A stretch of DNA of 64,000 nucleotides, taken from positions 124,001-188,000 of the forward strand of contig NZ_BOOQ01000007.1 of assembly GCF_016863315.1 (NCBI RefSeq), given 5' to 3'. Below the pieces are notes generated by a model. That model was not told where the DNA came from. It searched no databases and saw nothing but the letters and a program-made list of their open reading frames with translations. The translations under genes and the position numbers were made by a program. The stretch comes from Planotetraspora silvatica. GTDB taxonomy: Bacteria; Actinomycetota; Actinomycetes; Streptosporangiales; Streptosporangiaceae. Within the stretch, counting starts at the first letter, position 1, and the number at the start of each line of letters is the position of its first letter. Shown in pieces: positions 1 to 64,000 of the stretch.

Positions 1-1
1 C

Positions 2-637
2 TACGACAAGCCGGGCAACGGCGGCGACGCCGGCGGCATGTCGCCGGAGCAGATGTCGTGGTTCCAGGCCGATCTGGCCGCGCACAGGGACCAGCCGACC
101 GTCGTCTTCGGGCACCACCCGCTCGTGATGACCGACTCGCCGTTCCCGATCACTCCGGGCAGTTCCCTCGACGCCGCTCAGGCGGCCGCGGTCCTCGGCG
201 CGTACGCGAAGACCCCCGGCGTCTTCCTTCACCATGCCGGGCACACGCACCGCAACCACCGCACCGTCAGCCCCGCCGCGCCCGGCGTCACGCTGCAGGA
301 GGTCGCCGCGGTCAAGGAGTACCCCGGAGGCTTCTCCCTGCTCAGGCTGCACACCGAGGGGTACGCGCTGAACTTCTACAAGTGCCGCAGCGAGCTGGCG
401 CGCGCGTGGAGCGAGCGCAGCCGGCAGGAGATCCTGGGCTACTGGCCGCAGTTCGCGCTGGGCAACCACGTCTCCGATCGCAACAGCGTCGCCAAGCGGG
501 ACCTTTCCGGGCTGCGGCGGCCGCACCACGGCCGGGGACACGGTCACGACGACCACGACGGCCACGGTCACGAGGGCCACGGTCACGACGACCACCACGG
601 CCGCTCACACTCCGAGGTCGCACATAGCGCGAGCTGA
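2..637 (+). CDS. Metallophosphoesterase, C-terminal part (5' end outside window)
   Basis: The reading frame is open from the left edge, so only the last ~212 residues are visible. They carry two hallmarks of the calcineurin-like phosphoesterase fold: a GHHP segment after a hydrophobic strand (about 110-120) and HHAGHTHRNH (about 225-255), whose GHTH supplies metal ligands. These enzymes hydrolyse phosphomonoesters or diesters with a di-metal centre; the substrate cannot be told. Unusually, the protein ends in a ~30-residue tail very rich in His, Gly and Asp (about 520-615), which could bind metal. The tail DNA is a degenerate direct repeat of a cacggtcacgacgaccac-like unit. No signal peptide can be judged because the N-terminus is missing. 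Confidence 0.85.
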   Translation, partial: YDKPGNGGDAGGMSPEQMSWFQADLAAHRDQPTVVFGHHPLVMTDSPFPITPGSSLDAAQAAAVLGAYAKTPGVFLHHAGHTHRNHRTVSPAAPGVTLQEVAAVKEYPGGFSLLRLHTEGYALNFYKCRSELARAWSERSRQEILGYWPQFALGNHVSDRNSVAKRDLSGLRRPHHGRGHGHDDHDGHGHEGHGHDDHHGRSHSEVAHSAS

Positions 638-684
638 CCGACGGGACCCTCCGGACGGGCCGCCCGGGGGAAACACGTACGCGC

Positions 685-927
685 TCACGTGGGGGTGCGG
701 TGTTTCCTGCGGCCCGTCCGATTGCGTCTCCGGAGCGATCCCTCGGTGGAGGAGCCTGAGACGCAGTCATGAGCGTAGGTGACAGCCTGCTGGGAGATCC
801 CTACCTGTTCGGCAATATCCCGCTCTGCCTCGATCGCGGCGGATCGGTCACCGTCACACGAGTCGGGTTCGGGGAGAATCTGGGGGACCTCAATGTGGAC
901 GCCTTCACCCGCGTTCGGCAGGGGCAT
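685..927 (-). CDS. Small hypothetical protein with a possible HTH segment
   Basis: An 80-residue frame starting at ATG 927; a GTG at 936 is an alternative. An AGGTG six bases before the ATG, and GGAGAG four bases before the GTG, are plausible ribosome sites. The middle segment IAEQVGISQQAVTYAH resembles the recognition half of a helix-turn-helix, and the C-terminus is Arg-rich. I recognise no family. It may be a real small DNA-binding protein or a remnant of a larger gene. It sits in an otherwise empty ~410-base gap. Low confidence. Confidence 0.25.
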   Translation of the reverse strand: MPLPNAGEGVHIEVPQILPEPDSCDGDRSAAIEAERDIAEQVGISQQAVTYAHDCVSGSSTEGSLRRRNRTGRRKHRTPT

Positions 928-1048
928 CGTCGTCACCTATCTCTCCGACAGAGTGGAGCGCCGGTTAGGCATTTCCCTCGGCATCGGTTTATGCGCCCCC
1001 GGCGACGCACCGATCGAGAGTGTTTGCGCCTGACGGCCTCGCCGCAGG

Positions 1049-1600
1049 TCACTGGGCCGGTCCGTAGAAGAGGGCCGTCAGCCGGGGCAGGCGGCGTCGC
1101 ATCTCCTTTTCGTCGCCGAAGTCGAAATCCCAGTCCGGATCCAGGCGGGGATGCCGGACCGAGAAGGACCACGGCGGCGGTTCCTCGCCCGTCACGGCCT
1201 GATAGGCGTTCCAGGCCGCGCTGAGGACGTCCTCCCCCTGAAGGTCGTCGCCTTGGGCGTGCGCGTTCCGGACGGCGGGGACGTCGGCGAGCGAGTCGGG
1301 GTCTTCGATCGCCTGGCCGTACGCCGCCTCGCCCTGGGCGACGAGCCAGCCCCGGAAGTAGTCGAATCCGTCGTCCGAGGCGCCGCCGTTGATCACATAC
1401 GCGGCCGCCCACAGGTCCGCTCGATAGGAGGCGTTGAGCAGGTCCCAGAGCGGCCGTTCGAATGCGACGATCTCGGCCGGTTCTCGCTGGGACAGCAGCG
1501 CGACCATCTGCCGGGCCACCGCCTCGGCGTCGTCGCGGGTCTCCTCGTCGAGCTCTGATCGGGCCTGGTGGACGAGGCCCCACACGTCATCGGTATCCAT
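1049..1600 (-). CDS. DUF4240 domain protein
   Basis: A 183-residue protein that fits the actinobacterial DUF4240 family over its whole length. Visible hallmarks are an N-terminal D-x-x-W-x-L helix, a PAEIVAFERPLWDLLNASYR segment, the conserved block DLWAAAYVINGGASDDGFDY followed by FRGWLVAQG, and then a PDSLAD turn. The family has no established biochemical function; members are cytosolic and often encoded alone. The start is ATG 1600 with only a weak upstream purine run. It is transcribed away from the carboxypeptidase gene, with which it shares a 233-base AT-richer promoter region. Confidence 0.85.
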   Translation of the reverse strand: MDTDDVWGLVHQARSELDEETRDDAEAVARQMVALLSQREPAEIVAFERPLWDLLNASYRADLWAAAYVINGGASDDGFDYFRGWLVAQGEAAYGQAIEDPDSLADVPAVRNAHAQGDDLQGEDVLSAAWNAYQAVTGEEPPPWSFSVRHPRLDPDWDFDFGDEKEMRRRLPRLTALFYGPAQ

Positions 1601-1655
1601 GCTCGCCGAGCGTAACGGTCACGAATTACGCGAAAAGCATGTCCTTATCGCGAAA

Positions 1656-1672
1656 TATGGCCATGGTCCATA
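1656..1672. promoter_or_regulatory. Imperfect palindrome in divergent promoter region
   Basis: A 17-base inverted repeat with TATGG/CCATA outer arms lies in the unusually AT-rich stretch between the DUF4240 gene and the carboxypeptidase gene. It could be an operator for either; nothing else in the sequence identifies its regulator. Confidence 0.3.
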
Positions 1673-1731
1673 AGTTCTAGATAAAGATTCTGTTACATTA
1701 CCGGACGCACCAAATATGGAGATTTAGGCCC

Positions 1732-1760
1732 TTGACGAAGATTCACTGCCTAGCGAAGAT
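1732..1760 (+). promoter_or_regulatory. Candidate sigma-70-type promoter of the M14 peptidase
   Basis: A TTGACG -35 hexamer (1732-1737) is followed after 17 bases by GAAGAT (1755-1760), which keeps the A and final T expected of an actinomycete -10 box. The peptidase start codon lies 74 bases downstream. Assigned by motif only. Confidence 0.35.
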
Positions 1761-1833
1761 CATGACAATTGCGCACATTCTGCCGGGATAACCCCCTCCC
1801 CGGGAAATCGTGTGCCAACTGGAGGAATCTGTC

Positions 1834-4284
1834 ATGGGGCGTTCCATCAATGGCAGGGTCGGCCGCGTAGCGGTCGTACTGGCCCTGCCCATTGCCCTCA
1901 CCCTCACTCTCAGTCCGAACCCCGTTCTCGCCGATCCCTCTCCGCAGGCCGGTCAGGTCGTGCCGGATCGGCAGCCCAGCACCGACCAGAACGGTGTGGC
2001 GCTGCTCCGCATCGTCGTGCCCGACCAGGCGGCGGTCGACCGGCTCAACGACATGGGCGTCGACCTCGCCGAGTACAAGAAGCCTCTCGACAACGGCATC
2101 GAGGTCCACGCCGTCCTCAGCCCGCAGGAGGCACAGGACCTCCGCGACCAGGGCTTCGACGTCCGGGGCGCCATCTCCGACCAGTCGGACTACGCCCAGA
2201 ACCAGGCCGAGCGGAAGTCCGCGATCATGTCGGCCCAGGCGACCGCCGACGAGACCGACACTCTCACCCCGCTGCGCGCCGAGTGGTTCACCAGCCTCGA
2301 CGACCAGCGGTTCCTCTCGGTAGAGGTCAAGTCGAGCGCCACGGACGCCGAGACGGTGCTCACCGCCACGTGGGACAGCGGCCCGAAGACCGCGCCCGAC
2401 TCCGGCGGCACGGCGACGATGTCGCGGTTCACCGACGCCGGCCAGTACATGTACCACCGGTTCAGCGCCCCGCTGCCGATCACCGCGGCGCCCACCAAGG
2501 TGACCATCACCAGCAGCCGCGGCGGCTCGGTCACCGTGCCGGTGAACAAGTGGCTCGGTGAAAAGCGCAAGCCGCCGAGCAAGCACTACGTCGAGGACTT
2601 CGTCGACCACTACATGGACCCCACCGAGGTCACAGGTCGCATCACCTCCCTCGCCAGGCAGTTCCCGAACATCTCGCAGATCATCGACCTGCCGAACAAG
2701 ACGAACGGCTACCGCCGGGCGGCTCAGGCGCAGTTCGGCACGGTCACGGCGAGCACCTTCTACGTGACCTCCAAGGCGTACGGAAGCGAGGGCGGCAACG
2801 ACATCGGCGTGACGGTGGCGCAGCCGACCACCGCCTCCGCCCCGCTGTCGATCGCGGTCGCCGGCAAGAACGTCACGGTCACCCTGGCCACCGACGCCGC
2901 CGGCGCGATCAGCAGCACCGCCCGCCAGGTGGTGGACGCGATCAACGCCGACACCGCCGCCGCGGCGCTGCTGACGGCGTCGACCTACCGGGGCAACGCG
3001 GGCGCGGGCCTGGTGGCCGCCGCGCCGGCGACGAAGCTGACCGACAACCTGAAGGCGCCGCCGAGCGTCTCGCGGGCCCCGTTCCAGATGAAGGCGCTGC
3101 GCATCGGCAAGAAGCGTGACGGCTCGAAGGTCGGTGTGTTCCTCTACTGCCAGGAGCACGCCCGCGAGTGGGTGACGCCGCTGACCTGTGTGGAGACCGC
3201 CGAGCGGTTGCTGCGGAACTACGACAGCGACCCGGCGACGAAGAAGCTGGTCGACAACCTCGACATCTTCATCATGCCGACGGTGAACCCCGACGGCGGG
3301 ACGTACAGCTTCTACGACTACAACATGCAGCGCAAGAACATGACCAACTACTGCCCCGCGACCTCCGGGGACCCGGCGTCGCGTAACTCGTGGGGCGTCG
3401 ACCTGAACCGCAACTTCACCGTCGGCTCGCTGTTCGACGGGTACAGCGGCGCCTCGTCGAGCTGCACCAGCGGCACGTTCGCCGGTCCGTCCGAGCTGTC
3501 GGAGCCGGAGACGCAGAACGAGGTCTGGCTGACCCACCAGTACCCGAACATCAAGTTCGCGATGAACACGCACTCCTACGGCGGCTACTTCATGTGGCCT
3601 CCGGGCGCCTACAAGACGGCGGGCCGCGAGCTGCTCCCGCGGGTCGACTTCGGCACGGAGAACTACTTCTGGGACGCCTCCAGCCACATCCTGTCGGCGG
3701 TTCAGGCGTGGCGCGGCACGGGGATCTGGCCCGGCCAGACCGGTCCGGTCCCGGACGTGCTGTACTCGGCGGCGGGCAACAGCGCCGACGAGCACTGGTT
3801 CAACCGCGGCATCATCGGCTGGGACTTCGAGGTGGGCGCGGACGTCTACAACCCGGCCACCAAGCAGTTCGATGCGGTGGGCTTCCAGCCTGACTTCGCC
3901 GAGGGACACGAGGAGGCGATGGAGTTCGCCAACGGCCAGCTCGCCATCCTCGAGGTCGCCAGGTCGTTCTCCGACGACAACGACCGGCCGAAGTCGAAGC
4001 TCGAGGTGACCGGCCGCACCGACACCTCGGCCACGTTCACCTTCACGATGGACGAGCCGGCCAACGTGTACTACACGCTGGACGGCAGCCGGCCGACGCT
4101 GAACTCGCCCCGCCTCGCCGCGGCGGGCATGCGTGAGGGTGCGCAGCAGATCACCGTCGACAAGACCACCGAGGTCCACTGGTTCGCCGTGGACATCGCG
4201 GGCAACGTCGAGGGCAACTACAAGCCGGACGGCAACAGCAAGAGCTACCGCAATGAGACGGTCAAGGTCCGCAACGTCCGCTGA
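1834..4284 (+). CDS. Secreted M14 zinc carboxypeptidase
   Basis: An 816-residue exported metallocarboxypeptidase. ATG 1834 is chosen because GGAGGA lies seven bases upstream and a signal peptide follows directly (RSINGR basic start, hydrophobic VAVVLALPIALTLTL, then a small-residue cleavage region). After a propeptide-like region comes the catalytic domain: HAREW with zinc ligands H442 and E445, DLNRNF, NTHSYGG with zinc ligand H580, and DFEVG whose E666 fits the catalytic glutamate. A ~100-residue beta-rich segment (about 303-405) is inserted ahead of the zinc motif. The C-terminus holds a chitobiase/hexosaminidase-like beta domain with YYTLDGSRPT and FAVDIAGN. It should trim C-terminal residues of extracellular peptides. 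It is a single gene, ended by a hairpin shared with the convergent neighbour. Confidence 0.95.
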   Translation: MGRSINGRVGRVAVVLALPIALTLTLSPNPVLADPSPQAGQVVPDRQPSTDQNGVALLRIVVPDQAAVDRLNDMGVDLAEYKKPLDNGIEVHAVLSPQEAQDLRDQGFDVRGAISDQSDYAQNQAERKSAIMSAQATADETDTLTPLRAEWFTSLDDQRFLSVEVKSSATDAETVLTATWDSGPKTAPDSGGTATMSRFTDAGQYMYHRFSAPLPITAAPTKVTITSSRGGSVTVPVNKWLGEKRKPPSKHYVEDFVDHYMDPTEVTGRITSLARQFPNISQIIDLPNKTNGYRRAAQAQFGTVTASTFYVTSKAYGSEGGNDIGVTVAQPTTASAPLSIAVAGKNVTVTLATDAAGAISSTARQVVDAINADTAAAALLTASTYRGNAGAGLVAAAPATKLTDNLKAPPSVSRAPFQMKALRIGKKRDGSKVGVFLYCQEHAREWVTPLTCVETAERLLRNYDSDPATKKLVDNLDIFIMPTVNPDGGTYSFYDYNMQRKNMTNYCPATSGDPASRNSWGVDLNRNFTVGSLFDGYSGASSSCTSGTFAGPSELSEPETQNEVWLTHQYPNIKFAMNTHSYGGYFMWPPGAYKTAGRELLPRVDFGTENYFWDASSHILSAVQAWRGTGIWPGQTGPVPDVLYSAAGNSADEHWFNRGIIGWDFEVGADVYNPATKQFDAVGFQPDFAEGHEEAMEFANGQLAILEVARSFSDDNDRPKSKLEVTGRTDTSATFTFTMDEPANVYYTLDGSRPTLNSPRLAAAGMREGAQQITVDKTTEVHWFAVDIAGNVEGNYKPDGNSKSYRNETVKVRNVR

Positions 4285-4314
4285 CCACTCTCCGTTCTCC
4301 CTGATGTTCCGCGC

Positions 4315-4340
4315 GGCCGCCGGTCTCCCGACCGGCGGCC
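4315..4340. terminator. Bidirectional hairpin terminator
   Basis: GGCCGCCGGT (4315-4324) pairs perfectly with ACCGGCGGCC (4331-4340) across a six-base loop. It lies between the convergent ends of the carboxypeptidase and the PLP decarboxylase. There is no long T tract, which is usual for actinomycete terminators. Confidence 0.6.
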
Positions 4341-4348
4341 GTCGCGCG

Positions 4349-5758
4349 TCATCGGTCTCCGGCGTCCGGCCGGGCGCACCGGAGGATCGCCTCGACGGAC
4401 CGGTCCACGTCGTCCTGATCGGTCGACCAGTTCGACACCGATATCCGCATCGCGGCACGGCCCTGCCAGATCGTCCCGCTCATCCAGCAGGTCCCCTCCC
4501 GCTGCACCCGATCCACCACCGCGCGGGTGTGACCGTCATGGTCGCCGTCGGGAGAGAGGAAACGCACCAGCACCTGGTTGAGGGACACGTCGTTGAGCAC
4601 CTCGACGTCGTCGTGGGCGGCCAGCCGTTCGGCGAACCTGGCCGCCAGCGTGCAGCAGCGCTCCACCAGGTCGGCGATGCCGGTGCGGCCGAGCGTCCGG
4701 ATGGCGGCGTACACCGCGAACCCGCGGGCGCGACGGGAGAAGTCGGGGGTGTAGTCGATCGCATCGCGTTCCCCGTCGGCGCCGTGGATGAGATAACCGG
4801 CCCGGATGCCCATCGCGGCCCGGTGCGCCTCCGGATGGGCGCAGAAGACCATGCCGGAGTCGTAGGGCACGTTGAGCCATTTGTGCCCGTCGGTGGCCCA
4901 CGAGTCGGCCTGCTCGACGCCCGCCGTCAGATGCCGCAACCGAGGGACGGCCGCGGCCCACAGCCCGAAGGCGCCGTCGACGTGCACCCAGGCCCCGGCC
5001 TCGTGAGCGATCGCGCAGATCTCTCCCACGGGATCGAACGCCCCCGTGTTGACGCCGCCGATCTGGGCGCAGACGATCGTCGGCCCGCCACCCTCCGCGA
5101 GCGCCTCGGCGAGCGCGTCGGGGCGCATCCGCCCCTGGTCGTCCGTTTCCACGGGGGTGATCGCGTTGCGGCCCAGGCCGAGGAAGCGCAGCGCGCGGTC
5201 GATGCTGTCGTGTCGCTGCCTGCCCGCCAGCACGCGCAGGCGGGGCGCCCCGGCCAGCCCGTCGGCCTCGACGTCCCAGCCTTCCCGGCGCAACATCTCG
5301 TGCCGGGCGGCGGCCAGCGCCGTGAAATTGGCCATCTGACCGCCGGTGACGAACCCCACCGACGTCTGGACCGGGAGCCCGAACAGCCGCACCAGCCACT
5401 CTCCGGCGACCTCTTCCACCGCCGAGGCGGACGGGGCGAGGGCGGCCAGGCAGGCGTTCTGATCCCACGTGGTCGCGAGCCAGTCCGCGGCCAGCGCCGC
5501 GGGATGGGCGCCGCCGACGACGAATCCGAAGAAGCGGCCACTCGGTGTGTTCACCAGACCCGGCTCGGCCGCCGTGGCCAGCTTCGCGACCACGTCCCGC
5601 GCGTCCTCCGGTCCTTCCGGCAACGGCCCGCCGAGTGCCTCGCGCAGATCCGGCCAGTTCATCGTGTTGCCCACCGGCCGGTCGGGCAGGGCCGTCAGAT
5701 AGCCCAGAGACCTTTCGTACGCCTCGGTCAGGGGTCCGGCCCAGTCCGGCTTGTCCAC
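4349..5758 (-). CDS. PLP-dependent group II decarboxylase family protein
   Basis: A 469-residue fold-type I PLP enzyme of the pyridoxal-dependent decarboxylase (DDC/GAD) family. GTG 5758 is chosen because AGGAGG lies five bases upstream; an ATG 45 bases further upstream lacks a site. The Schiff-base lysine is K293 in TDGHKWLNVPYDSG. D261 in HVDGAFG should pair with the pyridine nitrogen, and FVTGGQMANFTAL is the usual phosphate-cup region. The family decarboxylates aromatic or acidic amino acids, or in some members acts as an aldehyde synthase; the substrate is not readable here. The gene stands alone with a hairpin behind it, so context gives no help. Confidence 0.85.
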   Translation of the reverse strand: MDKPDWAGPLTEAYERSLGYLTALPDRPVGNTMNWPDLREALGGPLPEGPEDARDVVAKLATAAEPGLVNTPSGRFFGFVVGGAHPAALAADWLATTWDQNACLAALAPSASAVEEVAGEWLVRLFGLPVQTSVGFVTGGQMANFTALAAARHEMLRREGWDVEADGLAGAPRLRVLAGRQRHDSIDRALRFLGLGRNAITPVETDDQGRMRPDALAEALAEGGGPTIVCAQIGGVNTGAFDPVGEICAIAHEAGAWVHVDGAFGLWAAAVPRLRHLTAGVEQADSWATDGHKWLNVPYDSGMVFCAHPEAHRAAMGIRAGYLIHGADGERDAIDYTPDFSRRARGFAVYAAIRTLGRTGIADLVERCCTLAARFAERLAAHDDVEVLNDVSLNQVLVRFLSPDGDHDGHTRAVVDRVQREGTCWMSGTIWQGRAAMRISVSNWSTDQDDVDRSVEAILRCARPDAGDR

Positions 5759-5888
5759 CGAATCCTCCTCGCTAACCGCGGGCGTCGATCTGAACGTGCA
5801 CACGCCCGACGGGTCGCCAGTCTGGCACCAGTTATCAACCTATTTGCCCGAGTATCAGCCTTTAAGGCCGCGATGACGGCCGACGGCG

Positions 5889-6797
5889 CTACGCGGCGGA
5901 GTTCCGCTGGGACGCCGGGTTGTCCGCCGCCCAGTCCAGCAGAGACTCGGCGGTGCGGAACCGCCTGCTGGAGACGTCCTCGCCGAGGATGACGCCGATC
6001 AGCCGATGTCCCTGGCGGTCCGCCGCGAACGCCAGGCAGAAGCCCGCGGCCTGGGTGAAGCCGGTCTTCACGCCGAGCGCGCCCGGCAGGTCGAGCATCT
6101 CGTTGGTGTTGTTCCACGTGTGGGCGCCGTGCGCCGCGGTCGAACCGATGCTGTATTGCTGCGTGGAGGTCACCTTCTCGAACGTCTTGTCGCGAAGGGC
6201 GGCCGCGGCCAGCCGGGCCTGGTCCTGTGCGGTGGAGTAGCCGTCGCCGCCGGCCATCGGCAGTCCGTCGGGGTTGACGTAGTGGGTGTCCTTCAGCCCG
6301 AGTTGCTGGGCGGCGGCGTTCATCTTGCCGACGAACTTGTCGACGCCGGGGCCGTAGGTGCGCGCCATCGCGTGGGCGGCGTCCGCGCCCGACGGCAGCA
6401 TCAGGCCGTAGAGCAGGTCCTTCACCTGGACGCGGTCGCCGGGATCGAGATCGGCGCTCGTGCCGTCGTTGTCGTTGGCATATCGCTCGTCGTCAGCCGT
6501 GATGGTGACGGTGTCGGTCAGCTTGGCCTGCCTGAGGACGACGTAGGCGGTCATCATCTTGGTGAGGCTGGCGATCGGCATGCGCCGGGCACCGTCGTCG
6601 TTCAGCCGGACCGCGCCCGTCGAGGCGTCGAGCAGGTAGGTCGCCCGGCCGTAGACCGGTGGCGCGGTGTCCACTGTGGCGGAGTGGACGGATGAGGCGG
6701 GCGCCTGTGCGGACTGGGCCAGCGCCGGCGCGGAGAACCCGGTGAACAGGCCAAGAACGGCCATGCACACTACCGGGATAAATTTCCTTGTATGCAT
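5889..6797 (-). CDS. D-alanyl-D-alanine carboxypeptidase, peptidase S11
   Basis: A 302-residue penicillin-binding-protein-type D,D-carboxypeptidase that trims the terminal D-Ala of peptidoglycan stem peptides outside the membrane. An N-terminal signal peptide (basic start, then VVCMAVLGLFTGFSAPALA) is followed by the three active-site motifs: SLTK with nucleophile S77 and K80, S136-G-A-D in the SxN position (the Asn is replaced by Ala), and KTG at 244-246. There is no obvious C-terminal membrane anchor, so it may be released or weakly held. ATG 6797 has no strong ribosome site upstream; its promoter probably lies in the AT-rich 6798-6877 stretch. It is monocistronic. Confidence 0.9.
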   Translation of the reverse strand: MHTRKFIPVVCMAVLGLFTGFSAPALAQSAQAPASSVHSATVDTAPPVYGRATYLLDASTGAVRLNDDGARRMPIASLTKMMTAYVVLRQAKLTDTVTITADDERYANDNDGTSADLDPGDRVQVKDLLYGLMLPSGADAAHAMARTYGPGVDKFVGKMNAAAQQLGLKDTHYVNPDGLPMAGGDGYSTAQDQARLAAAALRDKTFEKVTSTQQYSIGSTAAHGAHTWNNTNEMLDLPGALGVKTGFTQAAGFCLAFAADRQGHRLIGVILGEDVSSRRFRTAESLLDWAADNPASQRNSAA

Positions 6798-6877
6798 GCA
6801 TTTGAGGCTGCCATGACATTAACGTCACTTCTGACCATATCTGGGTAAAATAATCCCGATTATGGTTATGGTGGGGT

Positions 6878-7603
6878 TTATGGTGCGAGAGTTTCCATGG
6901 ATGTGGTGGAATCTCCGGCTCGCGCGGCGCTCTCGATGAAACGGGCGATCCTCGCGGGGTCGGCGAGCACGGTGAGGTGCCCCCGTCCGGGCAGATGGGT
7001 GAGACTGCCACGGGCGCACGCCCGGAGAAACTCCTCTTCGTCGACGCGGAAGGGGTCGCGGGAGCCGTTCACCAGCCATACCCGGCCGGGATAGGCCGCG
7101 AGCGAGGCCACGGGATCCTCGGCGGCGACGGCCTCGACGACCGAGGGCACCACCTCGCAGGAGACGCCACCTGCGGCGAACGCCTTCGCGACCGGCCCCG
7201 GAAGCGCCCTGCGGAAGCCGTACGCACTCAGGCGGCCGGCCAGCGAGGGGTTGCGGGCGGCGAGCCTGCCCGCGAGGCGGTAGACCGCGGCGCGACTCCC
7301 GGTGGGCTTCGCCGTACAGCCCATCGCCACCAGGCCGGCCACGAGGGCGGGGTGGCGCGCGGCGGTGGCGATGCCGACGTAGCCGCCGAGGGACAACCCG
7401 GCGACGAGTGCCCGTCCGCCCAGATCGGTGATGTGGCCGGCGACGACCTCGCAGGCCGCGTCCATGTCGTACGGCATGCCGCGCCTGCAACCGTGGCCCG
7501 GCAGGTCCGGGGCGGCGGACGGGCTCGTGAGATGGGCTCTGACCGGGTCCCACATCGTGCCGCTGACCCGAATCCCATGGATGAAGACGATCGGCAGTCC
7601 CAC
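6878..7603 (-). CDS. Alpha/beta hydrolase
   Basis: A 241-residue cytosolic alpha/beta-hydrolase. GTG 7603 is taken because AGGAGG lies five bases upstream and because longer frames would run through the shared operator region into the divergent tetR. HGIRVSGTMW is the oxyanion-hole region, GLSLGG carries the nucleophilic Ser, DPF the acid and GRGHLTV the catalytic His. The substrate is unknown; such tetR-paired hydrolases are often esterases or lactonases. It diverges from the TetR gene, and both would be controlled by the twin palindromes between them. Confidence 0.85.
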   Translation of the reverse strand: MGLPIVFIHGIRVSGTMWDPVRAHLTSPSAAPDLPGHGCRRGMPYDMDAACEVVAGHITDLGGRALVAGLSLGGYVGIATAARHPALVAGLVAMGCTAKPTGSRAAVYRLAGRLAARNPSLAGRLSAYGFRRALPGPVAKAFAAGGVSCEVVPSVVEAVAAEDPVASLAAYPGRVWLVNGSRDPFRVDEEEFLRACARGSLTHLPGRGHLTVLADPARIARFIESAARAGDSTTSMETLAP

Positions 7604-7620
7604 CGCGACCTCCTCGAATG

Positions 7621-7672
7621 CAACGCAACGGTGCGTTGTTTTTGCTTCAAAGTACAACGCAACGGTGCGTTG
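7621..7672. promoter_or_regulatory. Two identical TetR-type operators
   Basis: The 18-base sequence CAACGCA-ACGG-TGCGTTG occurs twice without a mismatch, at 7621-7638 and 7655-7672. Each has perfect seven-base inverted arms around a four-base centre, and the copies are 34 bases centre to centre. They fill the short space between the divergent hydrolase and tetR genes, so the neighbouring TetR protein is the obvious ligand and should repress both genes. Confidence 0.85.
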
Positions 7673-7688
7673 CACTACACTCCCGGAC

Positions 7689-8246
7689 ATGGCTCCTCGC
7701 AAGAAGCGGCAGATCCTGGACGCGACGCTCGAGTTGCTCGCGGAGAAGGGGTATGAGGGCCTCACCATCGAGGGCGTGGCCGCGCGATCCGAGGTCAACA
7801 AGACGACGATCTACCGCTGGTGGCCGTCCAAGGCCGCCCTGCTCGGCTCGGCGCTCGTCGAGGCGGATGCGCTCGACTTCGAGGCGCCGGACACCGGCAG
7901 CCTCGCCGGAGATCTCCGGAGCCTGGTCGACGGCGTCGCACAGCTGCTCACCATCCCTCCGGCGTCCGACATCGCCGTCGCCGCGCTGGGCGCCGCCGTA
8001 CACGATCCCGCCCTGGCCGACGCGGCGAAGGGCTTCTTCGCCGACCGCTTCGCCCGAGAGCTGCCGATCTTCGAGCGGGCCCGCGAGCGGGGGGAGATCG
8101 ACGCGTCGGCTGATCCGATGATGATCGTCGATCTGCTCGCCGGCGCCGTCTGGTTGCGGGTCGTGTTCCGGCAGATGCCCCTGGACCAGGACTTCACCGA
8201 CAGAGCGGTGGCCCTGGTCCTCCACGGGGCGCGGGCGACCGGCTGA
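7689..8246 (+). CDS. TetR family transcriptional regulator
   Basis: A 185-residue TetR repressor. The N-terminal DNA-binding domain reads RQILDATLELLAEKGYEG followed by the HTH segment EGVAARSEVNKTTIYRWWPSK. The C-terminal part has the helical layout of a TetR_C ligand domain (ADPMMIVDLLAGAVWLRVV). ATG 7689 sits only 16 bases after the second operator with no clear ribosome site, so the mRNA may be leaderless or nearly so. It most likely represses itself and the divergent alpha/beta hydrolase in response to an unknown ligand. Confidence 0.9.
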   Translation: MAPRKKRQILDATLELLAEKGYEGLTIEGVAARSEVNKTTIYRWWPSKAALLGSALVEADALDFEAPDTGSLAGDLRSLVDGVAQLLTIPPASDIAVAALGAAVHDPALADAAKGFFADRFARELPIFERARERGEIDASADPMMIVDLLAGAVWLRVVFRQMPLDQDFTDRAVALVLHGARATG

Positions 8247-8278
8247 TCACCGTCTCCGCGGGTCCCGGCTTCCAGGCG

Positions 8279-8629
8279 TCAGGCCTCGTCTGCGAACGGC
8301 CGCACCTCGATCGGGAGCAGGCCGATCGCCTGGGCGAGCTTGCTGCCCCATTCGAGCGCCGCGTCGAGGTCTGGCGCCGTGATGATCGTGAACCCGCCGA
8401 GATGTTCCTTGCCCTCGGCGTACGGTCCGTCGGTCATGAGCACGTCGCCGTCCTTGACCCGCAGCACGGTCGCCGTGCTCGCCGGGTGCAGACGACTGGC
8501 GAAGACCCACACGCCGGCGGCCTTCATCTCCTGGTTCAGGGCGTCGAGGTTCCGCGTGATCGAATCCATGATCTCGGGCGGGGGCGGATCCCCGTCGGGC
8601 TGGATCACGCTGAGCATGTACTGCTTCAT
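8279..8629 (-). CDS. YciI-related (DGPF-domain) protein
   Basis: A 116-residue protein of the YCII/DGPF superfamily. ATG 8629 is chosen because AAGGAG lies six bases upstream. It opens with KQYMLSVIQPDG, has the MDSITRNLDALNQEMKAAGVW helix, and carries the hallmark TDGPYAEGKEHLGGF motif before a ferredoxin-like ending. Actinomycete members are often encoded beside ECF sigma factors, but none is visible here. The family's biochemical role is not settled. Confidence 0.85.
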   Translation of the reverse strand: MKQYMLSVIQPDGDPPPPEIMDSITRNLDALNQEMKAAGVWVFASRLHPASTATVLRVKDGDVLMTDGPYAEGKEHLGGFTIITAPDLDAALEWGSKLAQAIGLLPIEVRPFADEA

Positions 8630-8725
8630 GGGGTACTCCTTCGCGCTTGGACGAGTCTCATCCTCCATACGAACGGCCCCCGGCGGGATCGACATCGGAC
8701 GTGGCGGGGATTTCGGCCGGCCGCC

Positions 8726-9238
8726 ATGATTGGCGTCGTGATCGAAACGTCAGCGCCGGAACCCCGGCCGTGGAGCCGGTACGCCCTCACGATCGCCGGT
8801 CTCGCGGTCGTGTTCGGCGGGGGAATCTGGCTCAGGGACGTCTGCGATCTTCCTGAGCACATCTGGAGTGCCGGGATCGTGGCGACTGGGGGCTACATGA
8901 TCGCCCACCCGTTTCTCGCCCTCGGATACGCCGTCGGCGGGAGTCCGATGCTGACCGTCCCGGTCGTCTGGTCCCTCTGGCGCGAACTCCGGACGACCTG
9001 GACGCTGAGGAACCGCCTGGCTCTCTACCTCGTCCTTCTCGGCATCGCGGCGGCGACGGCGCTCACGGCGGCTCTCACGCTTTCCGGCGAGGACACTCCG
9101 ACCGGCTTCCTGTACTACCTGGCCCTGGGGGTGTTCCTGGCCACCGCGCTGCCTGGTGCGGGTGGGCTCGTGCACGTCCTGTTCGCCTGGCGCGTGGACC
9201 GCAAGGCCGGGGTCGGCGCGGCAGAGCCCACGATGTGA
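8726..9238 (+). CDS. Small integral membrane protein
   Basis: A 170-residue protein with about four hydrophobic helices: YALTIAGLAVVFGGGIWL, a segment around IVATGGYMIAHPFLALGYAV, LALYLVLLGIAAATALTAAL, and YYLALGVFLATALPG with GLVHVLFAW. ATG 8726 or GTG 8738 could start it; neither has a good ribosome site. I recognise no family. It diverges from the YciI gene with about 100 bases between. Confidence 0.55.
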   Translation: MIGVVIETSAPEPRPWSRYALTIAGLAVVFGGGIWLRDVCDLPEHIWSAGIVATGGYMIAHPFLALGYAVGGSPMLTVPVVWSLWRELRTTWTLRNRLALYLVLLGIAAATALTAALTLSGEDTPTGFLYYLALGVFLATALPGAGGLVHVLFAWRVDRKAGVGAAEPTM

Positions 9239-9305
9239 CCTGATGTGGCCTGGCCAGCATGTGGCCTGGCCGGGGTCGGCCAGGCCACACACACGACTCG
9301 GACGG

Positions 9306-9598
9306 CTAACGCGCGGAGGCGGAGATCACCTCGGACACCAGCGCGGGCGAGGTGACCTGGCGGACGTACTCCGGCCGGCGCAGCTCCCCGCCCATGAACG
9401 GATACGGGTTGCGGTGGACGGCGGGACTCGCGACCGGATCGACGAGACCGCCGCGCGGGTCGCCTCGACCGCGCTGAGGGTCGGCGTCAGGCCGCCGTCG
9501 AAGAGCGCCGAGCACAGCTCGACCCGATGCGCACCGGCACGTTCGGCCGCCAGCGCGCCCGCCGTGCTGTCGATGCAGATCTCGTACGTGAGGCTCAT
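9306..9598 (-). pseudogene. cutC: Decayed copper homeostasis protein CutC
   Basis: The start is intact: ATG 9598 overlaps the asparaginase stop as ATGA, and the first ~50 residues (TYEICIDSTAGALAAERAGA, then HRVELCSALFDGGLTPTLSA) match the CutC N-terminus. The frame then breaks near 9440-9460. A different frame gives an ending FMGGELRRPEYVRQVT...LVSEVIS, which fits the CutC C-terminus. Intact CutC is roughly 230-250 residues, so about 150 middle residues are gone: an internal deletion plus frame change. It belongs to the transporter-asparaginase operon as its last, dead member. The N-terminal match is clear; the C-terminal match is my inference. Confidence 0.6.
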
Positions 9599-10545
9599 GA
9601 TTCCCCCGAGGCGTGGATCTCGCCGACCGGGATTCCCCCGCCCAGCACCGGAACAGTCGCGAACTCCGCGGCCGGCGTGACGTCTCCGCCCGCCGCCCGC
9701 AGCGTCGCCAGAGCGATCGCGGTCGTGGCACGCGGGCTCCCGTCGATGACCTTGACCGCCGCCGCGTGCCCCGAGGCGAGCGCGACGACGAGCACCCCTT
9801 CGGCCCCGCCCTTCGCCACCGCGCCCGGCAGCGCCCGCATGAGCGAGGTGTTCACGTGACCGGTCCCGCCGACGTACTCGGGGTGTTCGCGCATCGCGTC
9901 CGCGACCGCCCGCGGCGCCGTCCCCGGCTCGGCGAGCACCATGGCCTGTACGGCTCTCGCCAGACCCTCCAGCGAGATGCCGAACAGCGGCGCGCCGCAA
10001 CCGTCGACGGCGACGTGGGCCGCCTTCTCTCCCGACAGCTCCTCGACGACCGCGCGGACCCGCTGCTGGACGGGATGGCCGGGGTCGAGGTAGGAGTCGA
10101 CGGCCCAGCCGGAGACCGCCGACGCGGCGAGCATCGCGGCGTGCTTGCCCGAGCAGTTCATCCGCTCACGCGACGGTCCCCGGCTGCCTCGGATCAGCGT
10201 GTGCCGGGTGGCCTCGTCCTCCGGCCAGTCGGTGGGGCAGCCCAGGGCGTCGAATCCGAGCCCGGCCTCGGCCAGAATCTCGGAGACCAGCCGCACGTGG
10301 AAGTCCTCACCCGTGTGGCTTCCCGCCGCGATCGCCAGGCGCGGGCCGTACAGGTCGGCGCCGGAGAGCAGGCAGGCGAGCGCCTGGAACGGCTTGGCGG
10401 ACGAGCGCGGCAACACCGGCGCGCCGACCTGGCCGCGCGCGACGGCGGTGCGGCCGTCGGGCGTGAGAGCGACGGCGCTGCCGAAGTGCACGCTCTCCAC
10501 GAACCCCGACCGCACCACCTCGGCGAGCGGGACGAACTCAGACAC
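9595..10545 (-). CDS. Asparaginase (Asparaginase_II family)
   Basis: A 316-residue protein of the thermolabile, type-II-like asparaginase family found in actinobacteria and Rhizobium, which hydrolyses asparagine to aspartate and ammonia. GTG 10545 has AAGGAGG seven bases upstream and overlaps the gluD end by eight bases. Family blocks visible are PRSSAKPFQALACL near residue 46, AAGSHTGEDFHV, the NCSGKHAAML block and DGCGAPLFGISLEGLAR. There is no signal peptide. Being coupled to a glutamate-type ABC transporter suggests that uptake and deamidation of acidic amino acids or amides work together. Confidence 0.9.
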   Translation of the reverse strand: MSEFVPLAEVVRSGFVESVHFGSAVALTPDGRTAVARGQVGAPVLPRSSAKPFQALACLLSGADLYGPRLAIAAGSHTGEDFHVRLVSEILAEAGLGFDALGCPTDWPEDEATRHTLIRGSRGPSRERMNCSGKHAAMLAASAVSGWAVDSYLDPGHPVQQRVRAVVEELSGEKAAHVAVDGCGAPLFGISLEGLARAVQAMVLAEPGTAPRAVADAMREHPEYVGGTGHVNTSLMRALPGAVAKGGAEGVLVVALASGHAAAVKVIDGSPRATTAIALATLRAAGGDVTPAAEFATVPVLGGGIPVGEIHASGES

Positions 10546-11347
10546 GGAACAGCCTCCTTCGCGGCTGGCGCGCCTCGAGAGTGCGGGCCAGTTTGGACAG
10601 CGATGCGTTGACCACCAGATAGACCAGCGCGACGACGATGTAGGTCTGGATGAGCAGGCCGTTGTAGTTCGCCAGCACCTTGCCGCTGTAGAGCAGTTCG
10701 GCGTAGCTGACGACGAAGCCGAGCGAGGTGTCCTTCAGCAGCCCGACCGACTGGCTGACGATCGAGGGCAGGACGCGCCGGGCCGCCTGCGGCAGCACGA
10801 TCAGGCGCATGGTCTGCCCCTGCGTCAGCCCGACCGCGAGCCCGGCCTCGCTCTGGCCCCGCTCGATGGACAGGATTCCCGCCCGGAAGACCTCCGCGAA
10901 CAACGAGGCGTTCGAGACGGTCAGCGGCACGACGAGCTTCCAGAACAGGGGCAGGTCCAGGCCGTACCGGGGCAGCGCGAACAGCACGACGTAGACCAGC
11001 ACCAGTACGGGGATCGTCCGCACGGTCTCCACGTAGGCGGCCGACGGCATCCGGACCCACGGCCGCCGGGAAAGCCGCCCGAGCGCGAGTGCCAGGCCGG
11101 CCGCCATCGAGAGCGCGGCCGACACGACCGCCGCGAGCACGGTGGACCACAGCCCGCCGAGCAGGTAGCGCCACATCGGCCAGGTCGCGTACGGCTGCCA
11201 GCGGTCGGCGGCGAGCTGGCCGTTCGCGGCGAACTGGCGGACGGCGAGCGCCACCAGGCCCAGCAGGACGACCGCCCCTGCGATGGTCGCGATCCTGATC
11301 CTGCGGCGCGCCCGCGGGCCGGGCTCGTCGAACAACACGTTGCTCAC
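10538..11347 (-). CDS. gluD: Amino-acid ABC transporter permease (GluD type)
   Basis: A 269-residue membrane protein with a HisM/GlnP-type binding-protein-dependent permease fold. A short cytosolic N-terminus is followed by a first helix (IATIAGAVVLLGLVALAV) and then the permease core. The EAA-like loop for contact with the ATPase reads EVFRAGILSIERGQSEAGLA-VGLTQGQTMRLIVLPQAARR. GTG 11347 overlaps the gluC stop by four bases. It pairs with GluC to form the channel for an acidic or polar amino acid. Confidence 0.88.
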   Translation of the reverse strand: MSNVLFDEPGPRARRRIRIATIAGAVVLLGLVALAVRQFAANGQLAADRWQPYATWPMWRYLLGGLWSTVLAAVVSAALSMAAGLALALGRLSRRPWVRMPSAAYVETVRTIPVLVLVYVVLFALPRYGLDLPLFWKLVVPLTVSNASLFAEVFRAGILSIERGQSEAGLAVGLTQGQTMRLIVLPQAARRVLPSIVSQSVGLLKDTSLGFVVSYAELLYSGKVLANYNGLLIQTYIVVALVYLVVNASLSKLARTLEARQPRRRLFRV

Positions 11348-11988
11348 CGGACCACCGCCAGTCGGCGTTCGAGCCGGCCGGTCACCAAGCCGGCGCAGGC
11401 CGCGACGACCGCGTAGGCCAGGCCGGCGCCCACGAAGATCGGAATGGGCTGGGCCTCCAGGAGATTGACCCGGTTGGCGGCGGCCGTCAGTTCGACGACG
11501 CCGACCGCCGCCGCGAGCGAGGTGTTCATCGTCAGGGCGATGAAGATGTTCCCGATCGGCTGGATGACCGTCCGCAGCGCCTGGGGCAGGACCACGTGCC
11601 GCAGGGACTGGCCGAAGGTCAGCCCGAGCGCCCGAGCCGCCTCACCCTGACCTGAGGCGACCGCGTTGACGCCGGACCGCAGCGCCTCGGCGATGTAGGC
11701 GCCCTCGTAGAGCGCGATGACGACGGTGGCCGTGACCTGGAGGCCGGCCTGCAGGCCGATCTCCGGCAGGCCGAAGACCGCGAGGACCAGCAGGACGAGG
11801 AGCGGCAGGTTCTGCAGGGTCTCCACGTAGGCCGTGCCGATCCCGCGCAGGACGGGGACCGGGCTGACCCGCATGGCGGCGATCAGCAGACCCACGACCG
11901 CGGCGCCGGCGAACGACGCCGCGGTCAGTTGGAGGGTCACGATCAGCCCCTGCCAGAACTCGGGCAGGTGATCGAGGAACGCGGACAT
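11344..11988 (-). CDS. gluC: Amino-acid ABC transporter permease (GluC type)
   Basis: A 214-residue permease subunit with five predicted helices. Its loop reads EALRSGVNAVASGQGEAARA-LGLTFGQSLRHVVLPQALR. ATG 11988 shares one base with the stop of gluB, so translation is likely coupled. This is the first of two permease genes, the usual GluABCD arrangement. Confidence 0.88.
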   Translation of the reverse strand: MSAFLDHLPEFWQGLIVTLQLTAASFAGAAVVGLLIAAMRVSPVPVLRGIGTAYVETLQNLPLLVLLVLAVFGLPEIGLQAGLQVTATVVIALYEGAYIAEALRSGVNAVASGQGEAARALGLTFGQSLRHVVLPQALRTVIQPIGNIFIALTMNTSLAAAVGVVELTAAANRVNLLEAQPIPIFVGAGLAYAVVAACAGLVTGRLERRLAVVR

Positions 11989-12920
11989 CAGGAACCCGGA
12001 ACCGATCCGATCTGCGGCGGAGTCGGGGCCTCACCCTGCACGACCGTGCCGAGGGAGCCCTTCCAGATCTGCTGCCAGACGCCCTGGCCCTGGATCTTCG
12101 TGAGCCAGTCGTTGACGAACTTCTTGAACTGGTCGTCGCCGTGCTTCAGGCCGATGCCGTACGGGTCGGTCGTGAACGGCGAGCCGACGACCTGGATCGA
12201 CGGGTCCTTCTGGGCGTCGGCGACGAGGAGCGTCTCGTCCTGGACGTAGGCGACGCCGCGGTCCTGCTTGAGCGCCTGGACGCACTCGGGGTCGCTGCCG
12301 AACGTCACGATCGTTGCCTGCGGGGCGAGCTTCTTGATGGCCGTGATCGCGGGGGTGTTGGCGCCGGCGATGACGGTCTTGCCGTTCAGGTCCTCCGGCT
12401 TGGCGATCCCCGCCGCACCCTTCTTCACCGCGATGGACAGGCCCGAGGAGTAGTACGGCCCGGCGAAGGCGACCTGCGCGGCCCGCTCCGGAGTGATCGT
12501 GTACGTCTGGAAGACGACGTCTACGGTGCCGTTGCTCAGCAGCGCCTCACGGGTCTCGGACGCCGCGTTGACGATCTTCACCTTGGGCTGGCCGATGATG
12601 TACTTCGCCAGGGCCTTGCCCATGTCGGCGTCGAACCCCTCGACCTCGCCGGTCGTCGGGTTCTGCTGGGACAGCAGCGGCGCGTCGAGCGAACCGCCGA
12701 CGATCAGCTCGCCGCGCTGCTTGATCTTCTCCATCGTCGAGCCGGGCAGGATCTCGGCGGCCGAGGCGACCGGAGCCTGCGCGATCACGCCGTTGTCCTT
12801 GGGTGCGCCCGGCACCGCCGAGCTCGTCGAGTCCGTTCCGGAACAGGCCGCCGAAAGGCCGACCATCGACACGGCGGCGACAGCGGCCACCCGCCTCATG
12901 GACACCATCGGGCCCACCAT
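11988..12920 (-). CDS. gluB: Amino-acid ABC transporter substrate-binding lipoprotein (GluB type)
   Basis: A 310-residue polar-amino-acid binding protein. The signal ends in a lipobox (VGLSAAC), so the mature protein should be lipid-anchored outside the membrane. SBP family 3 features are GELIVGG near the start, NPTTGEVEGFDADMGKALAK, and TPERAAQVAFAGPYYSSGLS. The start is uncertain: ATG 12920, 12908 and 12899 are all in frame, with AAAGGA upstream of the first. It gives the operon its specificity; by relation to GluB the ligand is probably glutamate or a similar amino acid. Confidence 0.88.
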   Translation of the reverse strand: MVGPMVSMRRVAAVAAVSMVGLSAACSGTDSTSSAVPGAPKDNGVIAQAPVASAAEILPGSTMEKIKQRGELIVGGSLDAPLLSQQNPTTGEVEGFDADMGKALAKYIIGQPKVKIVNAASETREALLSNGTVDVVFQTYTITPERAAQVAFAGPYYSSGLSIAVKKGAAGIAKPEDLNGKTVIAGANTPAITAIKKLAPQATIVTFGSDPECVQALKQDRGVAYVQDETLLVADAQKDPSIQVVGSPFTTDPYGIGLKHGDDQFKKFVNDWLTKIQGQGVWQQIWKGSLGTVVQGEAPTPPQIGSVPGS

Positions 12921-12929
12921 CCTTTGCGA

Positions 12930-13658
12930 TCAGTGTGTGAGTACCTTGGCCAGGAAGCTCCTGGCCCGGTCCGTCGTGGGAGATTCGAAGAAGGCGTTCG
13001 GCTCCGCCATTTCGACGATCTGGCCGTCGTCCATGAAGACCACCCGGTCGGCGGCCCTGCGGGCGAAGCCCATCTCGTGGGTGACGACGACCATGGTCAT
13101 GCCGTCGGCGGCGAGCTGGACCATGACGTCCAGGACCTCGCCGACCATCTCGGGGTCCAGGGCCGAGGTCGGCTCGTCGAAGAGCATCACCTTGGGCCGC
13201 ATGGCGAGCGCCCGCGCGATGGCCGCCCGCTGCTGTTGCCCGCCGGAAAGCTGCCCGGGCATCTTGCCGGCCTGCTCGGCGATTCCGACGCGGGCCAGCA
13301 GGTCCCGGGCGGTCTTCTCCGCTTCGGCACGGCTGAGGCCGCGCACCTTCATCGGCGCGAGCATCACGTTGTCCAGCACGGTCTTGTGCTGGAAGAGGTT
13401 GAACGACTGGAAGACCATCCCGACGTCGGCCCTGAGCCGGGCCAGTTCGCGGCCCTCCACGGGGGCGGGCACACCGTCGATGAGGATCTCGCCGGAACCG
13501 GCGGACTCCAGCCGGTTGAGGCAGCGGCACAGCGTGGACTTGCCGGACCCTGATGGACCGATCACCACGACGACCTCTCCTTGGGCCACGTGAAGATCGA
13601 TGTCGCGCAACACGTGGTGTTCACCGAACCACTTGTTGAGCCCTTGAACTCGAATCAT
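12930..13658 (-). CDS. gluA: Amino-acid ABC transporter ATP-binding protein (GluA type)
   Basis: A 242-residue ABC ATPase with Walker [10 protein letters not shown], the Q-loop in [17 protein letters not shown], signature [15 protein letters not shown], Walker [15 protein letters not shown] and switch His in [12 protein letters not shown] 13658 is taken for its AAGAAG six bases upstream; ATG 13664 is equally in frame. It is the first gene of the operon gluA-gluB-gluC-gluD-asparaginase-cutC remnant, transcribed away from the ROK regulator. Confidence 0.92.
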
Positions 13659-13762
13659 CGCCATCTTCTTTCGAAATCGAAGATAAAGCGGACCGTAATG
13701 GATGATTCTGGCGTAGGTCAACGTGTTGCCGTACAAAGTTAACCCGTGGTATTCCTCTGTCC

Positions 13763-14905
13763 ATGTCAGGCAAAGAGAGGTTGCCGGTGCGGGGTGCGCA
13801 AGGCGATCTCCTGCGCCTCATCGCCGGCGGGCACGCCGAGTCGCGGGCGGAGTTGGCCCGTCTCTCCGGCCTGGCGGCGTCGAGCGTCTCCCTGCGCGTC
13901 GAGGAACTGATCGGGAGCGGCCTCCTCGTCGAAGAGGGATCGGTCAGTTCGCGCGGCGGCCGGCGCCCGAGAAGGCTCCGGGTCAGTCCCACCGCGGGCG
14001 TGCTCGCGGTGGCCGACCTAGGGGGGCACCACGCGCGTCTCGGCCTGCTCGACCTCAGCGGCACTCCTCTGGTCGTCGAGGAGCGTCCCTGTGAGATCGC
14101 CCTGGGGCCGGAGGCGACTCTGAACTGGATCGCGGCGTCGTTCGACGACCTGCTGGCGACCCACGGACCGGCTGGGGTCCCTCTGCGCGGGATCGCCATC
14201 GGCCTCCCCGGGCCCGTGGATCCGGCCAGCGGTCGTGTCGTGTCGCCCTCGCGGATGCCCGGGTGGAACAACTTCCCCGTCGCCGAGCACCTCGGCGCTC
14301 ACTACGACCTGCCGGTGCTCGTCGAGAACGACGCCAATCTCCTGGCCGTGGGGGAGGCCCGCGCCTGGCCGGGCTGCGAGACCGTCTTGGTGCTGAAGGC
14401 CGGCAGCGGCATCGGCTGCGGAGTGATCGTCAACGGCGTCCTGCATCGCGGGCGCGGCGCGGCCGGCGACATCAGCCACGTCCGCGTCAGTTCGGACTCG
14501 TCGGTCACGTGCTCGTGCGGCCACCTCGACTGCCTGGAGGCCTACGCCAGCGGGGCCGCGCTGATGAGCGTCCTCGCCGAGCAGGGGATCGCCGTGGGGC
14601 GGCCCTCCGACGTCGTCGCCCTGGTGGACGACGGCATTCCGGAGGCGACCGCCCTGGTGAGGAACGCCGGCCGCCTCATCGGCGAGGTGCTCACCGTCCT
14701 GGTGAACTTCATCAACCCCGACGCCATCGTGGTCGGCGGCAGCCTGTCCAAGGCGGAGCCGCTCATCTCGGCCATCCGCGCCGCCGTGTACGAACGTTGT
14801 CTGCCCCTGGCCACCCGCGACCTCGAGATCGCCGTGACGCGCTCAGGTCCGGACGCGGCGCTGCTCGGCGCGGGCATCCTGCTCCTGGACGCCGTCCTCA
14901 GCTGA
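13763..14905 (+). CDS. ROK family transcriptional regulator
   Basis: A 380-residue ROK repressor: an N-terminal winged HTH ([22 protein letters not shown]) joined to a sugar-kinase-like domain with [23 protein letters not shown] and a glycine-rich [14 protein letters not shown]. The zinc-knuckle region [14 protein letters not shown] is intact. ROK regulators usually sense a sugar or sugar derivative and control adjacent genes. Here the divergent operon is an amino-acid transporter with asparaginase, so a nitrogen- or amino-sugar-linked effector is possible. The ~100-base region between them (13665-13762) should hold the operators; the only clear short palindrome I see is GTTAAC at 13738-13743. 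Confidence 0.9.
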
Positions 14906-15271
14906 CCGGCCGTCGCCGGATCAGGTGCACGGCTTGTAGGCCAGGTGCACGGCTTGTTGGCCAGGTGCACGGCTTGTTTAGGCCCGGGCGGTCGTGCCGC
15001 CGCGGGGTCCCGGTCATCGCGGGGTCTTTCCGTCATCGCTCCGATCGCATCCGCCTCGCGGCTCGGCCGTACGGATCGAAAGCGAGTGGCGCGACGCCGA
15101 CCAGGTAGGAGAGCACGCTCACCCCTGGGTCGAGCCCTTTCCGTCGGCGTCCACGTCTTGATCGCCACGCGTGCGACGTGCACACGATCACCGGCTCGGT
15201 TGAGGACATCTCGGTCGCGCGGCGCGTATATCCGTGCCAGGCCGGTGCGATGAATTGCCCGTTGTGCTCCA
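14906..15271. other. Intergenic region without a supported gene
   Basis: About 370 bases between the ROK gene and the GntR promoter. Apart from the 20-base tandem repeat near its left end, only short frames with no family features are present. It may include the ROK terminator and decayed sequence. Confidence 0.4.
14921..14980 (+). repeat. Three 20-base tandem repeats
   Basis: The unit (T/C)CAGGTGCACGGCTTGTWGG is repeated exactly end to end at 14921, 14941 and 14961, with changes only at a few positions. Each unit contains the palindrome GTGCAC. It starts 16 bases after the ROK stop codon. Confidence 0.85.
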
Positions 15272-15324
15272 TTGACAGAATCTTCGTCCACTGCCAGAGT
15301 CACCAAGTGACTAGTTCACTTGGT
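15272..15324 (+). promoter_or_regulatory. Promoter with overlapping GntR operator
   Basis: TTGACA (15272-15277) and CAGAGT (15295-15300) are spaced by 17 bases. Directly after the -10 lies an inverted repeat with perfect nine-base arms, ACCAAGTGA (15302-15310) and TCACTTGGT (15316-15324), around CTAGT. The palindrome would cover the transcription start, the classic place for autorepression by the FadR/GntR-type protein encoded next. Confidence 0.7.
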
Positions 15325-15356
15325 CGTTTTTCGAACGCGAAATGGATGGCGGCAGC

Positions 15357-16055
15357 ATGACGGAGTACGACGCTCCGGTCTCCCCGTCGGTGAGACCGAG
15401 CCTCACCGACGGACTGATGACCCAGATCCTGGAGATCATCAGGCGGGACAACCTGAGTTACGGCGACGGACTCCCTACGGTGCGGGATCTGGCGAAACGG
15501 TTCTCCGTCACAGCCCCGACCGTTCGGGAGGCGCTCCGCGGTCTGCAGGCGACCGGCGCGGTCGAGTTGCGTCACGGCTCGGGTGTCTACGTGGGGGCCG
15601 GCGTCTCCCGGATGGTCCTCGCCAATCCCCATACGACGGGGATCTCCACGGAGGCGACCCTGCAGCTGGTCGAGGCCCGGTTGATGATCGAGCCCACCAT
15701 CGCCATGCGGGCGGCGCTGCACCGCACGTCGGACAATCTCGACCGGTTGCAGGCGGCACTCGCCACCGCTCTGCAGCCGCGCGACGCCGACCAGCCGGAG
15801 GCGCGGTTGAACTTCCACCGCGAGCTCGCCGCGGCGTCGGGCAACACCGTGATCTACGAGGTGATCGACTCACTGCTCGCCGTGCGGCGGCGGGAGCAGC
15901 GGGAGGTGCGGCGGATGTACGACCACCGCGCCGACTATGACCAGCACGTCGCCATCTTCGAGGCGGTGGCGGACCAGGACGCGGCGCGTGCCGGCGAGCT
16001 GACCCGCGCACACCTGACCGAGATCCGCAACGCGGTCGCCGCGCGCCTGTCCTGA
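15357..16055 (+). CDS. GntR family regulator, FCD (FadR-type) subfamily
   Basis: A 232-residue regulator. The N-terminal winged HTH reads YGDGLPTVRDLAKRFSVTAP followed by TVREALRGLQATGAVELRHG, and the C-terminal all-helical FCD domain has EARLMIEPTIAMRAAL and LNFHRELAAASGN. ATG 15357 follows a GGATGG-type site; ATG 15342 is in frame but without a site. It most likely represses itself through the palindrome at 15302-15324 and controls the creatininase-transporter operon, which begins 83 bases downstream on the same strand. FCD regulators usually bind small carboxylates or amino acids. Confidence 0.9.
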   Translation: MTEYDAPVSPSVRPSLTDGLMTQILEIIRRDNLSYGDGLPTVRDLAKRFSVTAPTVREALRGLQATGAVELRHGSGVYVGAGVSRMVLANPHTTGISTEATLQLVEARLMIEPTIAMRAALHRTSDNLDRLQAALATALQPRDADQPEARLNFHRELAAASGNTVIYEVIDSLLAVRRREQREVRRMYDHRADYDQHVAIFEAVADQDAARAGELTRAHLTEIRNAVAARLS

Positions 16056-16138
16056 CGCCGGCAGGTGGCCGGAGCCGGCGGTGACCGGCTCCGAACTCGG
16101 CGCGAGCACAGCTGTATCGATAGGACTGGAGAGACACA

Positions 16139-16987
16139 TTGGTAGGGGTAGGGCCGCAGAGGCAGAGTCGCCCTCGGGGGAGCGGTCATCTTCTCGCCGA
16201 GATGACATGGCCCGAAGTGGAAGCAGCCCGCGAAGTCGCGCCGCTGGTGATCGTGCCGCTCGGCTCGTGCGAGCAACACGGCCGCGGCATGGCCTTGCAG
16301 ACGGACACGGTCCGGGCGGTCGAGCTGGCGAAGTTGGTCGCCGAACGGATGGCGCCCCGCGCGGTGATCGCGCCGGAGACGACGGTCGGCCTGTCCGAGC
16401 ACCACATGGGCTTTCCCGGCACGCTCACGCTGTCGCCGGAGACGTTGCAGCAAGTCATCTATGAGATCGTCCACAGCCTCCATCGGCACGGCTGGCGCAA
16501 GGTGTTCCTCCTCAACGGGCACGGAGGCAACAACGCGGTGGTCGACATCGCGTCGATCCGCATCCGCGCCGACTTCCCTGACATGCACCTCGCCTCCAGC
16601 GGCATCTCCGCCCTGGTGCCGGACGTCATCAGCCAAGAGGGGGTCAGCGAGCTGCGCGGCCATTCCTGCGAGGTGGAGACTTCGCAGGCCCTGTACCTGG
16701 CGCCGGATCTGGTGCGGACGGAGAGCCTGGTGTCCGGAACGCATCGCCGTTCCGACCTCGATCCCGCGGGCCGGCTCAGCCGGATGCACCCCGCGATCCA
16801 TTTCCCCCAGCCCTACCACCGCCTCGATCCGAACGGTGCCCTCGGCGACGCCACCGTGGCGAGCGCCGAGTTCGGTGAACGACAGGTGAAGGCCGCCCTG
16901 GACCGGCTCACCTCGTTCCTCGAGCAGTTCATCGCCCTGCCGCTGCCCAGTTCGCCATCGGCGCCGGCCACGCCCCATTCCGTCTGA
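16139..16987 (+). CDS. Creatininase family amidohydrolase
   Basis: A 282-residue member of the creatininase/creatinine amidohydrolase family. It appears to start at TTG 16139, with GGAGAG about six bases upstream and no better start nearby. Metal-ligand motifs are all present: E and H in GSCEQHGRGMALQTDT (with the Asp), NGHGGNNAVVD, and a glutamate in HSCEVETSQALYLAP. The family opens lactams or cyclic amides; besides creatininase it includes enzymes acting on mycofactocin and formamidopyrimidine compounds. Because a polar amino-acid ABC transporter follows, the likely job is hydrolysis of an imported nitrogenous compound. The exact substrate is not readable. Confidence 0.88.
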   Translation: MVGVGPQRQSRPRGSGHLLAEMTWPEVEAAREVAPLVIVPLGSCEQHGRGMALQTDTVRAVELAKLVAERMAPRAVIAPETTVGLSEHHMGFPGTLTLSPETLQQVIYEIVHSLHRHGWRKVFLLNGHGGNNAVVDIASIRIRADFPDMHLASSGISALVPDVISQEGVSELRGHSCEVETSQALYLAPDLVRTESLVSGTHRRSDLDPAGRLSRMHPAIHFPQPYHRLDPNGALGDATVASAEFGERQVKAALDRLTSFLEQFIALPLPSSPSAPATPHSV

Positions 16988-17070
16988 GCATCGCCATTCC
17001 GTCTGAGCATCGACGACGGTTCCACGTCGGACACCCCGTCCATCACTTCGTCGGACACCCCGTCCATCAC
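16975..17070 (+). repeat. Two short tandem duplications behind the creatininase gene
   Basis: A 19-base unit containing the creatininase stop codon (16975-16993) is repeated at once at 16994-17012. A second, unrelated 22-base sequence CGTCGGACACCCCGTCCATC plus AC occurs at 17025-17046 and again at 17049-17070. Together they fill the gap before the binding-protein gene and look like recent slippage duplications. Confidence 0.85.
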
Positions 17071-17084
17071 CTCAAGGAGTCACC

Positions 17085-17990
17085 ATGCCCCCCGCATCCG
17101 TACGCAGCAGACGCCGGTCCTCATCGCGGCTGGCCGCGGTCGCCATAGCGGTCGCCCTGGCCGGCACGGCCTGCGGCGGCGCCGACGGTACCGATGGCGG
17201 CGCGCAGAACGGTGCCGATCTGGGGCTGGTCAAGCCAGGTGTCCTGTCCATCGCCTTCCGCACCGACGACAAGCCGGCGTCGTTCCTGCAGGACGGCAAG
17301 GCCACCGGCATGTACGTCGATCTCATGGATGAGATCGCCAAGCGCATGGGCCTGAAGACGACGTACGTGTCCAGTGACTTCGCCAGTCTGCTGCCCAGCG
17401 TCCGCAACCACCGGTACGACACCGCCGCGTTCGGTGTGCTGGTCACGCCCGAACGTGAGGCGGTCACCAACTTCACCGCAGCGGTCTCGTACGGCGAGGC
17501 TCAACTGATCTCCCTCAAGCAGTCGCCGCTCGCGACCATCAAGGACTCCGGGGGCAAGACGGTCGCCATCACCCGCGGGAGCGCGCTCATTCCGTTGCTG
17601 CAGAAAACCGCTCCCACAGTGGTCATCAAGGAGTTCCCGAACATCGCGGCGAGCGCGAACGCCCTTACCGCCGGCCAGGTGGACGGGCTGTTCTCCGGTA
17701 CGGCCACCGTGCGCGAGTTGCTCGCACAGCACGACGACTTCACCGCCTCCGAGGTGATCACGTCGGGCAAGACCGCGTTCCCCGTGGCCAAGGACAAGCA
17801 GAAGCTTCTCGACGCGGTTAACAAGAACCTCGACGGCATGATCGGGGACGGCACGTACACCCGGCTGTTCTACAAGTGGAACCCGGCGGACGCGCAGATA
17901 CCCGAGGAACTCGTCACCGAGCATCCGGGCATGTCGACGACCGCTCCCGCCGGGGCCACGGCGTCCGCGGCGCCTTCCGCGAGCTCGTAG
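17085..17990 (+). CDS. Polar amino-acid type ABC substrate-binding lipoprotein
   Basis: A 301-residue SBP family 3 protein with an Arg-rich start, hydrophobic VAIAVALAGTAC lipobox and mature lipoprotein Cys. Typical blocks are GVLSIAFRTDDKPASFLQDG, ATGMYVDLMDEIAKRM, YDTAAFGVLVTPEREAVTNF, and TRLFYKWN near the end. It ends in an Ala/Ser/Thr-rich tail. AAGGAG lies five bases before ATG 17085. As the receptor of the transporter it should decide what is imported together with the creatininase-family enzyme. Confidence 0.9.
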   Translation: MPPASVRSRRRSSSRLAAVAIAVALAGTACGGADGTDGGAQNGADLGLVKPGVLSIAFRTDDKPASFLQDGKATGMYVDLMDEIAKRMGLKTTYVSSDFASLLPSVRNHRYDTAAFGVLVTPEREAVTNFTAAVSYGEAQLISLKQSPLATIKDSGGKTVAITRGSALIPLLQKTAPTVVIKEFPNIAASANALTAGQVDGLFSGTATVRELLAQHDDFTASEVITSGKTAFPVAKDKQKLLDAVNKNLDGMIGDGTYTRLFYKWNPADAQIPEELVTEHPGMSTTAPAGATASAAPSASS

Positions 17991-18000
17991 GAGGCCTGCG

Positions 18001-18795
18001 ATGTTCGAGGGGCTTCAGCGCGTGTGGGAGACGTTCTTCAACCTCGACCTCATCGGGCAGACCCTGCCGACCCTGCTGCGAGTCGGCCTCCCCAACACGC
18101 TGCTCCTGGCGGTGCTCGCGAGCGTGATCGGCGTCGTCGTCGGAGTCGTGATCGCGGCCGGGCTGATGTCGTCCAAGGTGGCGGTCCGCCTGCCGTGCCG
18201 GATGTACGTCGACGTCCTGCGCGGTCTGCCGCACATCCTCACCGTTTACCTGGTCGGTCAGGGACTGCCGCTCGCCGGGATCACGCTGTTCGGTGAGAGC
18301 ACCTACGGATATGCCGCGCTGGCGATCGGCCTGCTCGAAGGTGCCTACATGGCCGAGATCTTCCGGGCGGGATTCCAGAGCGTGGAGAAGGGACAGACGG
18401 AGGCGGCCCGCGGCCTCGGCCTGTCCCACCTGGAGACGCTGCGTTTTGTGGTCTTCCCGACGGGAGCCCGTCGCGTCCTGCCACCTTTGACCGGGCAGTT
18501 CATCCTCGTCATCAAGGGCACCGCGCTGGTCTACCTCCTCGGTCTGACGGCCGGCCAGCGGGAGATGTTCGCGATCGCGCAGGATACGGCGATCGTCAAC
18601 GCGTCGCTGTCGCCGCTCGTGGCGGCGGGTCTCCTCTTCCTGGCGATCACGGTGCCGTTGACCTACGCGGTCAACGCCTGGGAACGGCGGCTCCGGGACG
18701 GGCGGAAGGACGCGCCGACCGGCAGCGCGACCGACAGCGCGACCGACAGCGCGACCGACATGGACCGGGCACTCGCACATCAAGGCACGGGATGA
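18001..18795 (+). CDS. Polar amino-acid type ABC transporter permease
   Basis: A 264-residue HisM/GlnP-type permease with five hydrophobic helices, for example LLAVLASVIGVVVGVVIAAG. The ATPase contact loop reads AEIFRAGFQSVEKGQTEAAR-GLGLSHLETLRFVVFPTGARR. TAGGAGG precedes ATG 18001. Only one permease gene is present, so it probably acts as a homodimer. The cytosolic end carries a repeated SATD motif (three copies) encoded by a 12-base tandem repeat at about 18720-18760, a low-complexity addition. Confidence 0.9.
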   Translation: MFEGLQRVWETFFNLDLIGQTLPTLLRVGLPNTLLLAVLASVIGVVVGVVIAAGLMSSKVAVRLPCRMYVDVLRGLPHILTVYLVGQGLPLAGITLFGESTYGYAALAIGLLEGAYMAEIFRAGFQSVEKGQTEAARGLGLSHLETLRFVVFPTGARRVLPPLTGQFILVIKGTALVYLLGLTAGQREMFAIAQDTAIVNASLSPLVAAGLLFLAITVPLTYAVNAWERRLRDGRKDAPTGSATDSATDSATDMDRALAHQGTG

Positions 18796-18799
18796 CCCC

Positions 18800-19567
18800 A
18801 TGACGACACAGACCACCTCGCAGGCCCCCACGACCCACGGCACCCCGGTCACCTTCGACCACGTGAACAAGAGATTCGGGCGGACCCGGGTCCTCCACGA
18901 CATCTGCCTGGAGGTCCCGGGCGGTCAGACCACGTGCGTCGTAGGACCCTCGGGCTCCGGCAAGTCGACCCTGCTGCGCTGCACCAACCGGCTCGAGGAA
19001 CCCGATGAGGGCAGGGTGCTCCTCGGCGACACCGACGTGACCGACAGGTCGGCGGACATCGACGCGGTCCGCGCGCGGATCGGCATGGTCTTCCAGACCT
19101 TCAACCTGTTCCCCTACCGCACCGCGCTGGACAACATCACGCTCGCACTCCGGCGCGTACGCAAGCTGCCGGCGGACGAGGCGGCCGAGCGGGCACGCAC
19201 GCACCTGGCTTCGGTGGGGCTGGCAGGCCTGGAGCATCGGCGGCCGGGACAACTGTCGGGAGGCCAGCAACAACGTGTGGCCATCGCCCGCGCCCTGGCG
19301 ATGGAACCGGAGGTGATGCTGTTCGACGAAGCGACGTCCGCGCTCGACCCGGAGCTGGTCAAAGGCGTGCTTTCCATCATGCGCGACCTGGCCGGACAAG
19401 GCATGACGATGATCGTGGTGACGCACGAGATGCGTTTCGCGCAGGAGGCCGCCGGACAGGTCGTCTTCCTCGACCACGGCAGGCTGATCGAGAAGGCCGC
19501 CCCGGACAAGTTCTTCGGCGCGCCGGAAAGCCCGAGACTCCAGGCGTTCCTGAGCGCGGTCACCTGA
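18800..19567 (+). CDS. Polar amino-acid type ABC transporter ATP-binding protein
   Basis: A 255-residue ABC ATPase: Walker [11 protein letters not shown]-loop MVFQTFNLFPYRTALDN, signature [15 protein letters not shown], Walker B VMLFDEATSALDPE, switch His in VVTHEMRFAQ. It closes the GntR-creatininase-SBP-permease operon, starting four bases after the permease stop. It energises the same transporter. Confidence 0.93.
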   Translation: MTTQTTSQAPTTHGTPVTFDHVNKRFGRTRVLHDICLEVPGGQTTCVVGPSGSGKSTLLRCTNRLEEPDEGRVLLGDTDVTDRSADIDAVRARIGMVFQTFNLFPYRTALDNITLALRRVRKLPADEAAERARTHLASVGLAGLEHRRPGQLSGGQQQRVAIARALAMEPEVMLFDEATSALDPELVKGVLSIMRDLAGQGMTMIVVTHEMRFAQEAAGQVVFLDHGRLIEKAAPDKFFGAPESPRLQAFLSAVT

Positions 19568-19623
19568 CTCCCGCCGCGCTCCGCACCCCCCACCCGCAAC
19601 CTTCGACAGAAGGCTGGTTCAGC

Positions 19624-20631
19624 ATGCGCACATTCACCCCCAAACTCCTGCGCGTCGCGGCGTCGGCCGCGCTCGTCGTCGGACTCACCGCGGCCGCCGT
19701 GACGCCCGCGTCGGCGTCGGCTTCGGCTTCGGCGGAGCCGGTACGGCAGGCCGGACCGCGCGGTCATCAGTCCGGGGTCGTCGACCACCGGGTCCCGACC
19801 CGAGGCTGCCGGCGGCCGCCCACCGCGGAGCCCGGCGTCTCGGAGCAGCACACCATCGTCTCCGGTGGCGTGACGCGCTCCTACGTTCTGCACCTTCCCG
19901 CGACCTATCGGCCCGGGAGAAAGACGCCACTGGTCATGGCGTTCCACGGCCGCAAAGGCAGCAGTGAGCAGATCGAGGGCTTCTCCGGCATCTCGGCGCT
20001 CGACGCGATCGCCGTCTACCCGCTGGGCCTGATAGGCGAGGGCGGCCACACCGCGTGGCAGGGGGCCCCTTATGCCGCGGGCGCCGACGATGTGCTGTTC
20101 GTCAGTGACCTGCTCAACGAGCTGCAGGGCACCCTCTGCGTCGACCCGGCCCGCATCTTCGTCACGGGTAAGTCCAACGGCGCAGGCTTCGCCGGCGTCC
20201 TGGCCTGCCGCCTGTCTCGCAGGATCGCCGCCGCCGCACCGGTCTCGGGAGCCTTCTATCAGGCCGGGGAGCAGAACTGCGCACCGCGGCGGGCCGTGCC
20301 GATCCTGGACTTCCACGGCACCGCCGACTCGATCGTCGACTACCTGGGTGAGCCCGAAGACGGCCTCCCCCCGGTGTTCGACTGGACCGCCGCGTGGGCC
20401 GAGCGTGACGGCTGCGACGGCACCCCGCAGACGATCGTCGCCAAGGACGACATCACCGCCTTCCAGTGGACGGGCTGCCGGGCCCACTCGACGGTCATTC
20501 ACTACCGCATCGAGGGCGGCGGCCACACCTGGCCCGGCGAACTGGCCGACAGCGGCCCCGGGCACGTCACCCAGACCATCTCCGCCACCGCGGTGATGTG
20601 GGACTTCTTCAAGACCCACCCGCTGCGCTGA
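19624..20631 (+). CDS. Secreted esterase, LpqC / PHB-depolymerase-like family
   Basis: A 335-residue exported alpha/beta-hydrolase of the polyhydroxybutyrate depolymerase/feruloyl esterase-like (LpqC) family. A signal peptide (LLRVAASAALVVGLTAAAVT ending ASASA) precedes the catalytic domain. Markers are the N-terminal RSYVLHLPATYRPGRKTPLV block, the nucleophile elbow GKSNGAGFA, LDFHGTADSIVDY with the acid, and GGGHTWPG with the catalytic His. Natural substrates could be polyesters or hydroxycinnamate esters. It follows the transporter operon by 56 bases and may be transcribed alone. Confidence 0.85.
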   Translation: MRTFTPKLLRVAASAALVVGLTAAAVTPASASASASAEPVRQAGPRGHQSGVVDHRVPTRGCRRPPTAEPGVSEQHTIVSGGVTRSYVLHLPATYRPGRKTPLVMAFHGRKGSSEQIEGFSGISALDAIAVYPLGLIGEGGHTAWQGAPYAAGADDVLFVSDLLNELQGTLCVDPARIFVTGKSNGAGFAGVLACRLSRRIAAAAPVSGAFYQAGEQNCAPRRAVPILDFHGTADSIVDYLGEPEDGLPPVFDWTAAWAERDGCDGTPQTIVAKDDITAFQWTGCRAHSTVIHYRIEGGGHTWPGELADSGPGHVTQTISATAVMWDFFKTHPLR

Positions 20632-20671
20632 CCGAACGGAGAAGAGGCACGGAGGAGGGGCACGGAGAAGG

Positions 20672-20707
20672 GGCACGGGCACCGTGACAGGTCACGCGGC
20701 CCGTGCC
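20672..20707. terminator. Nested hairpin between convergent genes
   Basis: GGCACGGGC (20672-20680) pairs with GCCCGTGCC (20699-20707), and inside it CGTGAC pairs with GTCACG, giving a long stem with small internal bulges. It lies between the convergent esterase and Gfo/Idh genes and likely stops transcription both ways. Confidence 0.6.
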
Positions 20708-20804
20708 CACACACATCCGTGTGTGACGCTCCTTCTCATGTGTTGGCACTTTCCGGCGTTCGCTTTCCACGCACGCGCTTCCGGCGCGCACACGCCCGGG
20801 AAGG

Positions 20805-21908
20805 TCAGTGCAGGGTCGGCGCGTACGGGTCCCACGCCTCGGGCAGAGGGTCGCCGGGCGGCACCTCGGTGCGGATGGGAAGGAACTCGCCACGCTCCGC
20901 GGACTCGATGATCGCCGTCATCGTCTCCAGGACGTGGAGCGCGAGAGCCCCCGAGGCACGGTGCGGCGTGCCGGAACGAAGTGACCGTGCCATGTCGAGC
21001 ACGCCGAGCCCGCGACCGGCCGTGGTTCCCTCGACCGGCAGTTCGCGCCAGTCGTCGTCCCGGGCGCCGCGAATCGACAACGGACCGGCGAAGGTGTTGG
21101 GATCCGGCACCGACAGGGTGCCCTCGGTACCGGTGATCTCGATCATCGTCCGGCGTAAGGGCGAGTCGAAGCTGAAGGTCGACGAGGCCGTCGGGCCCTC
21201 TGCGAAGTCGATCAGCGCGGTGACGTGCGTCGGCACCTCGACCTTGAAGCTCGTGCCCGCCTTGGGGCCCGAGCCGATCACGCGATGCGTTCCGGTACGC
21301 CGGGTGGTGGCCGCCACCTGGCAGGCGGGGCCGAGCATCGCGACCAGTGCGGTCAGGTAGTAGGGCCCGATGTCGAACAGAGGGCCCGCGCCCCGCTGGT
21401 AGAGGAACTCGGGACTCGGATGCCACGACTCGGGGCCGAGGTTCTGCATCATGGCGGTCGCGGCGATCGGCGTGCCGATGAGGCCGGCCCGCAGCGCGCG
21501 GACGGCCGACTGGATGCCCGCGCCCAGGAAGGTGTCGGGCGCGTTCCCGACCAGCAGCCCTCGAGTATTGGCTTCGGCCAGCAACTTCTCGCCCTCGACG
21601 AGGTCGAGTGTCAACGGCTTCTCGCCGTACACGTGCTTGCCCGCGCGCAGAGCCGCCATCGCGACGGAGGCGTGAGCGGCGGGAATGGTGAGGTTGACGA
21701 CGATCTCCACCTCGGGCAGCGCGAGGATGGTGTCCACGTCGCCGGACACCGGCACGCCGTACTCCCGGGCCGCGGCGGCGGCCCGGCCGGTGTCGAGGTC
21801 GGCGACCCCCAGCACGCGGGTGTCGGGGAAATCGGAGAGATGACGCAGGTAGTGGCTGCTGATCACACCGGCGCCGATGATCGCGACGCCCGCGGGCCCG
21901 CTTCTCAC
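20805..21908 (-). CDS. Gfo/Idh/MocA family oxidoreductase
   Basis: A 367-residue NAD(P)-dependent sugar-type dehydrogenase. GTG 21908 overlaps the upstream isomerase stop as GTGA, indicating coupled translation. The N-terminal Rossmann fold opens VAIIGAGVISSHYLRHLSDF, with GVADLD at the end of beta-2 and the family signature GKHVYGEKPLTLDL holding the catalytic Lys. The C-terminal part fits the GFO_IDH_MocA_C sheet domain. With the TIM-barrel isomerase it forms a two-gene operon typical of oxidation of inositols, keto-sugars or glycosides; the substrate is unknown. Confidence 0.9.
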   Translation of the reverse strand: MRSGPAGVAIIGAGVISSHYLRHLSDFPDTRVLGVADLDTGRAAAAAREYGVPVSGDVDTILALPEVEIVVNLTIPAAHASVAMAALRAGKHVYGEKPLTLDLVEGEKLLAEANTRGLLVGNAPDTFLGAGIQSAVRALRAGLIGTPIAATAMMQNLGPESWHPSPEFLYQRGAGPLFDIGPYYLTALVAMLGPACQVAATTRRTGTHRVIGSGPKAGTSFKVEVPTHVTALIDFAEGPTASSTFSFDSPLRRTMIEITGTEGTLSVPDPNTFAGPLSIRGARDDDWRELPVEGTTAGRGLGVLDMARSLRSGTPHRASGALALHVLETMTAIIESAERGEFLPIRTEVPPGDPLPEAWDPYAPTLH

Positions 21909-22648
21909 ACCGCCTCCAGAGTGGACAGGTAGGTGCGGCTCTCGGCCAGGGCGTCGACGATGTCGGTCGCGCAGCTGTCGAGTTCGACGATCCGCCAGGC
22001 GTCCGGCCGTGCGGCGAGGATCTCGGGTACCGGCATGACCCCGGCGCCCACGGCGGTGTGCGGCTCGTCCTTGACGCCGGGGCCGTCCTTGACGTGCAGT
22101 GCCGCGACCCGATCGCCGAGACGGCCCAGCAGGCCGGGCACGTCGGCGCCGCCCACGGCGGCCCAGTACGTGTCGACCTCCAGGAAGACCTCCGGAGGGA
22201 GCATCTCGGCCAGCACCTCCAGTGCGTGACGGCCGTCGACACGCGGCTCGATCTCCCACCAGTGATTGTGATATCCGAGCCGCATGCCGTACGGCTTGGC
22301 TTGTTCGGCCAGGCCGCTCAGCAGGTCGGCGGTGCGGGCCAGGCCGTCGCGGGTGGTGAACTCCTCGTGCGGGATGCCGCCCGGGATGACGACCATGTCG
22401 GCGCCGATGGTGGCGATCGCGTCGAGCACGGCCCCCGGCTCCTGGTCGAGCAGGGCATAAGCGTGGGTGCACGGCACGGCCAAGCCCAGATCATCGGTCA
22501 ACTGCCGGAAACCCTGCGGATCGGTGGTCGGGTCGAACGGTTCCACCGCGTCGTAGCCGATATCCGCGATCCGGCGCAGCACGCCGTTACGGTCGGCTGC
22601 GAGCTGTTCCCGGACTGTGTACAGCTGGACGCCCAGTGGTCTGCTCAT
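21905..22648 (-). CDS. Sugar phosphate isomerase/epimerase family (TIM barrel)
   Basis: A 247-residue AP-endonuclease-2-like TIM barrel. It begins LGVQLYTVREQLAADRNGVL; metal-binding residues are expected in GYHNHWWEIE, LEVDTYWAAVGG, ALHVKDG and VELDSC. AGGAG lies ten bases upstream of ATG 22648. Members isomerise or epimerise sugars or inositols. The coupled Gfo/Idh gene suggests the two act in succession on one compound. Confidence 0.88.
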   Translation of the reverse strand: MSRPLGVQLYTVREQLAADRNGVLRRIADIGYDAVEPFDPTTDPQGFRQLTDDLGLAVPCTHAYALLDQEPGAVLDAIATIGADMVVIPGGIPHEEFTTRDGLARTADLLSGLAEQAKPYGMRLGYHNHWWEIEPRVDGRHALEVLAEMLPPEVFLEVDTYWAAVGGADVPGLLGRLGDRVAALHVKDGPGVKDEPHTAVGAGVMPVPEILAARPDAWRIVELDSCATDIVDALAESRTYLSTLEAV

Positions 22649-23414
22649 CGCTTCATCGCTCCTGTTCCATGTCGAGCCGCACTTCGCCCGTCACACCTGT
22701 CACGCCTGTCACGCCTGAAGGGGGAGACGGGGGCGGCGCGCCCGCGCCCGCTGGTGATGTCGTCGCCGATGAACAGGATGGTGCTGCCGGAGTGAGGGTC
22801 ACGGTGGCTCCTCGACGGGGGTGGGGGACGTCGTCGATCAGCTTTGCTCCCTTCGATTCAACCCCAAAGATCGTCCGAAATGGGAGTTCCAGATGGGGTG
22901 ATTTGGGGCGCATCGTCGGTCGTCGGCCGACTGTCCGACCTCTGACCCCCTGGCCCCGACCTCTGCCCCTGGCCCGCCTGACTCCCGCCCCCGGCCCTTG
23001 AACCCCCGACCTCTGACCGGCACGGGCACGGGCACGGGCGGTGGGCGCTCGCCGTACCGCCCTGCTCCGCTGTACGCCGCCAGCCGCTTGGACCGCGTGA
23101 GGGCAGGAGGGCCGCGTGAGGGCGGGGGCCAGGGGAGGTCGAGACCGTCCGGCATATGGGCGCGTGCGGTCTGAACCTCAGTCCCTGTCCTTGAGCGCCC
23201 TGGCGGAGGGCGTGATGCGGACGACCGGCCAGGCCGTGGACCCGGTTCACGGTCTTGCGCATTGCGCGGCATTGTGTTGCTCGCTATTTGTGGCATGGAC
23301 GGGCGAGATCGGGCCGCCCGGTCTCTTGTATATGCGGATTTCTCCTCCGGTGGGAAATTCTGGTGGGGCGCTGCGCGGGGCGTTTTTGTCGGTGGCGGTT
23401 GGTAATTTCGTGGT
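22649..23414. other. Long intergenic region with short repeats, no supported gene
   Basis: About 770 bases with no frame showing family features. It holds a TGTCACGCC-type nine-base repeat near 22690-22715, CGACCTCTGACC direct repeats with CGGGCA hexamers at about 22930-23040, and a drop in GC from about 23255 leading into the 13E12-type gene. Small minus-strand frames look like chance or remnants. Confidence 0.5.
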
Positions 23415-25751
23415 GTGGTTGTCGAGCGGCAGTTGATTCCTCCCGGCCTGGTGGGCATGGCGCCTGGGCCGGAGTCGGCTGCCGCGTTGCATGGGCTGGA
23501 TCTGGGCCGGTTGAGCGGTTATGACGCCGTGCTGGTGTTGCAGGCGTATGCGCAGCTGGAGAGCTACGTTCAGGCCCGCAAGGCCGAGGTGATGGCCGAG
23601 GTGGGGCTCTATGAGCCGTCGCCGGGTGACATGAAGAAAATGGCCTGCCCGGATAAGTATTCGGCTGACGAGATTCGTGCCGCGTTGACTTTGACGCGTC
23701 GTTCCGCCGAATACGAATATTGGTTGTCGTATTTCCTGGCGACCCGATTTCGCCGGGTGCGTGACGAGCTTTTCTGCGGCCGGATCGATAAGGCGCGCGC
23801 TCGGGTGTTCTGTGACTGGCTGGAGGACGTGCCCGAGCAGGTGGCCGATGCGGTGGTCGCGGCGCTGTTGCCGAAGGCAGGTGAGTGGACGACCAGCCAG
23901 TTGAAAGACAAGATCAAACGCCTGTTGCTGGCCGCCGATCCGGGGTGGGCGCGGCGCAGGTACGAACGTGCGGTGCAGCGGCGCCGGGTGGAGGGCACGC
24001 GTCTTGATGACGGGACCGTGACCATCACCGGGCAGCAGTTGCCGGTCGACCAGGCGGCAGCGGCGATCTGCCGGGTGAATGCGATCGCGCAGAAGGCCAA
24101 GCGGGCAGGGTTGGGAAGCCCGATCGACCACATTCGAGCCGACGTGTTCCTTGGTCTGCTCGATGGTGAGCTCTCCGGCCTGGACGACGACGCGATCATC
24201 GCGGTGCTGCTCCGGGCAGCCGCCGAGGCCGCCCACGGCGACGAGGACGACTACGACGACCAGCTTTCCGACGAGACCTTCCCCGACCTGGAATCGGGCG
24301 GTGACTCCGGGCCCGAGCCTGATGGCGACCCGTCGCGTGGCAGCGGGCCTTCCGGTGAGACACCCGTCCAGAATGGTGACCTGCAGCGCGGTAGCGGGCC
24401 ATTCGACGGGACGCCGCCCGACTCAGACCCTGCCCTCGGACTTGACGGTGATTCCGGACCTGGTCCCGACCCTGATTCCGGGCCTGGTGATGATCCCAGG
24501 CCTGGTCGCGACACCGATTCCGGACTTGATGGTGATCCCGGGCCTGGTCGCGACACCGATTCCGGACCTGGTGATGATTCCGGGGCTGATCTCCACCCGA
24601 AACCCGAGCCGCGGGCTTCCGATGGGACCTCCGATTCGTCCAGGCTCGGTGCGGTCGGTGCGGTCGGTGCGGTCGGAGAGGTGCGGGTGCGTGTCTCCAC
24701 GCTCTTTCACCTGGACGACTTCCCTGGAGAATTGGCCGGTTGGGGGCCGATCCCGGCGCATCTGGCTCGCCGCCTGGCCAAACGGCAGATCTGCGGGGAA
24801 TGGCGTTTCGCCGTCTGCGATGACGACGGCCGGCTTCTGTACGCCGGGATCACCAGGCGTCGCCCCGCAGGTTGGCCCCGCCCACCGGGGAGACTGGGAG
24901 GATCCGACGGCCAACCCGGCAGACCGGGCCAACCCGGCGGACCGGGCCAACCTGGCGGGTCAGGCGGACCATCGAGTCGCAACGGGATCGTGGAGTTGCA
25001 GATCCCCCTCACCTTGCTGCGCGAGTGGCAGGCCGACCTGCCGGGACTCGAAGGCTGGGCCCCCGTCATCATCGACGTCATCCGGCAACTGGACGTGGCA
25101 CGCGCCCAGGCGGCCAACCCGCCGGGCTTCGATGCCGACGGTGATGCCGACGGTGATGCCGGCGGTGATGCCGGCGGTGATGCCGGCGGTGATGCCGGCG
25201 GTGATGCTGAGGCGCGGCGGCGATTCGCCGCGGCCGGACTTCGGCGGTGGGTGCAGATCCGAGACAGGGTGTGCACCGCTCCCGGTTGCCGCGCGCCCGC
25301 GAACCGGTCCGAGCTCGATCACATCAACCCGCACAGCCATGGCGGACTCACCACCGCGCACAACCTCGAGGCCGCCTGCTCGCACGATCACGATCTACGC
25401 GATCACGGTTGGCAGGTCGTCCAGTCGACACCGGGTCAGGTGATCTGGATCAGCCGCACCGGACATCGTTACCCGGTGCGCACACCGCCGATCATTGAAC
25501 CCTTCCCCACGGCCTGGCCGGGCATCATGAAGGTCGATGTCGGGACCATCGCCGACGAGATCGACCTCGACGCCTACGCGTGCCACCCCTCAGGCCAGGA
25601 GGCCATCCCCATCTGGTGGGAACCAGTCTCCACCGAACGTCCATCCGAAGGATCAGCGGCCGGTTCATCGGCGGCGGGGCGGGGGCGTGAGCCGTTCGAG
25701 CAATCCAAGAAGGAGTCCCCGAATCCCGTGCCCGAGGTCCCGCCCTTCTGA
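23415..25751 (+). CDS. 13E12-type DUF222/HNH endonuclease domain protein
   Basis: A 778-residue protein with the layout of the actinobacterial REP13E12 family: an N-terminal DUF222 helical domain (LSGYDAVLVLQAYAQLESYV, then DEIRAALTLTRRSAEYEYWL) and a C-terminal HNH nuclease motif (CTAPGCRAPANRSELDHINP followed by HSHGGLTTAHNLEAACSHDH). Between them lies a long low-complexity region rich in Gly, Asp, Pro and Ser, with repeats at 24430-24600, 24900-24965 and 25131-25210, making it much longer than common family members. GTG 23415 is the best start but has no clear ribosome site. The 5' third is less GC-rich at third codon positions than its neighbours. The biological role is unknown; these genes are often multicopy. 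Confidence 0.88.
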   Translation: MVVERQLIPPGLVGMAPGPESAAALHGLDLGRLSGYDAVLVLQAYAQLESYVQARKAEVMAEVGLYEPSPGDMKKMACPDKYSADEIRAALTLTRRSAEYEYWLSYFLATRFRRVRDELFCGRIDKARARVFCDWLEDVPEQVADAVVAALLPKAGEWTTSQLKDKIKRLLLAADPGWARRRYERAVQRRRVEGTRLDDGTVTITGQQLPVDQAAAAICRVNAIAQKAKRAGLGSPIDHIRADVFLGLLDGELSGLDDDAIIAVLLRAAAEAAHGDEDDYDDQLSDETFPDLESGGDSGPEPDGDPSRGSGPSGETPVQNGDLQRGSGPFDGTPPDSDPALGLDGDSGPGPDPDSGPGDDPRPGRDTDSGLDGDPGPGRDTDSGPGDDSGADLHPKPEPRASDGTSDSSRLGAVGAVGAVGEVRVRVSTLFHLDDFPGELAGWGPIPAHLARRLAKRQICGEWRFAVCDDDGRLLYAGITRRRPAGWPRPPGRLGGSDGQPGRPGQPGGPGQPGGSGGPSSRNGIVELQIPLTLLREWQADLPGLEGWAPVIIDVIRQLDVARAQAANPPGFDADGDADGDAGGDAGGDAGGDAGGDAEARRRFAAAGLRRWVQIRDRVCTAPGCRAPANRSELDHINPHSHGGLTTAHNLEAACSHDHDLRDHGWQVVQSTPGQVIWISRTGHRYPVRTPPIIEPFPTAWPGIMKVDVGTIADEIDLDAYACHPSGQEAIPIWWEPVSTERPSEGSAAGSSAAGRGREPFEQSKKESPNPVPEVPPF
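25131..25210 (+). repeat. 12-base tandem array in the 13E12-type gene
   Basis: The unit GGTGATGCCGRC is repeated between six and seven times in phase with the codons, encoding alternating GDAD and GDAG. In-frame arrays like this expand or shrink by slippage without breaking the gene, so the length may vary between strains. Confidence 0.9.
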
Positions 25752-26127
25752 CATCCGCGCCTCAAGGACCGGGTGACATCCGCGGCTCAGGGACCGGGCT
25801 CCGGGCGTCCTACCCGGAAGCAATGGCGTGGATCAGCGATGTCACGGACAGAAAGCGAACCTGTGATCACGGAAATCACCGGCGACCTGCTACGCGATGA
25901 CGCTCCCGTGCTCGATGATCGGCTGACCGCACTCCTGGATACGGGCCCGCGCGAGCGACCCGGGCACCGGCCAGGACAGGGAGATCGAGTCTCAGCCACG
26001 TCGTCGACTGTCCGCGGGTGCCCGGAGATATGCCTAACCACTGGGCGGGGTCGACCCGCCGCAGTGTCAATGTGCGTCTCTCAGACGCCGATCTTGCGTT
26101 CCGCGCGCCGCAGGGGCGCGCGGGATC
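25752..26127. other. Intergenic region, mostly without a gene
   Basis: About 375 bases between the HNH gene and the small conserved gene. It holds the possible STAS remnant described separately and otherwise nothing I recognise. Confidence 0.4.
25840..26040 (+). pseudogene. Possible remnant of an anti-sigma factor antagonist (STAS domain)
   Basis: From ATG 25840 the frame reads VITEITGDLLRDDAPVLDDR followed by LTALLDTG, closely matching the first strand and helix of STAS-domain anti-anti-sigma proteins. After that the match stops, and another frame near 25985-26010 gives SLSHVVDCPRV, resembling the usual DLSxVxxxD strand. A frameshift plus decay would explain this. The assignment rests on a short stretch and is uncertain. 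Confidence 0.3.
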
Positions 26128-26355
26128 TCAGAGTTTGACCAGCTTGGCGTACGGCGCCGTGATCCGCTCCTGCCGTGAGCCGAAATCGACGAGGACGGCG
26201 GCTCCCTCTTCGACACCGATGACCACACCGAGGCCGTAACGGTCGTGACTCACCCGGTCGTCCACGCTGTACTGCTCAAGTGGTGGCGCGGGAAGCGGGG
26301 GCTTGAAGGGACTTGTGGGCAGATGGCGCCGGGGCGCCCCGCTAGCAGACTTCAT
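26128..26355 (-). CDS. Small conserved actinobacterial protein with SH3-like barrel features
   Basis: A 75-residue basic protein starting at ATG 26355 directly after GGGAGA. The N-terminus is Pro/Lys-rich, and the C-terminal half reads YSVDDRVSHDRYGLGVVIGV followed by EEGAAVLVDFGSRQERI and a final PYAKLVKL. This pattern is known to me from conserved small actinobacterial proteins, and resembles the Tudor/SH3-like barrel at the end of UvrD/CarD-like factors. Function unproven; nucleic-acid or RNA polymerase contact is possible. It stands alone. Confidence 0.75.
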   Translation of the reverse strand: MKSASGAPRRHLPTSPFKPPLPAPPLEQYSVDDRVSHDRYGLGVVIGVEEGAAVLVDFGSRQERITAPYAKLVKL

Positions 26356-26516
26356 TCTCCCGAGTATGTCTTGTCCGGGAGACCGCTCGCGACGTATTGC
26401 CGCAGGGCAGATGGACCTGCACGTTACAAATTCATCGCGCCGCCACATGATCCGCAGGCCTCGGGCGCGGCCGGCGCGGCCGGAAGCCCGAGGAAATAGG
26501 GGCTGTGCCCGGCCGG

Positions 26517-27455
26517 CTACGTCCTGAGGTGCCGGGCGTCCTCGGAATGTTGCGAGTTGGGCGCACCGAGCAGGCGGGAGATGCTGCGGGCGGTGGAAAG
26601 GACCAGCGGCACGAGATGGGCCGGTTCCGCGCCCTGATGGTTGACCACCAGGGACAGCGCGGCCACGACCTCGTCGCCGTGGCCGTAGATGGGGGCCGCG
26701 ACCGTGAAGGCGTCCTCGGTGACCTGGCGGTCACTGAGCGCGTAGCCCCGGAGCCTGACCTCGGCCAGCACCCGGCGCAGTCTCACCGGACTGTCGATCG
26801 TGTACCGGGTGAAGGTCTGCAACGGCTCGGCGAGCACCTGCTCCTGGATCTCAGGAGGCGCGTGCGCGAGCAGGACCAGGCCGCCTCCGGTGGCGTGGAT
26901 GGCGAAGCGCCCGCCGACCCGGGTCAGGGTGGGCACCGCACCGCGTCCGGAGATCCGCTCGACGAAGACCACGGCCGGGCCCTCGCGCACCGAGAGCTGG
27001 ACGTTCTCATGGGTCGCCTCGTAGAGGTCCTCCATCAGCGGCAGCGCGACATCGCGCAGCGGCAGGCCACGGGGGGCGAGAGAGCCGAGTTCCCACAGCT
27101 TTAGGCCGATCCGGTACTTCCCGTCGGGGCCGCGCTCCAGCGCGCCCCAGGCCGTCAGCTCGCCGAGGAGCCGGTGCGCCGTGCTGAGCGGGACGTCGGC
27201 CAGCCTGCTGATCTCCGACAGCGTGAGCTCCGGCTGGGCCGCCGTGAACACGTCGAGGAGCGCGAGCAGTCGCGAGCTGACGCTCCGGCTCCCGTCCGCG
27301 CCGGACGGGCCGGAGACGCCGGAAACGGCGGACACGCCGGACTGGCCGGAAACGCCCGAAGCGGCGGACACGCCGGACTGGCCGGAAACGCCCGAAGCGC
27401 CGAACGCGCCGGACTGGCCGGAAGCGCCGCCCGTGGCGGGTGAACGGTACGCCAT
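26517..27455 (-). CDS. IclR family transcriptional regulator
   Basis: A 312-residue IclR protein. The winged HTH is at about residues 60-115 (LTLSEISRLADVPLSTAHRL, then LGELTAWGALERGPDGKYRI), followed by the effector domain with VQLSVREGPAVVFVERISGR and a GYALSDRQVTEDAFTVAAPI block. About 55 residues of Gly/Ser/Val repeats precede the HTH, an unusual extension encoded by tandem DNA repeats. It is the last gene behind the P450 (13-base gap), so it is probably co-transcribed with the demethylase genes and controls that operon, perhaps through the palindrome at 31089-31109. Confidence 0.9.
   Translation of the reverse strand: MAYRSPATGGASGQSGAFGASGVSGQSGVSAASGVSGQSGVSAVSGVSGPSGADGSRSVSSRLLALLDVFTAAQPELTLSEISRLADVPLSTAHRLLGELTAWGALERGPDGKYRIGLKLWELGSLAPRGLPLRDVALPLMEDLYEATHENVQLSVREGPAVVFVERISGRGAVPTLTRVGGRFAIHATGGGLVLLAHAPPEIQEQVLAEPLQTFTRYTIDSPVRLRRVLAEVRLRGYALSDRQVTEDAFTVAAPIYGHGDEVVAALSLVVNHQGAEPAHLVPLVLSTARSISRLLGAPNSQHSEDARHLRT
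27327..27398 (-). repeat. 36-base perfect tandem repeat in iclR N-terminus
   Basis: A 36-base unit at 27327-27362 is repeated without change at 27363-27398, with degenerate partial copies on both sides. It encodes ASGVSGQSGVSA-like repeats in the N-terminal extension of the IclR protein. The copy number is probably variable. Confidence 0.85.
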
Positions 27456-27468
27456 CCCACCGATCTCC

Positions 27469-28728
27469 TCATCTGCCCCGGACGGCGGCCTTCTCCACCC
27501 GGATGGGTGCGCTGGAGAACCCGCGCAGGGTGTTGTTCGGTCTCGGCTCGGGTGCGGCCGTGGGCGACAGCATCGCCGCGCGCCTGGCGAGCGCGGTCAG
27601 GACCACGTCGCCTTCGAGGCGGGCGACCTGCTGGCCGACGCAGGCGTGGATGCCCGTTCCGAACCCGACGTGCCCCGCGGTCCGGCGAGTGACGTCGAGT
27701 GTATGAGGGTTGATCCATTTGCGGGGGTCACGATTCGCGGCCCCGAGGAACAAAAGGATCTTCTCTCCGGGGCCGATCCGTACCCCGCCGAGGTCCACCG
27801 CCCGGGTCGTCGTGCGGAAGAAGGTCTGGACGGGGGACTCGAACCGGATCGCCTCTTCGAAGGCCAGTTTGGCCAGCGCCGGGTTCTCGTGGACCCTCGC
27901 CCACTGGCCGGGGTGCGCGGCCAGCGCGGCGAGCGCGTTTCCGATGGCGTACACCGTCGTGTCGATCCCGGCGCTGAGCAGTGAGCGGACCAGCATCGCC
28001 GCCTGCTCCGGGGTGATCCGGCCGGTGTCGGCGAAGGCCCAGATGTCCTGGCCCAGGCCGCCGGCGGCGAGGTTCTCCCGGCGGCAGGACTCGTTGATCC
28101 ATTCCTGGATCCGGGGCGCGTCCGCCATCGCCTCGTGGAACAGGTCGTTGCGCGGGCCGAAGCCGTTGAAGGCCATGCCGCCGTACGGCATCAGGTTCTC
28201 CCTGCCCTCCTCCGGCAACCCGAGGGCGTCCGGGAAGACCCGCAGCGGGAAGACCTCCGCGAGATCGCGGACGGCGTCGAAGGTGCCGCGCTCGACCAGG
28301 TCGCCCACAAGTGACTCGGCCACGGCGGCGAACTCCTCCCGCAGGCCGCGGACCCTGCGCGAGGACAGGACCTCCGTCATGACCTCCCGGACGCGGGTGT
28401 GGTCCGGCGGGTCGGCCTCCAGGAGCAGGCTCGGGACCCGCCACGGCTTCTCCTTGCGGAAGTCGGCGAGCCCGACGCCCGAGGCGGAGGAGAAGGCCCG
28501 CCAGTCGGTCAGCGCCGTGACGACCTGCTCGTGACGCGCGGACGCCCAGATCCCGTAGTGGGAGAGCCACACGACGGGGCCGGCCTCGCGCATCCGCTCG
28601 TGGCGGGGATACGGGTCGGCCAGGAACGACACGCTGAACGGGTCGTCGTCCAGGACGGGGACGGGGACGGGGACGGGACCGGGGACGGACGGGCCGGGAC
28701 CGGATGAGGTGGTCGCTCCTGAGGTCAA
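27469..28728 (-). CDS. Cytochrome P450, CYP199-like
   Basis: A 419-residue soluble P450. The I-helix reads LLSAGIDTTV, the K-helix EEAIRFE, and the haem loop GFGTGIHACVGQQVARLEG with the thiolate Cys. Several stretches, including ESPVQTFFRTTTR, FPDALGLPEEGRENLMPYG and NNTLRG near the end, closely recall CYP199A enzymes, which oxidise para-substituted benzoates and O-demethylate 4-methoxybenzoate. The start appears to be TTG 28728 with GAGG five bases upstream; the N-terminus contains a PVPVPV run from a six-base DNA repeat. There is no separate ferredoxin gene, so the reductase encoded just upstream may supply electrons. It lies 28 bases behind that gene in the same operon. Confidence 0.88.
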   Translation of the reverse strand: MTSGATTSSGPGPSVPGPVPVPVPVLDDDPFSVSFLADPYPRHERMREAGPVVWLSHYGIWASARHEQVVTALTDWRAFSSASGVGLADFRKEKPWRVPSLLLEADPPDHTRVREVMTEVLSSRRVRGLREEFAAVAESLVGDLVERGTFDAVRDLAEVFPLRVFPDALGLPEEGRENLMPYGGMAFNGFGPRNDLFHEAMADAPRIQEWINESCRRENLAAGGLGQDIWAFADTGRITPEQAAMLVRSLLSAGIDTTVYAIGNALAALAAHPGQWARVHENPALAKLAFEEAIRFESPVQTFFRTTTRAVDLGGVRIGPGEKILLFLGAANRDPRKWINPHTLDVTRRTAGHVGFGTGIHACVGQQVARLEGDVVLTALARRAAMLSPTAAPEPRPNNTLRGFSSAPIRVEKAAVRGR

Positions 28729-28756
28729 TGTGTCCTCGCTCTTCTGGTTTCCTGTT

Positions 28757-29698
28757 TCAGAGGTCGAGCACGAGCCTTTCGCCCAGGCAGCGGGAGACGC
28801 AGATCATCATGGTCGTCCCCTCGGCGCGCTCGTCCTCGGTCAGCAACGAGTCCCGGTGGTCGGGCGTCCCCTCGAGGACGTCGGTCTCGCAGGTGCCGCA
28901 CGTGCCCTCCTGGCAGGAGGAGAGCACCGGGATCCCGGCGGCCTCGACGCACTCCAGTACGGTCTGCCCGGGGCCGACCGTGAGAGTGAGCCCGGACTGC
29001 GCGAGCACCACCTCGAACATGCCGTCGCGGTCGTCGTGGATCGATTCCTTGGGTGCGAACCGTTCGACGCGCAACATGTCCCGGGCCCCGCAGGCGTCCT
29101 CGAGCGCCGCGAGCAGCGGCTCCGGGCCGCATCCGTAGACGAGCGTGTCCCGCGTGGCCTCCTCGAGAAAGCCCTTCAGGTCCAGCAGGCCGTGCCTGTC
29201 CTGCGGGCGGACCAGGACGCGGTCGCCGTACCGGTCGAGGACGTCGAGGAACGCCATCGAGGGCCGGGTCCGCCCGCCGTAGAGCAGCCTCCATCGGGCG
29301 CCCCCGGCGTCCACCTCCGCGATCATCGGCAGCAGGGGGGTGACGCCGATGCCTCCGGCGACGAAGAGGTACGACGGCGCGTCCTCGAGTTCGAAGTGGT
29401 TGCGGGGGCCGCGGACGAGGATCCGGTCGCCCGGGGACAGCGTGTCGTGCACATAGGCCGAGCCGCCCCGGCCGGCCGGCTCGCGCAGCACGCCGAGCCG
29501 GTACGCCGACGCGTCCGCCGGGTCGCCGCACAGGGAGTACTGCCGCACCAGCCCGTCGCCCAGGACGAGGTCGATGTGCGCCCCCGGCCGCCAGGAGGGC
29601 AGCGGGGTCCCGTCCGCGTGGCCGAGCACCAGGGCGACCACGCCGTCGGAGACGACGATCTTCTCCCGGACGACGGCGACGAACTCCGGTTCGTGCAT
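28757..29698 (-). CDS. VanB-type oxygenase reductase (FMN/NAD domain plus 2Fe-2S ferredoxin)
   Basis: A 313-residue phthalate-dioxygenase-reductase-type protein. The N-terminal flavin domain has HIDLVLGDGLVRQYSLCGDP, and the NAD domain has YLFVAGGIGVTPLLPMI with YGCGPEPLL. The C-terminal plant-type 2Fe-2S domain has SCQEGTCGTCETDVLEG with the cysteine ligands and a later Cys in MMICVSRCLG. It passes electrons from NADH to the VanA-type Rieske oxygenase encoded upstream, and possibly also to the P450 downstream. ATG 29698 is six bases after the 77-aa gene. Confidence 0.9.
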   Translation of the reverse strand: MHEPEFVAVVREKIVVSDGVVALVLGHADGTPLPSWRPGAHIDLVLGDGLVRQYSLCGDPADASAYRLGVLREPAGRGGSAYVHDTLSPGDRILVRGPRNHFELEDAPSYLFVAGGIGVTPLLPMIAEVDAGGARWRLLYGGRTRPSMAFLDVLDRYGDRVLVRPQDRHGLLDLKGFLEEATRDTLVYGCGPEPLLAALEDACGARDMLRVERFAPKESIHDDRDGMFEVVLAQSGLTLTVGPGQTVLECVEAAGIPVLSSCQEGTCGTCETDVLEGTPDHRDSLLTEDERAEGTTMMICVSRCLGERLVLDL

Positions 29699-29704
29699 CG
29701 CGGG

Positions 29705-29938
29705 CTAACGGGTGACAGCCGGTTCGCGGACCGGCGGCGGGGGCTCCGCGGAGCCGGGCGGGTTCACGTGACCTTCCGGGTGCCGCAGCAGCCAGTCCCA
29801 CAACTCGACCGGGTCTTCGAACCGCCGCCGCGCACCGCAGTGACAGATCCCGAGCAGCAGGTCCGTGCCCGGCACCCATTCGACCGTGAAGACCGTCCCG
29901 GAGTCCGTCCTGTCCTTGAGGCCGGCCACGGCCGTCAC
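29705..29938 (-). CDS. 77-residue protein of the demethylase operon
   Basis: A short cytosolic protein starting at GTG 29938, which overlaps the oxygenase stop as GTGA. The core reads TVEWVPGTDLLLGICHCGAR followed by RRFEDPVELWDWLLRHPEGH, with a CxC pair in a predicted beta hairpin and an aromatic helix; the end is Pro/Glu-rich. The coding bias matches its neighbours and it is held between oxygenase and reductase genes by tight spacing, so it should be real. I do not recognise a family. A small partner of the oxygenase or a metal-handling protein are guesses. Confidence 0.7.
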   Translation of the reverse strand: MTAVAGLKDRTDSGTVFTVEWVPGTDLLLGICHCGARRRFEDPVELWDWLLRHPEGHVNPPGSAEPPPPVREPAVTR

Positions 29939-31017
29939 CCCGTGGCCGCGGTGCTCGGGGCGCGGGCGGGCTCGGCTCCCTCTCCCGCCGCGATCTGCGC
30001 CGCGATCAGACGGCGGGCGGCCAGGCCGCCGGTGTCGATGTTGATGCTCAGCTCCTGGTAGCCGTCGCTTTCAGCGGCGAGCACCTCGGCCAGTTTGTTC
30101 AGCGCGACGACGTCCTGGAGCACGACGGTCCTGTTGCTCTCGCGCAGGAAGTCGGACACCCCCTCGTCGTCCCGGGCGAAGTCGCGGGCGACGGCCCAGA
30201 AGTCGTGCGTGGAGTTCTCCGTCTCCGGGGTGATCGCGTACACGACCTCGACGTGGAAGCCGCCGGCGTCGGAGCCGTCGGCGTCCGGGAGCACACCGAC
30301 CGGAGCGACCCTGCTGTGCAGCAGGTAGAGGCACGGCGGGTGGTACTCGATGTCCTGCCAGCGCACGATGCGCCCGGTGATCCCGGTGGACTTGGCGTAG
30401 AACGGCGGGCAGGCCGCGTCGTCCATGTGCCTGCTGACGTAGATGATCTGCTGCTCGTCGTCGACCTCGGTGCGGATCGGCGTGTCGGCGACCTCGGGCG
30501 TCCCGATGTAGCCGCCGTGCAGGTACGTCTCGTGCGACAGGTCCAGGAGATTGTCGACCAGCAGGCCGTAGGGGGCGTTCAGCGGCTCCATGCCGTACAC
30601 GCTGGTCCACTCCGGGTCGTCGAGCCACGGCGCGCGGGGGATGCCGGCCGGATCCGCCTTGTCCTTGTCGCCGATCCACACCCACACGAACGAGTCCTGC
30701 TCCACGACCGGGTAGGCGGGCACGCGGGCGGTGCGCGGGATCCTCCGCTGACCCGGTACGGCGACGCAGGTCCCCGACGGGTCGTAGGTGAACCCGTGGT
30801 AGCCGCACACCACGTTGTCGCCGTCGAGGTGGCTCTCGGACAGCGGGAACCTGCGGTGGACGCAGTGGTCCGACAGCGCGACGACCGGTCCGGCCTGAGT
30901 CCGGTAGAAGACCAGGGCCTCGCCGAGGATCGTGCGGGGCAGCAGCTTCCGGGTGATCTCGTTGCCGTACGCGGCGACGTACCACCGGTTCCTGGCGAAT
31001 TTGACTGGGAAGCCCAC
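29935..31017 (-). CDS. Rieske non-haem iron oxygenase, VanA-type O-demethylase subunit
   Basis: A 360-residue oxygenase. GTG 31017 is chosen because the family start FPVKFARNRWYVAAYGNEI follows at once and AGGA lies upstream. The Rieske cluster motif is CVHRRFPLSESHLDGDNVVC with GYH (CxH...CxxH), and the catalytic iron site is NLLDLSHETYLHGG (D-x-x-H-x4-H). Relatives remove O-methyl groups from vanillate or act on other aromatic acids such as dicamba. It heads the minus-strand operon oxygenase-77aa-reductase-P450-IclR and diverges from a LIV-type transporter that may import the substrate. Confidence 0.88.
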   Translation of the reverse strand: MGFPVKFARNRWYVAAYGNEITRKLLPRTILGEALVFYRTQAGPVVALSDHCVHRRFPLSESHLDGDNVVCGYHGFTYDPSGTCVAVPGQRRIPRTARVPAYPVVEQDSFVWVWIGDKDKADPAGIPRAPWLDDPEWTSVYGMEPLNAPYGLLVDNLLDLSHETYLHGGYIGTPEVADTPIRTEVDDEQQIIYVSRHMDDAACPPFYAKSTGITGRIVRWQDIEYHPPCLYLLHSRVAPVGVLPDADGSDAGGFHVEVVYAITPETENSTHDFWAVARDFARDDEGVSDFLRESNRTVVLQDVVALNKLAEVLAAESDGYQELSINIDTGGLAARRLIAAQIAAGEGAEPARAPSTAATG

Positions 31018-31088
31018 GATGTCCGTCCTGTCTGGTCGGGTGCGGAGATGCCATGAGGATCGGTCGTCGGGACACTCGGATGAAACAT

Positions 31089-31109
31089 GACTTCCGGCAT
31101 CCGGAAGTC
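31089..31109. promoter_or_regulatory. Perfect palindromic operator between demethylase operon and transporter
   Basis: GACTTCCGG (31089-31097) and CCGGAAGTC (31101-31109) are exact inverted arms around CAT. The site is 72 bases upstream of the oxygenase start and 92 bases upstream of the livG-like start, so one regulator could control both directions. The IclR protein encoded at the end of the demethylase operon is the leading candidate. Confidence 0.65.
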
Positions 31110-31154
31110 GTATCGAGACGCAGAAAACTTTTCGGGACGCTTCCACTGACCAGA

Positions 31155-31177
31155 AGGGCGGCTGTCATGGCCGCCCT
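31155..31177 (+). promoter_or_regulatory. Leader hairpin upstream of the LIV transporter
   Basis: AGGGCGGC (31155-31162) pairs with GCCGCCCT (31170-31177) over a seven-base loop, ending 24 bases before the livG-like start. It could be a second protein-binding site or a structure in the leader RNA that affects translation. Confidence 0.4.
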
Positions 31178-31200
31178 CCACACGACCGGTGGGTGGCGGT

Positions 31201-31973
31201 GTGAACCACGGAACACAGGCCCTCGTGGAGGTGCGCGACCTGACCCTGCGGTTCGGCGGGGTGACGGCGCTGGCGGACGTCGCGTTCGACGTCGGCGACC
31301 GGCAGATCTGCGGGTTGGTCGGCCCCAACGGCGCGGGCAAGTCGTCGCTGTTCAACTGCGTCAACGGCTACTACCGGCCGTCAGGGGGGAGCATCCGCGT
31401 CGGCGGGGTGGACGTGCTGAGCGTGCCCGCGCACCGGATGGTGCGGCTCGGGATCGCCAGGACGTTCCAGCACCCCACGCTTCAGCCGGACCGCACCGTC
31501 CTGGACAACGTGCTGCTGGGCGGGCACAGCACGCTCTCCGGCACCGTGCTGTCGGCCATGTTGGCCCTTCCCGGCGAACGACGCAGGGAACGCGCGCTCG
31601 TCACCCGGGCCAGGGAACTGCTGGACTCGCTCGGACTCGCGGGCGTGGAGCGGACATCCGCGGGCGATCTGCCGTACGGGTCGCAGAAGCGGGTCGAGAT
31701 CGCCAGGGCGCTGCTGAGCGGGCCGCGGCTGCTGCTCCTCGACGAGCCGGCCAGCGGGCTGACGCACAGCGAGGTCGGCGAGGTCGGCGAGCTGATCTCG
31801 CGCATCCGCGCCGACCACGGCCTGACCGTGATCGTGGTCGAACATCACATGGGCCTGATCTCCGCCGTCACCGACCACGTCGTGGCGCTGGTCAGCGGCA
31901 GGAAGGTCGCGGAGGGGACGGCGCAGGCCGTGCAGTCCGACCCGGTCGTCGTCTCCGCCTACCTGGGGGCGGC

Positions 31974-31977
<4 letters not shown>
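31201..31977 (+). CDS. livG: LIV-type ABC transporter ATP-binding protein LivG
   Basis: A 258-residue ATPase of the branched-chain-amino-acid/HAAT family with Walker A GPNGAGKSS, family block IARTFQHPTLQPDRTVLDNV, signature-like LPYGSQKRVEIARAL and Walker B LLLLDEPASGL. GTG 31201 follows a GGTGG site; GTG 31189 is in frame. This transporter family moves amino acids but also aromatic acids such as benzoates and phenylpropanoids. Divergence from the demethylase operon makes aromatic acid uptake the better guess here. Confidence 0.9.
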
Positions 31978-32681
<704 letters not shown>

Positions 32682-32684
32682 CCG

Positions 32685-33566
32685 ATGAACCTTCTGCAGC
32701 AGGTGCTCGACGGACTCGGCTCCGGATCGGTCTACGCCACGCTCGCCCTGGCCCTCGTGCTCGTCCACCGGTCGACCGGGATCGTGAACTTCGCGCAGGG
32801 CCAGATGGCCGTGATCTCCACGTACGTCGCGTGGACCCTCTACGACGCCGGGGTGCCCGTCTGGGGCGCGATCGGGGCGGCGATCGTGCTCTCCCTGGTC
32901 GTGGGGGCGCTGGTCGAACGGTTCCTGATCCGCAGGTTCGAAGGCGGCGAGCCGCTCGCCGCGATCGTGGTCACGGTCGGGCTGCTGATCTCCGTCAACG
33001 GGCTGGTCAGCCTGATCTGGGGGACCGTGCTCAAGCAGTTCCCCTCGGCCTTCCCCCCGGGCGGCGTCGGCTCGGGAAGCGGCGGCACGATCGGGTACGG
33101 CACGCTCGGCACGATCGGGGCGCTGCTCGTCGTCGTGCTGGCCCTCAACTGGCTGTTCCGGCACACCCGGCTCGGCCTCGCCTTCCGCGCGGTCGCCGCC
33201 AACCCCGAGTCGAGCGCGCTGCTCGGCCTTCCGGTGGGCAGGCTGCTCATGCTCGGGTGGGGGCTCGCCGCCGCGGTCGGCGCGCTCGCCGGCTGCCTGG
33301 TCGCCCCGAAGCTGTACCTCGCCCCGGAGATGATGGACTCGGTCCTGACCTACGCGCTGGCGGCCGCCGTGCTCGGCGGCCTCAACTCGGCGCTCGGCAC
33401 CGTGCTGGCCGCCTGGTTCATCGGGGTGGTCGAGAACCTCGCGGGCACCTACGTCTCGTTCGTCGGCGGCGACATGAAGATCGCCGTGCCGCTCGTCCTG
33501 ATGGTCCTCATCCTGCTGTTCAAGCCCGAAGGCGTCTTCGGCCACAAGGAGGTGCGGCGGGTATGA
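32685..33566 (+). CDS. livH: LIV-type ABC transporter permease LivH
   Basis: A 293-residue permease with about eight hydrophobic helices. The N-terminal GLGSGSVYATLALALVLVHR and GIVNFAQGQMAVISTYVAWT are typical LivH openings, and TYALAAAVLGGLNSALGTVL is the conserved late helix. It begins three bases after the livF-like stop. Confidence 0.92.
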   Translation: MNLLQQVLDGLGSGSVYATLALALVLVHRSTGIVNFAQGQMAVISTYVAWTLYDAGVPVWGAIGAAIVLSLVVGALVERFLIRRFEGGEPLAAIVVTVGLLISVNGLVSLIWGTVLKQFPSAFPPGGVGSGSGGTIGYGTLGTIGALLVVVLALNWLFRHTRLGLAFRAVAANPESSALLGLPVGRLLMLGWGLAAAVGALAGCLVAPKLYLAPEMMDSVLTYALAAAVLGGLNSALGTVLAAWFIGVVENLAGTYVSFVGGDMKIAVPLVLMVLILLFKPEGVFGHKEVRRV

Positions 33567-34582
33567 GCGTCGTGGTCGACGAGCCCGCGGTCAGGGACGG
33601 CGGCGGGACCTCCCGCCGGCGGCACGGGCGCACGCTCACCGCGGTGGCGCTGGTCCTGGTGTTCGCGGTCTTCCCGCTGTTCATGAGCCCCTTCGCCAAC
33701 CTGCAGGTGACGCTGATCCTGGTCTACGCCGTCGCGATCCTCGGGCTGGACATCCTGGTCGGCTGGACGGGCCAGGTCTCGCTCGGGCAGAGCGCGTTCT
33801 TCGGGATCGGCGCGTACGGCGTCGCGGCCGGCGCCGTGCACGGGTGGCCGGTCTGGGCCGGGCTGCTCCTCGGCACGGCCGTCGCCGGCGTGGTGGGCTG
33901 CCTCGTGGCCATCCCCGCCGCGCGGCTGCGCGGATACGCCCTGGGAATGATCACGCTGACGCTGCCGGTGGTCGCGGTGCCCCTCGCCAAGCGGATGGAG
34001 GCCGTGACCGGTGGCGCGCAGGGGCTCAACGTCACCATCGTCCAGGCCCCGGCGTGGACCGGGCTGGCCGCCGACCAGTGGCGTTACTACGTCGTCGGCG
34101 TCGGCGCGGCGATCGTGTTCGCTCTGGCCGCCGCCCTGCGGCGGGGCCGCTTCGGGCGGGCGTTCGACGCCGTCCGGGTCAACGAGGCGCTGGCGACGGC
34201 GCAGGGCGTGCACGTCACCCGGTACAAGGTGCTGGCCTTCACCCTGTCGGCCGTCTACGGCGGGGTCGCGGGAGTGCTGTACGTCGTGGCCGTGCAGTTC
34301 ATCTCGCCGGAGACGCTCATCCTCACGCTCAGCATCTCGATGCTCGCCGGGCTCGCGATCGGCGGTCTGCGCAGCCTCCTCGGCTGCGTGCTCGGCGCCG
34401 CGTTCTACGTCGTCGTGCCCAATCTCACGGGGTCCGTGAGCGCCGGCCAGTCCTATCTCCTGTACGGCGTCTGCCTGCTCGTCGTCATGCTCCTGATGCC
34501 CAGGGGCGTCGCCCCGGCGCTCGGCCACGCCGTACGGCGAGTGGCGAACCGGCGGGAGAGGGCGGCCGCCTCTGGTGAGTGA
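33563..34582 (+). CDS. livM: LIV-type ABC transporter permease LivM
   Basis: A 339-residue permease partner of LivH. Diagnostic blocks are LDILVGWTGQVSLGQSAFFG with IGAYGVAAG, the long cytosolic loop RRGRFGRAFDAVRVNEALAT, and AGLAIGGLRSLLGCVLGAAF. ATG 33563 overlaps the livH-like stop (ATGA). A ~25-residue basic N-terminus precedes the first helix. Confidence 0.92.
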   Translation: MSVVVDEPAVRDGGGTSRRRHGRTLTAVALVLVFAVFPLFMSPFANLQVTLILVYAVAILGLDILVGWTGQVSLGQSAFFGIGAYGVAAGAVHGWPVWAGLLLGTAVAGVVGCLVAIPAARLRGYALGMITLTLPVVAVPLAKRMEAVTGGAQGLNVTIVQAPAWTGLAADQWRYYVVGVGAAIVFALAAALRRGRFGRAFDAVRVNEALATAQGVHVTRYKVLAFTLSAVYGGVAGVLYVVAVQFISPETLILTLSISMLAGLAIGGLRSLLGCVLGAAFYVVVPNLTGSVSAGQSYLLYGVCLLVVMLLMPRGVAPALGHAVRRVANRRERAAASGE

Positions 34583-34643
34583 ATCCGGTGGCTGTCCCTC
34601 CTTGCACGCGCTTCCTGACTGACCGACTACAAAAGGGTTGAAC

Positions 34644-35873
34644 ATGAATCAAGCGCAATCACGAGTACTCCGTGCCGGAGTCCTGCTCGCGGCCGCCGTG
34701 CTCTCGCTCGCCGCGTGCGGCCGTGGCGGCACGTCCTCGTCCGGCTCGCAGACGCCCGGGATCACCGACACGACAGTGAAGATCGGGGCGAGCTACGCGC
34801 TGTCCGGCCCGCTGGCCGCCAACGGCACGGCCGCCATGAACGGCGCGAAGTCCTACTTCGACGCGATCAACGCCCAGGGCGGCGTGAAGATGTCCGACGG
34901 CAAGACCCGCAAGATCGAGGTCGTCAAGTACGACGACGGGTACGACCCGGCCCGCGCCGTGCAGAACTACAAGAAGCTGACCACCCAGGACAACGTCTTC
35001 GCGCTGTTCCAGACGTTCGGCACGGCCCCCAACCTCGCGATCATGGACTCGGCGAACGCCGAGAAGGTGCCGCAGTTGTTCGTGCACAGCGGCGCCGCCG
35101 TCTTCAGCCAGAACCAGCAGGCCAAGCCGTACACGGTCGGCTGGCAGCCGACCTACGAGACGGAGGGGGCGGCTTACGCCAGGTTCCTCACCGCCCAGGA
35201 CAAGGACGTGACCGTCGCCGTCATCTCCCAGAACGACGACCTCGGCAAGGCCTTCGTCAACGGGTTCACCTCCGGGATCGCGGGAAGCAAGGTCAAGATC
35301 GTCGCGCAGGAGACGTACCAGGCGACCGACCCGACGCTGGACAGTCAGGTCACCAAGCTGGCCGCCTCGAAGGCGGACGTGCTGTTCTCCGCGATCGCCA
35401 TCCCGAAGCTGACGGCGGGGGCGTTGTCGAAGTCGGCCGAGCTCGGCTGGAACCCCGAGCACCTGCTGGTCAGCCTGGTCTCCTCCGTGGACCAGGTGAT
35501 CAAGCCCTCGGGACTGGACGGTTCGCACGGCATCTACAGCACCGCGTTCGTGAAGGCGGCCGACGACCAGCAGTGGGCGACGGACAAGGACGTGCAGGAC
35601 TACATCGCCCGGATGAAGACGAGCGCTCCCGGCGCCGACCCGACCGTCCCGAACGCGGCCTGGGGCTACGGCGCCGCCGCGACCCTGGTCAAGGCCCTCC
35701 AGGAGGCGAAGGCCGTCACCCGTGACGGTCTCGTGCAGGAGGTCCAGAGCCTCTCCGGCGCGGTGCCGCTGCTTCTGCCCGGTCTGGAGTTGCACGCCTC
35801 GCTGGACGGACCGCCGATCAAGGAGTTGCACGTCCAGCAGTTCAAGGACGGCAAGTGGAGCCTGGTCGACTGA
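34644..35873 (+). CDS. LIV-type ABC transporter substrate-binding lipoprotein
   Basis: A 409-residue periplasmic-binding-protein-like receptor of the LivK/HAAT family. ATG 34644 has AAAGGG six bases upstream; TTG 34638 is also in frame. The signal ends in LSLAACGRGG, a lipobox. The mature start reads GITDTTVKIGASYALSGPLA, then YDDGYDPARAVQNYKKL, and the second lobe has LFSAIAIPKLTAGALSKSAE. It determines transport specificity; an aromatic acid processed by the divergent demethylase genes is inferred from context only. Confidence 0.9.
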   Translation: MNQAQSRVLRAGVLLAAAVLSLAACGRGGTSSSGSQTPGITDTTVKIGASYALSGPLAANGTAAMNGAKSYFDAINAQGGVKMSDGKTRKIEVVKYDDGYDPARAVQNYKKLTTQDNVFALFQTFGTAPNLAIMDSANAEKVPQLFVHSGAAVFSQNQQAKPYTVGWQPTYETEGAAYARFLTAQDKDVTVAVISQNDDLGKAFVNGFTSGIAGSKVKIVAQETYQATDPTLDSQVTKLAASKADVLFSAIAIPKLTAGALSKSAELGWNPEHLLVSLVSSVDQVIKPSGLDGSHGIYSTAFVKAADDQQWATDKDVQDYIARMKTSAPGADPTVPNAAWGYGAAATLVKALQEAKAVTRDGLVQEVQSLSGAVPLLLPGLELHASLDGPPIKELHVQQFKDGKWSLVD

Positions 35874-35891
35874 TCCGGGCCGACGTGGCCT

Positions 35892-35920
35892 GAGGCGGCT
35901 CACCGAGAGTGGGCCGCCTC
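35892..35920. terminator. Hairpin terminator between transporter and acyl-CoA dehydrogenase
   Basis: GAGGCGGC (35892-35899) pairs with GCCGCCTC (35913-35920), with an inner CAC/GTG pair extending the stem. It lies between convergent genes and marks the border between the aromatic module and the steroid locus. Confidence 0.6.
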
Positions 35921-35934
35921 CCGCCGGGTCGCCG

Positions 35935-37008
35935 TCATCCCCCGAGCACGAGCGGGCCGAGCCGGGCGCGGTGCCAGGCGGCGTCGCCGAACAGCTTGGC
36001 GGCGGAGTGGGCCCGCTTGAAATACAGGTGTGCCTCGTGCTCCCAGGTGAAGCCGATGCCGCCGTGCAGCTGGACGGTCTCGGCGGCCACCGCGGAGAAG
36101 GCCTCGGCGCAGTACGCCTGGGCCGTCGCCGCGCGCACCGCCAGGTCGGGGGCGCCGGAGGCGAGTGCGTGGGCCGCGTCGTAGCTGACCGAACGGGCGG
36201 ATTCGACCAGGACGTAGAGGTCGGCCAGCCGATGCCTGACCGCCTGGAAGGAGCCGATCGGCCGGCCGAACTGCTCCCTGGTCTTCACGTGATCCAGCGT
36301 CATCTCCAGGCAGCGCTCGCCGCCGCCGAGTTGCTCGGCGCTGATGGCGGTGGCGGCGACCGCGAGGAGCCGTTCGAGCACGCGGTGCCCGTCGGCTCCG
36401 ATCAGCCTCACAGGGGCCGCGTCGAAGGTCACGCGGGCCTGGGGCCTCGTCAGGTCGAGCGTGGCCAGCGGCTCGACGCGCACAGCCGGAGTGGAAGGCT
36501 CCGCGAGGTAGACGGCCAGACCGCCGTCCCGCGTTCTGGCGGGCACGACGAACAGGTCCGCGCGCGCGCCGTCGAGCACGTGCTCCTTCACCCCCGTCAG
36601 CCTGCCGTCCTCCACGTGGGCCCGGATCGCGGCCGGGTCCCATGTCCCGTTCTCCGCCCAGGCCACCGCCGCGACACGGCTGCCGTCGGCCAGGCCGGGC
36701 AGCGGTTCCGCGGCTCCGCACACGAGCAGCGCCTCGGTGGCGAGGACCGCCGAGCCGAGGTAGGGCACCGGAGTGAGAGTGCGGCCCAGCTCCTCGCACA
36801 CCACGTGGGTCTCCAGCGCCGTGCCGCCCGCCCCTCCGCAGGCCTCGGGCACGGCGAGCCCGAAGGCGCCCACCTGCTCCGCGAGCAGCCGCCACACGGT
36901 CTCGTCGTAACCGGGATCCGCGTCGGGCGCGGGCCGGGCCGGCGGGTTGCGCTCGAGGAGGGCGCGCACGGTGCGGCGCAGCTCCTCCTGCTCGGCTGTC
37001 GTGATCAC
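35935..37008 (-). CDS. Acyl-CoA dehydrogenase, short subunit type
   Basis: A 357-residue acyl-CoA dehydrogenase-like protein starting at GTG 37008. The N-terminal helical domain reads EQEELRRTVRALLERNPPAR, and the C-terminal helical domain has VKTREQFGRPIGSFQAVRHR followed by the FAD-contact block QLHGGIGFTWEHEAHLYFKR. It lacks the NEIQRD-type ending that its divergent neighbour has. In actinobacterial steroid metabolism such pairs form alpha2-beta2 enzymes that oxidise side-chain or ring acyl-CoAs, so it likely works with the protein encoded from 37076. Confidence 0.85.
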   Translation of the reverse strand: MITTAEQEELRRTVRALLERNPPARPAPDADPGYDETVWRLLAEQVGAFGLAVPEACGGAGGTALETHVVCEELGRTLTPVPYLGSAVLATEALLVCGAAEPLPGLADGSRVAAVAWAENGTWDPAAIRAHVEDGRLTGVKEHVLDGARADLFVVPARTRDGGLAVYLAEPSTPAVRVEPLATLDLTRPQARVTFDAAPVRLIGADGHRVLERLLAVAATAISAEQLGGGERCLEMTLDHVKTREQFGRPIGSFQAVRHRLADLYVLVESARSVSYDAAHALASGAPDLAVRAATAQAYCAEAFSAVAAETVQLHGGIGFTWEHEAHLYFKRAHSAAKLFGDAAWHRARLGPLVLGG

Positions 37009-37046
37009 GGCGGCCCCAAGAGTCCGGCGGCGATGCTCTATTTATG

Positions 37047-37062
37047 CCTAACAACTGTTTGG
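37047..37062. promoter_or_regulatory. Palindromic operator between divergent acyl-CoA dehydrogenases
   Basis: CCTAACA and TGTTTGG form a 16-base imperfect palindrome (six of seven pairs) in an AT-rich 67-base divergent promoter region. It differs from the TCCC-N7-GGGA motif of the rest of the steroid locus. The likely ligand is a TetR-type acyl-CoA-responsive regulator not identified in this window. Confidence 0.5.
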
Positions 37063-37075
37063 TAGATTATCAGTC

Positions 37076-38239
37076 GTGAGCGGCGGCGAGGCGTTCAGGC
37101 GCGAGATCAGAGCCTGGCTCGAGGACGGTCTGACGGGCGAGTTCGCGGGTGCGCGCGGGCTCGGCGGGCCGGGCCGCGAGCACGAGGCGTTCGACGTCCG
37201 CCTCGCCTGGGAGCGCCACATGGCCGCCGCCGGCTGGACGTGCCTCGGCTGGCCCGAGCGGTACGGCGGGCGCGACGCGACCATCGGAGAGCAGGTCGTC
37301 TTCCACGAGGAGTACGCACTCGCGCGGGCTCCCGCCCGGGTGAACCACATCGGCGAGAACCTGCTCGGCCCGACGATCATCGCGTTCGGGACGGATGAGC
37401 AGCGCCGGCGTTTCCTGCCGCCGATCGTGGCCGTCGAGGAGCTGTGGTGCCAGGGCTACTCCGAACCCGGCGCCGGCTCCGACCTGGCGAACGTGCAGAC
37501 CCGCGCGGAGCTCGACGGCGGGCGGTGGCGGATCAGCGGCCAGAAGGTGTGGACGTCCCTCGCGATGGAGGCCGACTGGTGCTTCGTCCTGTGCCGGACG
37601 GAGCCCGGATCCACCCGCCACCGCGGGCTGTCCTACCTGCTGGTGCCGATGCGGCAGGACGGCGTCGAGGTCAGGCCGATCGTCCAGATGACCGGGACGA
37701 GCGAGTTCAACGAGGTCTTCTTCGACGAAGCCGTGACCGACGGGGCGAACATCGTGGGCGCACCCGGCGACGGCTGGCGGATCGCCATGGCCACCCTCGG
37801 CTTCGAGCGCGGGGTGGCGACCCTTGGTCGGCAGGTGGGCTTCCGCGGGGAGCTCGAGAGCGTCATCGAGCTGGCCCGCGAGACCGGGGCCGTCGCCGAC
37901 CCGCTGCTGCGCGACCGGCTCGTCCGCTCCTGGATCGGCCTGGAGGTCATGCGGCTCAACGCGGTCCGCACCATGGCGGGCGTCACGGCGGGCGCGCCGG
38001 GGCCCGAGTCGTCCATCTCCAAGCTCGTGTGGGGCACCTGGCACCGGGAGCTGGGCGAGCTGGCCATGGACGTGCTCGGGGCGGCCGGCATGGTCGCCGA
38101 CGGCCGGCCGTACGAACTGAGCGACGTGCAGCGGCTCTATCTGTTCTCCCGCGCCGACACCATCTACGCCGGCTCGAACGAGATCCAGCGCGACATCATC
38201 GCCGAGCGTGTGCTCGGCCTGCCCCGGGAGGCGCGGTGA
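37076..38239 (+). CDS. Acyl-CoA dehydrogenase, catalytic subunit type
   Basis: A 387-residue acyl-CoA dehydrogenase with the full signature set: GWPERYGGRDATIGEQVVFH, YSEPGAGSDLANVQTRAELD, WRISGQKVWTS, and the ending YAGSNEIQRDIIAERVLGLP. It removes hydrogens from the alpha-beta position of an acyl-CoA using FAD. GTG 37076 starts 14 bases after the palindrome. It probably pairs with the divergent short-type subunit; a role in steroid side-chain or ring-derived acyl-CoA breakdown is inferred from the locus. Confidence 0.9.
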   Translation: MSGGEAFRREIRAWLEDGLTGEFAGARGLGGPGREHEAFDVRLAWERHMAAAGWTCLGWPERYGGRDATIGEQVVFHEEYALARAPARVNHIGENLLGPTIIAFGTDEQRRRFLPPIVAVEELWCQGYSEPGAGSDLANVQTRAELDGGRWRISGQKVWTSLAMEADWCFVLCRTEPGSTRHRGLSYLLVPMRQDGVEVRPIVQMTGTSEFNEVFFDEAVTDGANIVGAPGDGWRIAMATLGFERGVATLGRQVGFRGELESVIELARETGAVADPLLRDRLVRSWIGLEVMRLNAVRTMAGVTAGAPGPESSISKLVWGTWHRELGELAMDVLGAAGMVADGRPYELSDVQRLYLFSRADTIYAGSNEIQRDIIAERVLGLPREAR

Positions 38240-38315
38240 ACCCGCGCCCCTTCCCTCGGGCCCACGCCGTTGCTAGATTCCACGGCAAGAATTCATTTCA
38301 GTTTCGGGAGGTTCG

Positions 38316-39206
38316 ATGACCGCCCTCAGCGCCGAGCCCGAACCGACGACGCCCGCACGGCGGGAGCTGCCGCTCTCGATGGTCGAGCGGATGACACTGA
38401 TCATGGATGCCTTCGGCGGCCGCTCCACCCGTCTCACCCTGGAGGACGTGGCCCGATCCACCCACCTCCCGCGCTCGACCGCGCACCGGATCCTCGACCA
38501 GCTCGTACGGCTGGACTGGCTCGACCACACGTCCTTCGGATACAGCCTGGGGCGGCGGGCGCTCGGGCTGGGCGGCAGGAACGGAAGCCACGGCGAGATC
38601 CGCGAGGCGGCCGCGCCGCTGCTGCACAACCTCCAGATCAAGACCGGGATGGTCGTCCACCTGGCGGTCCTCGACGGGTCGGACGTCTTCTACCTGGACA
38701 AGGTCGGCGGGCGGTTCGCCCTGTCCGTGCCCTCCCGCGTCGGAGGCCGGGCCCCCGCGCACTCCACGGCGCTGGGCAAGGCGATCCTCGCCTGGCTGGA
38801 GCCGGAGCAGGTCGAGGCGCTGGTCGGCCGCTCCATCAGCCGGCTGACCAGCCGCACGATCGGCGACATCGGCACCCTGCACCAGGAGCTCAACCGGATC
38901 CGGCAGCGCCGGGGCCTGGCCTTCGAGCGGGGGGAGTGCTTCCCGAACATCGCCTGCGTCGCGGCGGCGATCCGCGGGCATGAGGGGCCGGTGGCGAGCA
39001 TCTCCCTGGTGGGCGACGCGCGCATGCCGCTGGAGAAGGTCGCCCCTCTCGTGGTGGACGCCGCGCGGCAGGCCTCGCTGGCCTTCTTCCCCGATCTCGA
39101 CTCGCCGCGGCGATCCCGCCGGGCCAGGAGCGCGCCGGACCGGACGTGGTCCTCCGAGAGCATGAACCGGTTCCTCACCGTCGGCCAGGACGGCGACTGG
39201 CTCTGA
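38316..39206 (+). CDS. IclR family transcriptional regulator
   Basis: A 296-residue IclR protein: winged HTH with LTLEDVARSTHLPRSTAHRI and LDQLVRLDWLDHTSFGYSLG, and an effector domain with MVVHLAVLDGSDVFYLDKVG and ECFPNIACVAAAIRGHEGPV. It carries an Arg/Ser-rich C-terminal extension. GGGAGG lies before ATG 38316. It sits at the edge of the steroid genes, convergent with hsaB. Its targets are unknown; the flanking dehydrogenases or the hsa genes are candidates. Confidence 0.9.
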   Translation: MTALSAEPEPTTPARRELPLSMVERMTLIMDAFGGRSTRLTLEDVARSTHLPRSTAHRILDQLVRLDWLDHTSFGYSLGRRALGLGGRNGSHGEIREAAAPLLHNLQIKTGMVVHLAVLDGSDVFYLDKVGGRFALSVPSRVGGRAPAHSTALGKAILAWLEPEQVEALVGRSISRLTSRTIGDIGTLHQELNRIRQRRGLAFERGECFPNIACVAAAIRGHEGPVASISLVGDARMPLEKVAPLVVDAARQASLAFFPDLDSPRRSRRARSAPDRTWSSESMNRFLTVGQDGDWL

Positions 39207-39224
39207 TCCTCCACGGCTGCGGGG

Positions 39225-39800
39225 CTACCCCCAGTGGTCACCCCAGCCCCAGAGGTTGGCGAGCGCGGGCTGCCCGGGGGGCTCGTGGCCGTCGACGCCG
39301 AACCGGCCGCGGAAGAAGAGCATCGGGCGTTGCTCGGTGATCTGTTCCAGCTCCAGAACCCGGCCGATCACCACGTCGTGGTCTCCCGCGACGTGCACGT
39401 CGTGCACCTCGGCGTGGATCCGGAGCAGCACGTCGGGCAGTGCGGGGGTGCCCCACCGGGACGCCTGCCAGCCGAGCCCGTCGAACTTCTTTCCCTTGCT
39501 GGAGCCGAACCGGCCGCAGATGTCGACCTGCTCCTCGCCCAGGACGTTGACGCAGAAGCGTCCCGAGTTCCTGATCCTCGGCCAGGTGCGGCCGTTGTGA
39601 TCGGCGCAGAAGAGGATCAGCGGCGGCTCGAGGGAGACCGAGGCGAACGACTGGCACGCGAAGCCGACCGGCCCGCCTTCGTCGATGCCGGTGACGATCG
39701 TCACGCCGCTCGCGAACATTCCCATCGCGCGGCGGAACTCCGCGGGCGTGGGCGGAGCCACGCCGACAGGGTCTGTCGTCAGGGCGGGCTCAGCTGTCAT
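39225..39800 (-). CDS. hsaB: Flavin reductase HsaB (component of 3-HSA hydroxylase)
   Basis: A 191-residue flavin reductase-domain protein. ATG 39800 has GAGGTG five bases upstream. The family pattern is FRRAMGMFASGVTIVTGIDE, then GFACQSFASVSLEPPLILFC, NSGRFCVNVLGEEQ, and a late GDHDVVIGRV with a GxFGVDGHE ending. HsaB supplies reduced flavin to HsaA, which hydroxylates 3-HSA at C4. It diverges from the hsaD-kstD-kshB operon, with a copy of the locus motif between them. Confidence 0.85.
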   Translation of the reverse strand: MTAEPALTTDPVGVAPPTPAEFRRAMGMFASGVTIVTGIDEGGPVGFACQSFASVSLEPPLILFCADHNGRTWPRIRNSGRFCVNVLGEEQVDICGRFGSSKGKKFDGLGWQASRWGTPALPDVLLRIHAEVHDVHVAGDHDVVIGRVLELEQITEQRPMLFFRGRFGVDGHEPPGQPALANLWGWGDHWG

Positions 39801-39890
39801 GCGGTCACCTCGAGTTCGGCGTCTCAGCCGCCGCGTCGCGGCGTCTGACAAACGACGTTAAGCCCCGGCCTGTTCCCGGCCGACGGCGGA

Positions 39891-39905
39891 TCCCGTTGAG
39901 TGGAC
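39891..39905. promoter_or_regulatory. Steroid-locus motif, copy A
   Basis: Read on the minus strand this is GTCC-ACTCAAC-GGGA; the right half matches the consensus TCCC-RCTCAGC-GGGA well, the left half partly. It lies between divergent hsaB (91 bases) and hsaD (130 bases). Confidence 0.55.
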
Positions 39906-40034
39906 GCGGCCCGCGCGGCCCGACGCCGCCGGCGGCGGGCCCCGGGGGTCTCGCTCATCGGGATGATCATCACGACGGGCCGGTGACGTCGATTACCGTC
40001 CCCGAGGAGCCGACACTCCTACGACTGGGGCGAT

Positions 40035-40904
40035 ATGACCACGGAGCTGACCTACGAGTCGACGGCGCGTGAGCTCGCGACCGACCAGGGAGTGCTGCGT
40101 TATCACGAGGCCGGCGAGGGCCCGCCGCTGCTGCTTCTGCACGGTTCGGGTCCCGGGGTCACCGGCTGGCGGAACTTCCGCGGCAACCTGCCCGTGTTCG
40201 CCGACCACTTCCGCTGCCTGGTCCTCGAGTTCCCCGGGTTCGGAGTCAGCGAGCCGACCGGCGAGCACCCCATGGTGGCGGCCAACGGCGCGGTGATCCG
40301 CTTCCTCGACGGGCTCGGGCTCCAGCAGGTCGACGTGATCGGCAACTCCATGGGCGGCGTCATCGCCGCCCAGTTGGCGATCGCCCACCCCGACCGCGTG
40401 CGCAGGCTGGTCACCATCGGCGGCATCGGCAGGAACCTGTTCAGCCCCGGCCCGGGTGAAGGCATCAACCTCCTCATGGAGTTCACCGAGGAGCCCACCA
40501 GGGAGGCGCTCGTCCGGTGGCTCAACTCCATGGTGTACGACCCGGCGCTCGTCACCGAGGAGCTGATCGAGGAGCGCTGGGCTCAGGCCACCGACCCGGC
40601 CACGCTGGCCGGTGCGCGCCGCATGTACGGCAGGGCCGCGTCGGCGGCTCGTACGGCCGCGTTCGCCCGCTCGGACGCTCCGCCGTACTGGGCGATGCTG
40701 CACAGGCTGAAGGCCAAGACATTGATCACGTGGGGCCGTGACGACCGGGTGAGCCCGGTCGACATGGCGATCCTGCCGATGCGCACGATCCCCGACGCCG
40801 AGTTGCACATCTTCCCCGACTGCGGTCACTGGGTGATGATCGAGCAGAAGGCCGCCTGGGAGAGCGTCGTGCTCGGCTTCCTGACGAGGAAGGACGCCCA
40901 GTGA
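40035..40904 (+). CDS. hsaD: 4,9-DSHA hydrolase HsaD (alpha/beta hydrolase)
   Basis: A 289-residue meta-cleavage-product hydrolase. Features are YHEAGEGPPLLLLHGSGPGV with the oxyanion loop, the nucleophile elbow GNSMGGVIAAQLA, DDRVSPVDMA with the catalytic Asp, and DCGHWVMIEQ with the catalytic His. HsaD cleaves the C-C bond of the ring-opened steroid 4,9-DSHA, giving HIP and 2-hydroxyhexa-2,4-dienoate. Assigned from strong family likeness and the surrounding hsa genes. It overlaps kstD by four bases. Confidence 0.9.
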   Translation: MTTELTYESTARELATDQGVLRYHEAGEGPPLLLLHGSGPGVTGWRNFRGNLPVFADHFRCLVLEFPGFGVSEPTGEHPMVAANGAVIRFLDGLGLQQVDVIGNSMGGVIAAQLAIAHPDRVRRLVTIGGIGRNLFSPGPGEGINLLMEFTEEPTREALVRWLNSMVYDPALVTEELIEERWAQATDPATLAGARRMYGRAASAARTAAFARSDAPPYWAMLHRLKAKTLITWGRDDRVSPVDMAILPMRTIPDAELHIFPDCGHWVMIEQKAAWESVVLGFLTRKDAQ

Positions 40905-42574
40905 GCGAGTGGGACCACGAATTCGATCTCGTCATCGTCGGCAGCGGCGCGGGCGGCATGGCCGCCGCGCTGACCGCGCAGGACAGCGGCCTGTCCGTCG
41001 TCGTGGTCGAGAAGGGCGGGAAGTACGGCGGCAGCACGGGGATCTCCGGCGGCGGCATCTGGATTCCCAACAACCCCACCCTGCGGGCGAGGGGCCATGA
41101 CGACAGCCGTGAGTCGATCCGCCGTTATCTCGACCTGCTGACCGAGGGCCGGGTGCCGGCCGCACGGCTCGACGCGTTCGTGGACAACGGACCCGCCGCG
41201 ATGACGTTGCTCGGCAGGAGCAGGTGGATGCGGTTCTTCTGGGTGAAGGGCTACGCCGACTACCACCCGGAGCTGGAGGGCGGGCGCCCGCGGGGCCGCT
41301 CGATCGAGGCCCTGCCGTTCGACACCCGCAAGCTCGGCGACGACGAGAAACACCAGCGTCCCAACGGCATGAAGGGCCCGCTGGGCCTGTGGATCACCGC
41401 CAAGGACTACCACGACCTGGCCATGGTCAAGCGGACCTGGCGCGGCCGCTGGGCCTCGGTGATCGCGGCCTGGCGGGTCTCGTCCAACGTCGTCCGCCGC
41501 CGGCACATGGCCACCGGCGGGCGCGCGCTCGTCGCCCGGCTGCGGATGGCGCTCAAGGACGCGGGCGTCCCGCTCTGGCTCAAGACGCCCATGGCGGATC
41601 TCGTCACCGGCGACGACGGCGCCGTCACCGGCATCGTCGCCCGGCGCGACGGCGGGACCGTCAGGATCCGCGGCAGGTACGGCGTGCTGCTGGCGACGGG
41701 CGGCTTCGACCACAACCCGGAGTTGCGCGCGAAACACCTGCCCGAGGGCGCGAAGGCCGACTTCGGCATGGGAGCCAGGGAGAACACCGGCGACGGCATC
41801 CTGGCCGGCGAGCGCCTCGGCGCCGCCCTCGACCTGATGGACGACGCCTGGTGGATGCCGTCCGTTCGGCATCCCGCCGGAGCGACCATCCCGCTGGTGT
41901 CCGAGCGGTGCATCCCGCCGTCGATCATCGTGTCGTCGGAGGGCAGGCGGTTCACCAACGAGTCCTCGCCGTACGTGAACTTCGTGCACGACCAATTGGC
42001 GGGTGGGCACGTCCCGGCGTGGTTCGTGATGGACGCCAAGGCGAGGGGCCGCTATCCGTTCGCGCAGATCCTCCCGGGAGCGCCGATCCCGAAGGAGTTC
42101 TACGAGAAGGGGGTGGCGTTCGAGGCCGCCACCATCGGCGAACTGGCGGGCAAGATCGGTGTTCCGGCCGATGCTCTGGCCGGCTCCGTGGAGCGGTTCA
42201 ACCGGTTCGCCGAGGCGGGCAAGGACGAGGATTTCGGCCGTGGCGACAGCGCGTACGACCGGTATTACGGCGATCCGACGTTGAAGAATCCGAACCTCGA
42301 TGTGATCGACCGCGCGCCGTTCCACGCGTTCCGGATCGAGGTCGGGGATCTCGGCACGAAGGGCGGGCTGGTCTGCGACGAGCACAGCCGGGTGCTGCGG
42401 CCGGACGAGTCGGTGATCGAAGGGCTCTATGCCACGGGCAACACCTCGGCCTCGGTGATGGGCAACGAATACGCCGGTCCGGGGGCCACGATCGGCCCCT
42501 CGATCGTCTTCGGATACATCGCCGCACGGCACGCGGCGGCCCGCGCCCGGTCGAGCGGGCACGCGGTCCGGTAG
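40901..42574 (+). CDS. kstD: 3-ketosteroid delta1-dehydrogenase KstD
   Basis: A 557-residue FAD enzyme that puts a double bond at C1-C2 of 3-ketosteroids. The dinucleotide fold opens DLVIVGSGAGGMAAALTAQD and GKYGGSTGISGGGIWIPNN. The C-terminal KstD signature TSASVMGNEYAGPGATIGPS holds the active-site Tyr (Y524) and a conserved Gly. GTG 40901 overlaps the hsaD stop (GTGA). Full length for the family. With KshA/KshB it opens ring B. Confidence 0.92.
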   Translation: MSEWDHEFDLVIVGSGAGGMAAALTAQDSGLSVVVVEKGGKYGGSTGISGGGIWIPNNPTLRARGHDDSRESIRRYLDLLTEGRVPAARLDAFVDNGPAAMTLLGRSRWMRFFWVKGYADYHPELEGGRPRGRSIEALPFDTRKLGDDEKHQRPNGMKGPLGLWITAKDYHDLAMVKRTWRGRWASVIAAWRVSSNVVRRRHMATGGRALVARLRMALKDAGVPLWLKTPMADLVTGDDGAVTGIVARRDGGTVRIRGRYGVLLATGGFDHNPELRAKHLPEGAKADFGMGARENTGDGILAGERLGAALDLMDDAWWMPSVRHPAGATIPLVSERCIPPSIIVSSEGRRFTNESSPYVNFVHDQLAGGHVPAWFVMDAKARGRYPFAQILPGAPIPKEFYEKGVAFEAATIGELAGKIGVPADALAGSVERFNRFAEAGKDEDFGRGDSAYDRYYGDPTLKNPNLDVIDRAPFHAFRIEVGDLGTKGGLVCDEHSRVLRPDESVIEGLYATGNTSASVMGNEYAGPGATIGPSIVFGYIAARHAAARARSSGHAVR

Positions 42575-43594
42575 ATGACGCAGCAGGGACCGCTCATGGT
42601 GCGGGTCGTCGAGGTCATCCGCGAGACCTCCGACGCCCACTCGCTCGTTCTCGAGCCCGCCGACGGCGACCACTCCCGGCTGGGCTACCGGCCCGGCCAG
42701 TTCCTCACCGTCCGGGTGCCCACCACGCGCCCGGAGGGCGCCGCGCGCTGCTACTCCCTCAGCAGTTCGCCGGTGTGCGACGACAAGCTCAAGGTGACCG
42801 TGAAGCGCACCCGGGGCGGCTACGGGTCCAACTGGATCTGCGACAACGTCACCGAGGGCGACCTGCTCGAGATCCTGCGCCCGTCGGGCACGTTCACCCC
42901 CGCCTCGCTCGACGACGACCTGCTCCTGCTCGCGGGCGGCAGCGGCATCACTCCGGTCATGTCGATCCTCAAGTCGTGCCTGCGCGCCGGCACCGCGGCG
43001 GTCACCCTCGTCTACGCCAACCGGGACGAGAAATCGGTGATCTTCCGGGACGAGCTCGTCGCGCTCACCGCCGAGTACGGCGAGCGGCTGACCGTCGTCC
43101 ACTGGCTGGAGTCGGTGCAGGGCCTGCCCTCCGCGGCGGGTCTCGCCGCCCTGGTCCGGCCGTACGCCGGGTGGGAGGCGTTCGTCTGCGGGCCGGGACC
43201 GTTCATGGACCTCGCCACGCGGATACTCGCCGGCGGGCGGATCCACGTGGAGCGCTTCGAGTCGCCGGCCACCGACCCGTTCGCCGGGTCGGAGGTCGTC
43301 ATCGACGCGTCCGGCCCGGTCAGCACGGTGGAGGTCGAGCTGGACGGTGAGACGAGGACCCTGGCCTGGCCCGCGGGCAACAAGCTGCTCGACGTGCTCC
43401 TGGACGCCGGCATGGACGCGCCGTTCTCCTGCCGCGAGGGGTCCTGCAGCGCGTGCGCCTGCGTGCTGATCGAGGGCGAGGTCACGCTGGAGCGCAACAC
43501 CGTGCTCGACAGGCAGGACCTCGCCGACGGCCTGATCCTGTCCTGCCAGGCGATCCCGGTCAGCGAGCGGCTCAAGGTCACCTACGACGGCTGA
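42575..43594 (+). CDS. kshB: 3-ketosteroid 9alpha-hydroxylase reductase KshB
   Basis: A 339-residue reductase with FAD/NAD modules and a C-terminal ferredoxin domain. YRPGQFLTVRVPT and RCYSLSSSP bind flavin, LLLLAGGSGITPVMSILKSC is the NAD block, and SCREGSCSACACVLIEGEV with a later LSCQA carries the 2Fe-2S ligands. It feeds electrons from NADH to the Rieske oxygenase KshA, here encoded about 10 kb away. It starts directly after the kstD stop. Confidence 0.92.
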   Translation: MTQQGPLMVRVVEVIRETSDAHSLVLEPADGDHSRLGYRPGQFLTVRVPTTRPEGAARCYSLSSSPVCDDKLKVTVKRTRGGYGSNWICDNVTEGDLLEILRPSGTFTPASLDDDLLLLAGGSGITPVMSILKSCLRAGTAAVTLVYANRDEKSVIFRDELVALTAEYGERLTVVHWLESVQGLPSAAGLAALVRPYAGWEAFVCGPGPFMDLATRILAGGRIHVERFESPATDPFAGSEVVIDASGPVSTVEVELDGETRTLAWPAGNKLLDVLLDAGMDAPFSCREGSCSACACVLIEGEVTLERNTVLDRQDLADGLILSCQAIPVSERLKVTYDG

Positions 43595-43617
43595 ACCCGT
43601 CCCGCGTTCCCGCCGGT

Positions 43618-43632
43618 TCCCACTGAGCGGGA
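43618..43632. promoter_or_regulatory. Steroid-locus motif, copy B
   Basis: TCCC-ACTGAGC-GGGA, an exact match to the outer arms with CT/AG inner pairs. It ends 68 bases before hsaE. The sequence around it (43616-43636) can also form a stem that may end the kshB transcript. Confidence 0.7.
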
Positions 43633-43700
43633 AGCGCGCACCGGCGGGGAGCCGTGACTGGAACCGTGGAAATCCCGAGGGCCGATCGCAGGAGGACTGG

Positions 43701-44486
43701 ATGCTGGACGGGGCGCAGCGGGCGTCGGTGGCCGGACGGCTGTGGACGGCGGAGCGGGACCGGGTGCCGATCGAGCCGCTGACCGGCACCTACCCGGGAA
43801 TCGACGTGGTGGACGCCTACGAGATCCAGCTCATCAACATCCGCCGCCGCCTCGCCGGCGGGGCCCGGGTCTACGGGCACAAGGTGGGGCTGTCCTCCCT
43901 GGTGATGCAGCGGATGATGGGCGTCGACGAGCCCGACTACGGCCACCTGCTCGACACGATGGTGTTGTCGGAGGACGTTCCCGTCGAGGCCGGCAGGTAC
44001 TGCCACCCCCGGATCGAGGTCGAGATCGGGTATGTGCTGGGGGCGAGCCTCCCGGGCGAGGGATGCACGGAGGAGGACGTGCTCGCCGCCACCGAGTACG
44101 TCGTGCCGAGCCTCGAGCTGATCGATAGCCGCGTCAAGGACTGGCGCATCGGACTGGCCGACACCATCGCCGACAACGCGTCCTCGGCCGGCGTGCTGCT
44201 CGGCGCCGCCAGAGTGAGCCCGGCCGGCCTGGACCCCGCGGACGTCGAGGCCGTGCTCTACCAGGACGGCACGGAGATCACCCGGGGCAACACCAGCGCC
44301 GTCCTCGGGAACCCCACCACCGCCGTGGCCTGGCTGGCCAGGAAGGTGGCCGCCTTCGGGGTCGAACTCGAGGCCGGGCACGTCATCCTCCCCGGCTCCT
44401 GCACCAGGGCCGTCGACGTGCGCCCCGGCGACGTCTTCCGCGCCGAGTTCGCCGGGCTCGGGTCCGTGACCGCTCGATTCGAATGA
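43701..44486 (+). CDS. hsaE: 2-hydroxyhexa-2,4-dienoate hydratase HsaE
   Basis: A 261-residue member of the 2-keto-4-pentenoate hydratase family. Family blocks are [40 protein letters not shown], the metal-site [21 protein letters not shown], and [19 protein letters not shown]. It adds water to the C6 dienoate released by HsaD to give 4-hydroxy-2-oxohexanoate. AGGAGG stands five bases before ATG 43701. First gene of hsaE-hsaG-hsaF-hsaA. Confidence 0.92.
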
Positions 44487-44499
44487 GGGTGAGACAGCA

Positions 44500-45402
44500 G
44501 TGACCAAGGCGACCGCCGCGATCGTCGGCTCGGGCAACATCGGGACCGACCTGATGTACAAGCTGCTGCGCTCCGAGCTGATCGAGCCGCGCTGGATGAT
44601 CGGCGTCGAGGCGGACAGCCCCGGGCTGAAACGGGCGGACTCCGCGGGCCTGATCGCCTCCGCCGAGGGCGTCGAGTGGCTGCTCGCCCAGGAGGAACGG
44701 CCCGACATCGTCTTCGAGGCGACCTCGGCGTACGTGCACAAGGCGAACGCGCCCAGGTACGAGGCCCTCGGCATCCGGGCCGTGGACCTGACGCCCGCCG
44801 CCGTCGGGCCCGCGGTGGTGCCCGCGGTCAACCTCGGCGCCCACCTCGACGCGCCGAACGTCAGCCTGATCACCTGCGGCGGGCAGGCGACGATCCCCGT
44901 CGTCCACGCGGTCTCGCGGGTCACCGAGGTGTCCTACGCCGAGATCGTCGCCAGCGTCGCCTCCCCGTCGGCCGGCCCGGGGACCCGCGCCAACATCGAC
45001 GAGTTCACCCGAACCACCGGCCGGGGCATCGAGACGATCGGCGGCGCGGGGAGAGGCAAGGCGATCATCATCCTCAACCCGGCCGAGCCGCCGATGCTCA
45101 TGCAGGACACCGTCTTCTGCGCGATCCCCGCCGACGCCGACAGGGACGCGATCGCCGCGTCGATCAGGGACGTCGTCGGGGCCGTGGCGTCGTACGTGCC
45201 CGGCTACCGGTTGCGCGCGGAGCCGCAGTTCGACGACCCCACGCCCGTGAGCGGCGGCCTCGCCAGGGTCGCCGTGTTCCTCGAGGTCGAGGGCGCGGGG
45301 GACTTCCTGCCGCCCTACTCCGGCAACCTCGACATCATGACCGCCGCCGCCACCAAGGTCGGCGAGGGACTCGCGCGGCGCGCCCTCTCCGAGCGCTCCT
45401 AG
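44500..45402 (+). CDS. hsaG: Acylating propionaldehyde/acetaldehyde dehydrogenase HsaG
   Basis: A 300-residue BphJ/HsaG-type enzyme: NAD fold [40 protein letters not shown], the active-site Cys in [20 protein letters not shown], and a C-terminal [16 protein letters not shown]. It turns propanal from HsaF into propionyl-CoA, the aldehyde being channelled inside the HsaF-HsaG complex. GTG 44500, 13 bases behind hsaE. Confidence 0.93.
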
Positions 45403-45420
45403 CCCACCGGGAGATCATCC

Positions 45421-46443
45421 ATGCCCTACAGCGCCGACCTGGACATCCGGGTCACCGACTCGTCGCTGCGCGACGGCTCCCACGCCAAGCAACACCAGTT
45501 CACCGTCGAGCACGTCCGCTCCGTCGTCGCCGCGCTCGACGACGCGGGCGTGCCGGTGATCGAGGTGACGCACGGCGACGGGCTCGGCGGATCGTCGTTC
45601 AACTACGGCTTCAGCCACACCCCCGAGCAGGAGCTGATCAAGGCCGCCGTCGCGACCGCGACTCGGGCGAAGATCGCGTTCCTCATGTTGCCCGGTCTCG
45701 GGATCCAGGACGACATCCGGGAGGCCGCCGACAACGGCGCGAGCATCTGCAGGATCGCCACGCACTGCACCGAGGCGGACATCTCGATCCAGCACTTCGG
45801 GCTGGCCAGGGAGCTGGGCCTGGAGACGGTCGGGTTCCTGATGATGGCGCACAGCCGGCCGCCCGAGGTCCTCGCCCGGCAGGCGCGGATCATGGCGGAC
45901 GCGGGCTGCGAGTGCGTGTACGTCGTCGACTCGGCGGGCGCCCTGATCATGGAACAGACCTCCGACCGGGTCGCCGCGCTCGTGGCCGAGCTCGGGTCCG
46001 ACGCCCAGGTCGGCTTCCACGGCCACGAGAACCTCGGCCTCGGCGTCGCCAACTCGATCCTCGCGGTCCGGGCGGGCGCCCTCCAGATCGACGGCTCGAC
46101 CCGCCGGTTCGGCGCCGGGGCGGGCAACACGCCGGTCGAGGCGTTCGCCGCCGCCGTCGAGAGGCTCGGCATCCGCACCGGCATCGACACCATCAAGATC
46201 ATTGATGCCGCCGAGGACGTCGTCCGCCCGATCATGGACGGCGAGTGCCTGCTCGACCGGATGGCGCTCACCATGGGCTACACCGGCGTCTACTCCAGTT
46301 TCCTCAAGCACGCCGACCGCCAGGCGAAGAAGTACGGCGTGCCCGGCGCCGAGATCCTGCTCGAGGCCGGGCGCCGCAAGCTCGTCGGCGGCCAGGAAGA
46401 CCAGCTCATCGAAATCGCAGTCGCCCTCGCGGCGAAGAAGTGA
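45421..46443 (+). CDS. hsaF: 4-hydroxy-2-oxohexanoate aldolase HsaF
   Basis: A 340-residue DRE-TIM aldolase. It opens [20 protein letters not shown] with the metal/base residues, has [25 protein letters not shown], and the metal pair in [15 protein letters not shown]. The C-terminal communication domain [14 protein letters not shown] is typical of partners that dock to the dehydrogenase. It splits 4-hydroxy-2-oxohexanoate to pyruvate and propanal. Confidence 0.93.
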
Positions 46444-46451
46444 GAAAAGCC

Positions 46452-47636
46452 ATGGGCAACCCGGTACTCGAAGCGATCACCCAGAGGGCCGAGGAGATCA
46501 GCGCGCTCGGTTCCGCGAACGAGACGCTGTGCAGGCTGGACGACCAGGCCGCCAAGGTGCTGCGCGAGGCCGGCGTCATCCGGATGCTCCAGCCGAAGAT
46601 CCACGGCGGCTTCGAGTTCCATCCGCGCGAGTTCGCCGAGACCGTCATGAAGATCGCCAGTCTGGACGGGTCGACCGGCTGGGTCGCCGGGGTCGTCGGC
46701 GTGCACCCCTGGGAGATGGCCTACGCCGACCCGAAGGTCCAGGAGGAGATCTGGGGGGAGAACCAGGACACCTGGATCGCCTCGCCGTACGCGCCGATGG
46801 GCGTCGCCCGGCCGGTCGACGGCGGCTACGTCTTCAACGGCCGCTGGCAGTTCTCCTCCGGCACCGACCACTGCGACTGGATCTTCCTCGGCGGCATGCT
46901 CGGCGACGAGGAGGGCAAGATGGCCAAGCCGCCGGAGCCGCTGCACCTGATCCTCCCGCGGTCCGACTACGAGATCGTCGAAGACTCGTGGAACGTGGTC
47001 GGCCTGCGGGGCACCGGCAGCAAGGACGTCGTCGTCAGGGACGCGTTCGTCCCCGGCTACCGGGTCATCCCGTTCTCGAAGGTGGTGGACGGCAGCGCGG
47101 CCAGGGAGGCGGGGCTGACCAACCCGACCTACCACCTGCCGTTCTCCGTCGCGTTCCCCCTCGGCATCACCGCCTCCGTGATCGGGATGGCCGAAGGCGC
47201 CCTCGCCCACCACCTGGCCTATCAGAAGGGGCGGGTGCAGATCACCGGCACCAAGATCAAGGACGATCCGTACGTGCTCTACGCCATCAGCGAGGCCGCG
47301 GCGGACATCGCGGCCGCGCGGTCGGCGCTCCTCGACAACGCCTCGCGGATGTACGACCTCGTCGCGGCGGGCCGCGAGGTCACCTTCGACGAGCGGGCGG
47401 TGAGCCGGCGCACCCAGGTCCAGGCGGCCTGGCGGGCGGTCCGGGCGGTCGACGAGATCGTCAACCGGTCCGGCGGGAACGCCATGCGTGTCGACAACCC
47501 GATTCAGCGCTTCTGGCGTGACGCGCACGTGGGCCTGACGCACGCCATCCACGTGCCGGGCTCGGTCTTCCACGTCTCGGCGCTGACCCAACTCGGCATC
47601 GAGCCGCCTCAAGGCCCGATGCGCTCGATGATCTGA
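46452..47636 (+). CDS. hsaA: 3-HSA hydroxylase, oxygenase component HsaA
   Basis: A 394-residue flavin-dependent monooxygenase with an acyl-CoA-dehydrogenase fold, the same length as mycobacterial HsaA. Visible blocks are AGVIRMLQPKIHGGFEFHPR, DGSTGWVAGVVGVHPWEMAY, GRWQFSSGTDHCDWIFLGG, and the C-terminal GGNAMRVDNPIQRFWRDAHV. It uses reduced flavin from HsaB to hydroxylate 3-HSA to the catechol 3,4-DHSA. ATG 46452 follows a GAGAAAAG run. Last gene of the hsaE-G-F-A set; a second homologue lies at 53988. Confidence 0.93.
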   Translation: MGNPVLEAITQRAEEISALGSANETLCRLDDQAAKVLREAGVIRMLQPKIHGGFEFHPREFAETVMKIASLDGSTGWVAGVVGVHPWEMAYADPKVQEEIWGENQDTWIASPYAPMGVARPVDGGYVFNGRWQFSSGTDHCDWIFLGGMLGDEEGKMAKPPEPLHLILPRSDYEIVEDSWNVVGLRGTGSKDVVVRDAFVPGYRVIPFSKVVDGSAAREAGLTNPTYHLPFSVAFPLGITASVIGMAEGALAHHLAYQKGRVQITGTKIKDDPYVLYAISEAAADIAAARSALLDNASRMYDLVAAGREVTFDERAVSRRTQVQAAWRAVRAVDEIVNRSGGNAMRVDNPIQRFWRDAHVGLTHAIHVPGSVFHVSALTQLGIEPPQGPMRSMI

Positions 47637-47725
47637 GGCCGAGGGCGCTCCTGCCGATCATTTGGACGGGGTTGATAGGACTAAACTCCCAAAGGTCAAC
47701 AATGTTGCCCGTTAGGTGAGCGGCT

Positions 47726-48904
47726 TTGAACATCCCTCCACAGCCAGGTGCCGAGTGGCGGTTCAACCCCCCGCCCGGCTGGCCGGTTCCCCCCAGAGAC
47801 TGGATCCCGACTCCGAACTGGACCGGGCCCGGCCCGGGCTGGCCGGAGCCCCCGGCGAACTGGCAGTGGTGGGTTCGCGATCTGACGGCGTTACGCGACA
47901 CCATGGCGTTCGGTCCGGGGCCGAGCGCGTTCGATCAGCGTCCGGCGGGCCCGGCCCCGATGGGCCGGCCGCCGATGGGCCCGCCGCCGGGTGGGCGGCC
48001 GCCGATGGGTCAGCCTCCGATGGGTCCCGGTCCAGGGGGTCCGGGAGCGTTCGGCCCTGCTCAGGGCGGCCCGGGCGGATTCCCTGCTCAGGGTCCGGGT
48101 GGGTTCCCTCCTCAGGGTGGCTTCGGTCAGGACGGGTTCGGGCAGGGCGGATTCGGTCAGGACGGCTTCGGGCAGGGTGGCTTCGGTCAGGACGGCTTCG
48201 GGCAGGGTGGCTTCGGCCCTGCCTACTCCGGGCCTGACTCGTTCGGCCCGGCCGGGATGGAAGCCGAGCGGCAGGATGCGGCTTCCGAACCCCTGTGGAA
48301 GACGTTGGCAGCCATCGGCGTCGCCGCCGTGATCGGCGTCGGGGTCGCTTTCGTGATCTACGCGTTTCAGGGTGACAAGGCAGGTGGCAGCAGTTCGGCG
48401 AAGCCCACCGCTTCCCCGTCCTCCAGTGCGAAGGCCGCCGCTGTGAAGAAGGCCGCGCACGTGCAGGCCGTGGCGATCGACAAGGTCCTCGATGCGAGCA
48501 AGCCCAGCCGGGGCAAGCTCCAGCAGGGGCTCAACATGATGCGGCCGCCCTGCGCGAAGGCCGAGCAGGGCATCGCGGCGATCCAGCAGGCCGCCGACCA
48601 GCGGGCCGAACAGGTCCAGCAGGCGAAGAAGCTGAAAGTCGGCGCGATAGAAGGCGGCGACGAGCTGAAGCGGCAACTCGTGACCGCGCTTCTGAACTCG
48701 CAGCGGGCCGACGACGCGTACCTGAAATGGGCGCAGAAGTACCAGGCCAACGGCTGCTCCGGGGCGACCGTGGGAGACGCGGACTACAACGCAGGGAACG
48801 CGGCGTCCAAGAGCGCCACCACGGCCAAGGCCGCGTTCGTCGACCTCTGGGGTCCGATCGCGGAACGGGAGGGGCTGCCCGCTCGCAGCCAGGGTGTGAT
48901 CTGA
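47726..48904 (+). CDS. Gly/Pro-rich single-pass membrane protein, function unknown
   Basis: A 392-residue protein starting at TTG 47726, with AGGTGAG about five bases upstream. The N-terminus is Pro/Trp-rich (WRFNPPPGWPVPPRDWIPTP), followed by PMGPPP runs and then a GQDGFGQGGF tandem repeat (30-base DNA units at about 48118-48210). One membrane helix (LAAIGVAAVIGVGVAFVIYA) is at about residues 195-215, and a helical outer domain of ~175 residues follows with Lys/Ala/Gln-rich helices and two Cys. It looks like a surface or envelope protein and does not fit steroid catabolism. The locus motif is absent upstream, so it seems an insertion in the cluster with its own promoter. Confidence 0.7.
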   Translation: MNIPPQPGAEWRFNPPPGWPVPPRDWIPTPNWTGPGPGWPEPPANWQWWVRDLTALRDTMAFGPGPSAFDQRPAGPAPMGRPPMGPPPGGRPPMGQPPMGPGPGGPGAFGPAQGGPGGFPAQGPGGFPPQGGFGQDGFGQGGFGQDGFGQGGFGQDGFGQGGFGPAYSGPDSFGPAGMEAERQDAASEPLWKTLAAIGVAAVIGVGVAFVIYAFQGDKAGGSSSAKPTASPSSSAKAAAVKKAAHVQAVAIDKVLDASKPSRGKLQQGLNMMRPPCAKAEQGIAAIQQAADQRAEQVQQAKKLKVGAIEGGDELKRQLVTALLNSQRADDAYLKWAQKYQANGCSGATVGDADYNAGNAASKSATTAKAAFVDLWGPIAEREGLPARSQGVI

Positions 48905-48978
48905 GCCTTGTACGGCCGGGGCGATGCCGAGAGCGCGGTGGTGGTGAGCCCCCTCCGAAGGTCGCCGTAGACGGGGAC

Positions 48979-48993
48979 TCTCACTCAGCGGGA
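48979..48993. promoter_or_regulatory. Steroid-locus motif, copy C
   Basis: TCTC-ACTCAGC-GGGA, one mismatch in the left arm, and flanked by further outer pairs (GGGG and CCCC). It ends 115 bases before the hsaC start and follows the unrelated membrane-protein gene. Confidence 0.65.
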
Positions 48994-49108
48994 GCCCCCA
49001 GGCGGCGGCACGCCCTGTCTGTCACTTTGGGGTGGACGACGGCCGCTCGCTCAGGCCAGGCCCGAGCGTGGGTGCAGCGAGCTCGGCACCGGCAGATGGG
49101 TGGACAGG

Positions 49109-50041
49109 GTGACACAGATCCGAGGACTGGGCTATCTCAAGGTCCAGACGCGTGACATCGGGCGCTGGCGCGAGCTCGTGATCGACGGGCTCGGCTTCGC
49201 CGAGGGCTCCGGGTCTGAGCCGGACGCCCTGTACCTCCGGATGGACGAGCGGCAGGCACGGCTCATCGTGGTCCCCGGCGACTCCGACCGGGTGCTCGCC
49301 ATCGGGTGGGAGGTCCGCGACCAGTTCGCCCTCGCCGCCGTCGGCCGCGCCGTCGAGGCGTACGGCACGCCGGTCAAGGTGCTCTCCGAACAGGAGTCCA
49401 TCGACCGCGCGGTGGAGCAGGTGATCGCGTTCACCGATCCCGGCGGTCATCCGATCGAGGTCTACTTCGGCCCCGTGCTCGACCACAGCCCCGTGCTCAC
49501 CGGCAGGGGGCAGCGGTTCGTGACCGGACCGCAGGGGATGGGCCACGTGGTGCTGCCCACCACGACGATGGAGGAGACCGTCTCCTTCTACACCGAGGTC
49601 CTCGGCTTCCTGCCGCGCGGAGCGATGAAGCTGGGCCGGGCCAGGCCGCCGTTCAGGCGGCTTCGCTTCATGGGCGTCAACCAGCGGCACCACAGCCTCG
49701 CGATCGCCCCGGCGGGACATTCCGGGGACCCGGGCGTGGTGCACCTCATGGTCGAGGTCGACAGCCTGGACGCGGTCGGCCGGGCACTGGACAGGGTGAA
49801 CAAGCTCGGCTTCTCCATCTCCTCGACCCTGGGCCGCCACACCAACGACAAGATGGTCTCCTTCTACGTCCGCGCCCCGGGCGGCTGGGACATCGAGTAC
49901 GGCACCGACGGCATGCTCGTCGACGAGACGTACTACACGGCCGAGGAGATCAGCGCCGACAGCTACTGGGGCCACGACTGGTCAGGCTCAGAACCCCTGG
50001 CCGCCTTCGGGCCCGGGCCGGGGTCGGGGCCCCGGGCATGA
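49109..50041 (+). CDS. hsaC: 3,4-DHSA extradiol dioxygenase HsaC
   Basis: A 310-residue type I (two-domain vicinal-oxygen-chelate) ring-cleavage dioxygenase. The N-terminal non-catalytic module starts IRGLGYLKVQTRDIGRWREL. The catalytic module has iron ligands in GMGHVVLPTTTMEETVSFYT (His), QRHHSLAIAPA (His) and GWDIEYGTDG (Glu). It opens the catechol ring of 3,4-DHSA by meta cleavage. GTG 49109 is favoured by a GGGTGG five bases upstream; GTG 49100 is also in frame. Its stop overlaps the next flavoprotein start. Confidence 0.92.
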   Translation: MTQIRGLGYLKVQTRDIGRWRELVIDGLGFAEGSGSEPDALYLRMDERQARLIVVPGDSDRVLAIGWEVRDQFALAAVGRAVEAYGTPVKVLSEQESIDRAVEQVIAFTDPGGHPIEVYFGPVLDHSPVLTGRGQRFVTGPQGMGHVVLPTTTMEETVSFYTEVLGFLPRGAMKLGRARPPFRRLRFMGVNQRHHSLAIAPAGHSGDPGVVHLMVEVDSLDAVGRALDRVNKLGFSISSTLGRHTNDKMVSFYVRAPGGWDIEYGTDGMLVDETYYTAEEISADSYWGHDWSGSEPLAAFGPGPGSGPRA

Positions 50042-51522
50042 GCATGGGCGCCGTGCCGCCGGTCGAGCCCGTGCCCGCCGATTCGATCACCGCCTTCGAC
50101 CATGAATGCGACGTGCTCGTCGTCGGCTTCGGATGCGCCGGCGCGGCCGCCGCCTTCGAGGCCGCGACGGCGGGCGCCGACGTGCTCGTGCTGGAGCGCG
50201 CGGGCGGGCCCGGCGGCTCCTCGGCGCAGTCCGGGGGAGAGCTCTATCTCGGGGGCGGCACCGCGGTGCAGCGGGCGTGCGGCTTCGACGACGATCCGGA
50301 CAACATGTTCGCCTTCCTCAAGGCGGCGCTCGGCCCGCACGCCGACGAGGAGAAGCTGCGGCTGTACTGCGACGAGAGCGTCGAGCACTTCGAATGGTTC
50401 CGCGGCCGGGGTCTCACCTTCAACGAGACGTTGCACGACGCCCCGACCTGGATGCCCCTGACGACCGACGGCCTGATGTGGCTGGGCGAGAACGCCTGGC
50501 CGTACAACACGATCGCCCGGCCGGTTCCGCGCGGCCATCGGCCGGCGACCGAGGCGTTCGGCGGCTGGCTGCTCATGGAGAAGCTGGCCGAGGCCGCGAA
50601 GGCCGCGGGCGCGGCCTGCCACGCCGACACCCGCGCCGCCAATCTGATCGTGGACGGCGACGGCCGGGTGGCCGGAGTCGTGGCGCGCAGATACGGCGAG
50701 ACGCTGACCTATCGCGCGCGCCGGGCGGTGATCCTCACGACCGGCGGCTTCGTCGACAACGAGGAGATGCTGGCCGACCACGCCCCCGTGCTGCTCGGCC
50801 ACGGCAAGGTCAGCGACGGCCTCGACGACGGCGGCGGCATCCGGATGGCGACGGCGCTCGGCGCGGCCACCCGGCGCATGTCGGTCGTGGAGATCGCCCT
50901 GACGGCGCTGCCCGCGATCCTCGTGCGCGGCATGCTCGTCAACGCGCTCGGCCAGAGGTTCATCAACGAGGACGTCTATCCGGGCCTGTTCAGCGTGGCC
51001 GCCGTACGGCACCAGCCGGGCCCCTACTGGGCGATCATCGACGAGAAGGGCTACGAGGAGATCCCGCCCGAGGACCTGTGGGGTGTACGCCCGCGGTTCG
51101 TCGCGGAGACGGTCGCCGAGCTGGAGGAGTCGCTCGGCATGCCGGTAGGAGCGCTGGAGGCCACCCTCGCCGTGTACAACCGGCACGCGGAGCGGGCGAG
51201 CGACCCCTACTTCCACAAGGACCAGAGGTGGCTGCGGCCACTGCGGCCGCCGCTCGCCGCCGTCGATCCGCAGGAGGGCTTCGCCCCGGGCGACGCCGAG
51301 GGCGCGGGCAAGGGGACCGGCGTCGCCGGCTTCACGCTCGGCGGGCTGCACACCACCGTGGACGGCGCCGTGCTCAACCACTCGGGGCGGCCGATTCCCG
51401 GCCTGTACGCCGCGGGCCGGGCCGGTGCCGGAATCCACGGCGAGGGCTACATCAGCGGGACGTCGCTCGGCGACGGCACGTTCTTCGGCCGCAGGGCCGG
51501 CCGCGCCGCCGCAGGCGAATGA
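50038..51522 (+). CDS. KstD-like FAD-dependent dehydrogenase, possibly 3-ketosteroid delta4(5alpha)-dehydrogenase
   Basis: A 494-residue flavoprotein of the succinate dehydrogenase/fumarate reductase superfamily. It opens CDVLVVGFGCAGAAAAFEAA then GGPGGSSAQSGGELYLGGGT, and ends [20 protein letters not shown] with SLGDGTFFGRRAG. The Y-x-S-G ending differs from KstD and recalls the Kst4D branch, which dehydrogenates 5alpha-3-ketosteroids to delta4-steroids. That function is inferred. ATG 50038 overlaps the hsaC stop (ATGA), so it is produced with the ring-cleavage dioxygenase. Confidence 0.8.
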   Translation: MSMGAVPPVEPVPADSITAFDHECDVLVVGFGCAGAAAAFEAATAGADVLVLERAGGPGGSSAQSGGELYLGGGTAVQRACGFDDDPDNMFAFLKAALGPHADEEKLRLYCDESVEHFEWFRGRGLTFNETLHDAPTWMPLTTDGLMWLGENAWPYNTIARPVPRGHRPATEAFGGWLLMEKLAEAAKAAGAACHADTRAANLIVDGDGRVAGVVARRYGETLTYRARRAVILTTGGFVDNEEMLADHAPVLLGHGKVSDGLDDGGGIRMATALGAATRRMSVVEIALTALPAILVRGMLVNALGQRFINEDVYPGLFSVAAVRHQPGPYWAIIDEKGYEEIPPEDLWGVRPRFVAETVAELEESLGMPVGALEATLAVYNRHAERASDPYFHKDQRWLRPLRPPLAAVDPQEGFAPGDAEGAGKGTGVAGFTLGGLHTTVDGAVLNHSGRPIPGLYAAGRAGAGIHGEGYISGTSLGDGTFFGRRAGRAAAGE

Positions 51523-51602
51523 CCACGGGAGCCCGACCCGCCGTGCCGGAGGCGCGGCCGATGACCCAGTGCCGCGGGCGCGGCCATGGACATGGAGGAC
51601 GG

Positions 51603-52352
51603 ATGAACCGTTTCGAGGACAGGAACGTCCTGCTGACCGGCGCCGGGTCCGGCATCGGCAGGGCGACCGTCGTGCGACTGCTCTCCGAGGGGGCGACGGT
51701 CTTCGCCGTGGACCGGGACGCCGCCGGGCTCGCCGAGACCTGTGGGCTCGCCGGCGACACCGGCCGGTTCGTCGCCCATGTGGCCGACCTGGCGGAGGAG
51801 GAGGCGGTGGTCTCGGCCGCCGCCGCGGCCGTCGCCGCACTCGGACGGGTCGACGTGCTGGTCAATGTGGCGGGGGTCCTCCGGGTCACGCCGATGGACT
51901 CGCTGCGGCTCGACGACTACAGGGAGATCTTCGCGATCAACGTGTTCGCGCCGGTCCTGCTCTGCCGGGAGGTGCTGCCGCACGTGCCGGACCGCACCGG
52001 GGTGGTCGTGAACGTGACCTCGACGGCGGCGACCAAGGCCCACCCGTGGATGACCGGCTACGCGGCCTCCAAGGGCGCCCTGTTGTCGTTCTCGATCAGC
52101 CTGGCCGCGGAGCTGTCGGAGCGGCGGATCCGCGTCGTGCCCGTCTCACCCGGTGGCATCGCCACACCTCTGACGGCGAACAAGGAGACCTACGCGGGCA
52201 TCGACACCTCGTGGTACGCCCGCACCTATCCCCTGTGGGGCAGGCCCGGCCGCCCCGAGAACGTCGCGGGGACGATCGCCTTCGCGGCCTCCGCGGACGG
52301 CGCCTATCTCAACGGCGTCGAGATCCGCGTCGACGGCGGCTCCCACAGCTGA
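51603..52352 (+). CDS. Short-chain dehydrogenase/reductase
   Basis: A 249-residue classical SDR: cofactor motif TGAGSGIGRA, NVAGVLR after the fourth strand, catalytic Ser in NVTSTAATKAH, YAASK with the Tyr-Lys pair, and a final VDGGSH. GGAGG precedes ATG 51603. It lies 80 bases behind the KstD-like gene in the hsaC unit, so a hydroxysteroid dehydrogenase role is likely, but the position and stereochemistry cannot be read from sequence. Confidence 0.88.
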   Translation: MNRFEDRNVLLTGAGSGIGRATVVRLLSEGATVFAVDRDAAGLAETCGLAGDTGRFVAHVADLAEEEAVVSAAAAAVAALGRVDVLVNVAGVLRVTPMDSLRLDDYREIFAINVFAPVLLCREVLPHVPDRTGVVVNVTSTAATKAHPWMTGYAASKGALLSFSISLAAELSERRIRVVPVSPGGIATPLTANKETYAGIDTSWYARTYPLWGRPGRPENVAGTIAFAASADGAYLNGVEIRVDGGSHS

Positions 52353-52365
52353 TCCACAGAGTCTC

Positions 52366-52387
52366 GGCCGGCACCGGTGTGCCGGCC
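52366..52387. terminator. Hairpin between SDR and the kshA operon end
   Basis: GGCCGGCA (52366-52373) pairs with TGCCGGCC (52380-52387) over a six-base loop, between convergent genes. Confidence 0.6.
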
Positions 52388-52398
52388 GGTGAGTCCGG

Positions 52399-52677
52399 TC
52401 AGTCCTCGGGTACGGCGAGGGCGCCGTCGAGTGCCGCCCGGACGATCGACTCGCGCAGTGCCGTACAGCCCGGGAAGAGACCGTGGTCCGGCCCGCCGCC
52501 GTCGCCGGAGCGGGCGGCGCGCCGTTCGAGGCAGGCCCTGAGCGCCTGCGCGCTCCACTGGACGCTGGTCTGGTGCCAGCTCGCCTTTCGCACCTCGACC
52601 TCCGCGCCGCACTGGTGGCAGTCCAGCGGCTGCATGGGCGCGCCGTCGAGCAGCCGGTTGTCGGCGCGGATCGTCAT
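52399..52677 (-). CDS. 92-residue Cys-containing protein coupled to KshA
   Basis: A small protein whose ATG 52677 overlaps the kshA stop as ATGA. It reads MQPLDCHQCGAEVEVRKASW after a short start, then HQTSVQWSAQALRACLERRA and later a GLFPGCTALRESIV segment. The CxxC pair with further Cys residues looks like a small rubredoxin- or zinc-ribbon-like metal site. I recognise no named family. Translational coupling suggests a partner of the 3-ketosteroid 9alpha-hydroxylase: an accessory electron carrier or an assembly protein are both possible. Confidence 0.75.
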   Translation of the reverse strand: MTIRADNRLLDGAPMQPLDCHQCGAEVEVRKASWHQTSVQWSAQALRACLERRAARSGDGGGPDHGLFPGCTALRESIVRAALDGALAVPED

Positions 52678-53822
52678 GCCTGCCGGCCCGCCGCGGCCCT
52701 GCGGGCGAGGTTCGCCTCGACCTCCTGCTTCCACGCCTCGACCGGGCGGGTGGTGTCGAGCTCGAACTCGAAGCGCTCCACCATCTCCGGCCTGACGTCG
52801 GCCACGTCGACGTAGAACTGCTCGTACCAGCGGCGGAGCTGGTAGACCGGCCCGTCCTCCTCGCACAGCAGGGGGTTGTCGATGCGGGTCTTGTGCTTCC
52901 AGATCTGGACGTCCTGGTCGAAGCCCTTGAGGATGAAGTCCCCCAGCTTCTGGGCCATGGCCTCGGCCCCCTCCCGGGGGAGCTTGTCGCTGTGCTGCAC
53001 GATGATGCCCGAGTGCAGCATGAACGAGTTCCCGTCGATCGGGTAGTGCGCGTTGATCAGCACGGACTTGAGGTCCATGTCGTCGTAGTGGTAGGTCAGG
53101 TCGTCGATCATGAAGGACGGCCCGTGGTAGGACGCCACCGAGGAGTTGCCGAGCATCCGCGGGCCCTTGCCCGGCGGGCGGGCGTCCGGGCGGCTCAGGC
53201 CGTTCATGATCTGGGTCGCCACATGGCCCTCGAAGATGTTCTTGAAGTACGTGGGGAACGAGTAGTGCACGTAGAAGAAGTGCGCCATGTCCACCACGTT
53301 GTCCATGACCTCGCGGCAGTTCGTCTCGACCACGATCTCCTGCCAGACCCAGTCGGTCCAGTCGTCGCGCGTGGCCCCCTCGATGCGGGGGATCGCCACC
53401 TCCGGCGGAGGCGGGTTGCCCTCCGGGTCGTTCCAGACGAACAGGAGGCCGTCCTGCTCCATCGTGATCCACGCGGCGGTGCGGGCGCGCAGGGGGACGC
53501 GACGGGCGTAGGGGATCTTCTTGCAGCGGCCGTCGCCGCCCCAGCGCCAGTCGTGGAACGGGCAGGCGAGCTCGTCGCCCTTGATCGTGCCCTTGGAGAG
53601 GTCGGCGCCCATGTGCCTGCAGTAGGCGTCCAGCACGTTGAGGCCGCCGTCGCCGCTCTGGAAGACCACGAGCTTCTGGCCGAACGCGTTGACGGTGTGG
53701 GGCCTGCCATCCTTGAACTGCCCGGACAGGCCGAGGCAGTGCCAGCCTCTGGCGAATCGCGTGGGCACCGCTTCCGCTTCGATGCTGCGGATGCCGGTGG
53801 TCGAGGCCTCGACTGCAGTCAC
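52674..53822 (-). CDS. kshA: 3-ketosteroid 9alpha-hydroxylase oxygenase KshA
   Basis: A 382-residue Rieske oxygenase closely matching KshA. The Rieske ligands are C68-x-H70 in DAYCRHMGADLS and C87-x2-H90 in ACPFHDWRWGGDGRC. The catalytic iron motif is DNVVDMAHFFYVHYSFPTYF, and the KshA-type ending has KHKTRIDNPLL and RRWYEQFYVDVADV. GTG 53822 fits the AAGGGA run upstream and family length; longer frames up to ATG 53861 exist. It hydroxylates C9 of 3-ketosteroids, causing ring B opening after KstD action. KshB lies elsewhere in the locus. Confidence 0.93.
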   Translation of the reverse strand: MTAVEASTTGIRSIEAEAVPTRFARGWHCLGLSGQFKDGRPHTVNAFGQKLVVFQSGDGGLNVLDAYCRHMGADLSKGTIKGDELACPFHDWRWGGDGRCKKIPYARRVPLRARTAAWITMEQDGLLFVWNDPEGNPPPPEVAIPRIEGATRDDWTDWVWQEIVVETNCREVMDNVVDMAHFFYVHYSFPTYFKNIFEGHVATQIMNGLSRPDARPPGKGPRMLGNSSVASYHGPSFMIDDLTYHYDDMDLKSVLINAHYPIDGNSFMLHSGIIVQHSDKLPREGAEAMAQKLGDFILKGFDQDVQIWKHKTRIDNPLLCEEDGPVYQLRRWYEQFYVDVADVRPEMVERFEFELDTTRPVEAWKQEVEANLARRAAAGRQA

Positions 53823-53892
53823 GTTGACCCATCCCTTCAAGGACGCACGTCCTCCCAGCATGCCAATTCGGATCCGGCCGCCCGGCCGTCAG

Positions 53893-53907
53893 TCCCATTG
53901 GCCGGGA
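53893..53907. promoter_or_regulatory. Steroid-locus motif, copy D
   Basis: TCCC-ATTGGCC-GGGA, exact outer arms. It lies between divergent kshA (70 bases) and the second hsaA-like gene (80 bases), and is enclosed by a wider GTCAG/CTGAC pair. Confidence 0.6.
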
Positions 53908-53987
53908 TGGCCCTGACATGCGCTCATCGGCGCGACGCACCATCATGGACGCAGAGACCCGGACGAACGCGACATGGAGAGCGACAC

Positions 53988-55154
53988 ATGAGCAACGAGG
54001 TCCTGGAGGCGGTCCGCACGCTGCTGCCCGTGATCGCGGAGCGTGCCCGCGCCACGGACGAGGATCGGGGGGTTCCCGCGGAGACGATCCAGGCGCTGGT
54101 CCAGGCCGGGGTCTTCCGGATGTTGCAGCCCAAGAGGTACGGCGGCGCCGAGAGCGACCCGGTGTGGTTCTTCGAGGTCGTCAGGGAGATCTCCGGGGTC
54201 TGCGGATCGACCGGGTGGGTGGCGAGCGTGCTCGGCGTGCATCCGTGGCAGCTCGGCCTGTTCGACGAGGCCGCGCAGGACGAGGTCTGGGGCGAGGACC
54301 AGGACGCGCTCGTGGCCTCGTCGTACGCCCCCGTCGGGCGGCTGACCCCGGTCGAGGGCGGCTATGAGCTCACCGGCAGGTGGCGGTTCTCCTCCGGCTG
54401 CGAGCACGCATCGTGGGTGCTTGTCGGCGGCCTGGTCGTGGGCGCCCAGGGCAGGCCGGTGGACTTCATGACCGTGCTCGTCCCCCGGTCGGACTACGTG
54501 ATCGAGGACGTGTGGGACGTCATCGGCCTGCGCGGCACGGCGAGCAACGACGTGATCGTGGAGCGGGCGTTCGTGCCCGAGCACCGCACGACGCGCAACT
54601 ACGAGCAGGCCCAGCTCCGCGGTCCCGGTCAGAAGGTTAACGGCGGGCCGCTCTACCGGATGCCGTTCGGAAGCGTGTTCACGACCGCGATCACCGCCCC
54701 GGTGATCGGCATGGCGGCCGGCTGCTACCGGTCCTACGTCACGGCGATGCGCGACCGGGTACGGCTGAGCCTGGGCGGCGGCCGGTTCGCCGAGGACCAG
54801 TTCGCCCAGGTCGCGGTGGCCCGGGCCGCCTCGGAGATCGACGCGGCGATCCTGCAGACCGACCGCAACGTGCGCGAGGTGTACGAGCACGCCGTCCGGG
54901 GCGAGCGGATCCCGATGGAGTTGCGCCTGCGTGTCCGCAGGGACCAGGTCCGCGCGACCGAGCGGGCGCTTGAGGCGATCGACATCCTCTTCAAGACCGC
55001 GGGAGGGAATTCGCTCAGACGCGGCAACCCCATCGAGCGGGCCTGGCGGGACGCCCACGCGGGCAGCGTGCATGTGGCCAACGACGTCGAGCGGGCCCTC
55101 GCGATGTACGGCAGGGGCGAGTTCGGCCTGACGGTCGAGGACAACCTCGTCTGA
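53988..55154 (+). CDS. Second HsaA-like flavin-dependent hydroxylase
   Basis: A 388-residue paralogue of HsaA. It shares the blocks AGVFRMLQPKRYGGAESDPV, GSTGWVASVLGVHPWQLGLF, GRWRFSSGCEHASWVLVGGL and GGNSLRRGNPIERAWRDAHA. GGAGAG lies six bases before ATG 53988. It may act on a different phenolic or steroid intermediate, or be an isozyme using the same HsaB. It diverges from kshA and is followed by the kstR-like gene. The two HsaA copies differ enough that recent duplication is unlikely. Confidence 0.85.
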   Translation: MSNEVLEAVRTLLPVIAERARATDEDRGVPAETIQALVQAGVFRMLQPKRYGGAESDPVWFFEVVREISGVCGSTGWVASVLGVHPWQLGLFDEAAQDEVWGEDQDALVASSYAPVGRLTPVEGGYELTGRWRFSSGCEHASWVLVGGLVVGAQGRPVDFMTVLVPRSDYVIEDVWDVIGLRGTASNDVIVERAFVPEHRTTRNYEQAQLRGPGQKVNGGPLYRMPFGSVFTTAITAPVIGMAAGCYRSYVTAMRDRVRLSLGGGRFAEDQFAQVAVARAASEIDAAILQTDRNVREVYEHAVRGERIPMELRLRVRRDQVRATERALEAIDILFKTAGGNSLRRGNPIERAWRDAHAGSVHVANDVERALAMYGRGEFGLTVEDNLV

Positions 55155-55210
55155 CGGGCGGGACGACGGGCCGCGGCCGCGGGGCGGCGCTCACCCTGTG
55201 GACAGGTGCG

Positions 55211-55225
55211 TCCCACTCACCGGTA
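55211..55225. promoter_or_regulatory. Steroid-locus motif, copy E (upstream of the kstR-like gene)
   Basis: TCCC-ACTCACC-GGTA, with one change in the right arm. It ends 68 bases before the TetR start, which would allow autoregulation if this protein binds the motif. Confidence 0.6.
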
Positions 55226-55260
55226 CGAACGGCTCGCCTCACCGCCGGTGGCGGTGTGTA

Positions 55261-55284
55261 TGGTCGTTCCGACAGAACCGACCA
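55261..55284. promoter_or_regulatory. Second inverted repeat upstream of the kstR-like gene
   Basis: Arms TGGTC-GTTC and GAAC-C-GACCA around CGACA pair along nine bases with one bulged C. It ends nine bases before the start codon, so a bound protein would block transcription start or ribosome access. Confidence 0.45.
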
Positions 55285-55293
55285 GGGGGGACC

Positions 55294-55905
55294 GTGCCGA
55301 GAATCGCCGAGGTCAGGGCGCCGGCGGAACCCAGCTCCCCGGAGCAGCGGGCCCGGCACCTGCGCATCCTCCGGGCCGCCGCGCGGATCGGGGCCGACAA
55401 GGGCCTCGAGCGCATGCAGATGCACGAGGTGGCCAAGGCCGCCGGCGTCGCGATCGCGACGTTGTACCGGTACTTCCCTTCGAAGACCCATCTGTTCACG
55501 GCCGTGCTCGCCGAGCAGATCGACCGGTTCAACGAGACCATCCCGCGCGCCGAGCCGGGCACGAGCCCGGAGGACGCGGTCGCCGACGTGCTGGTGCTGG
55601 CCAGCAGGCAGTTGCTGCGCCGGCCCAGGCTCGCGGTCGCGATGCTCCAGTCCGCGAACGCGGCGAACGCCGCCGCGGTGGCCGACGCCGGGCGGATCGA
55701 CGGCACCTTCAGCGAGATCATCGTGCGGACGCTCGGGATCGACGACCCCACCGCCCTCGACGTCACGCTGATCCGGTTGCTCATGCAGTGCTGGTACGGC
55801 GTGCTGCAGTCGAGCCTCAACGGCCGGATGTCGATCCCCGACACGGAGAGCGACATCCGGACCGCCTGCCGGCTTCTGCTCGCCCCGCGCTCGAACTCCG
55901 GGTAG
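55294..55905 (+). CDS. KstR-like TetR family regulator
   Basis: A 203-residue TetR repressor. The HTH domain RHLRILRAAARIGADKGLER and MQMHEVAKAAGVAIATLYRY-FPSKTHLF resembles KstR, the cholesterol-catabolism repressor of mycobacteria and rhodococci. The ligand domain has RRPRLAVAMLQSANAANAAA and CWYGVLQSSL. GTG 55294 follows AGGGGGG. KstR itself responds to a steroid acyl-CoA; this protein is the best candidate to bind the eight copies of the locus motif, one of which lies upstream of its own gene. Orthology to KstR is inferred. Confidence 0.82.
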   Translation: MPRIAEVRAPAEPSSPEQRARHLRILRAAARIGADKGLERMQMHEVAKAAGVAIATLYRYFPSKTHLFTAVLAEQIDRFNETIPRAEPGTSPEDAVADVLVLASRQLLRRPRLAVAMLQSANAANAAAVADAGRIDGTFSEIIVRTLGIDDPTALDVTLIRLLMQCWYGVLQSSLNGRMSIPDTESDIRTACRLLLAPRSNSG

Positions 55906-55936
55906 CTCTGGCTCCGGTAACTCGGCTCCGGGTGAC

Positions 55937-56857
55937 TCAGGTGCGCTGCGTCCCGGTGGTGTCGAGCCGGGCCACGCTGTGGGCCGCGTAGCCGCGGTGC
56001 GGGTCGCGCCCCGTGAAGTACGGCGTGAGCAGCGCGTCGAACTCGCCGACGGAGAACACGCCGTCGGCCGCGGTGAACTTCTGCTCGACCGTCGGAGCGG
56101 CCAGCAGCGCGACCATGTCGCCGTACACGACGAACACCTGGCCGGTGATCTCCTCGGAGGCCGGGGAGGCGAGATAGCTCACGAAGGTGGCGACCCGCTC
56201 CGGGGCGAGGATGTCCAGCCCGCCGTCCGCGGGGGCGTCGCCGAACACGCCCGCCGTCATGGCGGTGCGGGCCCGGGGGCAGATCGCGTTGGCCCGCACG
56301 CCGTACCTCGCCAGTCCCTGTGCGGTCGACAGGGTGAGCGCGGTGATGCCCGCCTTGGCGGCCGAGTAGTTCGGCTGGCCGGCCGAGCCGAAGAGGAACG
56401 CCTCTGAGGCGGTGTTGACGACGCGGCCGTAGATCGGCCCGCCCGCGGCCTTGGAGGCCGCCCGCCAGTGCGCGGCCGCCGCACGGGACACCGCGGCGTG
56501 GCCCTTGAGGTGGACGCGGATGACGTCGTCCCAGTCCGACTCGCTCAGGTTGAACACCATCTTGTCGCGGAGGACGCCCGCGTTGTTCACCACGATGTCG
56601 AGGGCGCCGAACGTGTCCACCGCCGCCTGGACCAGCCGGTCGCCCATGGACCAGTCGCCGACGTCGCCGGTCACCGCGACGGCCTGCCCGCCGAGGGCCT
56701 TGATCTCGGCCACGACGTCGTCGGCGGCCGATCCCACGTCGTTGACCACGACGTTCGCGCCCTGGCCCGCGAGGGCGAGCGCCTCGCTGCGGCCCAGGCC
56801 CGCGCCGGCGCCGGTGACGACGGCGGTCCTGCCGTCCAGGCTGGTCTTCGGGCTCAT
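55937..56857 (-). CDS. Hsd4B-like short-chain dehydrogenase (3-hydroxyacyl-CoA dehydrogenase type)
   Basis: A 306-residue SDR of the HSD17B4 dehydrogenase-domain type. It starts LDGRTAVVTGAGAGLGRSEA with VVVNDVG at the end of strand two, then NNAGVLRDKMVFNLSESDWD, catalytic NTASEAFLFGSAGQPNYSAA with YSAAK, and a long C-terminal extension absent from short SDRs. Relatives oxidise the 3-hydroxyacyl-CoA of the steroid side chain. It lies 43 bases behind fadD on the same strand, and with the ChsH3-like hydratase (61912) would complete a beta-oxidation round. Confidence 0.85.
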   Translation of the reverse strand: MSPKTSLDGRTAVVTGAGAGLGRSEALALAGQGANVVVNDVGSAADDVVAEIKALGGQAVAVTGDVGDWSMGDRLVQAAVDTFGALDIVVNNAGVLRDKMVFNLSESDWDDVIRVHLKGHAAVSRAAAAHWRAASKAAGGPIYGRVVNTASEAFLFGSAGQPNYSAAKAGITALTLSTAQGLARYGVRANAICPRARTAMTAGVFGDAPADGGLDILAPERVATFVSYLASPASEEITGQVFVVYGDMVALLAAPTVEQKFTAADGVFSVGEFDALLTPYFTGRDPHRGYAAHSVARLDTTGTQRT

Positions 56858-56900
56858 CTCTGCACACTCCTGCTCTGTCGGGTGCTCATGAGTGACGGGC

Positions 56901-58559
<1,659 letters not shown>

Positions 58560-58620
58560 CTGCGCCCTCTCTCTCGGGCGCTCATTGTGACCGCCGGGCG
58601 CGTGCCTGCCGAGGGTCGTC

Positions 58621-58635
58621 TCCCGGTCACCGGGA
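58621..58635. promoter_or_regulatory. Steroid-locus motif, copy F
   Basis: TCCCGGT-C-ACCGGGA, a perfect 15-base palindrome and the most symmetric copy. It is almost centred between the divergent fadD (61 bases) and SDR (69 bases) starts. Confidence 0.75.
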
Positions 58636-58704
58636 CGGCCCTTCCGGCAGCGGGCGGGCGACACCACTATTGCGGTCGGGCACACGGCTGAGCGGGGAGC
58701 ACGC

Positions 58705-59466
58705 ATGGGAAGTCTCGACGGGAAAGTCGCCATCGTCACCGGCGCAGGTCAGGGGGTCGGCCAGGGCATCGCGCTCGCCCTCGCCTCCGAGGGCGCGTCC
58801 GTCGCGGTCGTCGGGCGCACCATGGCCAAGCTCGAGACGACCTGCGGGCTCGTCCGCGAGCGCGGCGCGACGGCCGAGCCCTTCCTCTGCGACGTCGGCG
58901 TCACCGACACCGTCCCCTCGGTGGTCGACGAGGTGGCGGCGCGGTTCGGCGGAGTGGACATCCTCGTCAACAACGCCTACTCCGGCTCGTACGGCACGCT
59001 GCTGTCGATGAGCGACGCCGCCTTCCAGAAGGGTTTCCGCAGCGGCCCCTTCGCCGCGTTCGCCTTCATGAAGGCGTGCCACCCTCACATGAAGCGGCGC
59101 GGCGGCGGCAGCATCGTCAACCTCGTCACCTCCGCGATGGTCCGGTGGGACCCCACCACGTACGGCGCCTACGCCGCGGCCAAGCAGGCGCTCCGCTCGC
59201 TGACGCGGACGGCCGCGGCCGAATGGGGCCCCGACGGCATCCGCGCCAACTCCATCGCCCCGCACGCGTTGTCCCCGGGCCTGAAGTGGTGGACGGAGAC
59301 CAATCCGGAGGAGGCGGAGGAGTTCCGCCGGACGATCCCGCTCGGTTACATCGGGGACTGCGAGCAGGACATCGGCCGGGCCGTCGTCGCTCTCGTCGGC
59401 CCGGACCTGCGGTACCTGACCGGCGCCACCGTGCCGCTGGACGGAGGGCAGGCCTTCTTCGGCTGA
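58705..59466 (+). CDS. Short-chain dehydrogenase/reductase
   Basis: A 253-residue [13 protein letters not shown] cofactor loop, NNAYSGSYG, catalytic Ser in [11 protein letters not shown], and YAAAK. GGGGAG precedes ATG 58705. The NNA block is followed by Y rather than the usual G. Its place in front of the dehydrogenase-hydratase operon suggests a hydroxysteroid or 3-hydroxyacyl-CoA substrate, but this is context only. Confidence 0.88.
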
Positions 59467-59476
59467 CCTCGGCCTC

Positions 59477-59491
59477 TCCCGGTCAGCGGGA
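59477..59491. promoter_or_regulatory. Steroid-locus motif, copy G
   Basis: TCCC-GGTCAGC-GGGA, exact outer arms. It overlaps the left arm of the hairpin at 59482-59520, whose right arm looks like a further half site. It lies 89 bases before the acyl-CoA dehydrogenase start. Confidence 0.7.
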
Positions 59492-59520
59492 CTCGCGGGT
59501 CCGCGGCGGTCCCCGCTGAC
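59482..59520 (+). terminator. Nested hairpin behind the SDR
   Basis: GTCAGCGGG (59482-59490) pairs with CCCGCTGAC (59512-59520), and CGCGG/CCGCG forms an inner hairpin. It may end the SDR transcript, but because it overlaps motif copy G it could instead be a double operator. Confidence 0.4.
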
Positions 59521-59580
59521 TAACGTCGGCCCTGCTCCGCCACCCAGCGAGACGAGCGGGACCAAGGAGGAGAGCGGAAC

Positions 59581-60747
59581 ATGGATCTGCGCGAGACCAC
59601 CGCGCAACGACGGCTGCGCACGGAGTTGCGGGAGTACTTCGCGGGCCTCCTGCCCGAGGGCGAGCGACGCCGGACGGGTGAGGAGGGCGTGGGCGGCGAC
59701 CGTTTCCGCGAGGTGGTCAGACGGCTCGGCGCCGACGGCTGGCTCGGCATCGGGTGGCCCGTCGAGTACGGCGGGCAGGGCCGGTCGGTGGAGGAACAGT
59801 ACGTGTTCTTCGACGAGGTCCAGCGGGCCGGGCTGCCCTTCCCGTTCGTCACCGTGAACACGGTCGGCCCGACCCTGATGAGCCACGGGTCGGACGAGCA
59901 GAAGAAGAGGTATCTGCCCGGCATCCTGTCCGGTGACATCGTCTTCGCGATCGGCTACACCGAGCCGGGCGCGGGCACCGACCTCGCCTCGCTGACGACC
60001 CGCGCGGTCAGGGACGGCGACGCGTGGGTCGTCGACGGCAGCAAGATCTTCACCAGCGGCGCGAACACCGCCGACTACGTGTGGCTGGCCTGCCGTACCG
60101 ACCCGGACGCGCCCAAGCACAAGGGCATCTCCATCCTGATCGTCCCCACCGCCGCCCCCGGGTTCTCCTGGAGCCCCATCCAGTGCGTGGGCGGCATGGT
60201 CGTCACGACCACGTATTACTCCGGCGTCCGCGTGCCCGCGGGCGACGTCGTCGGAGAGGTCGACGGCGGCTGGCGGCTGATCACCCACCAGCTCAACCAC
60301 GAGCGGATCGGCCTGGCGGCCATCGGCGGCCGGATGATCCAGCTGTGGGAGAACGTCCGGGACTGGGCGCGGGAGAACGGGACCATCGACCTGCCGTGGG
60401 TCCAGCGCGATCTGGCCCGCACGTACGCACGGCTGGAGGCGATGCGGCTGATGAACTGGAAGATGACCGGCGCGGTCGCCCGCGGCACCCTGTCCGGCGC
60501 GGACGCGGGCGCGGCGAAGGTCTACGGCACGGAGACGCACATCGACGTGCAGCGGACGTTGTCGGGGATCATCGGCGTCGGCGGGCGGATCCGGCCCGGG
60601 TCCCCGGGGGCCGTGCTCGCCGGACAGATCGAGCAGTTGTCGCGGCAGGGCATCGTGAACACCTTCGGCGGCGGCGTGAACGAGGTCCTGAGGGACATGG
60701 TCGCCACCCAGGGTCTCGGCCTCCCCAGGATGGGGCGCGGCGCATGA
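59581..60747 (+). CDS. Acyl-CoA dehydrogenase, catalytic subunit type
   Basis: A 388-residue acyl-CoA dehydrogenase with GWPVEYGGQGRSVEEQYVFF, YTEPGAGTDLASLTTRAV, DGSKIFTSGANTADYVW and the ending FGGGVNEVLRDMVATQGLGL. AGGAGGAGAG precedes ATG 59581. It is followed by a short-type partner, the arrangement of alpha2-beta2 steroid dehydrogenases such as the mycobacterial FadE28-FadE29 pair. It would desaturate a steroid-derived acyl-CoA. Confidence 0.9.
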   Translation: MDLRETTAQRRLRTELREYFAGLLPEGERRRTGEEGVGGDRFREVVRRLGADGWLGIGWPVEYGGQGRSVEEQYVFFDEVQRAGLPFPFVTVNTVGPTLMSHGSDEQKKRYLPGILSGDIVFAIGYTEPGAGTDLASLTTRAVRDGDAWVVDGSKIFTSGANTADYVWLACRTDPDAPKHKGISILIVPTAAPGFSWSPIQCVGGMVVTTTYYSGVRVPAGDVVGEVDGGWRLITHQLNHERIGLAAIGGRMIQLWENVRDWARENGTIDLPWVQRDLARTYARLEAMRLMNWKMTGAVARGTLSGADAGAAKVYGTETHIDVQRTLSGIIGVGGRIRPGSPGAVLAGQIEQLSRQGIVNTFGGGVNEVLRDMVATQGLGLPRMGRGA

Positions 60748-60797
60748 GCGAGTCACGACCGGTCCTCCGGCCGGCCGGGCAGGAGGGTCACCGCTGA
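60744..60797 (+). CDS. 17-residue coupling mini-ORF
   Basis: ATG 60744 overlaps the upstream dehydrogenase stop (ATGA) and its own TGA overlaps the downstream ATG 60797. It encodes MSESRPVLRPAGQEGHR. The AGGAGG for the next gene (60781-60786) lies inside it. It could hand ribosomes from one dehydrogenase subunit to the next; a function for the peptide itself is doubtful. Confidence 0.35.
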   Translation: MSESRPVLRPAGQEGHR

Positions 60798-61915
60798 TGG
60801 ACTTCACTCTCGACGACGAACTCGAAACGGTCCGCGAACTGGCGAACAAGATCTTCACCGGCCGTGCGGGCACCGACCGTGTCCGCCAGGTCGAGAGCAC
60901 TCCGTCGGGGCTCGACGAGGAGTTGTGGGCGGAGCTGGGCCGTACGGGCCTGCTGGGCATCGCGCTGCCGGAGGAGGCGGGCGGCGCCGGGCTGGGTCTC
61001 GGGGCCCTGTGCGTCCTGCTGGAGGAGCAGGGCCGCTTCGTGGCGCCCGTCCCGCTGTGGCCGGCCGCGGTCGCCGCCCTCGCGATCGCCGAGGACGGCA
61101 CGGCGGAGCAGCGCGAGAGCCTGCTTCCCGGTGCGGCCGACGGCTCGATCCGGCTCACCGCGGCGCTGGAGGAGTTCGGCTCGCACGATCCGGCCGAGCC
61201 GCGCACCGCGGCCGGACGGGACGGCGACGCCTGGCGGCTGAGCGGAGTGAAGGCCGCGGTCCCCTCGCCCTTCGGCGCGGCCCACCTGCTGGTCTCCGCG
61301 ACAGCCGACACCGGGCCCGGCCTGTTCCTGGTCGCCGCCGAGGCGGAGGGAGTCGGCTGGGATCCGGTGGAGACCACCGGTCACGACCGCGGCGGCAACC
61401 TCACTTTGACCGCCGTGCCCGCCGCGGCCGTCGGCGTTCCGGGCGACGGAGCTCTCCGGCGGACCGTCCATCGCGCCGCCGTCGCGCTGGCGGCGGTCCA
61501 GCTCGGCGTCGTCCAGGGCGCGCTGCGCCACGCCGTGACCCACCTCAGCGGGCGCAGGCAGTTCGGCCGCCCGCTGGCGACCTTCCAGGCGGTGCAGCAC
61601 CAGCTCGCCGACTGCTACATCGACATCGACGCCATGCGGGTGTGCCTGTGGCAGGCCGTCACCGCCCTTGACGCGGAGGCGGGCGAGGAGGACGCCGCGT
61701 CGGCGGTTCTGGTCGCGAAGTGGTGGGCGGGCGACGCCGGGCTGACCGTGGCGCACCGGGTGCAGCACCTCCACGGCGGAATCGGCGTGGACGTCGACTA
61801 CCCCGTGCACCGGCATTTCCTGTGGGCGCGGCAGATCTCCGGCACTCTGGGCGGGCCCAGCGCCGATCTGGCCAGGCTGGGCGCCGTGCTCGCCTCGGGG
61901 ACGGCGGCCCCGTGA
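60797..61915 (+). CDS. Acyl-CoA dehydrogenase, short subunit type (FadE29-like)
   Basis: A 372-residue partner-type dehydrogenase: MDFTLDDELETVRELANKIF start, LPEEAGGAGLGLGALCVLLE, GRRQFGRPLATFQAVQHQLA, and HLHGGIGVDVDYPVHRHFLW near the end, without a NEIQR-type block. This pattern recalls FadE29/ChsE2. It probably forms the active heterotetramer with the preceding gene product. Confidence 0.87.
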   Translation: MDFTLDDELETVRELANKIFTGRAGTDRVRQVESTPSGLDEELWAELGRTGLLGIALPEEAGGAGLGLGALCVLLEEQGRFVAPVPLWPAAVAALAIAEDGTAEQRESLLPGAADGSIRLTAALEEFGSHDPAEPRTAAGRDGDAWRLSGVKAAVPSPFGAAHLLVSATADTGPGLFLVAAEAEGVGWDPVETTGHDRGGNLTLTAVPAAAVGVPGDGALRRTVHRAAVALAAVQLGVVQGALRHAVTHLSGRRQFGRPLATFQAVQHQLADCYIDIDAMRVCLWQAVTALDAEAGEEDAASAVLVAKWWAGDAGLTVAHRVQHLHGGIGVDVDYPVHRHFLWARQISGTLGGPSADLARLGAVLASGTAAP

Positions 61916-62739
61916 GCCTGGACGGCTCGGACGCGGACGCGTGGATCGGCCGCGACCTCGGGAAGCACACGGCCGCCTACGACGAGCGCGACGTGATCCT
62001 CTACGCGCTCGCGGTCGGCGCCGCGCCCGCCGACCTGGACCTCGTCTTCGAGAAGCGGCTGCGTGTGCTGCCCACGTTCGCGCTGACGAAGGCGCAGTGG
62101 GCTCCGGACACCCTCGGCTCACTCGGCGCGTTCGACATCAGGACCACCATGCACGCGTCCCAGCGGCTGCGGGTGCTGCGGCCGCTGCCCCCGGCGGGCG
62201 AGCTGACGATGGCGTCGCGCGTCGCGCGCGTCTGGGACAAGGGCAGCGCCGCGATCTTCGAGGTCGAGGTGGAGAGCGAGTTCTTCGTCGCCACCTGGTC
62301 GCTGTTCGCGCCGGGGCGCGGCGGGTTCGGCGGCGAGCGGGGGCCGTCCGCGCCGCGACGGCGGGACACTCCGCCCGGCCACGAGTCGCGGCTCGCCACC
62401 AGGCCGGACCAGCCCGCGCTGTACCGCCTGCTCGGCGACCGGCATCACATGCACATCGATCCGGAGGCGGCGAAGGCGGCCGGGATGCCGAGGCCGTTCA
62501 TGCACGGCCTGTGCACGCTGGCCGCGGTGACGCTGCCGCTGGCCGCGGCGGTGGGGGCGCACCCGGCGGACCTGGTCGAACTGGAGGGCAGGTTCGCCTC
62601 CCCGGTCTTTCCCGGCGACCGGCTGGACGTGCGGGGGTGGGAGCTGGGAGGCCCGGGGGAGGGCACGCTCTTCGACGCGTCGGTGAACGGCACCCCCGTG
62701 CTGACCGGCGGGCGGGCTCAGTTCCGCGTCAGCACGTAG
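61912..62739 (+). CDS. ChsH3-like double hot-dog enoyl-CoA hydratase (MaoC family)
   Basis: A 275-residue hydratase-2 protein. GTG 61912 overlaps the dehydrogenase stop. The N-terminal half has RDVILYALAVGAAPADLDLV, the linker MHASQRLRVLRPLPPAGELT and VWDKGSAAIF. The C-terminal half holds the hydratase motif YRLLGDRHHMHIDPEAAKAA-GMPRPFMHGLCT with the catalytic Asp and His. The layout follows mycobacterial ChsH3 (Rv3538), which hydrates steroid side-chain enoyl-CoAs. It completes dehydrogenation and hydration steps in one operon. Its last 22 bases overlap the convergent SDR. Confidence 0.88.
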   Translation: MSLDGSDADAWIGRDLGKHTAAYDERDVILYALAVGAAPADLDLVFEKRLRVLPTFALTKAQWAPDTLGSLGAFDIRTTMHASQRLRVLRPLPPAGELTMASRVARVWDKGSAAIFEVEVESEFFVATWSLFAPGRGGFGGERGPSAPRRRDTPPGHESRLATRPDQPALYRLLGDRHHMHIDPEAAKAAGMPRPFMHGLCTLAAVTLPLAAAVGAHPADLVELEGRFASPVFPGDRLDVRGWELGGPGEGTLFDASVNGTPVLTGGRAQFRVST

Positions 62740-63485
62740 CGGGCCGGGATCTCGCCCCCGCCGTGCACGGGGATGTCCGCCCCGGTGACGTAGGAGGCGA
62801 GGTCGCTGGCCAGATAGAGGCAGGTGTTGGCCACGTCGGCGGGCACCGCCATCCGGCCCATCGGGATCAGCTCCGCGACGGCGGCGCCGCCGTCCTCGCC
62901 GTACGCCCAGGCGGCGGACTCGGTCCGGATGAGGCCGGTGGTGATGTGGTTGACCCGCACCTTCGGCGACCACTCGAGCGCCAGCGCCCTGGTGAGCACG
63001 AGCAGGCCGGCCTTGGCCGCCGAGTAGGCCGCCATGCCCGGCTGGGGATCGATGGCGGCGACGCTGCCGATGTTGATGATCGAGCCGCCGGTCTCCTGCG
63101 CCTGCATGACCTTGTTGGCGGGCTGCGCCACGTAGAACGGGGCGAGCAGGTTGAGATCCACGATCTTCTCGACGAACCGCGGCGAGACGGTCGTCGCGTC
63201 CGCTGAGGGCGAGCCCCCGGCGTTGTTGACGAGCACGTCGAGCCGACCGAGGTGCCCGACCGCCTGCTCCACCAGATGGGCGGCGGCGCCGGCGTCCCGG
63301 ATGTCGGCCGAGACGAAGCGGGCCGTCCTGCCGCCGGCGGCGGGCAGGACCTCCGGCTCCGCGCGGCCGCCCACCACCACGTCCGCGCCCGCCGCGAGGA
63401 ACCTTTCCGCGATCACGAATCCGATGCCCTTGGTGCCGCCGGTGACCAGGACCGCCTGGCTGCCGAAGTCCATCGTCACGTCCAA
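62718..63485 (-). CDS. Short-chain dehydrogenase/reductase
   Basis: A 255-residue SDR: LVTGGTKGIGFVIAERFLAA, NNAGGSPSADATT, catalytic Ser in NIGSVAAIDPQPGMAAYSAA and YSAAK, and a VHGGGEIPARYVL ending. TTG 63485 is favoured because AGGAGG stands six bases upstream; ATG 63473 is the alternative. It is divergent from the FadD3-like gene and convergent with the hydratase. Its role is probably oxidation of a hydroxyl on a steroid or ring fragment; relatives include the IpdF-type enzymes, but this is not certain. Confidence 0.85.
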   Translation of the reverse strand: MDVTMDFGSQAVLVTGGTKGIGFVIAERFLAAGADVVVGGRAEPEVLPAAGGRTARFVSADIRDAGAAAHLVEQAVGHLGRLDVLVNNAGGSPSADATTVSPRFVEKIVDLNLLAPFYVAQPANKVMQAQETGGSIINIGSVAAIDPQPGMAAYSAAKAGLLVLTRALALEWSPKVRVNHITTGLIRTESAAWAYGEDGGAAVAELIPMGRMAVPADVANTCLYLASDLASYVTGADIPVHGGGEIPARYVLTRN

Positions 63486-63564
63486 AGGGGGCCTCCTGGG
63501 ATGGGGGGTCGCGGAGAAGGATCTCTCGGAGGGTACGGCGGGGCGTACCGGGACGGGGGAGAGG

Positions 63565-63579
63565 TACCGGCCAGCGGGA
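63565..63579. promoter_or_regulatory. Steroid-locus motif, copy H
   Basis: TACC-GGCCAGC-GGGA, one change in the left arm. It lies between the divergent SDR (79 bases) and FadD3-like (44 bases) starts. Confidence 0.55.
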
Positions 63580-63623
63580 CGACGCCCCACCGGCCCGGTC
63601 CGGCGCGGACACCATGGGGACCT

Positions 63624-64000
63624 ATGAGCGACGACGTGGCACTGACGATTCCCGGCGTCCTGCGGCGCGCCGCCGAACGGTTCCCTGACGCCGAGGCCGT
63701 CGTGGACGGCGCGTCCCGGCTGACCTATGCGCAGCTGCGGAGCCGGGTGCGCGAGGCGGCGAAGGCGTTCATCGCACTCGGTGTCGAGCCGGGGGACCGC
63801 GTCGGGATCTGGGCGCCGAACGGCATCCGGTGGATCGTGACCGCGCTGGGCGCGCTGAGCGCCGGCGCCGTCGTGGTCCCGGCCAACACCCGGTACAAGG
63901 GCGAGGAGGCGCGGTGGCTGTTCGGCCGGAGCGGCGTGCGGGCGCTCTTCGTGGAGGACGGCTTCCTCGGCAACGCCTATCTCGGCATGCTCGGGGTGGA
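63624..64000 (+). CDS. FadD3-like acyl-CoA synthetase, N-terminal part (3' end outside window)
   Basis: ATG 63624 with GGGGA upstream; 125 residues are visible before the window ends. They fit the N-terminal domain of ANL ligases: RRAAERFPDAEAVVDGASRL, IALGVEPGDRVGIWAPNGIR, AGAVVVPANTRYKGEEA. The block ALFVEDGFLGNAYLGML recalls FadD3, the synthetase that activates HIP, the C/D-ring remnant left by HsaD. The P-loop and C-terminal domain are not visible, so the assignment to FadD3 is provisional. Confidence 0.75.
   Translation, partial: MSDDVALTIPGVLRRAAERFPDAEAVVDGASRLTYAQLRSRVREAAKAFIALGVEPGDRVGIWAPNGIRWIVTALGALSAGAVVVPANTRYKGEEARWLFGRSGVRALFVEDGFLGNAYLGMLGV

What the first reader, a model, noticed from the sequence alone, without database searches (positions are those of the whole stretch)
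39891..63579. A shared palindromic motif marks eight upstream regions of the steroid locus
Reading the gaps between genes, I find TCCC-N7-GGGA or a near copy at 39891 (minus strand), 43618, 48979, 53893, 55211, 58621, 59477 and 63565. Four are exact in the outer arms, and most inner bases fit RCTCAGC. At 58621 it is a perfect 15-base palindrome almost midway between divergent starts. Every main transcription unit from hsaB to the FadD3-like gene has a copy, including the kstR-like gene, while the unrelated membrane-protein gene at 47726 has none. Mycobacterial and rhodococcal KstR uses a GAAC/GTTC-type box and KstR2 an AAGCAAG/CTTGCTT-type box as I know them, so this would be a different operator. 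Assuming ~70% GC, a few exact copies per 64 kb are expected by chance, so the clustering in upstream regions is the evidence.
Basis: partly seen in the sequence, partly recalled or inferred. Interest (0 to 1): 0.85.

Follow-up and report, generated by a model that had tools for sequence, protein, structure and literature searches.

The report
IclR-type operator of steroid-degradation genes
A short mirror-image DNA sequence sits at a fixed distance in front of the steroid-breakdown genes of this soil bacterium and its relatives; it is most likely the docking site of a neighbouring IclR-family switch protein that turns these genes on, and a version of the motif had been published without a proven switch protein.

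Summary
The motif is real. All eight reported sites exist, and a ninth (39949, upstream of hsaD) was missed. The bare TCCC-N7-GGGA pattern is not enriched in the window, but a matrix from the nine sites gives 163 hits in 52 kb of intergenic and 1 in 653 kb of coding DNA across 77 loci of other genera. The palindrome was published in 2020 as 'Lcin1' in Nocardioides simplex, a KstR3 orthologue being the presumed regulator. My evidence points instead to the IclR-family gene at 38316-39206: a KstR3-like protein with the same recognition helix but no IclR orthologue in its genome lacks the motif at its promoter; some IclR homologues have it in genomes without a KstR3-type protein; and it fits the IclR group-1 core. 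In the window, 11 of 12 site-promoter pairs have a -10-like NANNNT 30-32 nt beyond the palindrome. In relatives 148 of 157 sites at other genes have one at 29-35 nt, against 0 of 17 at iclR itself, and -35-like hexamers are scarcely commoner than in controls. This is the geometry of an activator bound near -50. Binding and activation are inferred, not shown.

The parts
38316..39206 (+). IclR-family regulator gene (nearest curated family PcaR/PcaU/PobR); proposed binder of all sites
   Evidence: Pfam HTH_IclR and IclR_C; TIGR02431 118.6 bits, below its 284.75 cut-off; recognition helix LPRSTAHRILDQL
39891..39905 (-). Site for hsaB (GTCCACTCAACGGGA on minus strand), -10-like TAACGT at 39860-39855
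   Evidence: relatives
39949..39963 (+).
   Evidence: 50 of 53 filtered hsaD sites of relatives have TANNNT at 30-32 nt
43618..43632 (+). Site for the hsaE-hsaG-hsaF-hsaA1 unit, TCCCACTGAGCGGGA, -10-like AACCGT at 43662-43667
48979..48993 (+). Site for the hsaC-kstD2 unit, TCTCACTCAGCGGGA, -10-like CACTTT at 49023-49028
53893..53907 (.). Single site between divergent kshA(-) and hsaA2(+), TCCCATTGGCCGGGA; -10-like CATGCT 53862-53857(-) and CACCAT 53938-53943(+)
55211..55225 (+). Site for the KstR-like gene, TCCCACTCACCGGTA (GGTA variant), -10-like TATGGT at 55259-55264, offset 34
55294..55905 (+). KstR-like (probably KstR3) TetR-family gene; likely a target of the motif rather than its binder
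   Evidence: TetR_N and TetR_C_20; NCBIfam KstR 109.7 bits, below its 280 cut-off; comparisons
58621..58635 (.). Perfect palindrome TCCCGGTCACCGGGA between the casG-like ligase(-) and an SDR gene(+); -10-like CACTAT 58665-58670(+) and CACAAT 58589-58584(-)
   Evidence: identical to the published Lcin1 consensus
59477..59491 (+). Site for the fadE-fadE-hydratase-like unit, TCCCGGTCAGCGGGA, -10-like TAACGT at 59521-59526
63565..63579 (.). Site between an SDR gene(-) and the fadD3-like gene(+, start 63624), TACCGGCCAGCGGGA; -10-like CACCAT 63610-63615(+) and TACCCT 63535-63530(-)

Best explanation
The 15-bp palindrome (T-Y-Y-C-R-S-T-S-A-N-Y-G-G-G-A) is the operator of a local IclR-family regulator encoded at 38316-39206. 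A dimer or tetramer of this protein, presumably liganded by a ring-degradation or bile-acid-type intermediate, binds with its centre about 50 bp upstream of each transcription start, just above where a -35 box would lie. There it recruits RNA polymerase to promoters that have a -10 element but no evident -35. At three divergent gene pairs one central palindrome appears to serve both promoters. At iclR promoters of relatives the site lies in another geometry, which suggests autoregulation of a different kind. Shown by sequence: sites, conservation, fixed -10 spacing, co-occurrence. Inferred: that IclR is the binder, that it activates, and what it senses.
For: (1) Sites stand before one or more of hsaB, hsaD, hsaE, hsaC, kshA and casG orthologues in Streptosporangiaceae, Streptomyces, Saccharopolyspora, Geodermatophilus, Nocardioides, Pseudonocardia and Rhodococcus jostii; 77 of 80 IclR-containing loci show a hit >=15.5, though in L186 only one that is probably coding. 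(2) Of 120 family genomes 17 have IclR (>=70%) and 17 KstR-like, 16 shared. The KstR-like-only genome, G039 (79% identical, VAIATLYRYFPSK unchanged), has no hit >=14 in the 20 kb with its KstR-like, hsaB and hsaA2 genes, and three weak ones (14.0-15.2) in the flanking 40 kb. (3) Of 30 KstR-homologue promoters tested, 20 lie in genomes with an IclR of this subfamily and 18 of these score >=13.9; 2 lie in genomes without one (G039, G343) and neither has a site; 8 are distant homologues (37-39%) with AACnnGTT and no site (subfamily membership). (4) IclR homologues (37-44%) in 13 genomes whose KstR homologues reach only 32-39% (47% over 110 residues in G062): 5 of 13 have a strong site within 400 bp upstream (<=1 of 100 shuffles). 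G053, one of the other 8, has TCCCGCTCAGCGGGA upstream of hsaEGF orthologues. (5) 27 of 38 IclR proteins compared, down to 40% identity, share the helix LPRS[ST]xHRIL. (6) The motif has the IclR group-1 core CR...YG and resembles the PobR operator (PMC8222616 sections 4 and 12). (7) Spacing; -35-like hexamers 11 of 96 against 6 of 96 in control windows.
Against: No binding or expression data. The window's own iclR has no site at its promoter. G101 keeps an IclR (72%) with the signature helix and hsaA2 but has only a weak site (10.3) between them. 8 of 13 distant IclR homologues lack a convincing site upstream, and the 5 with one, like the IclR in the G053 stretch, have helices differing from LPRS[ST]xHRIL, e.g. 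LPKSTVHRIM. G149 and G418 have both protein types but no site at the KstR-like gene. G308 has a second KstR-like gene (46%) with no IclR within 10 kb but sites of 13.9 and, at the neighbouring kstD, 17.7; IclR genes lie elsewhere in that genome, so a local IclR is not required. In G220 the hit upstream of the KstR-like gene is atypically placed. Both regulators co-occur in 29 of 30 named genomes, so the separation rests on few genomes. G454 (IclR 54%, no KstR3-type) showed one site >=15 in 18.7 kb and none in its hsaB-iclR gap. Sequences are related, so counts are not independent.
Confidence: 0.73

Rival explanations
1. The KstR-like (KstR3-type) TetR protein at 55294 binds the palindrome and represses the locus, as the authors of the Lcin1 paper presumed for its N. 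simplex orthologue.
For: Same cluster; 18 of 20 KstR-like promoters in IclR-bearing genomes have a site, usually with a GGTA arm (14 of 15 sites, 9 of 11); G308's second KstR-like gene has sites without a local IclR; published presumption from lithocholate induction of KR76_18060.
Against: G039 has the protein at 79% with the same recognition helix and no site; G343 likewise none. Sites near IclR homologues in genomes without a KstR3-type protein. The helix TLYRYFPSK is shared with M. tuberculosis KstR, whose box is TnnAACnnGTTnnA. Sites lie above the promoter, not over it.
Confidence: 0.17
2. IclR binds the sites but acts as a repressor released by a steroid intermediate.
For: The IclR family includes repressors and dual regulators (PMC8222616 section 4).
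Against: Fixed position about -50 with no evident -35 element fits activation; a repressor would usually overlap the promoter (general knowledge).
Confidence: 0.14
3. Chance pattern in a GC-rich genome.
For: The bare TCCC-N7-GGGA pattern is not enriched in the window.
Against: 163 intergenic hits against 1 coding hit in other genera; fixed -10 spacing.
Confidence: 0.01

Closest known systems
Lcin1 motif of Nocardioides simplex VKM Ac-2033D (PMC7593942; sections 20 and 25 and passages read)
   Same: Consensus TCCCGGT[C/G]ACCGGGA equals the 58621 site; [quoted passage not shown]
   Different: Regulator left open, KR76_18060 (KstR3 orthologue) presumed; what I read gives no promoter geometry and no IclR assignment.
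PobR/PcaU (Acinetobacter) and GenR (C. glutamicum) IclR operators, as listed in PMC8222616 Table 1 (section 4 read)
   Same: Palindromes with TCC/TTCC arms, e.g. PobR TTGTCCGATSATCGGACAR, GenR ATTCC-N7(5)-GGAAT; aromatic-ring catabolism.
   Different: Different pathway; here TCCC arms and many operons rather than the one or two usual for the family (section 4).
KstR and KstR2 regulons of mycobacteria and rhodococci
   Same: Control of cholesterol and ring degradation genes.
   Different: TetR repressors; the KstR box TnnAACnnGTTnnA partly overlaps the -10 (PMC1995591 passages). KstR2 box not compared.
MhpR of E. coli (operator listed in PMC8222616 section 4; activator role recalled)
   Same: IclR-family regulator of a meta-cleavage pathway whose enzymes resemble HsaC-G (recalled).
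   Different: Operator GGTGCACCTGGTGCACA; different substrate.

Membership tests
IclR-family regulator (38316 gene) | N-terminal IclR HTH and C-terminal IclR effector domain | tested here: met
   PF09339 46.2 bits (cut-off 22) and PF01614 120.3 bits (cut-off 24)
IclR-family operator, group 1 | Palindrome with consensus GKTYCRY-W3-4-RYGRAMC | tested here: inconclusive
   Core CR...YG, length and dyad fit; centre base is S rather than W, as in PobR, and the TCCC arm departs from the listed GTT/TGT/WTT arms
IclR-family operator, group 1 | Bound by the IclR protein | not testable with these tools
   Co-occurrence only
PcaR/PcaU/PobR subfamily (TIGR02431) | Score above curated cut-off | tested here: not met
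   118.6 against 284.75 bits
Lcin1 motif | Consensus TCCCGGT[C/G]ACCGGGA upstream of cholate-type and hsaEGF genes | tested here: met
   Exact at 58621; variants at hsaE and kshA promoters
Lcin1 motif | Lithocholate-induced genes | not testable with these tools
   No expression data for this organism
KstR regulon | TnnAACnnGTTnnA box at the promoters | tested here: not met
   Three exact GAACNNGTTC in the window (39164, 40433, 53022), all inside genes; 48 more with one mismatch
KstR equivalog (55294 gene) | NCBIfam NF033703 cut-off | tested here: not met
   109.7 against 280 bits
KstR2 regulon | AAGCAAG/CTTGCTT-type box | not tested
   No scan was made

The most novel reading that the evidence does not exclude
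Across several orders of actinobacteria, A/B-ring degradation of bile-acid-type steroids is switched on by a previously unassigned IclR-family activator that works from -50 at promoters lacking a -35 box, using one palindrome for two divergent promoters; it also sits above the KstR3-type TetR gene, so the textbook picture of steroid catabolism held off by KstR-type repressors would be incomplete.
Probability: 0.57. Interest if true: 0.6.

Novelty: new member of a known kind. Interest (0 to 1): 0.5.

Why it matters
Actinobacterial steroid degradation is known mainly through KstR/KstR2 repression; [quoted passage not shown] This analysis gives a candidate regulator for the orphan Lcin1 motif, predicted transcription starts at 12 promoters, and a choice between two proteins that one gel-shift can settle. 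It could also give a handle for strain engineering in steroid production and for steroid biosensors.

Tried and rejected
Rejected: chance pattern; a KstR-type box as the shared operator (exact hits in genes); the -35 element of an alternative sigma factor (the motif ends 30 nt above the -10); an evident regulon beyond this locus in the own genome (of the 9 other TYYCRSTSANYGGGA places, 3 are in genes, 3 are overlapped by a predicted ORF, 3 - L321, L323, L324 - are not; I recognised no steroid gene beside them, but the flanks held are only 1.5 kb, and 53 of the 83 rows came without a locus). Led nowhere: finding the KstR-like protein's own operator; explaining the GGTA arm; reading Mohn et al. 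2012 on the RHA1 cholate cluster (not held). Not run: structure prediction, gene trees, scans of viral, phage or plasmid collections, a KstR2-box scan.

Rows dropped: 284 promoter-site rows became 174 by removing hsaD pairs beyond 100 nt and hsaB pairs beyond 125 nt (the neighbour's site) and identical sequences; one search left out the three Planotetraspora loci (77 of 80). Sites were chosen by matrix score, so base conservation inside the 15-mer is inflated; the -10 offsets are not selected that way. One search tested 23 KstR-homologue promoters; the 7 remaining rows were added. Of 11 stretches read around IclR homologues at 40-55% (L257, L258, L260-L265, L273-L275), two (L264, L275) have no hit >=15.

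Changes on checking: one search showed sites without a local IclR in G308, and one search shows other helices in the KstR3-free cases; I therefore lowered the main confidence from 0.78 to 0.73, raised the TetR rival from 0.13 to 0.17, set the repressor rival from 0.15 to 0.14 and the novel case from 0.60 to 0.57. Start positions used in scripts for hsaB, hsaA1, hsaA2, two SDR genes and fadD3 were 1-3 bases off; one search gives the right ones, and no site is affected.
Full report
Observation. All eight sites are present as described, and TCTCGCTCATCGGGA at 39949(+) upstream of hsaD is a ninth. Of 11 window places scoring >=15 with a matrix from the nine sites, nine are these sites and all nine are intergenic; the other two lie in ORFs. 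In the whole 8.66-Mb genome TYYCRSTSANYGGGA, composed after seeing the sites, matches 14 places, five of them in this locus; the backward control matches none. Of 21 looser matches fetched outside the locus, 18 lie inside predicted genes.

The locus. The genes are a 9,10-seco steroid pathway: hsaB, hsaD, kstD, kshB, hsaE-G-F, hsaA (two copies), hsaC, a second kstD, kshA, a ligase above the NCBIfam cut-off for CasG (steroid-24-oyl-CoA synthetase), fadE and SDR genes (some names rest on translations and recalled resemblance). A CasG-like ligase suggests bile-acid-type substrates (inference). Two regulators lie in it: an IclR-family gene at 38316-39206 and a KstR-like TetR gene at 55294-55905, the latter probably KstR3 (inference from context; S. 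hirsuta kstR3 lies with hsaEGF and cas genes, PMC8708139 passage). The window genome shares its genus with G104, whose contig length is that of the Planotetraspora mira contig of L112.

Conservation. In relatives of the same family the motif stands before orthologues of hsaB, hsaD, hsaE, hsaC, kshA/hsaA2, the KstR-like gene and the casG/SDR pair, not all in every genome. A search with the IclR alignment found 372 relatives and returned the best 80 as named loci, from Planotetraspora, Microbispora, Actinomadura, Streptomyces, Saccharopolyspora, Geodermatophilus, Blastococcus, Nocardioides, Pseudonocardia, Rhodococcus and others. Three of 80 (L119, L127, L130) show no hit >=15.5, and L186 only one, probably coding. 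In 77 of the 80 (Planotetraspora left out) there are 163 hits >=16 in 52 kb of intergenic DNA and one in 653 kb of coding DNA.

Prior publication. The same palindrome, TCCCGGT[C/G]ACCGGGA, was found by phylogenetic footprinting in Nocardioides simplex and named Lcin1; [quoted passage not shown] For their two motifs the authors presumed KR76_18060 (cluster E, a KstR3 orthologue) and KR76_18605, and said this needs further research (PMC7593942, sections 20 and 25 and passages). An IclR-family gene is drawn in the steroid cluster of Rhodococcus ruber Chol-4 (PMC6498646, figure-legend passage). Searches for IclR with steroid degradation, cholate, hsaB/hsaD and bile acid degradation, and for Lcin1 and KstR3, returned no paper that, in the listings and passages I saw, assigns this motif to an IclR protein. 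The library holds open-licence papers only, and the 2012 RHA1 cholate paper is not in it.

Which protein binds. Both regulators usually occur together: 16 genomes have both, one IclR (>=70%) only and one KstR-like only, out of 120; 29 of 30 named IclR genomes have a KstR-like protein. The exceptions are informative. G039 has the KstR-like protein at 79% identity with VAIATLYRYFPSK unchanged and no IclR orthologue (best IclR-family hit 1.7e-30); the 20 kb with its KstR-like, hsaB and hsaA2 genes has no hit >=14, the flanking 40 kb three weak ones. I tested 30 KstR-homologue promoters (23, 7). Twenty lie in genomes with an IclR of this subfamily: 18 score >=13.9, and G149 and G418 do not. Two lie in genomes without one (G039, G343): no site. 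Eight are distant homologues (37-39%), carry AACnnGTT and have no site; for these I did not check IclR at a relaxed threshold. A local IclR is not required: G308 has a second KstR-like gene with sites and no IclR within 10 kb, its IclR genes being elsewhere. Conversely, in 13 genomes with an IclR homologue at 37-44% and KstR homologues of 32-39% (47% over 110 residues in G062), five have a strong site within 400 bp upstream of the IclR gene and eight do not; G053, one of the eight, carries TCCCGCTCAGCGGGA before hsaEGF orthologues. IclR paralogues at 40-54% in other steroid clusters of G061, G016 and G067 also have sites, with no KstR-like gene in the stretch, though these genomes have one elsewhere. 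Of 38 IclR proteins compared, 27 share LPRS[ST]xHRIL at 40-78% identity to the window's; the KstR3-free cases do not (e.g. LPKSTVHRIM), so their link is weaker. G101 is against or neutral: its IclR has the helix, but only weak sites lie nearby.

Motif type. IclR-family group-1 operators follow GKTYCRY-W3-4-RYGRAMC, and PobR binds TTGTCCGATSATCGGACAR (PMC8222616, sections 4 and 12 part 1). The motif here, T-Y-Y-C-R-S-T-S-A-N-Y-G-G-G-A, has the same CR...YG core and the same S-centred dyad as PobR, with TCCC/TTCC arms that depart from the listed outer trinucleotides. The KstR box is a 14-bp palindrome partly overlapping the -10 (PMC1995591 passages).

Promoter geometry. In the window, 11 of 12 site-promoter pairs have NANNNT at 30-32 nt after the palindrome, against a mean of 0.93 of 12 over all three-nt windows; the twelfth, the KstR-like gene, has TATGGT at 34. 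Three single palindromes (53893, 58621, 63565) have such a hexamer on both sides. In relatives TANNNT falls at 30-32 nt in 50 of 53 hsaD and 41 of 49 hsaB sites, and NANNNT at 29-35 nt in 148 of 157 sites at genes other than iclR, but in 0 of 17 at iclR genes. A -35-like hexamer (4 of 6) occurs in 11 of 96 sites against 6 of 96 control windows. A dyad centred near -50 without a -35 is what an activator would need; iclR promoters must be controlled in another way. That these are promoters is inferred: no transcription start has been mapped.

Verdict. A real, widely conserved operator; the motif is already in print, but its regulator and mode of action are not settled in what I could read. IclR as binder is supported by comparative evidence, activation by geometry; the ligand is unknown.

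Noticed in passing
window 53857-53862 and 53861: The listed kshA start codon (53861, minus) falls on the predicted -10; alignments in relatives often begin a few residues later, so the true kshA start is probably downstream.
   Followed up: partly
window 55211-55225 and KstR-like promoters: The promoter-proximal arm is GGTA instead of GGGA at most KstR-like promoters (14 of 15 sites, 9 of 11), and in the window the -10-like hexamer lies 34 nt away; unexplained, perhaps a second protein or a weaker site.
   Followed up: partly
window 59466-59581 compared with L075:2898-4717 and L077:15529-17286: Two congeners (G104, G077) carry an extra acyl-CoA ligase-like gene between the motif and fadE; the window lacks it while the motif stays.
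   Followed up: no
window 37683-37697: TCCCGGTCATCTGGA inside a fadE gene about 0.6 kb before iclR is kept in L112-L116 and L118 (Planotetraspora, Microbispora, Sphaerisporangium); coding conservation or an extra site.
   Followed up: no
L257, L262, L263, L265, L273: Relatives hold further steroid-type clusters, each with its own IclR paralogue (40-54%) and motif copies but no KstR-like gene in the stretch read.
   Followed up: partly
window 46452-47636 and 53988-55154; 40901-42574 and 50044-51522: Two hsaA-like and two kstD-like genes in one locus, the members of each pair in different transcription units (starts).
   Followed up: no
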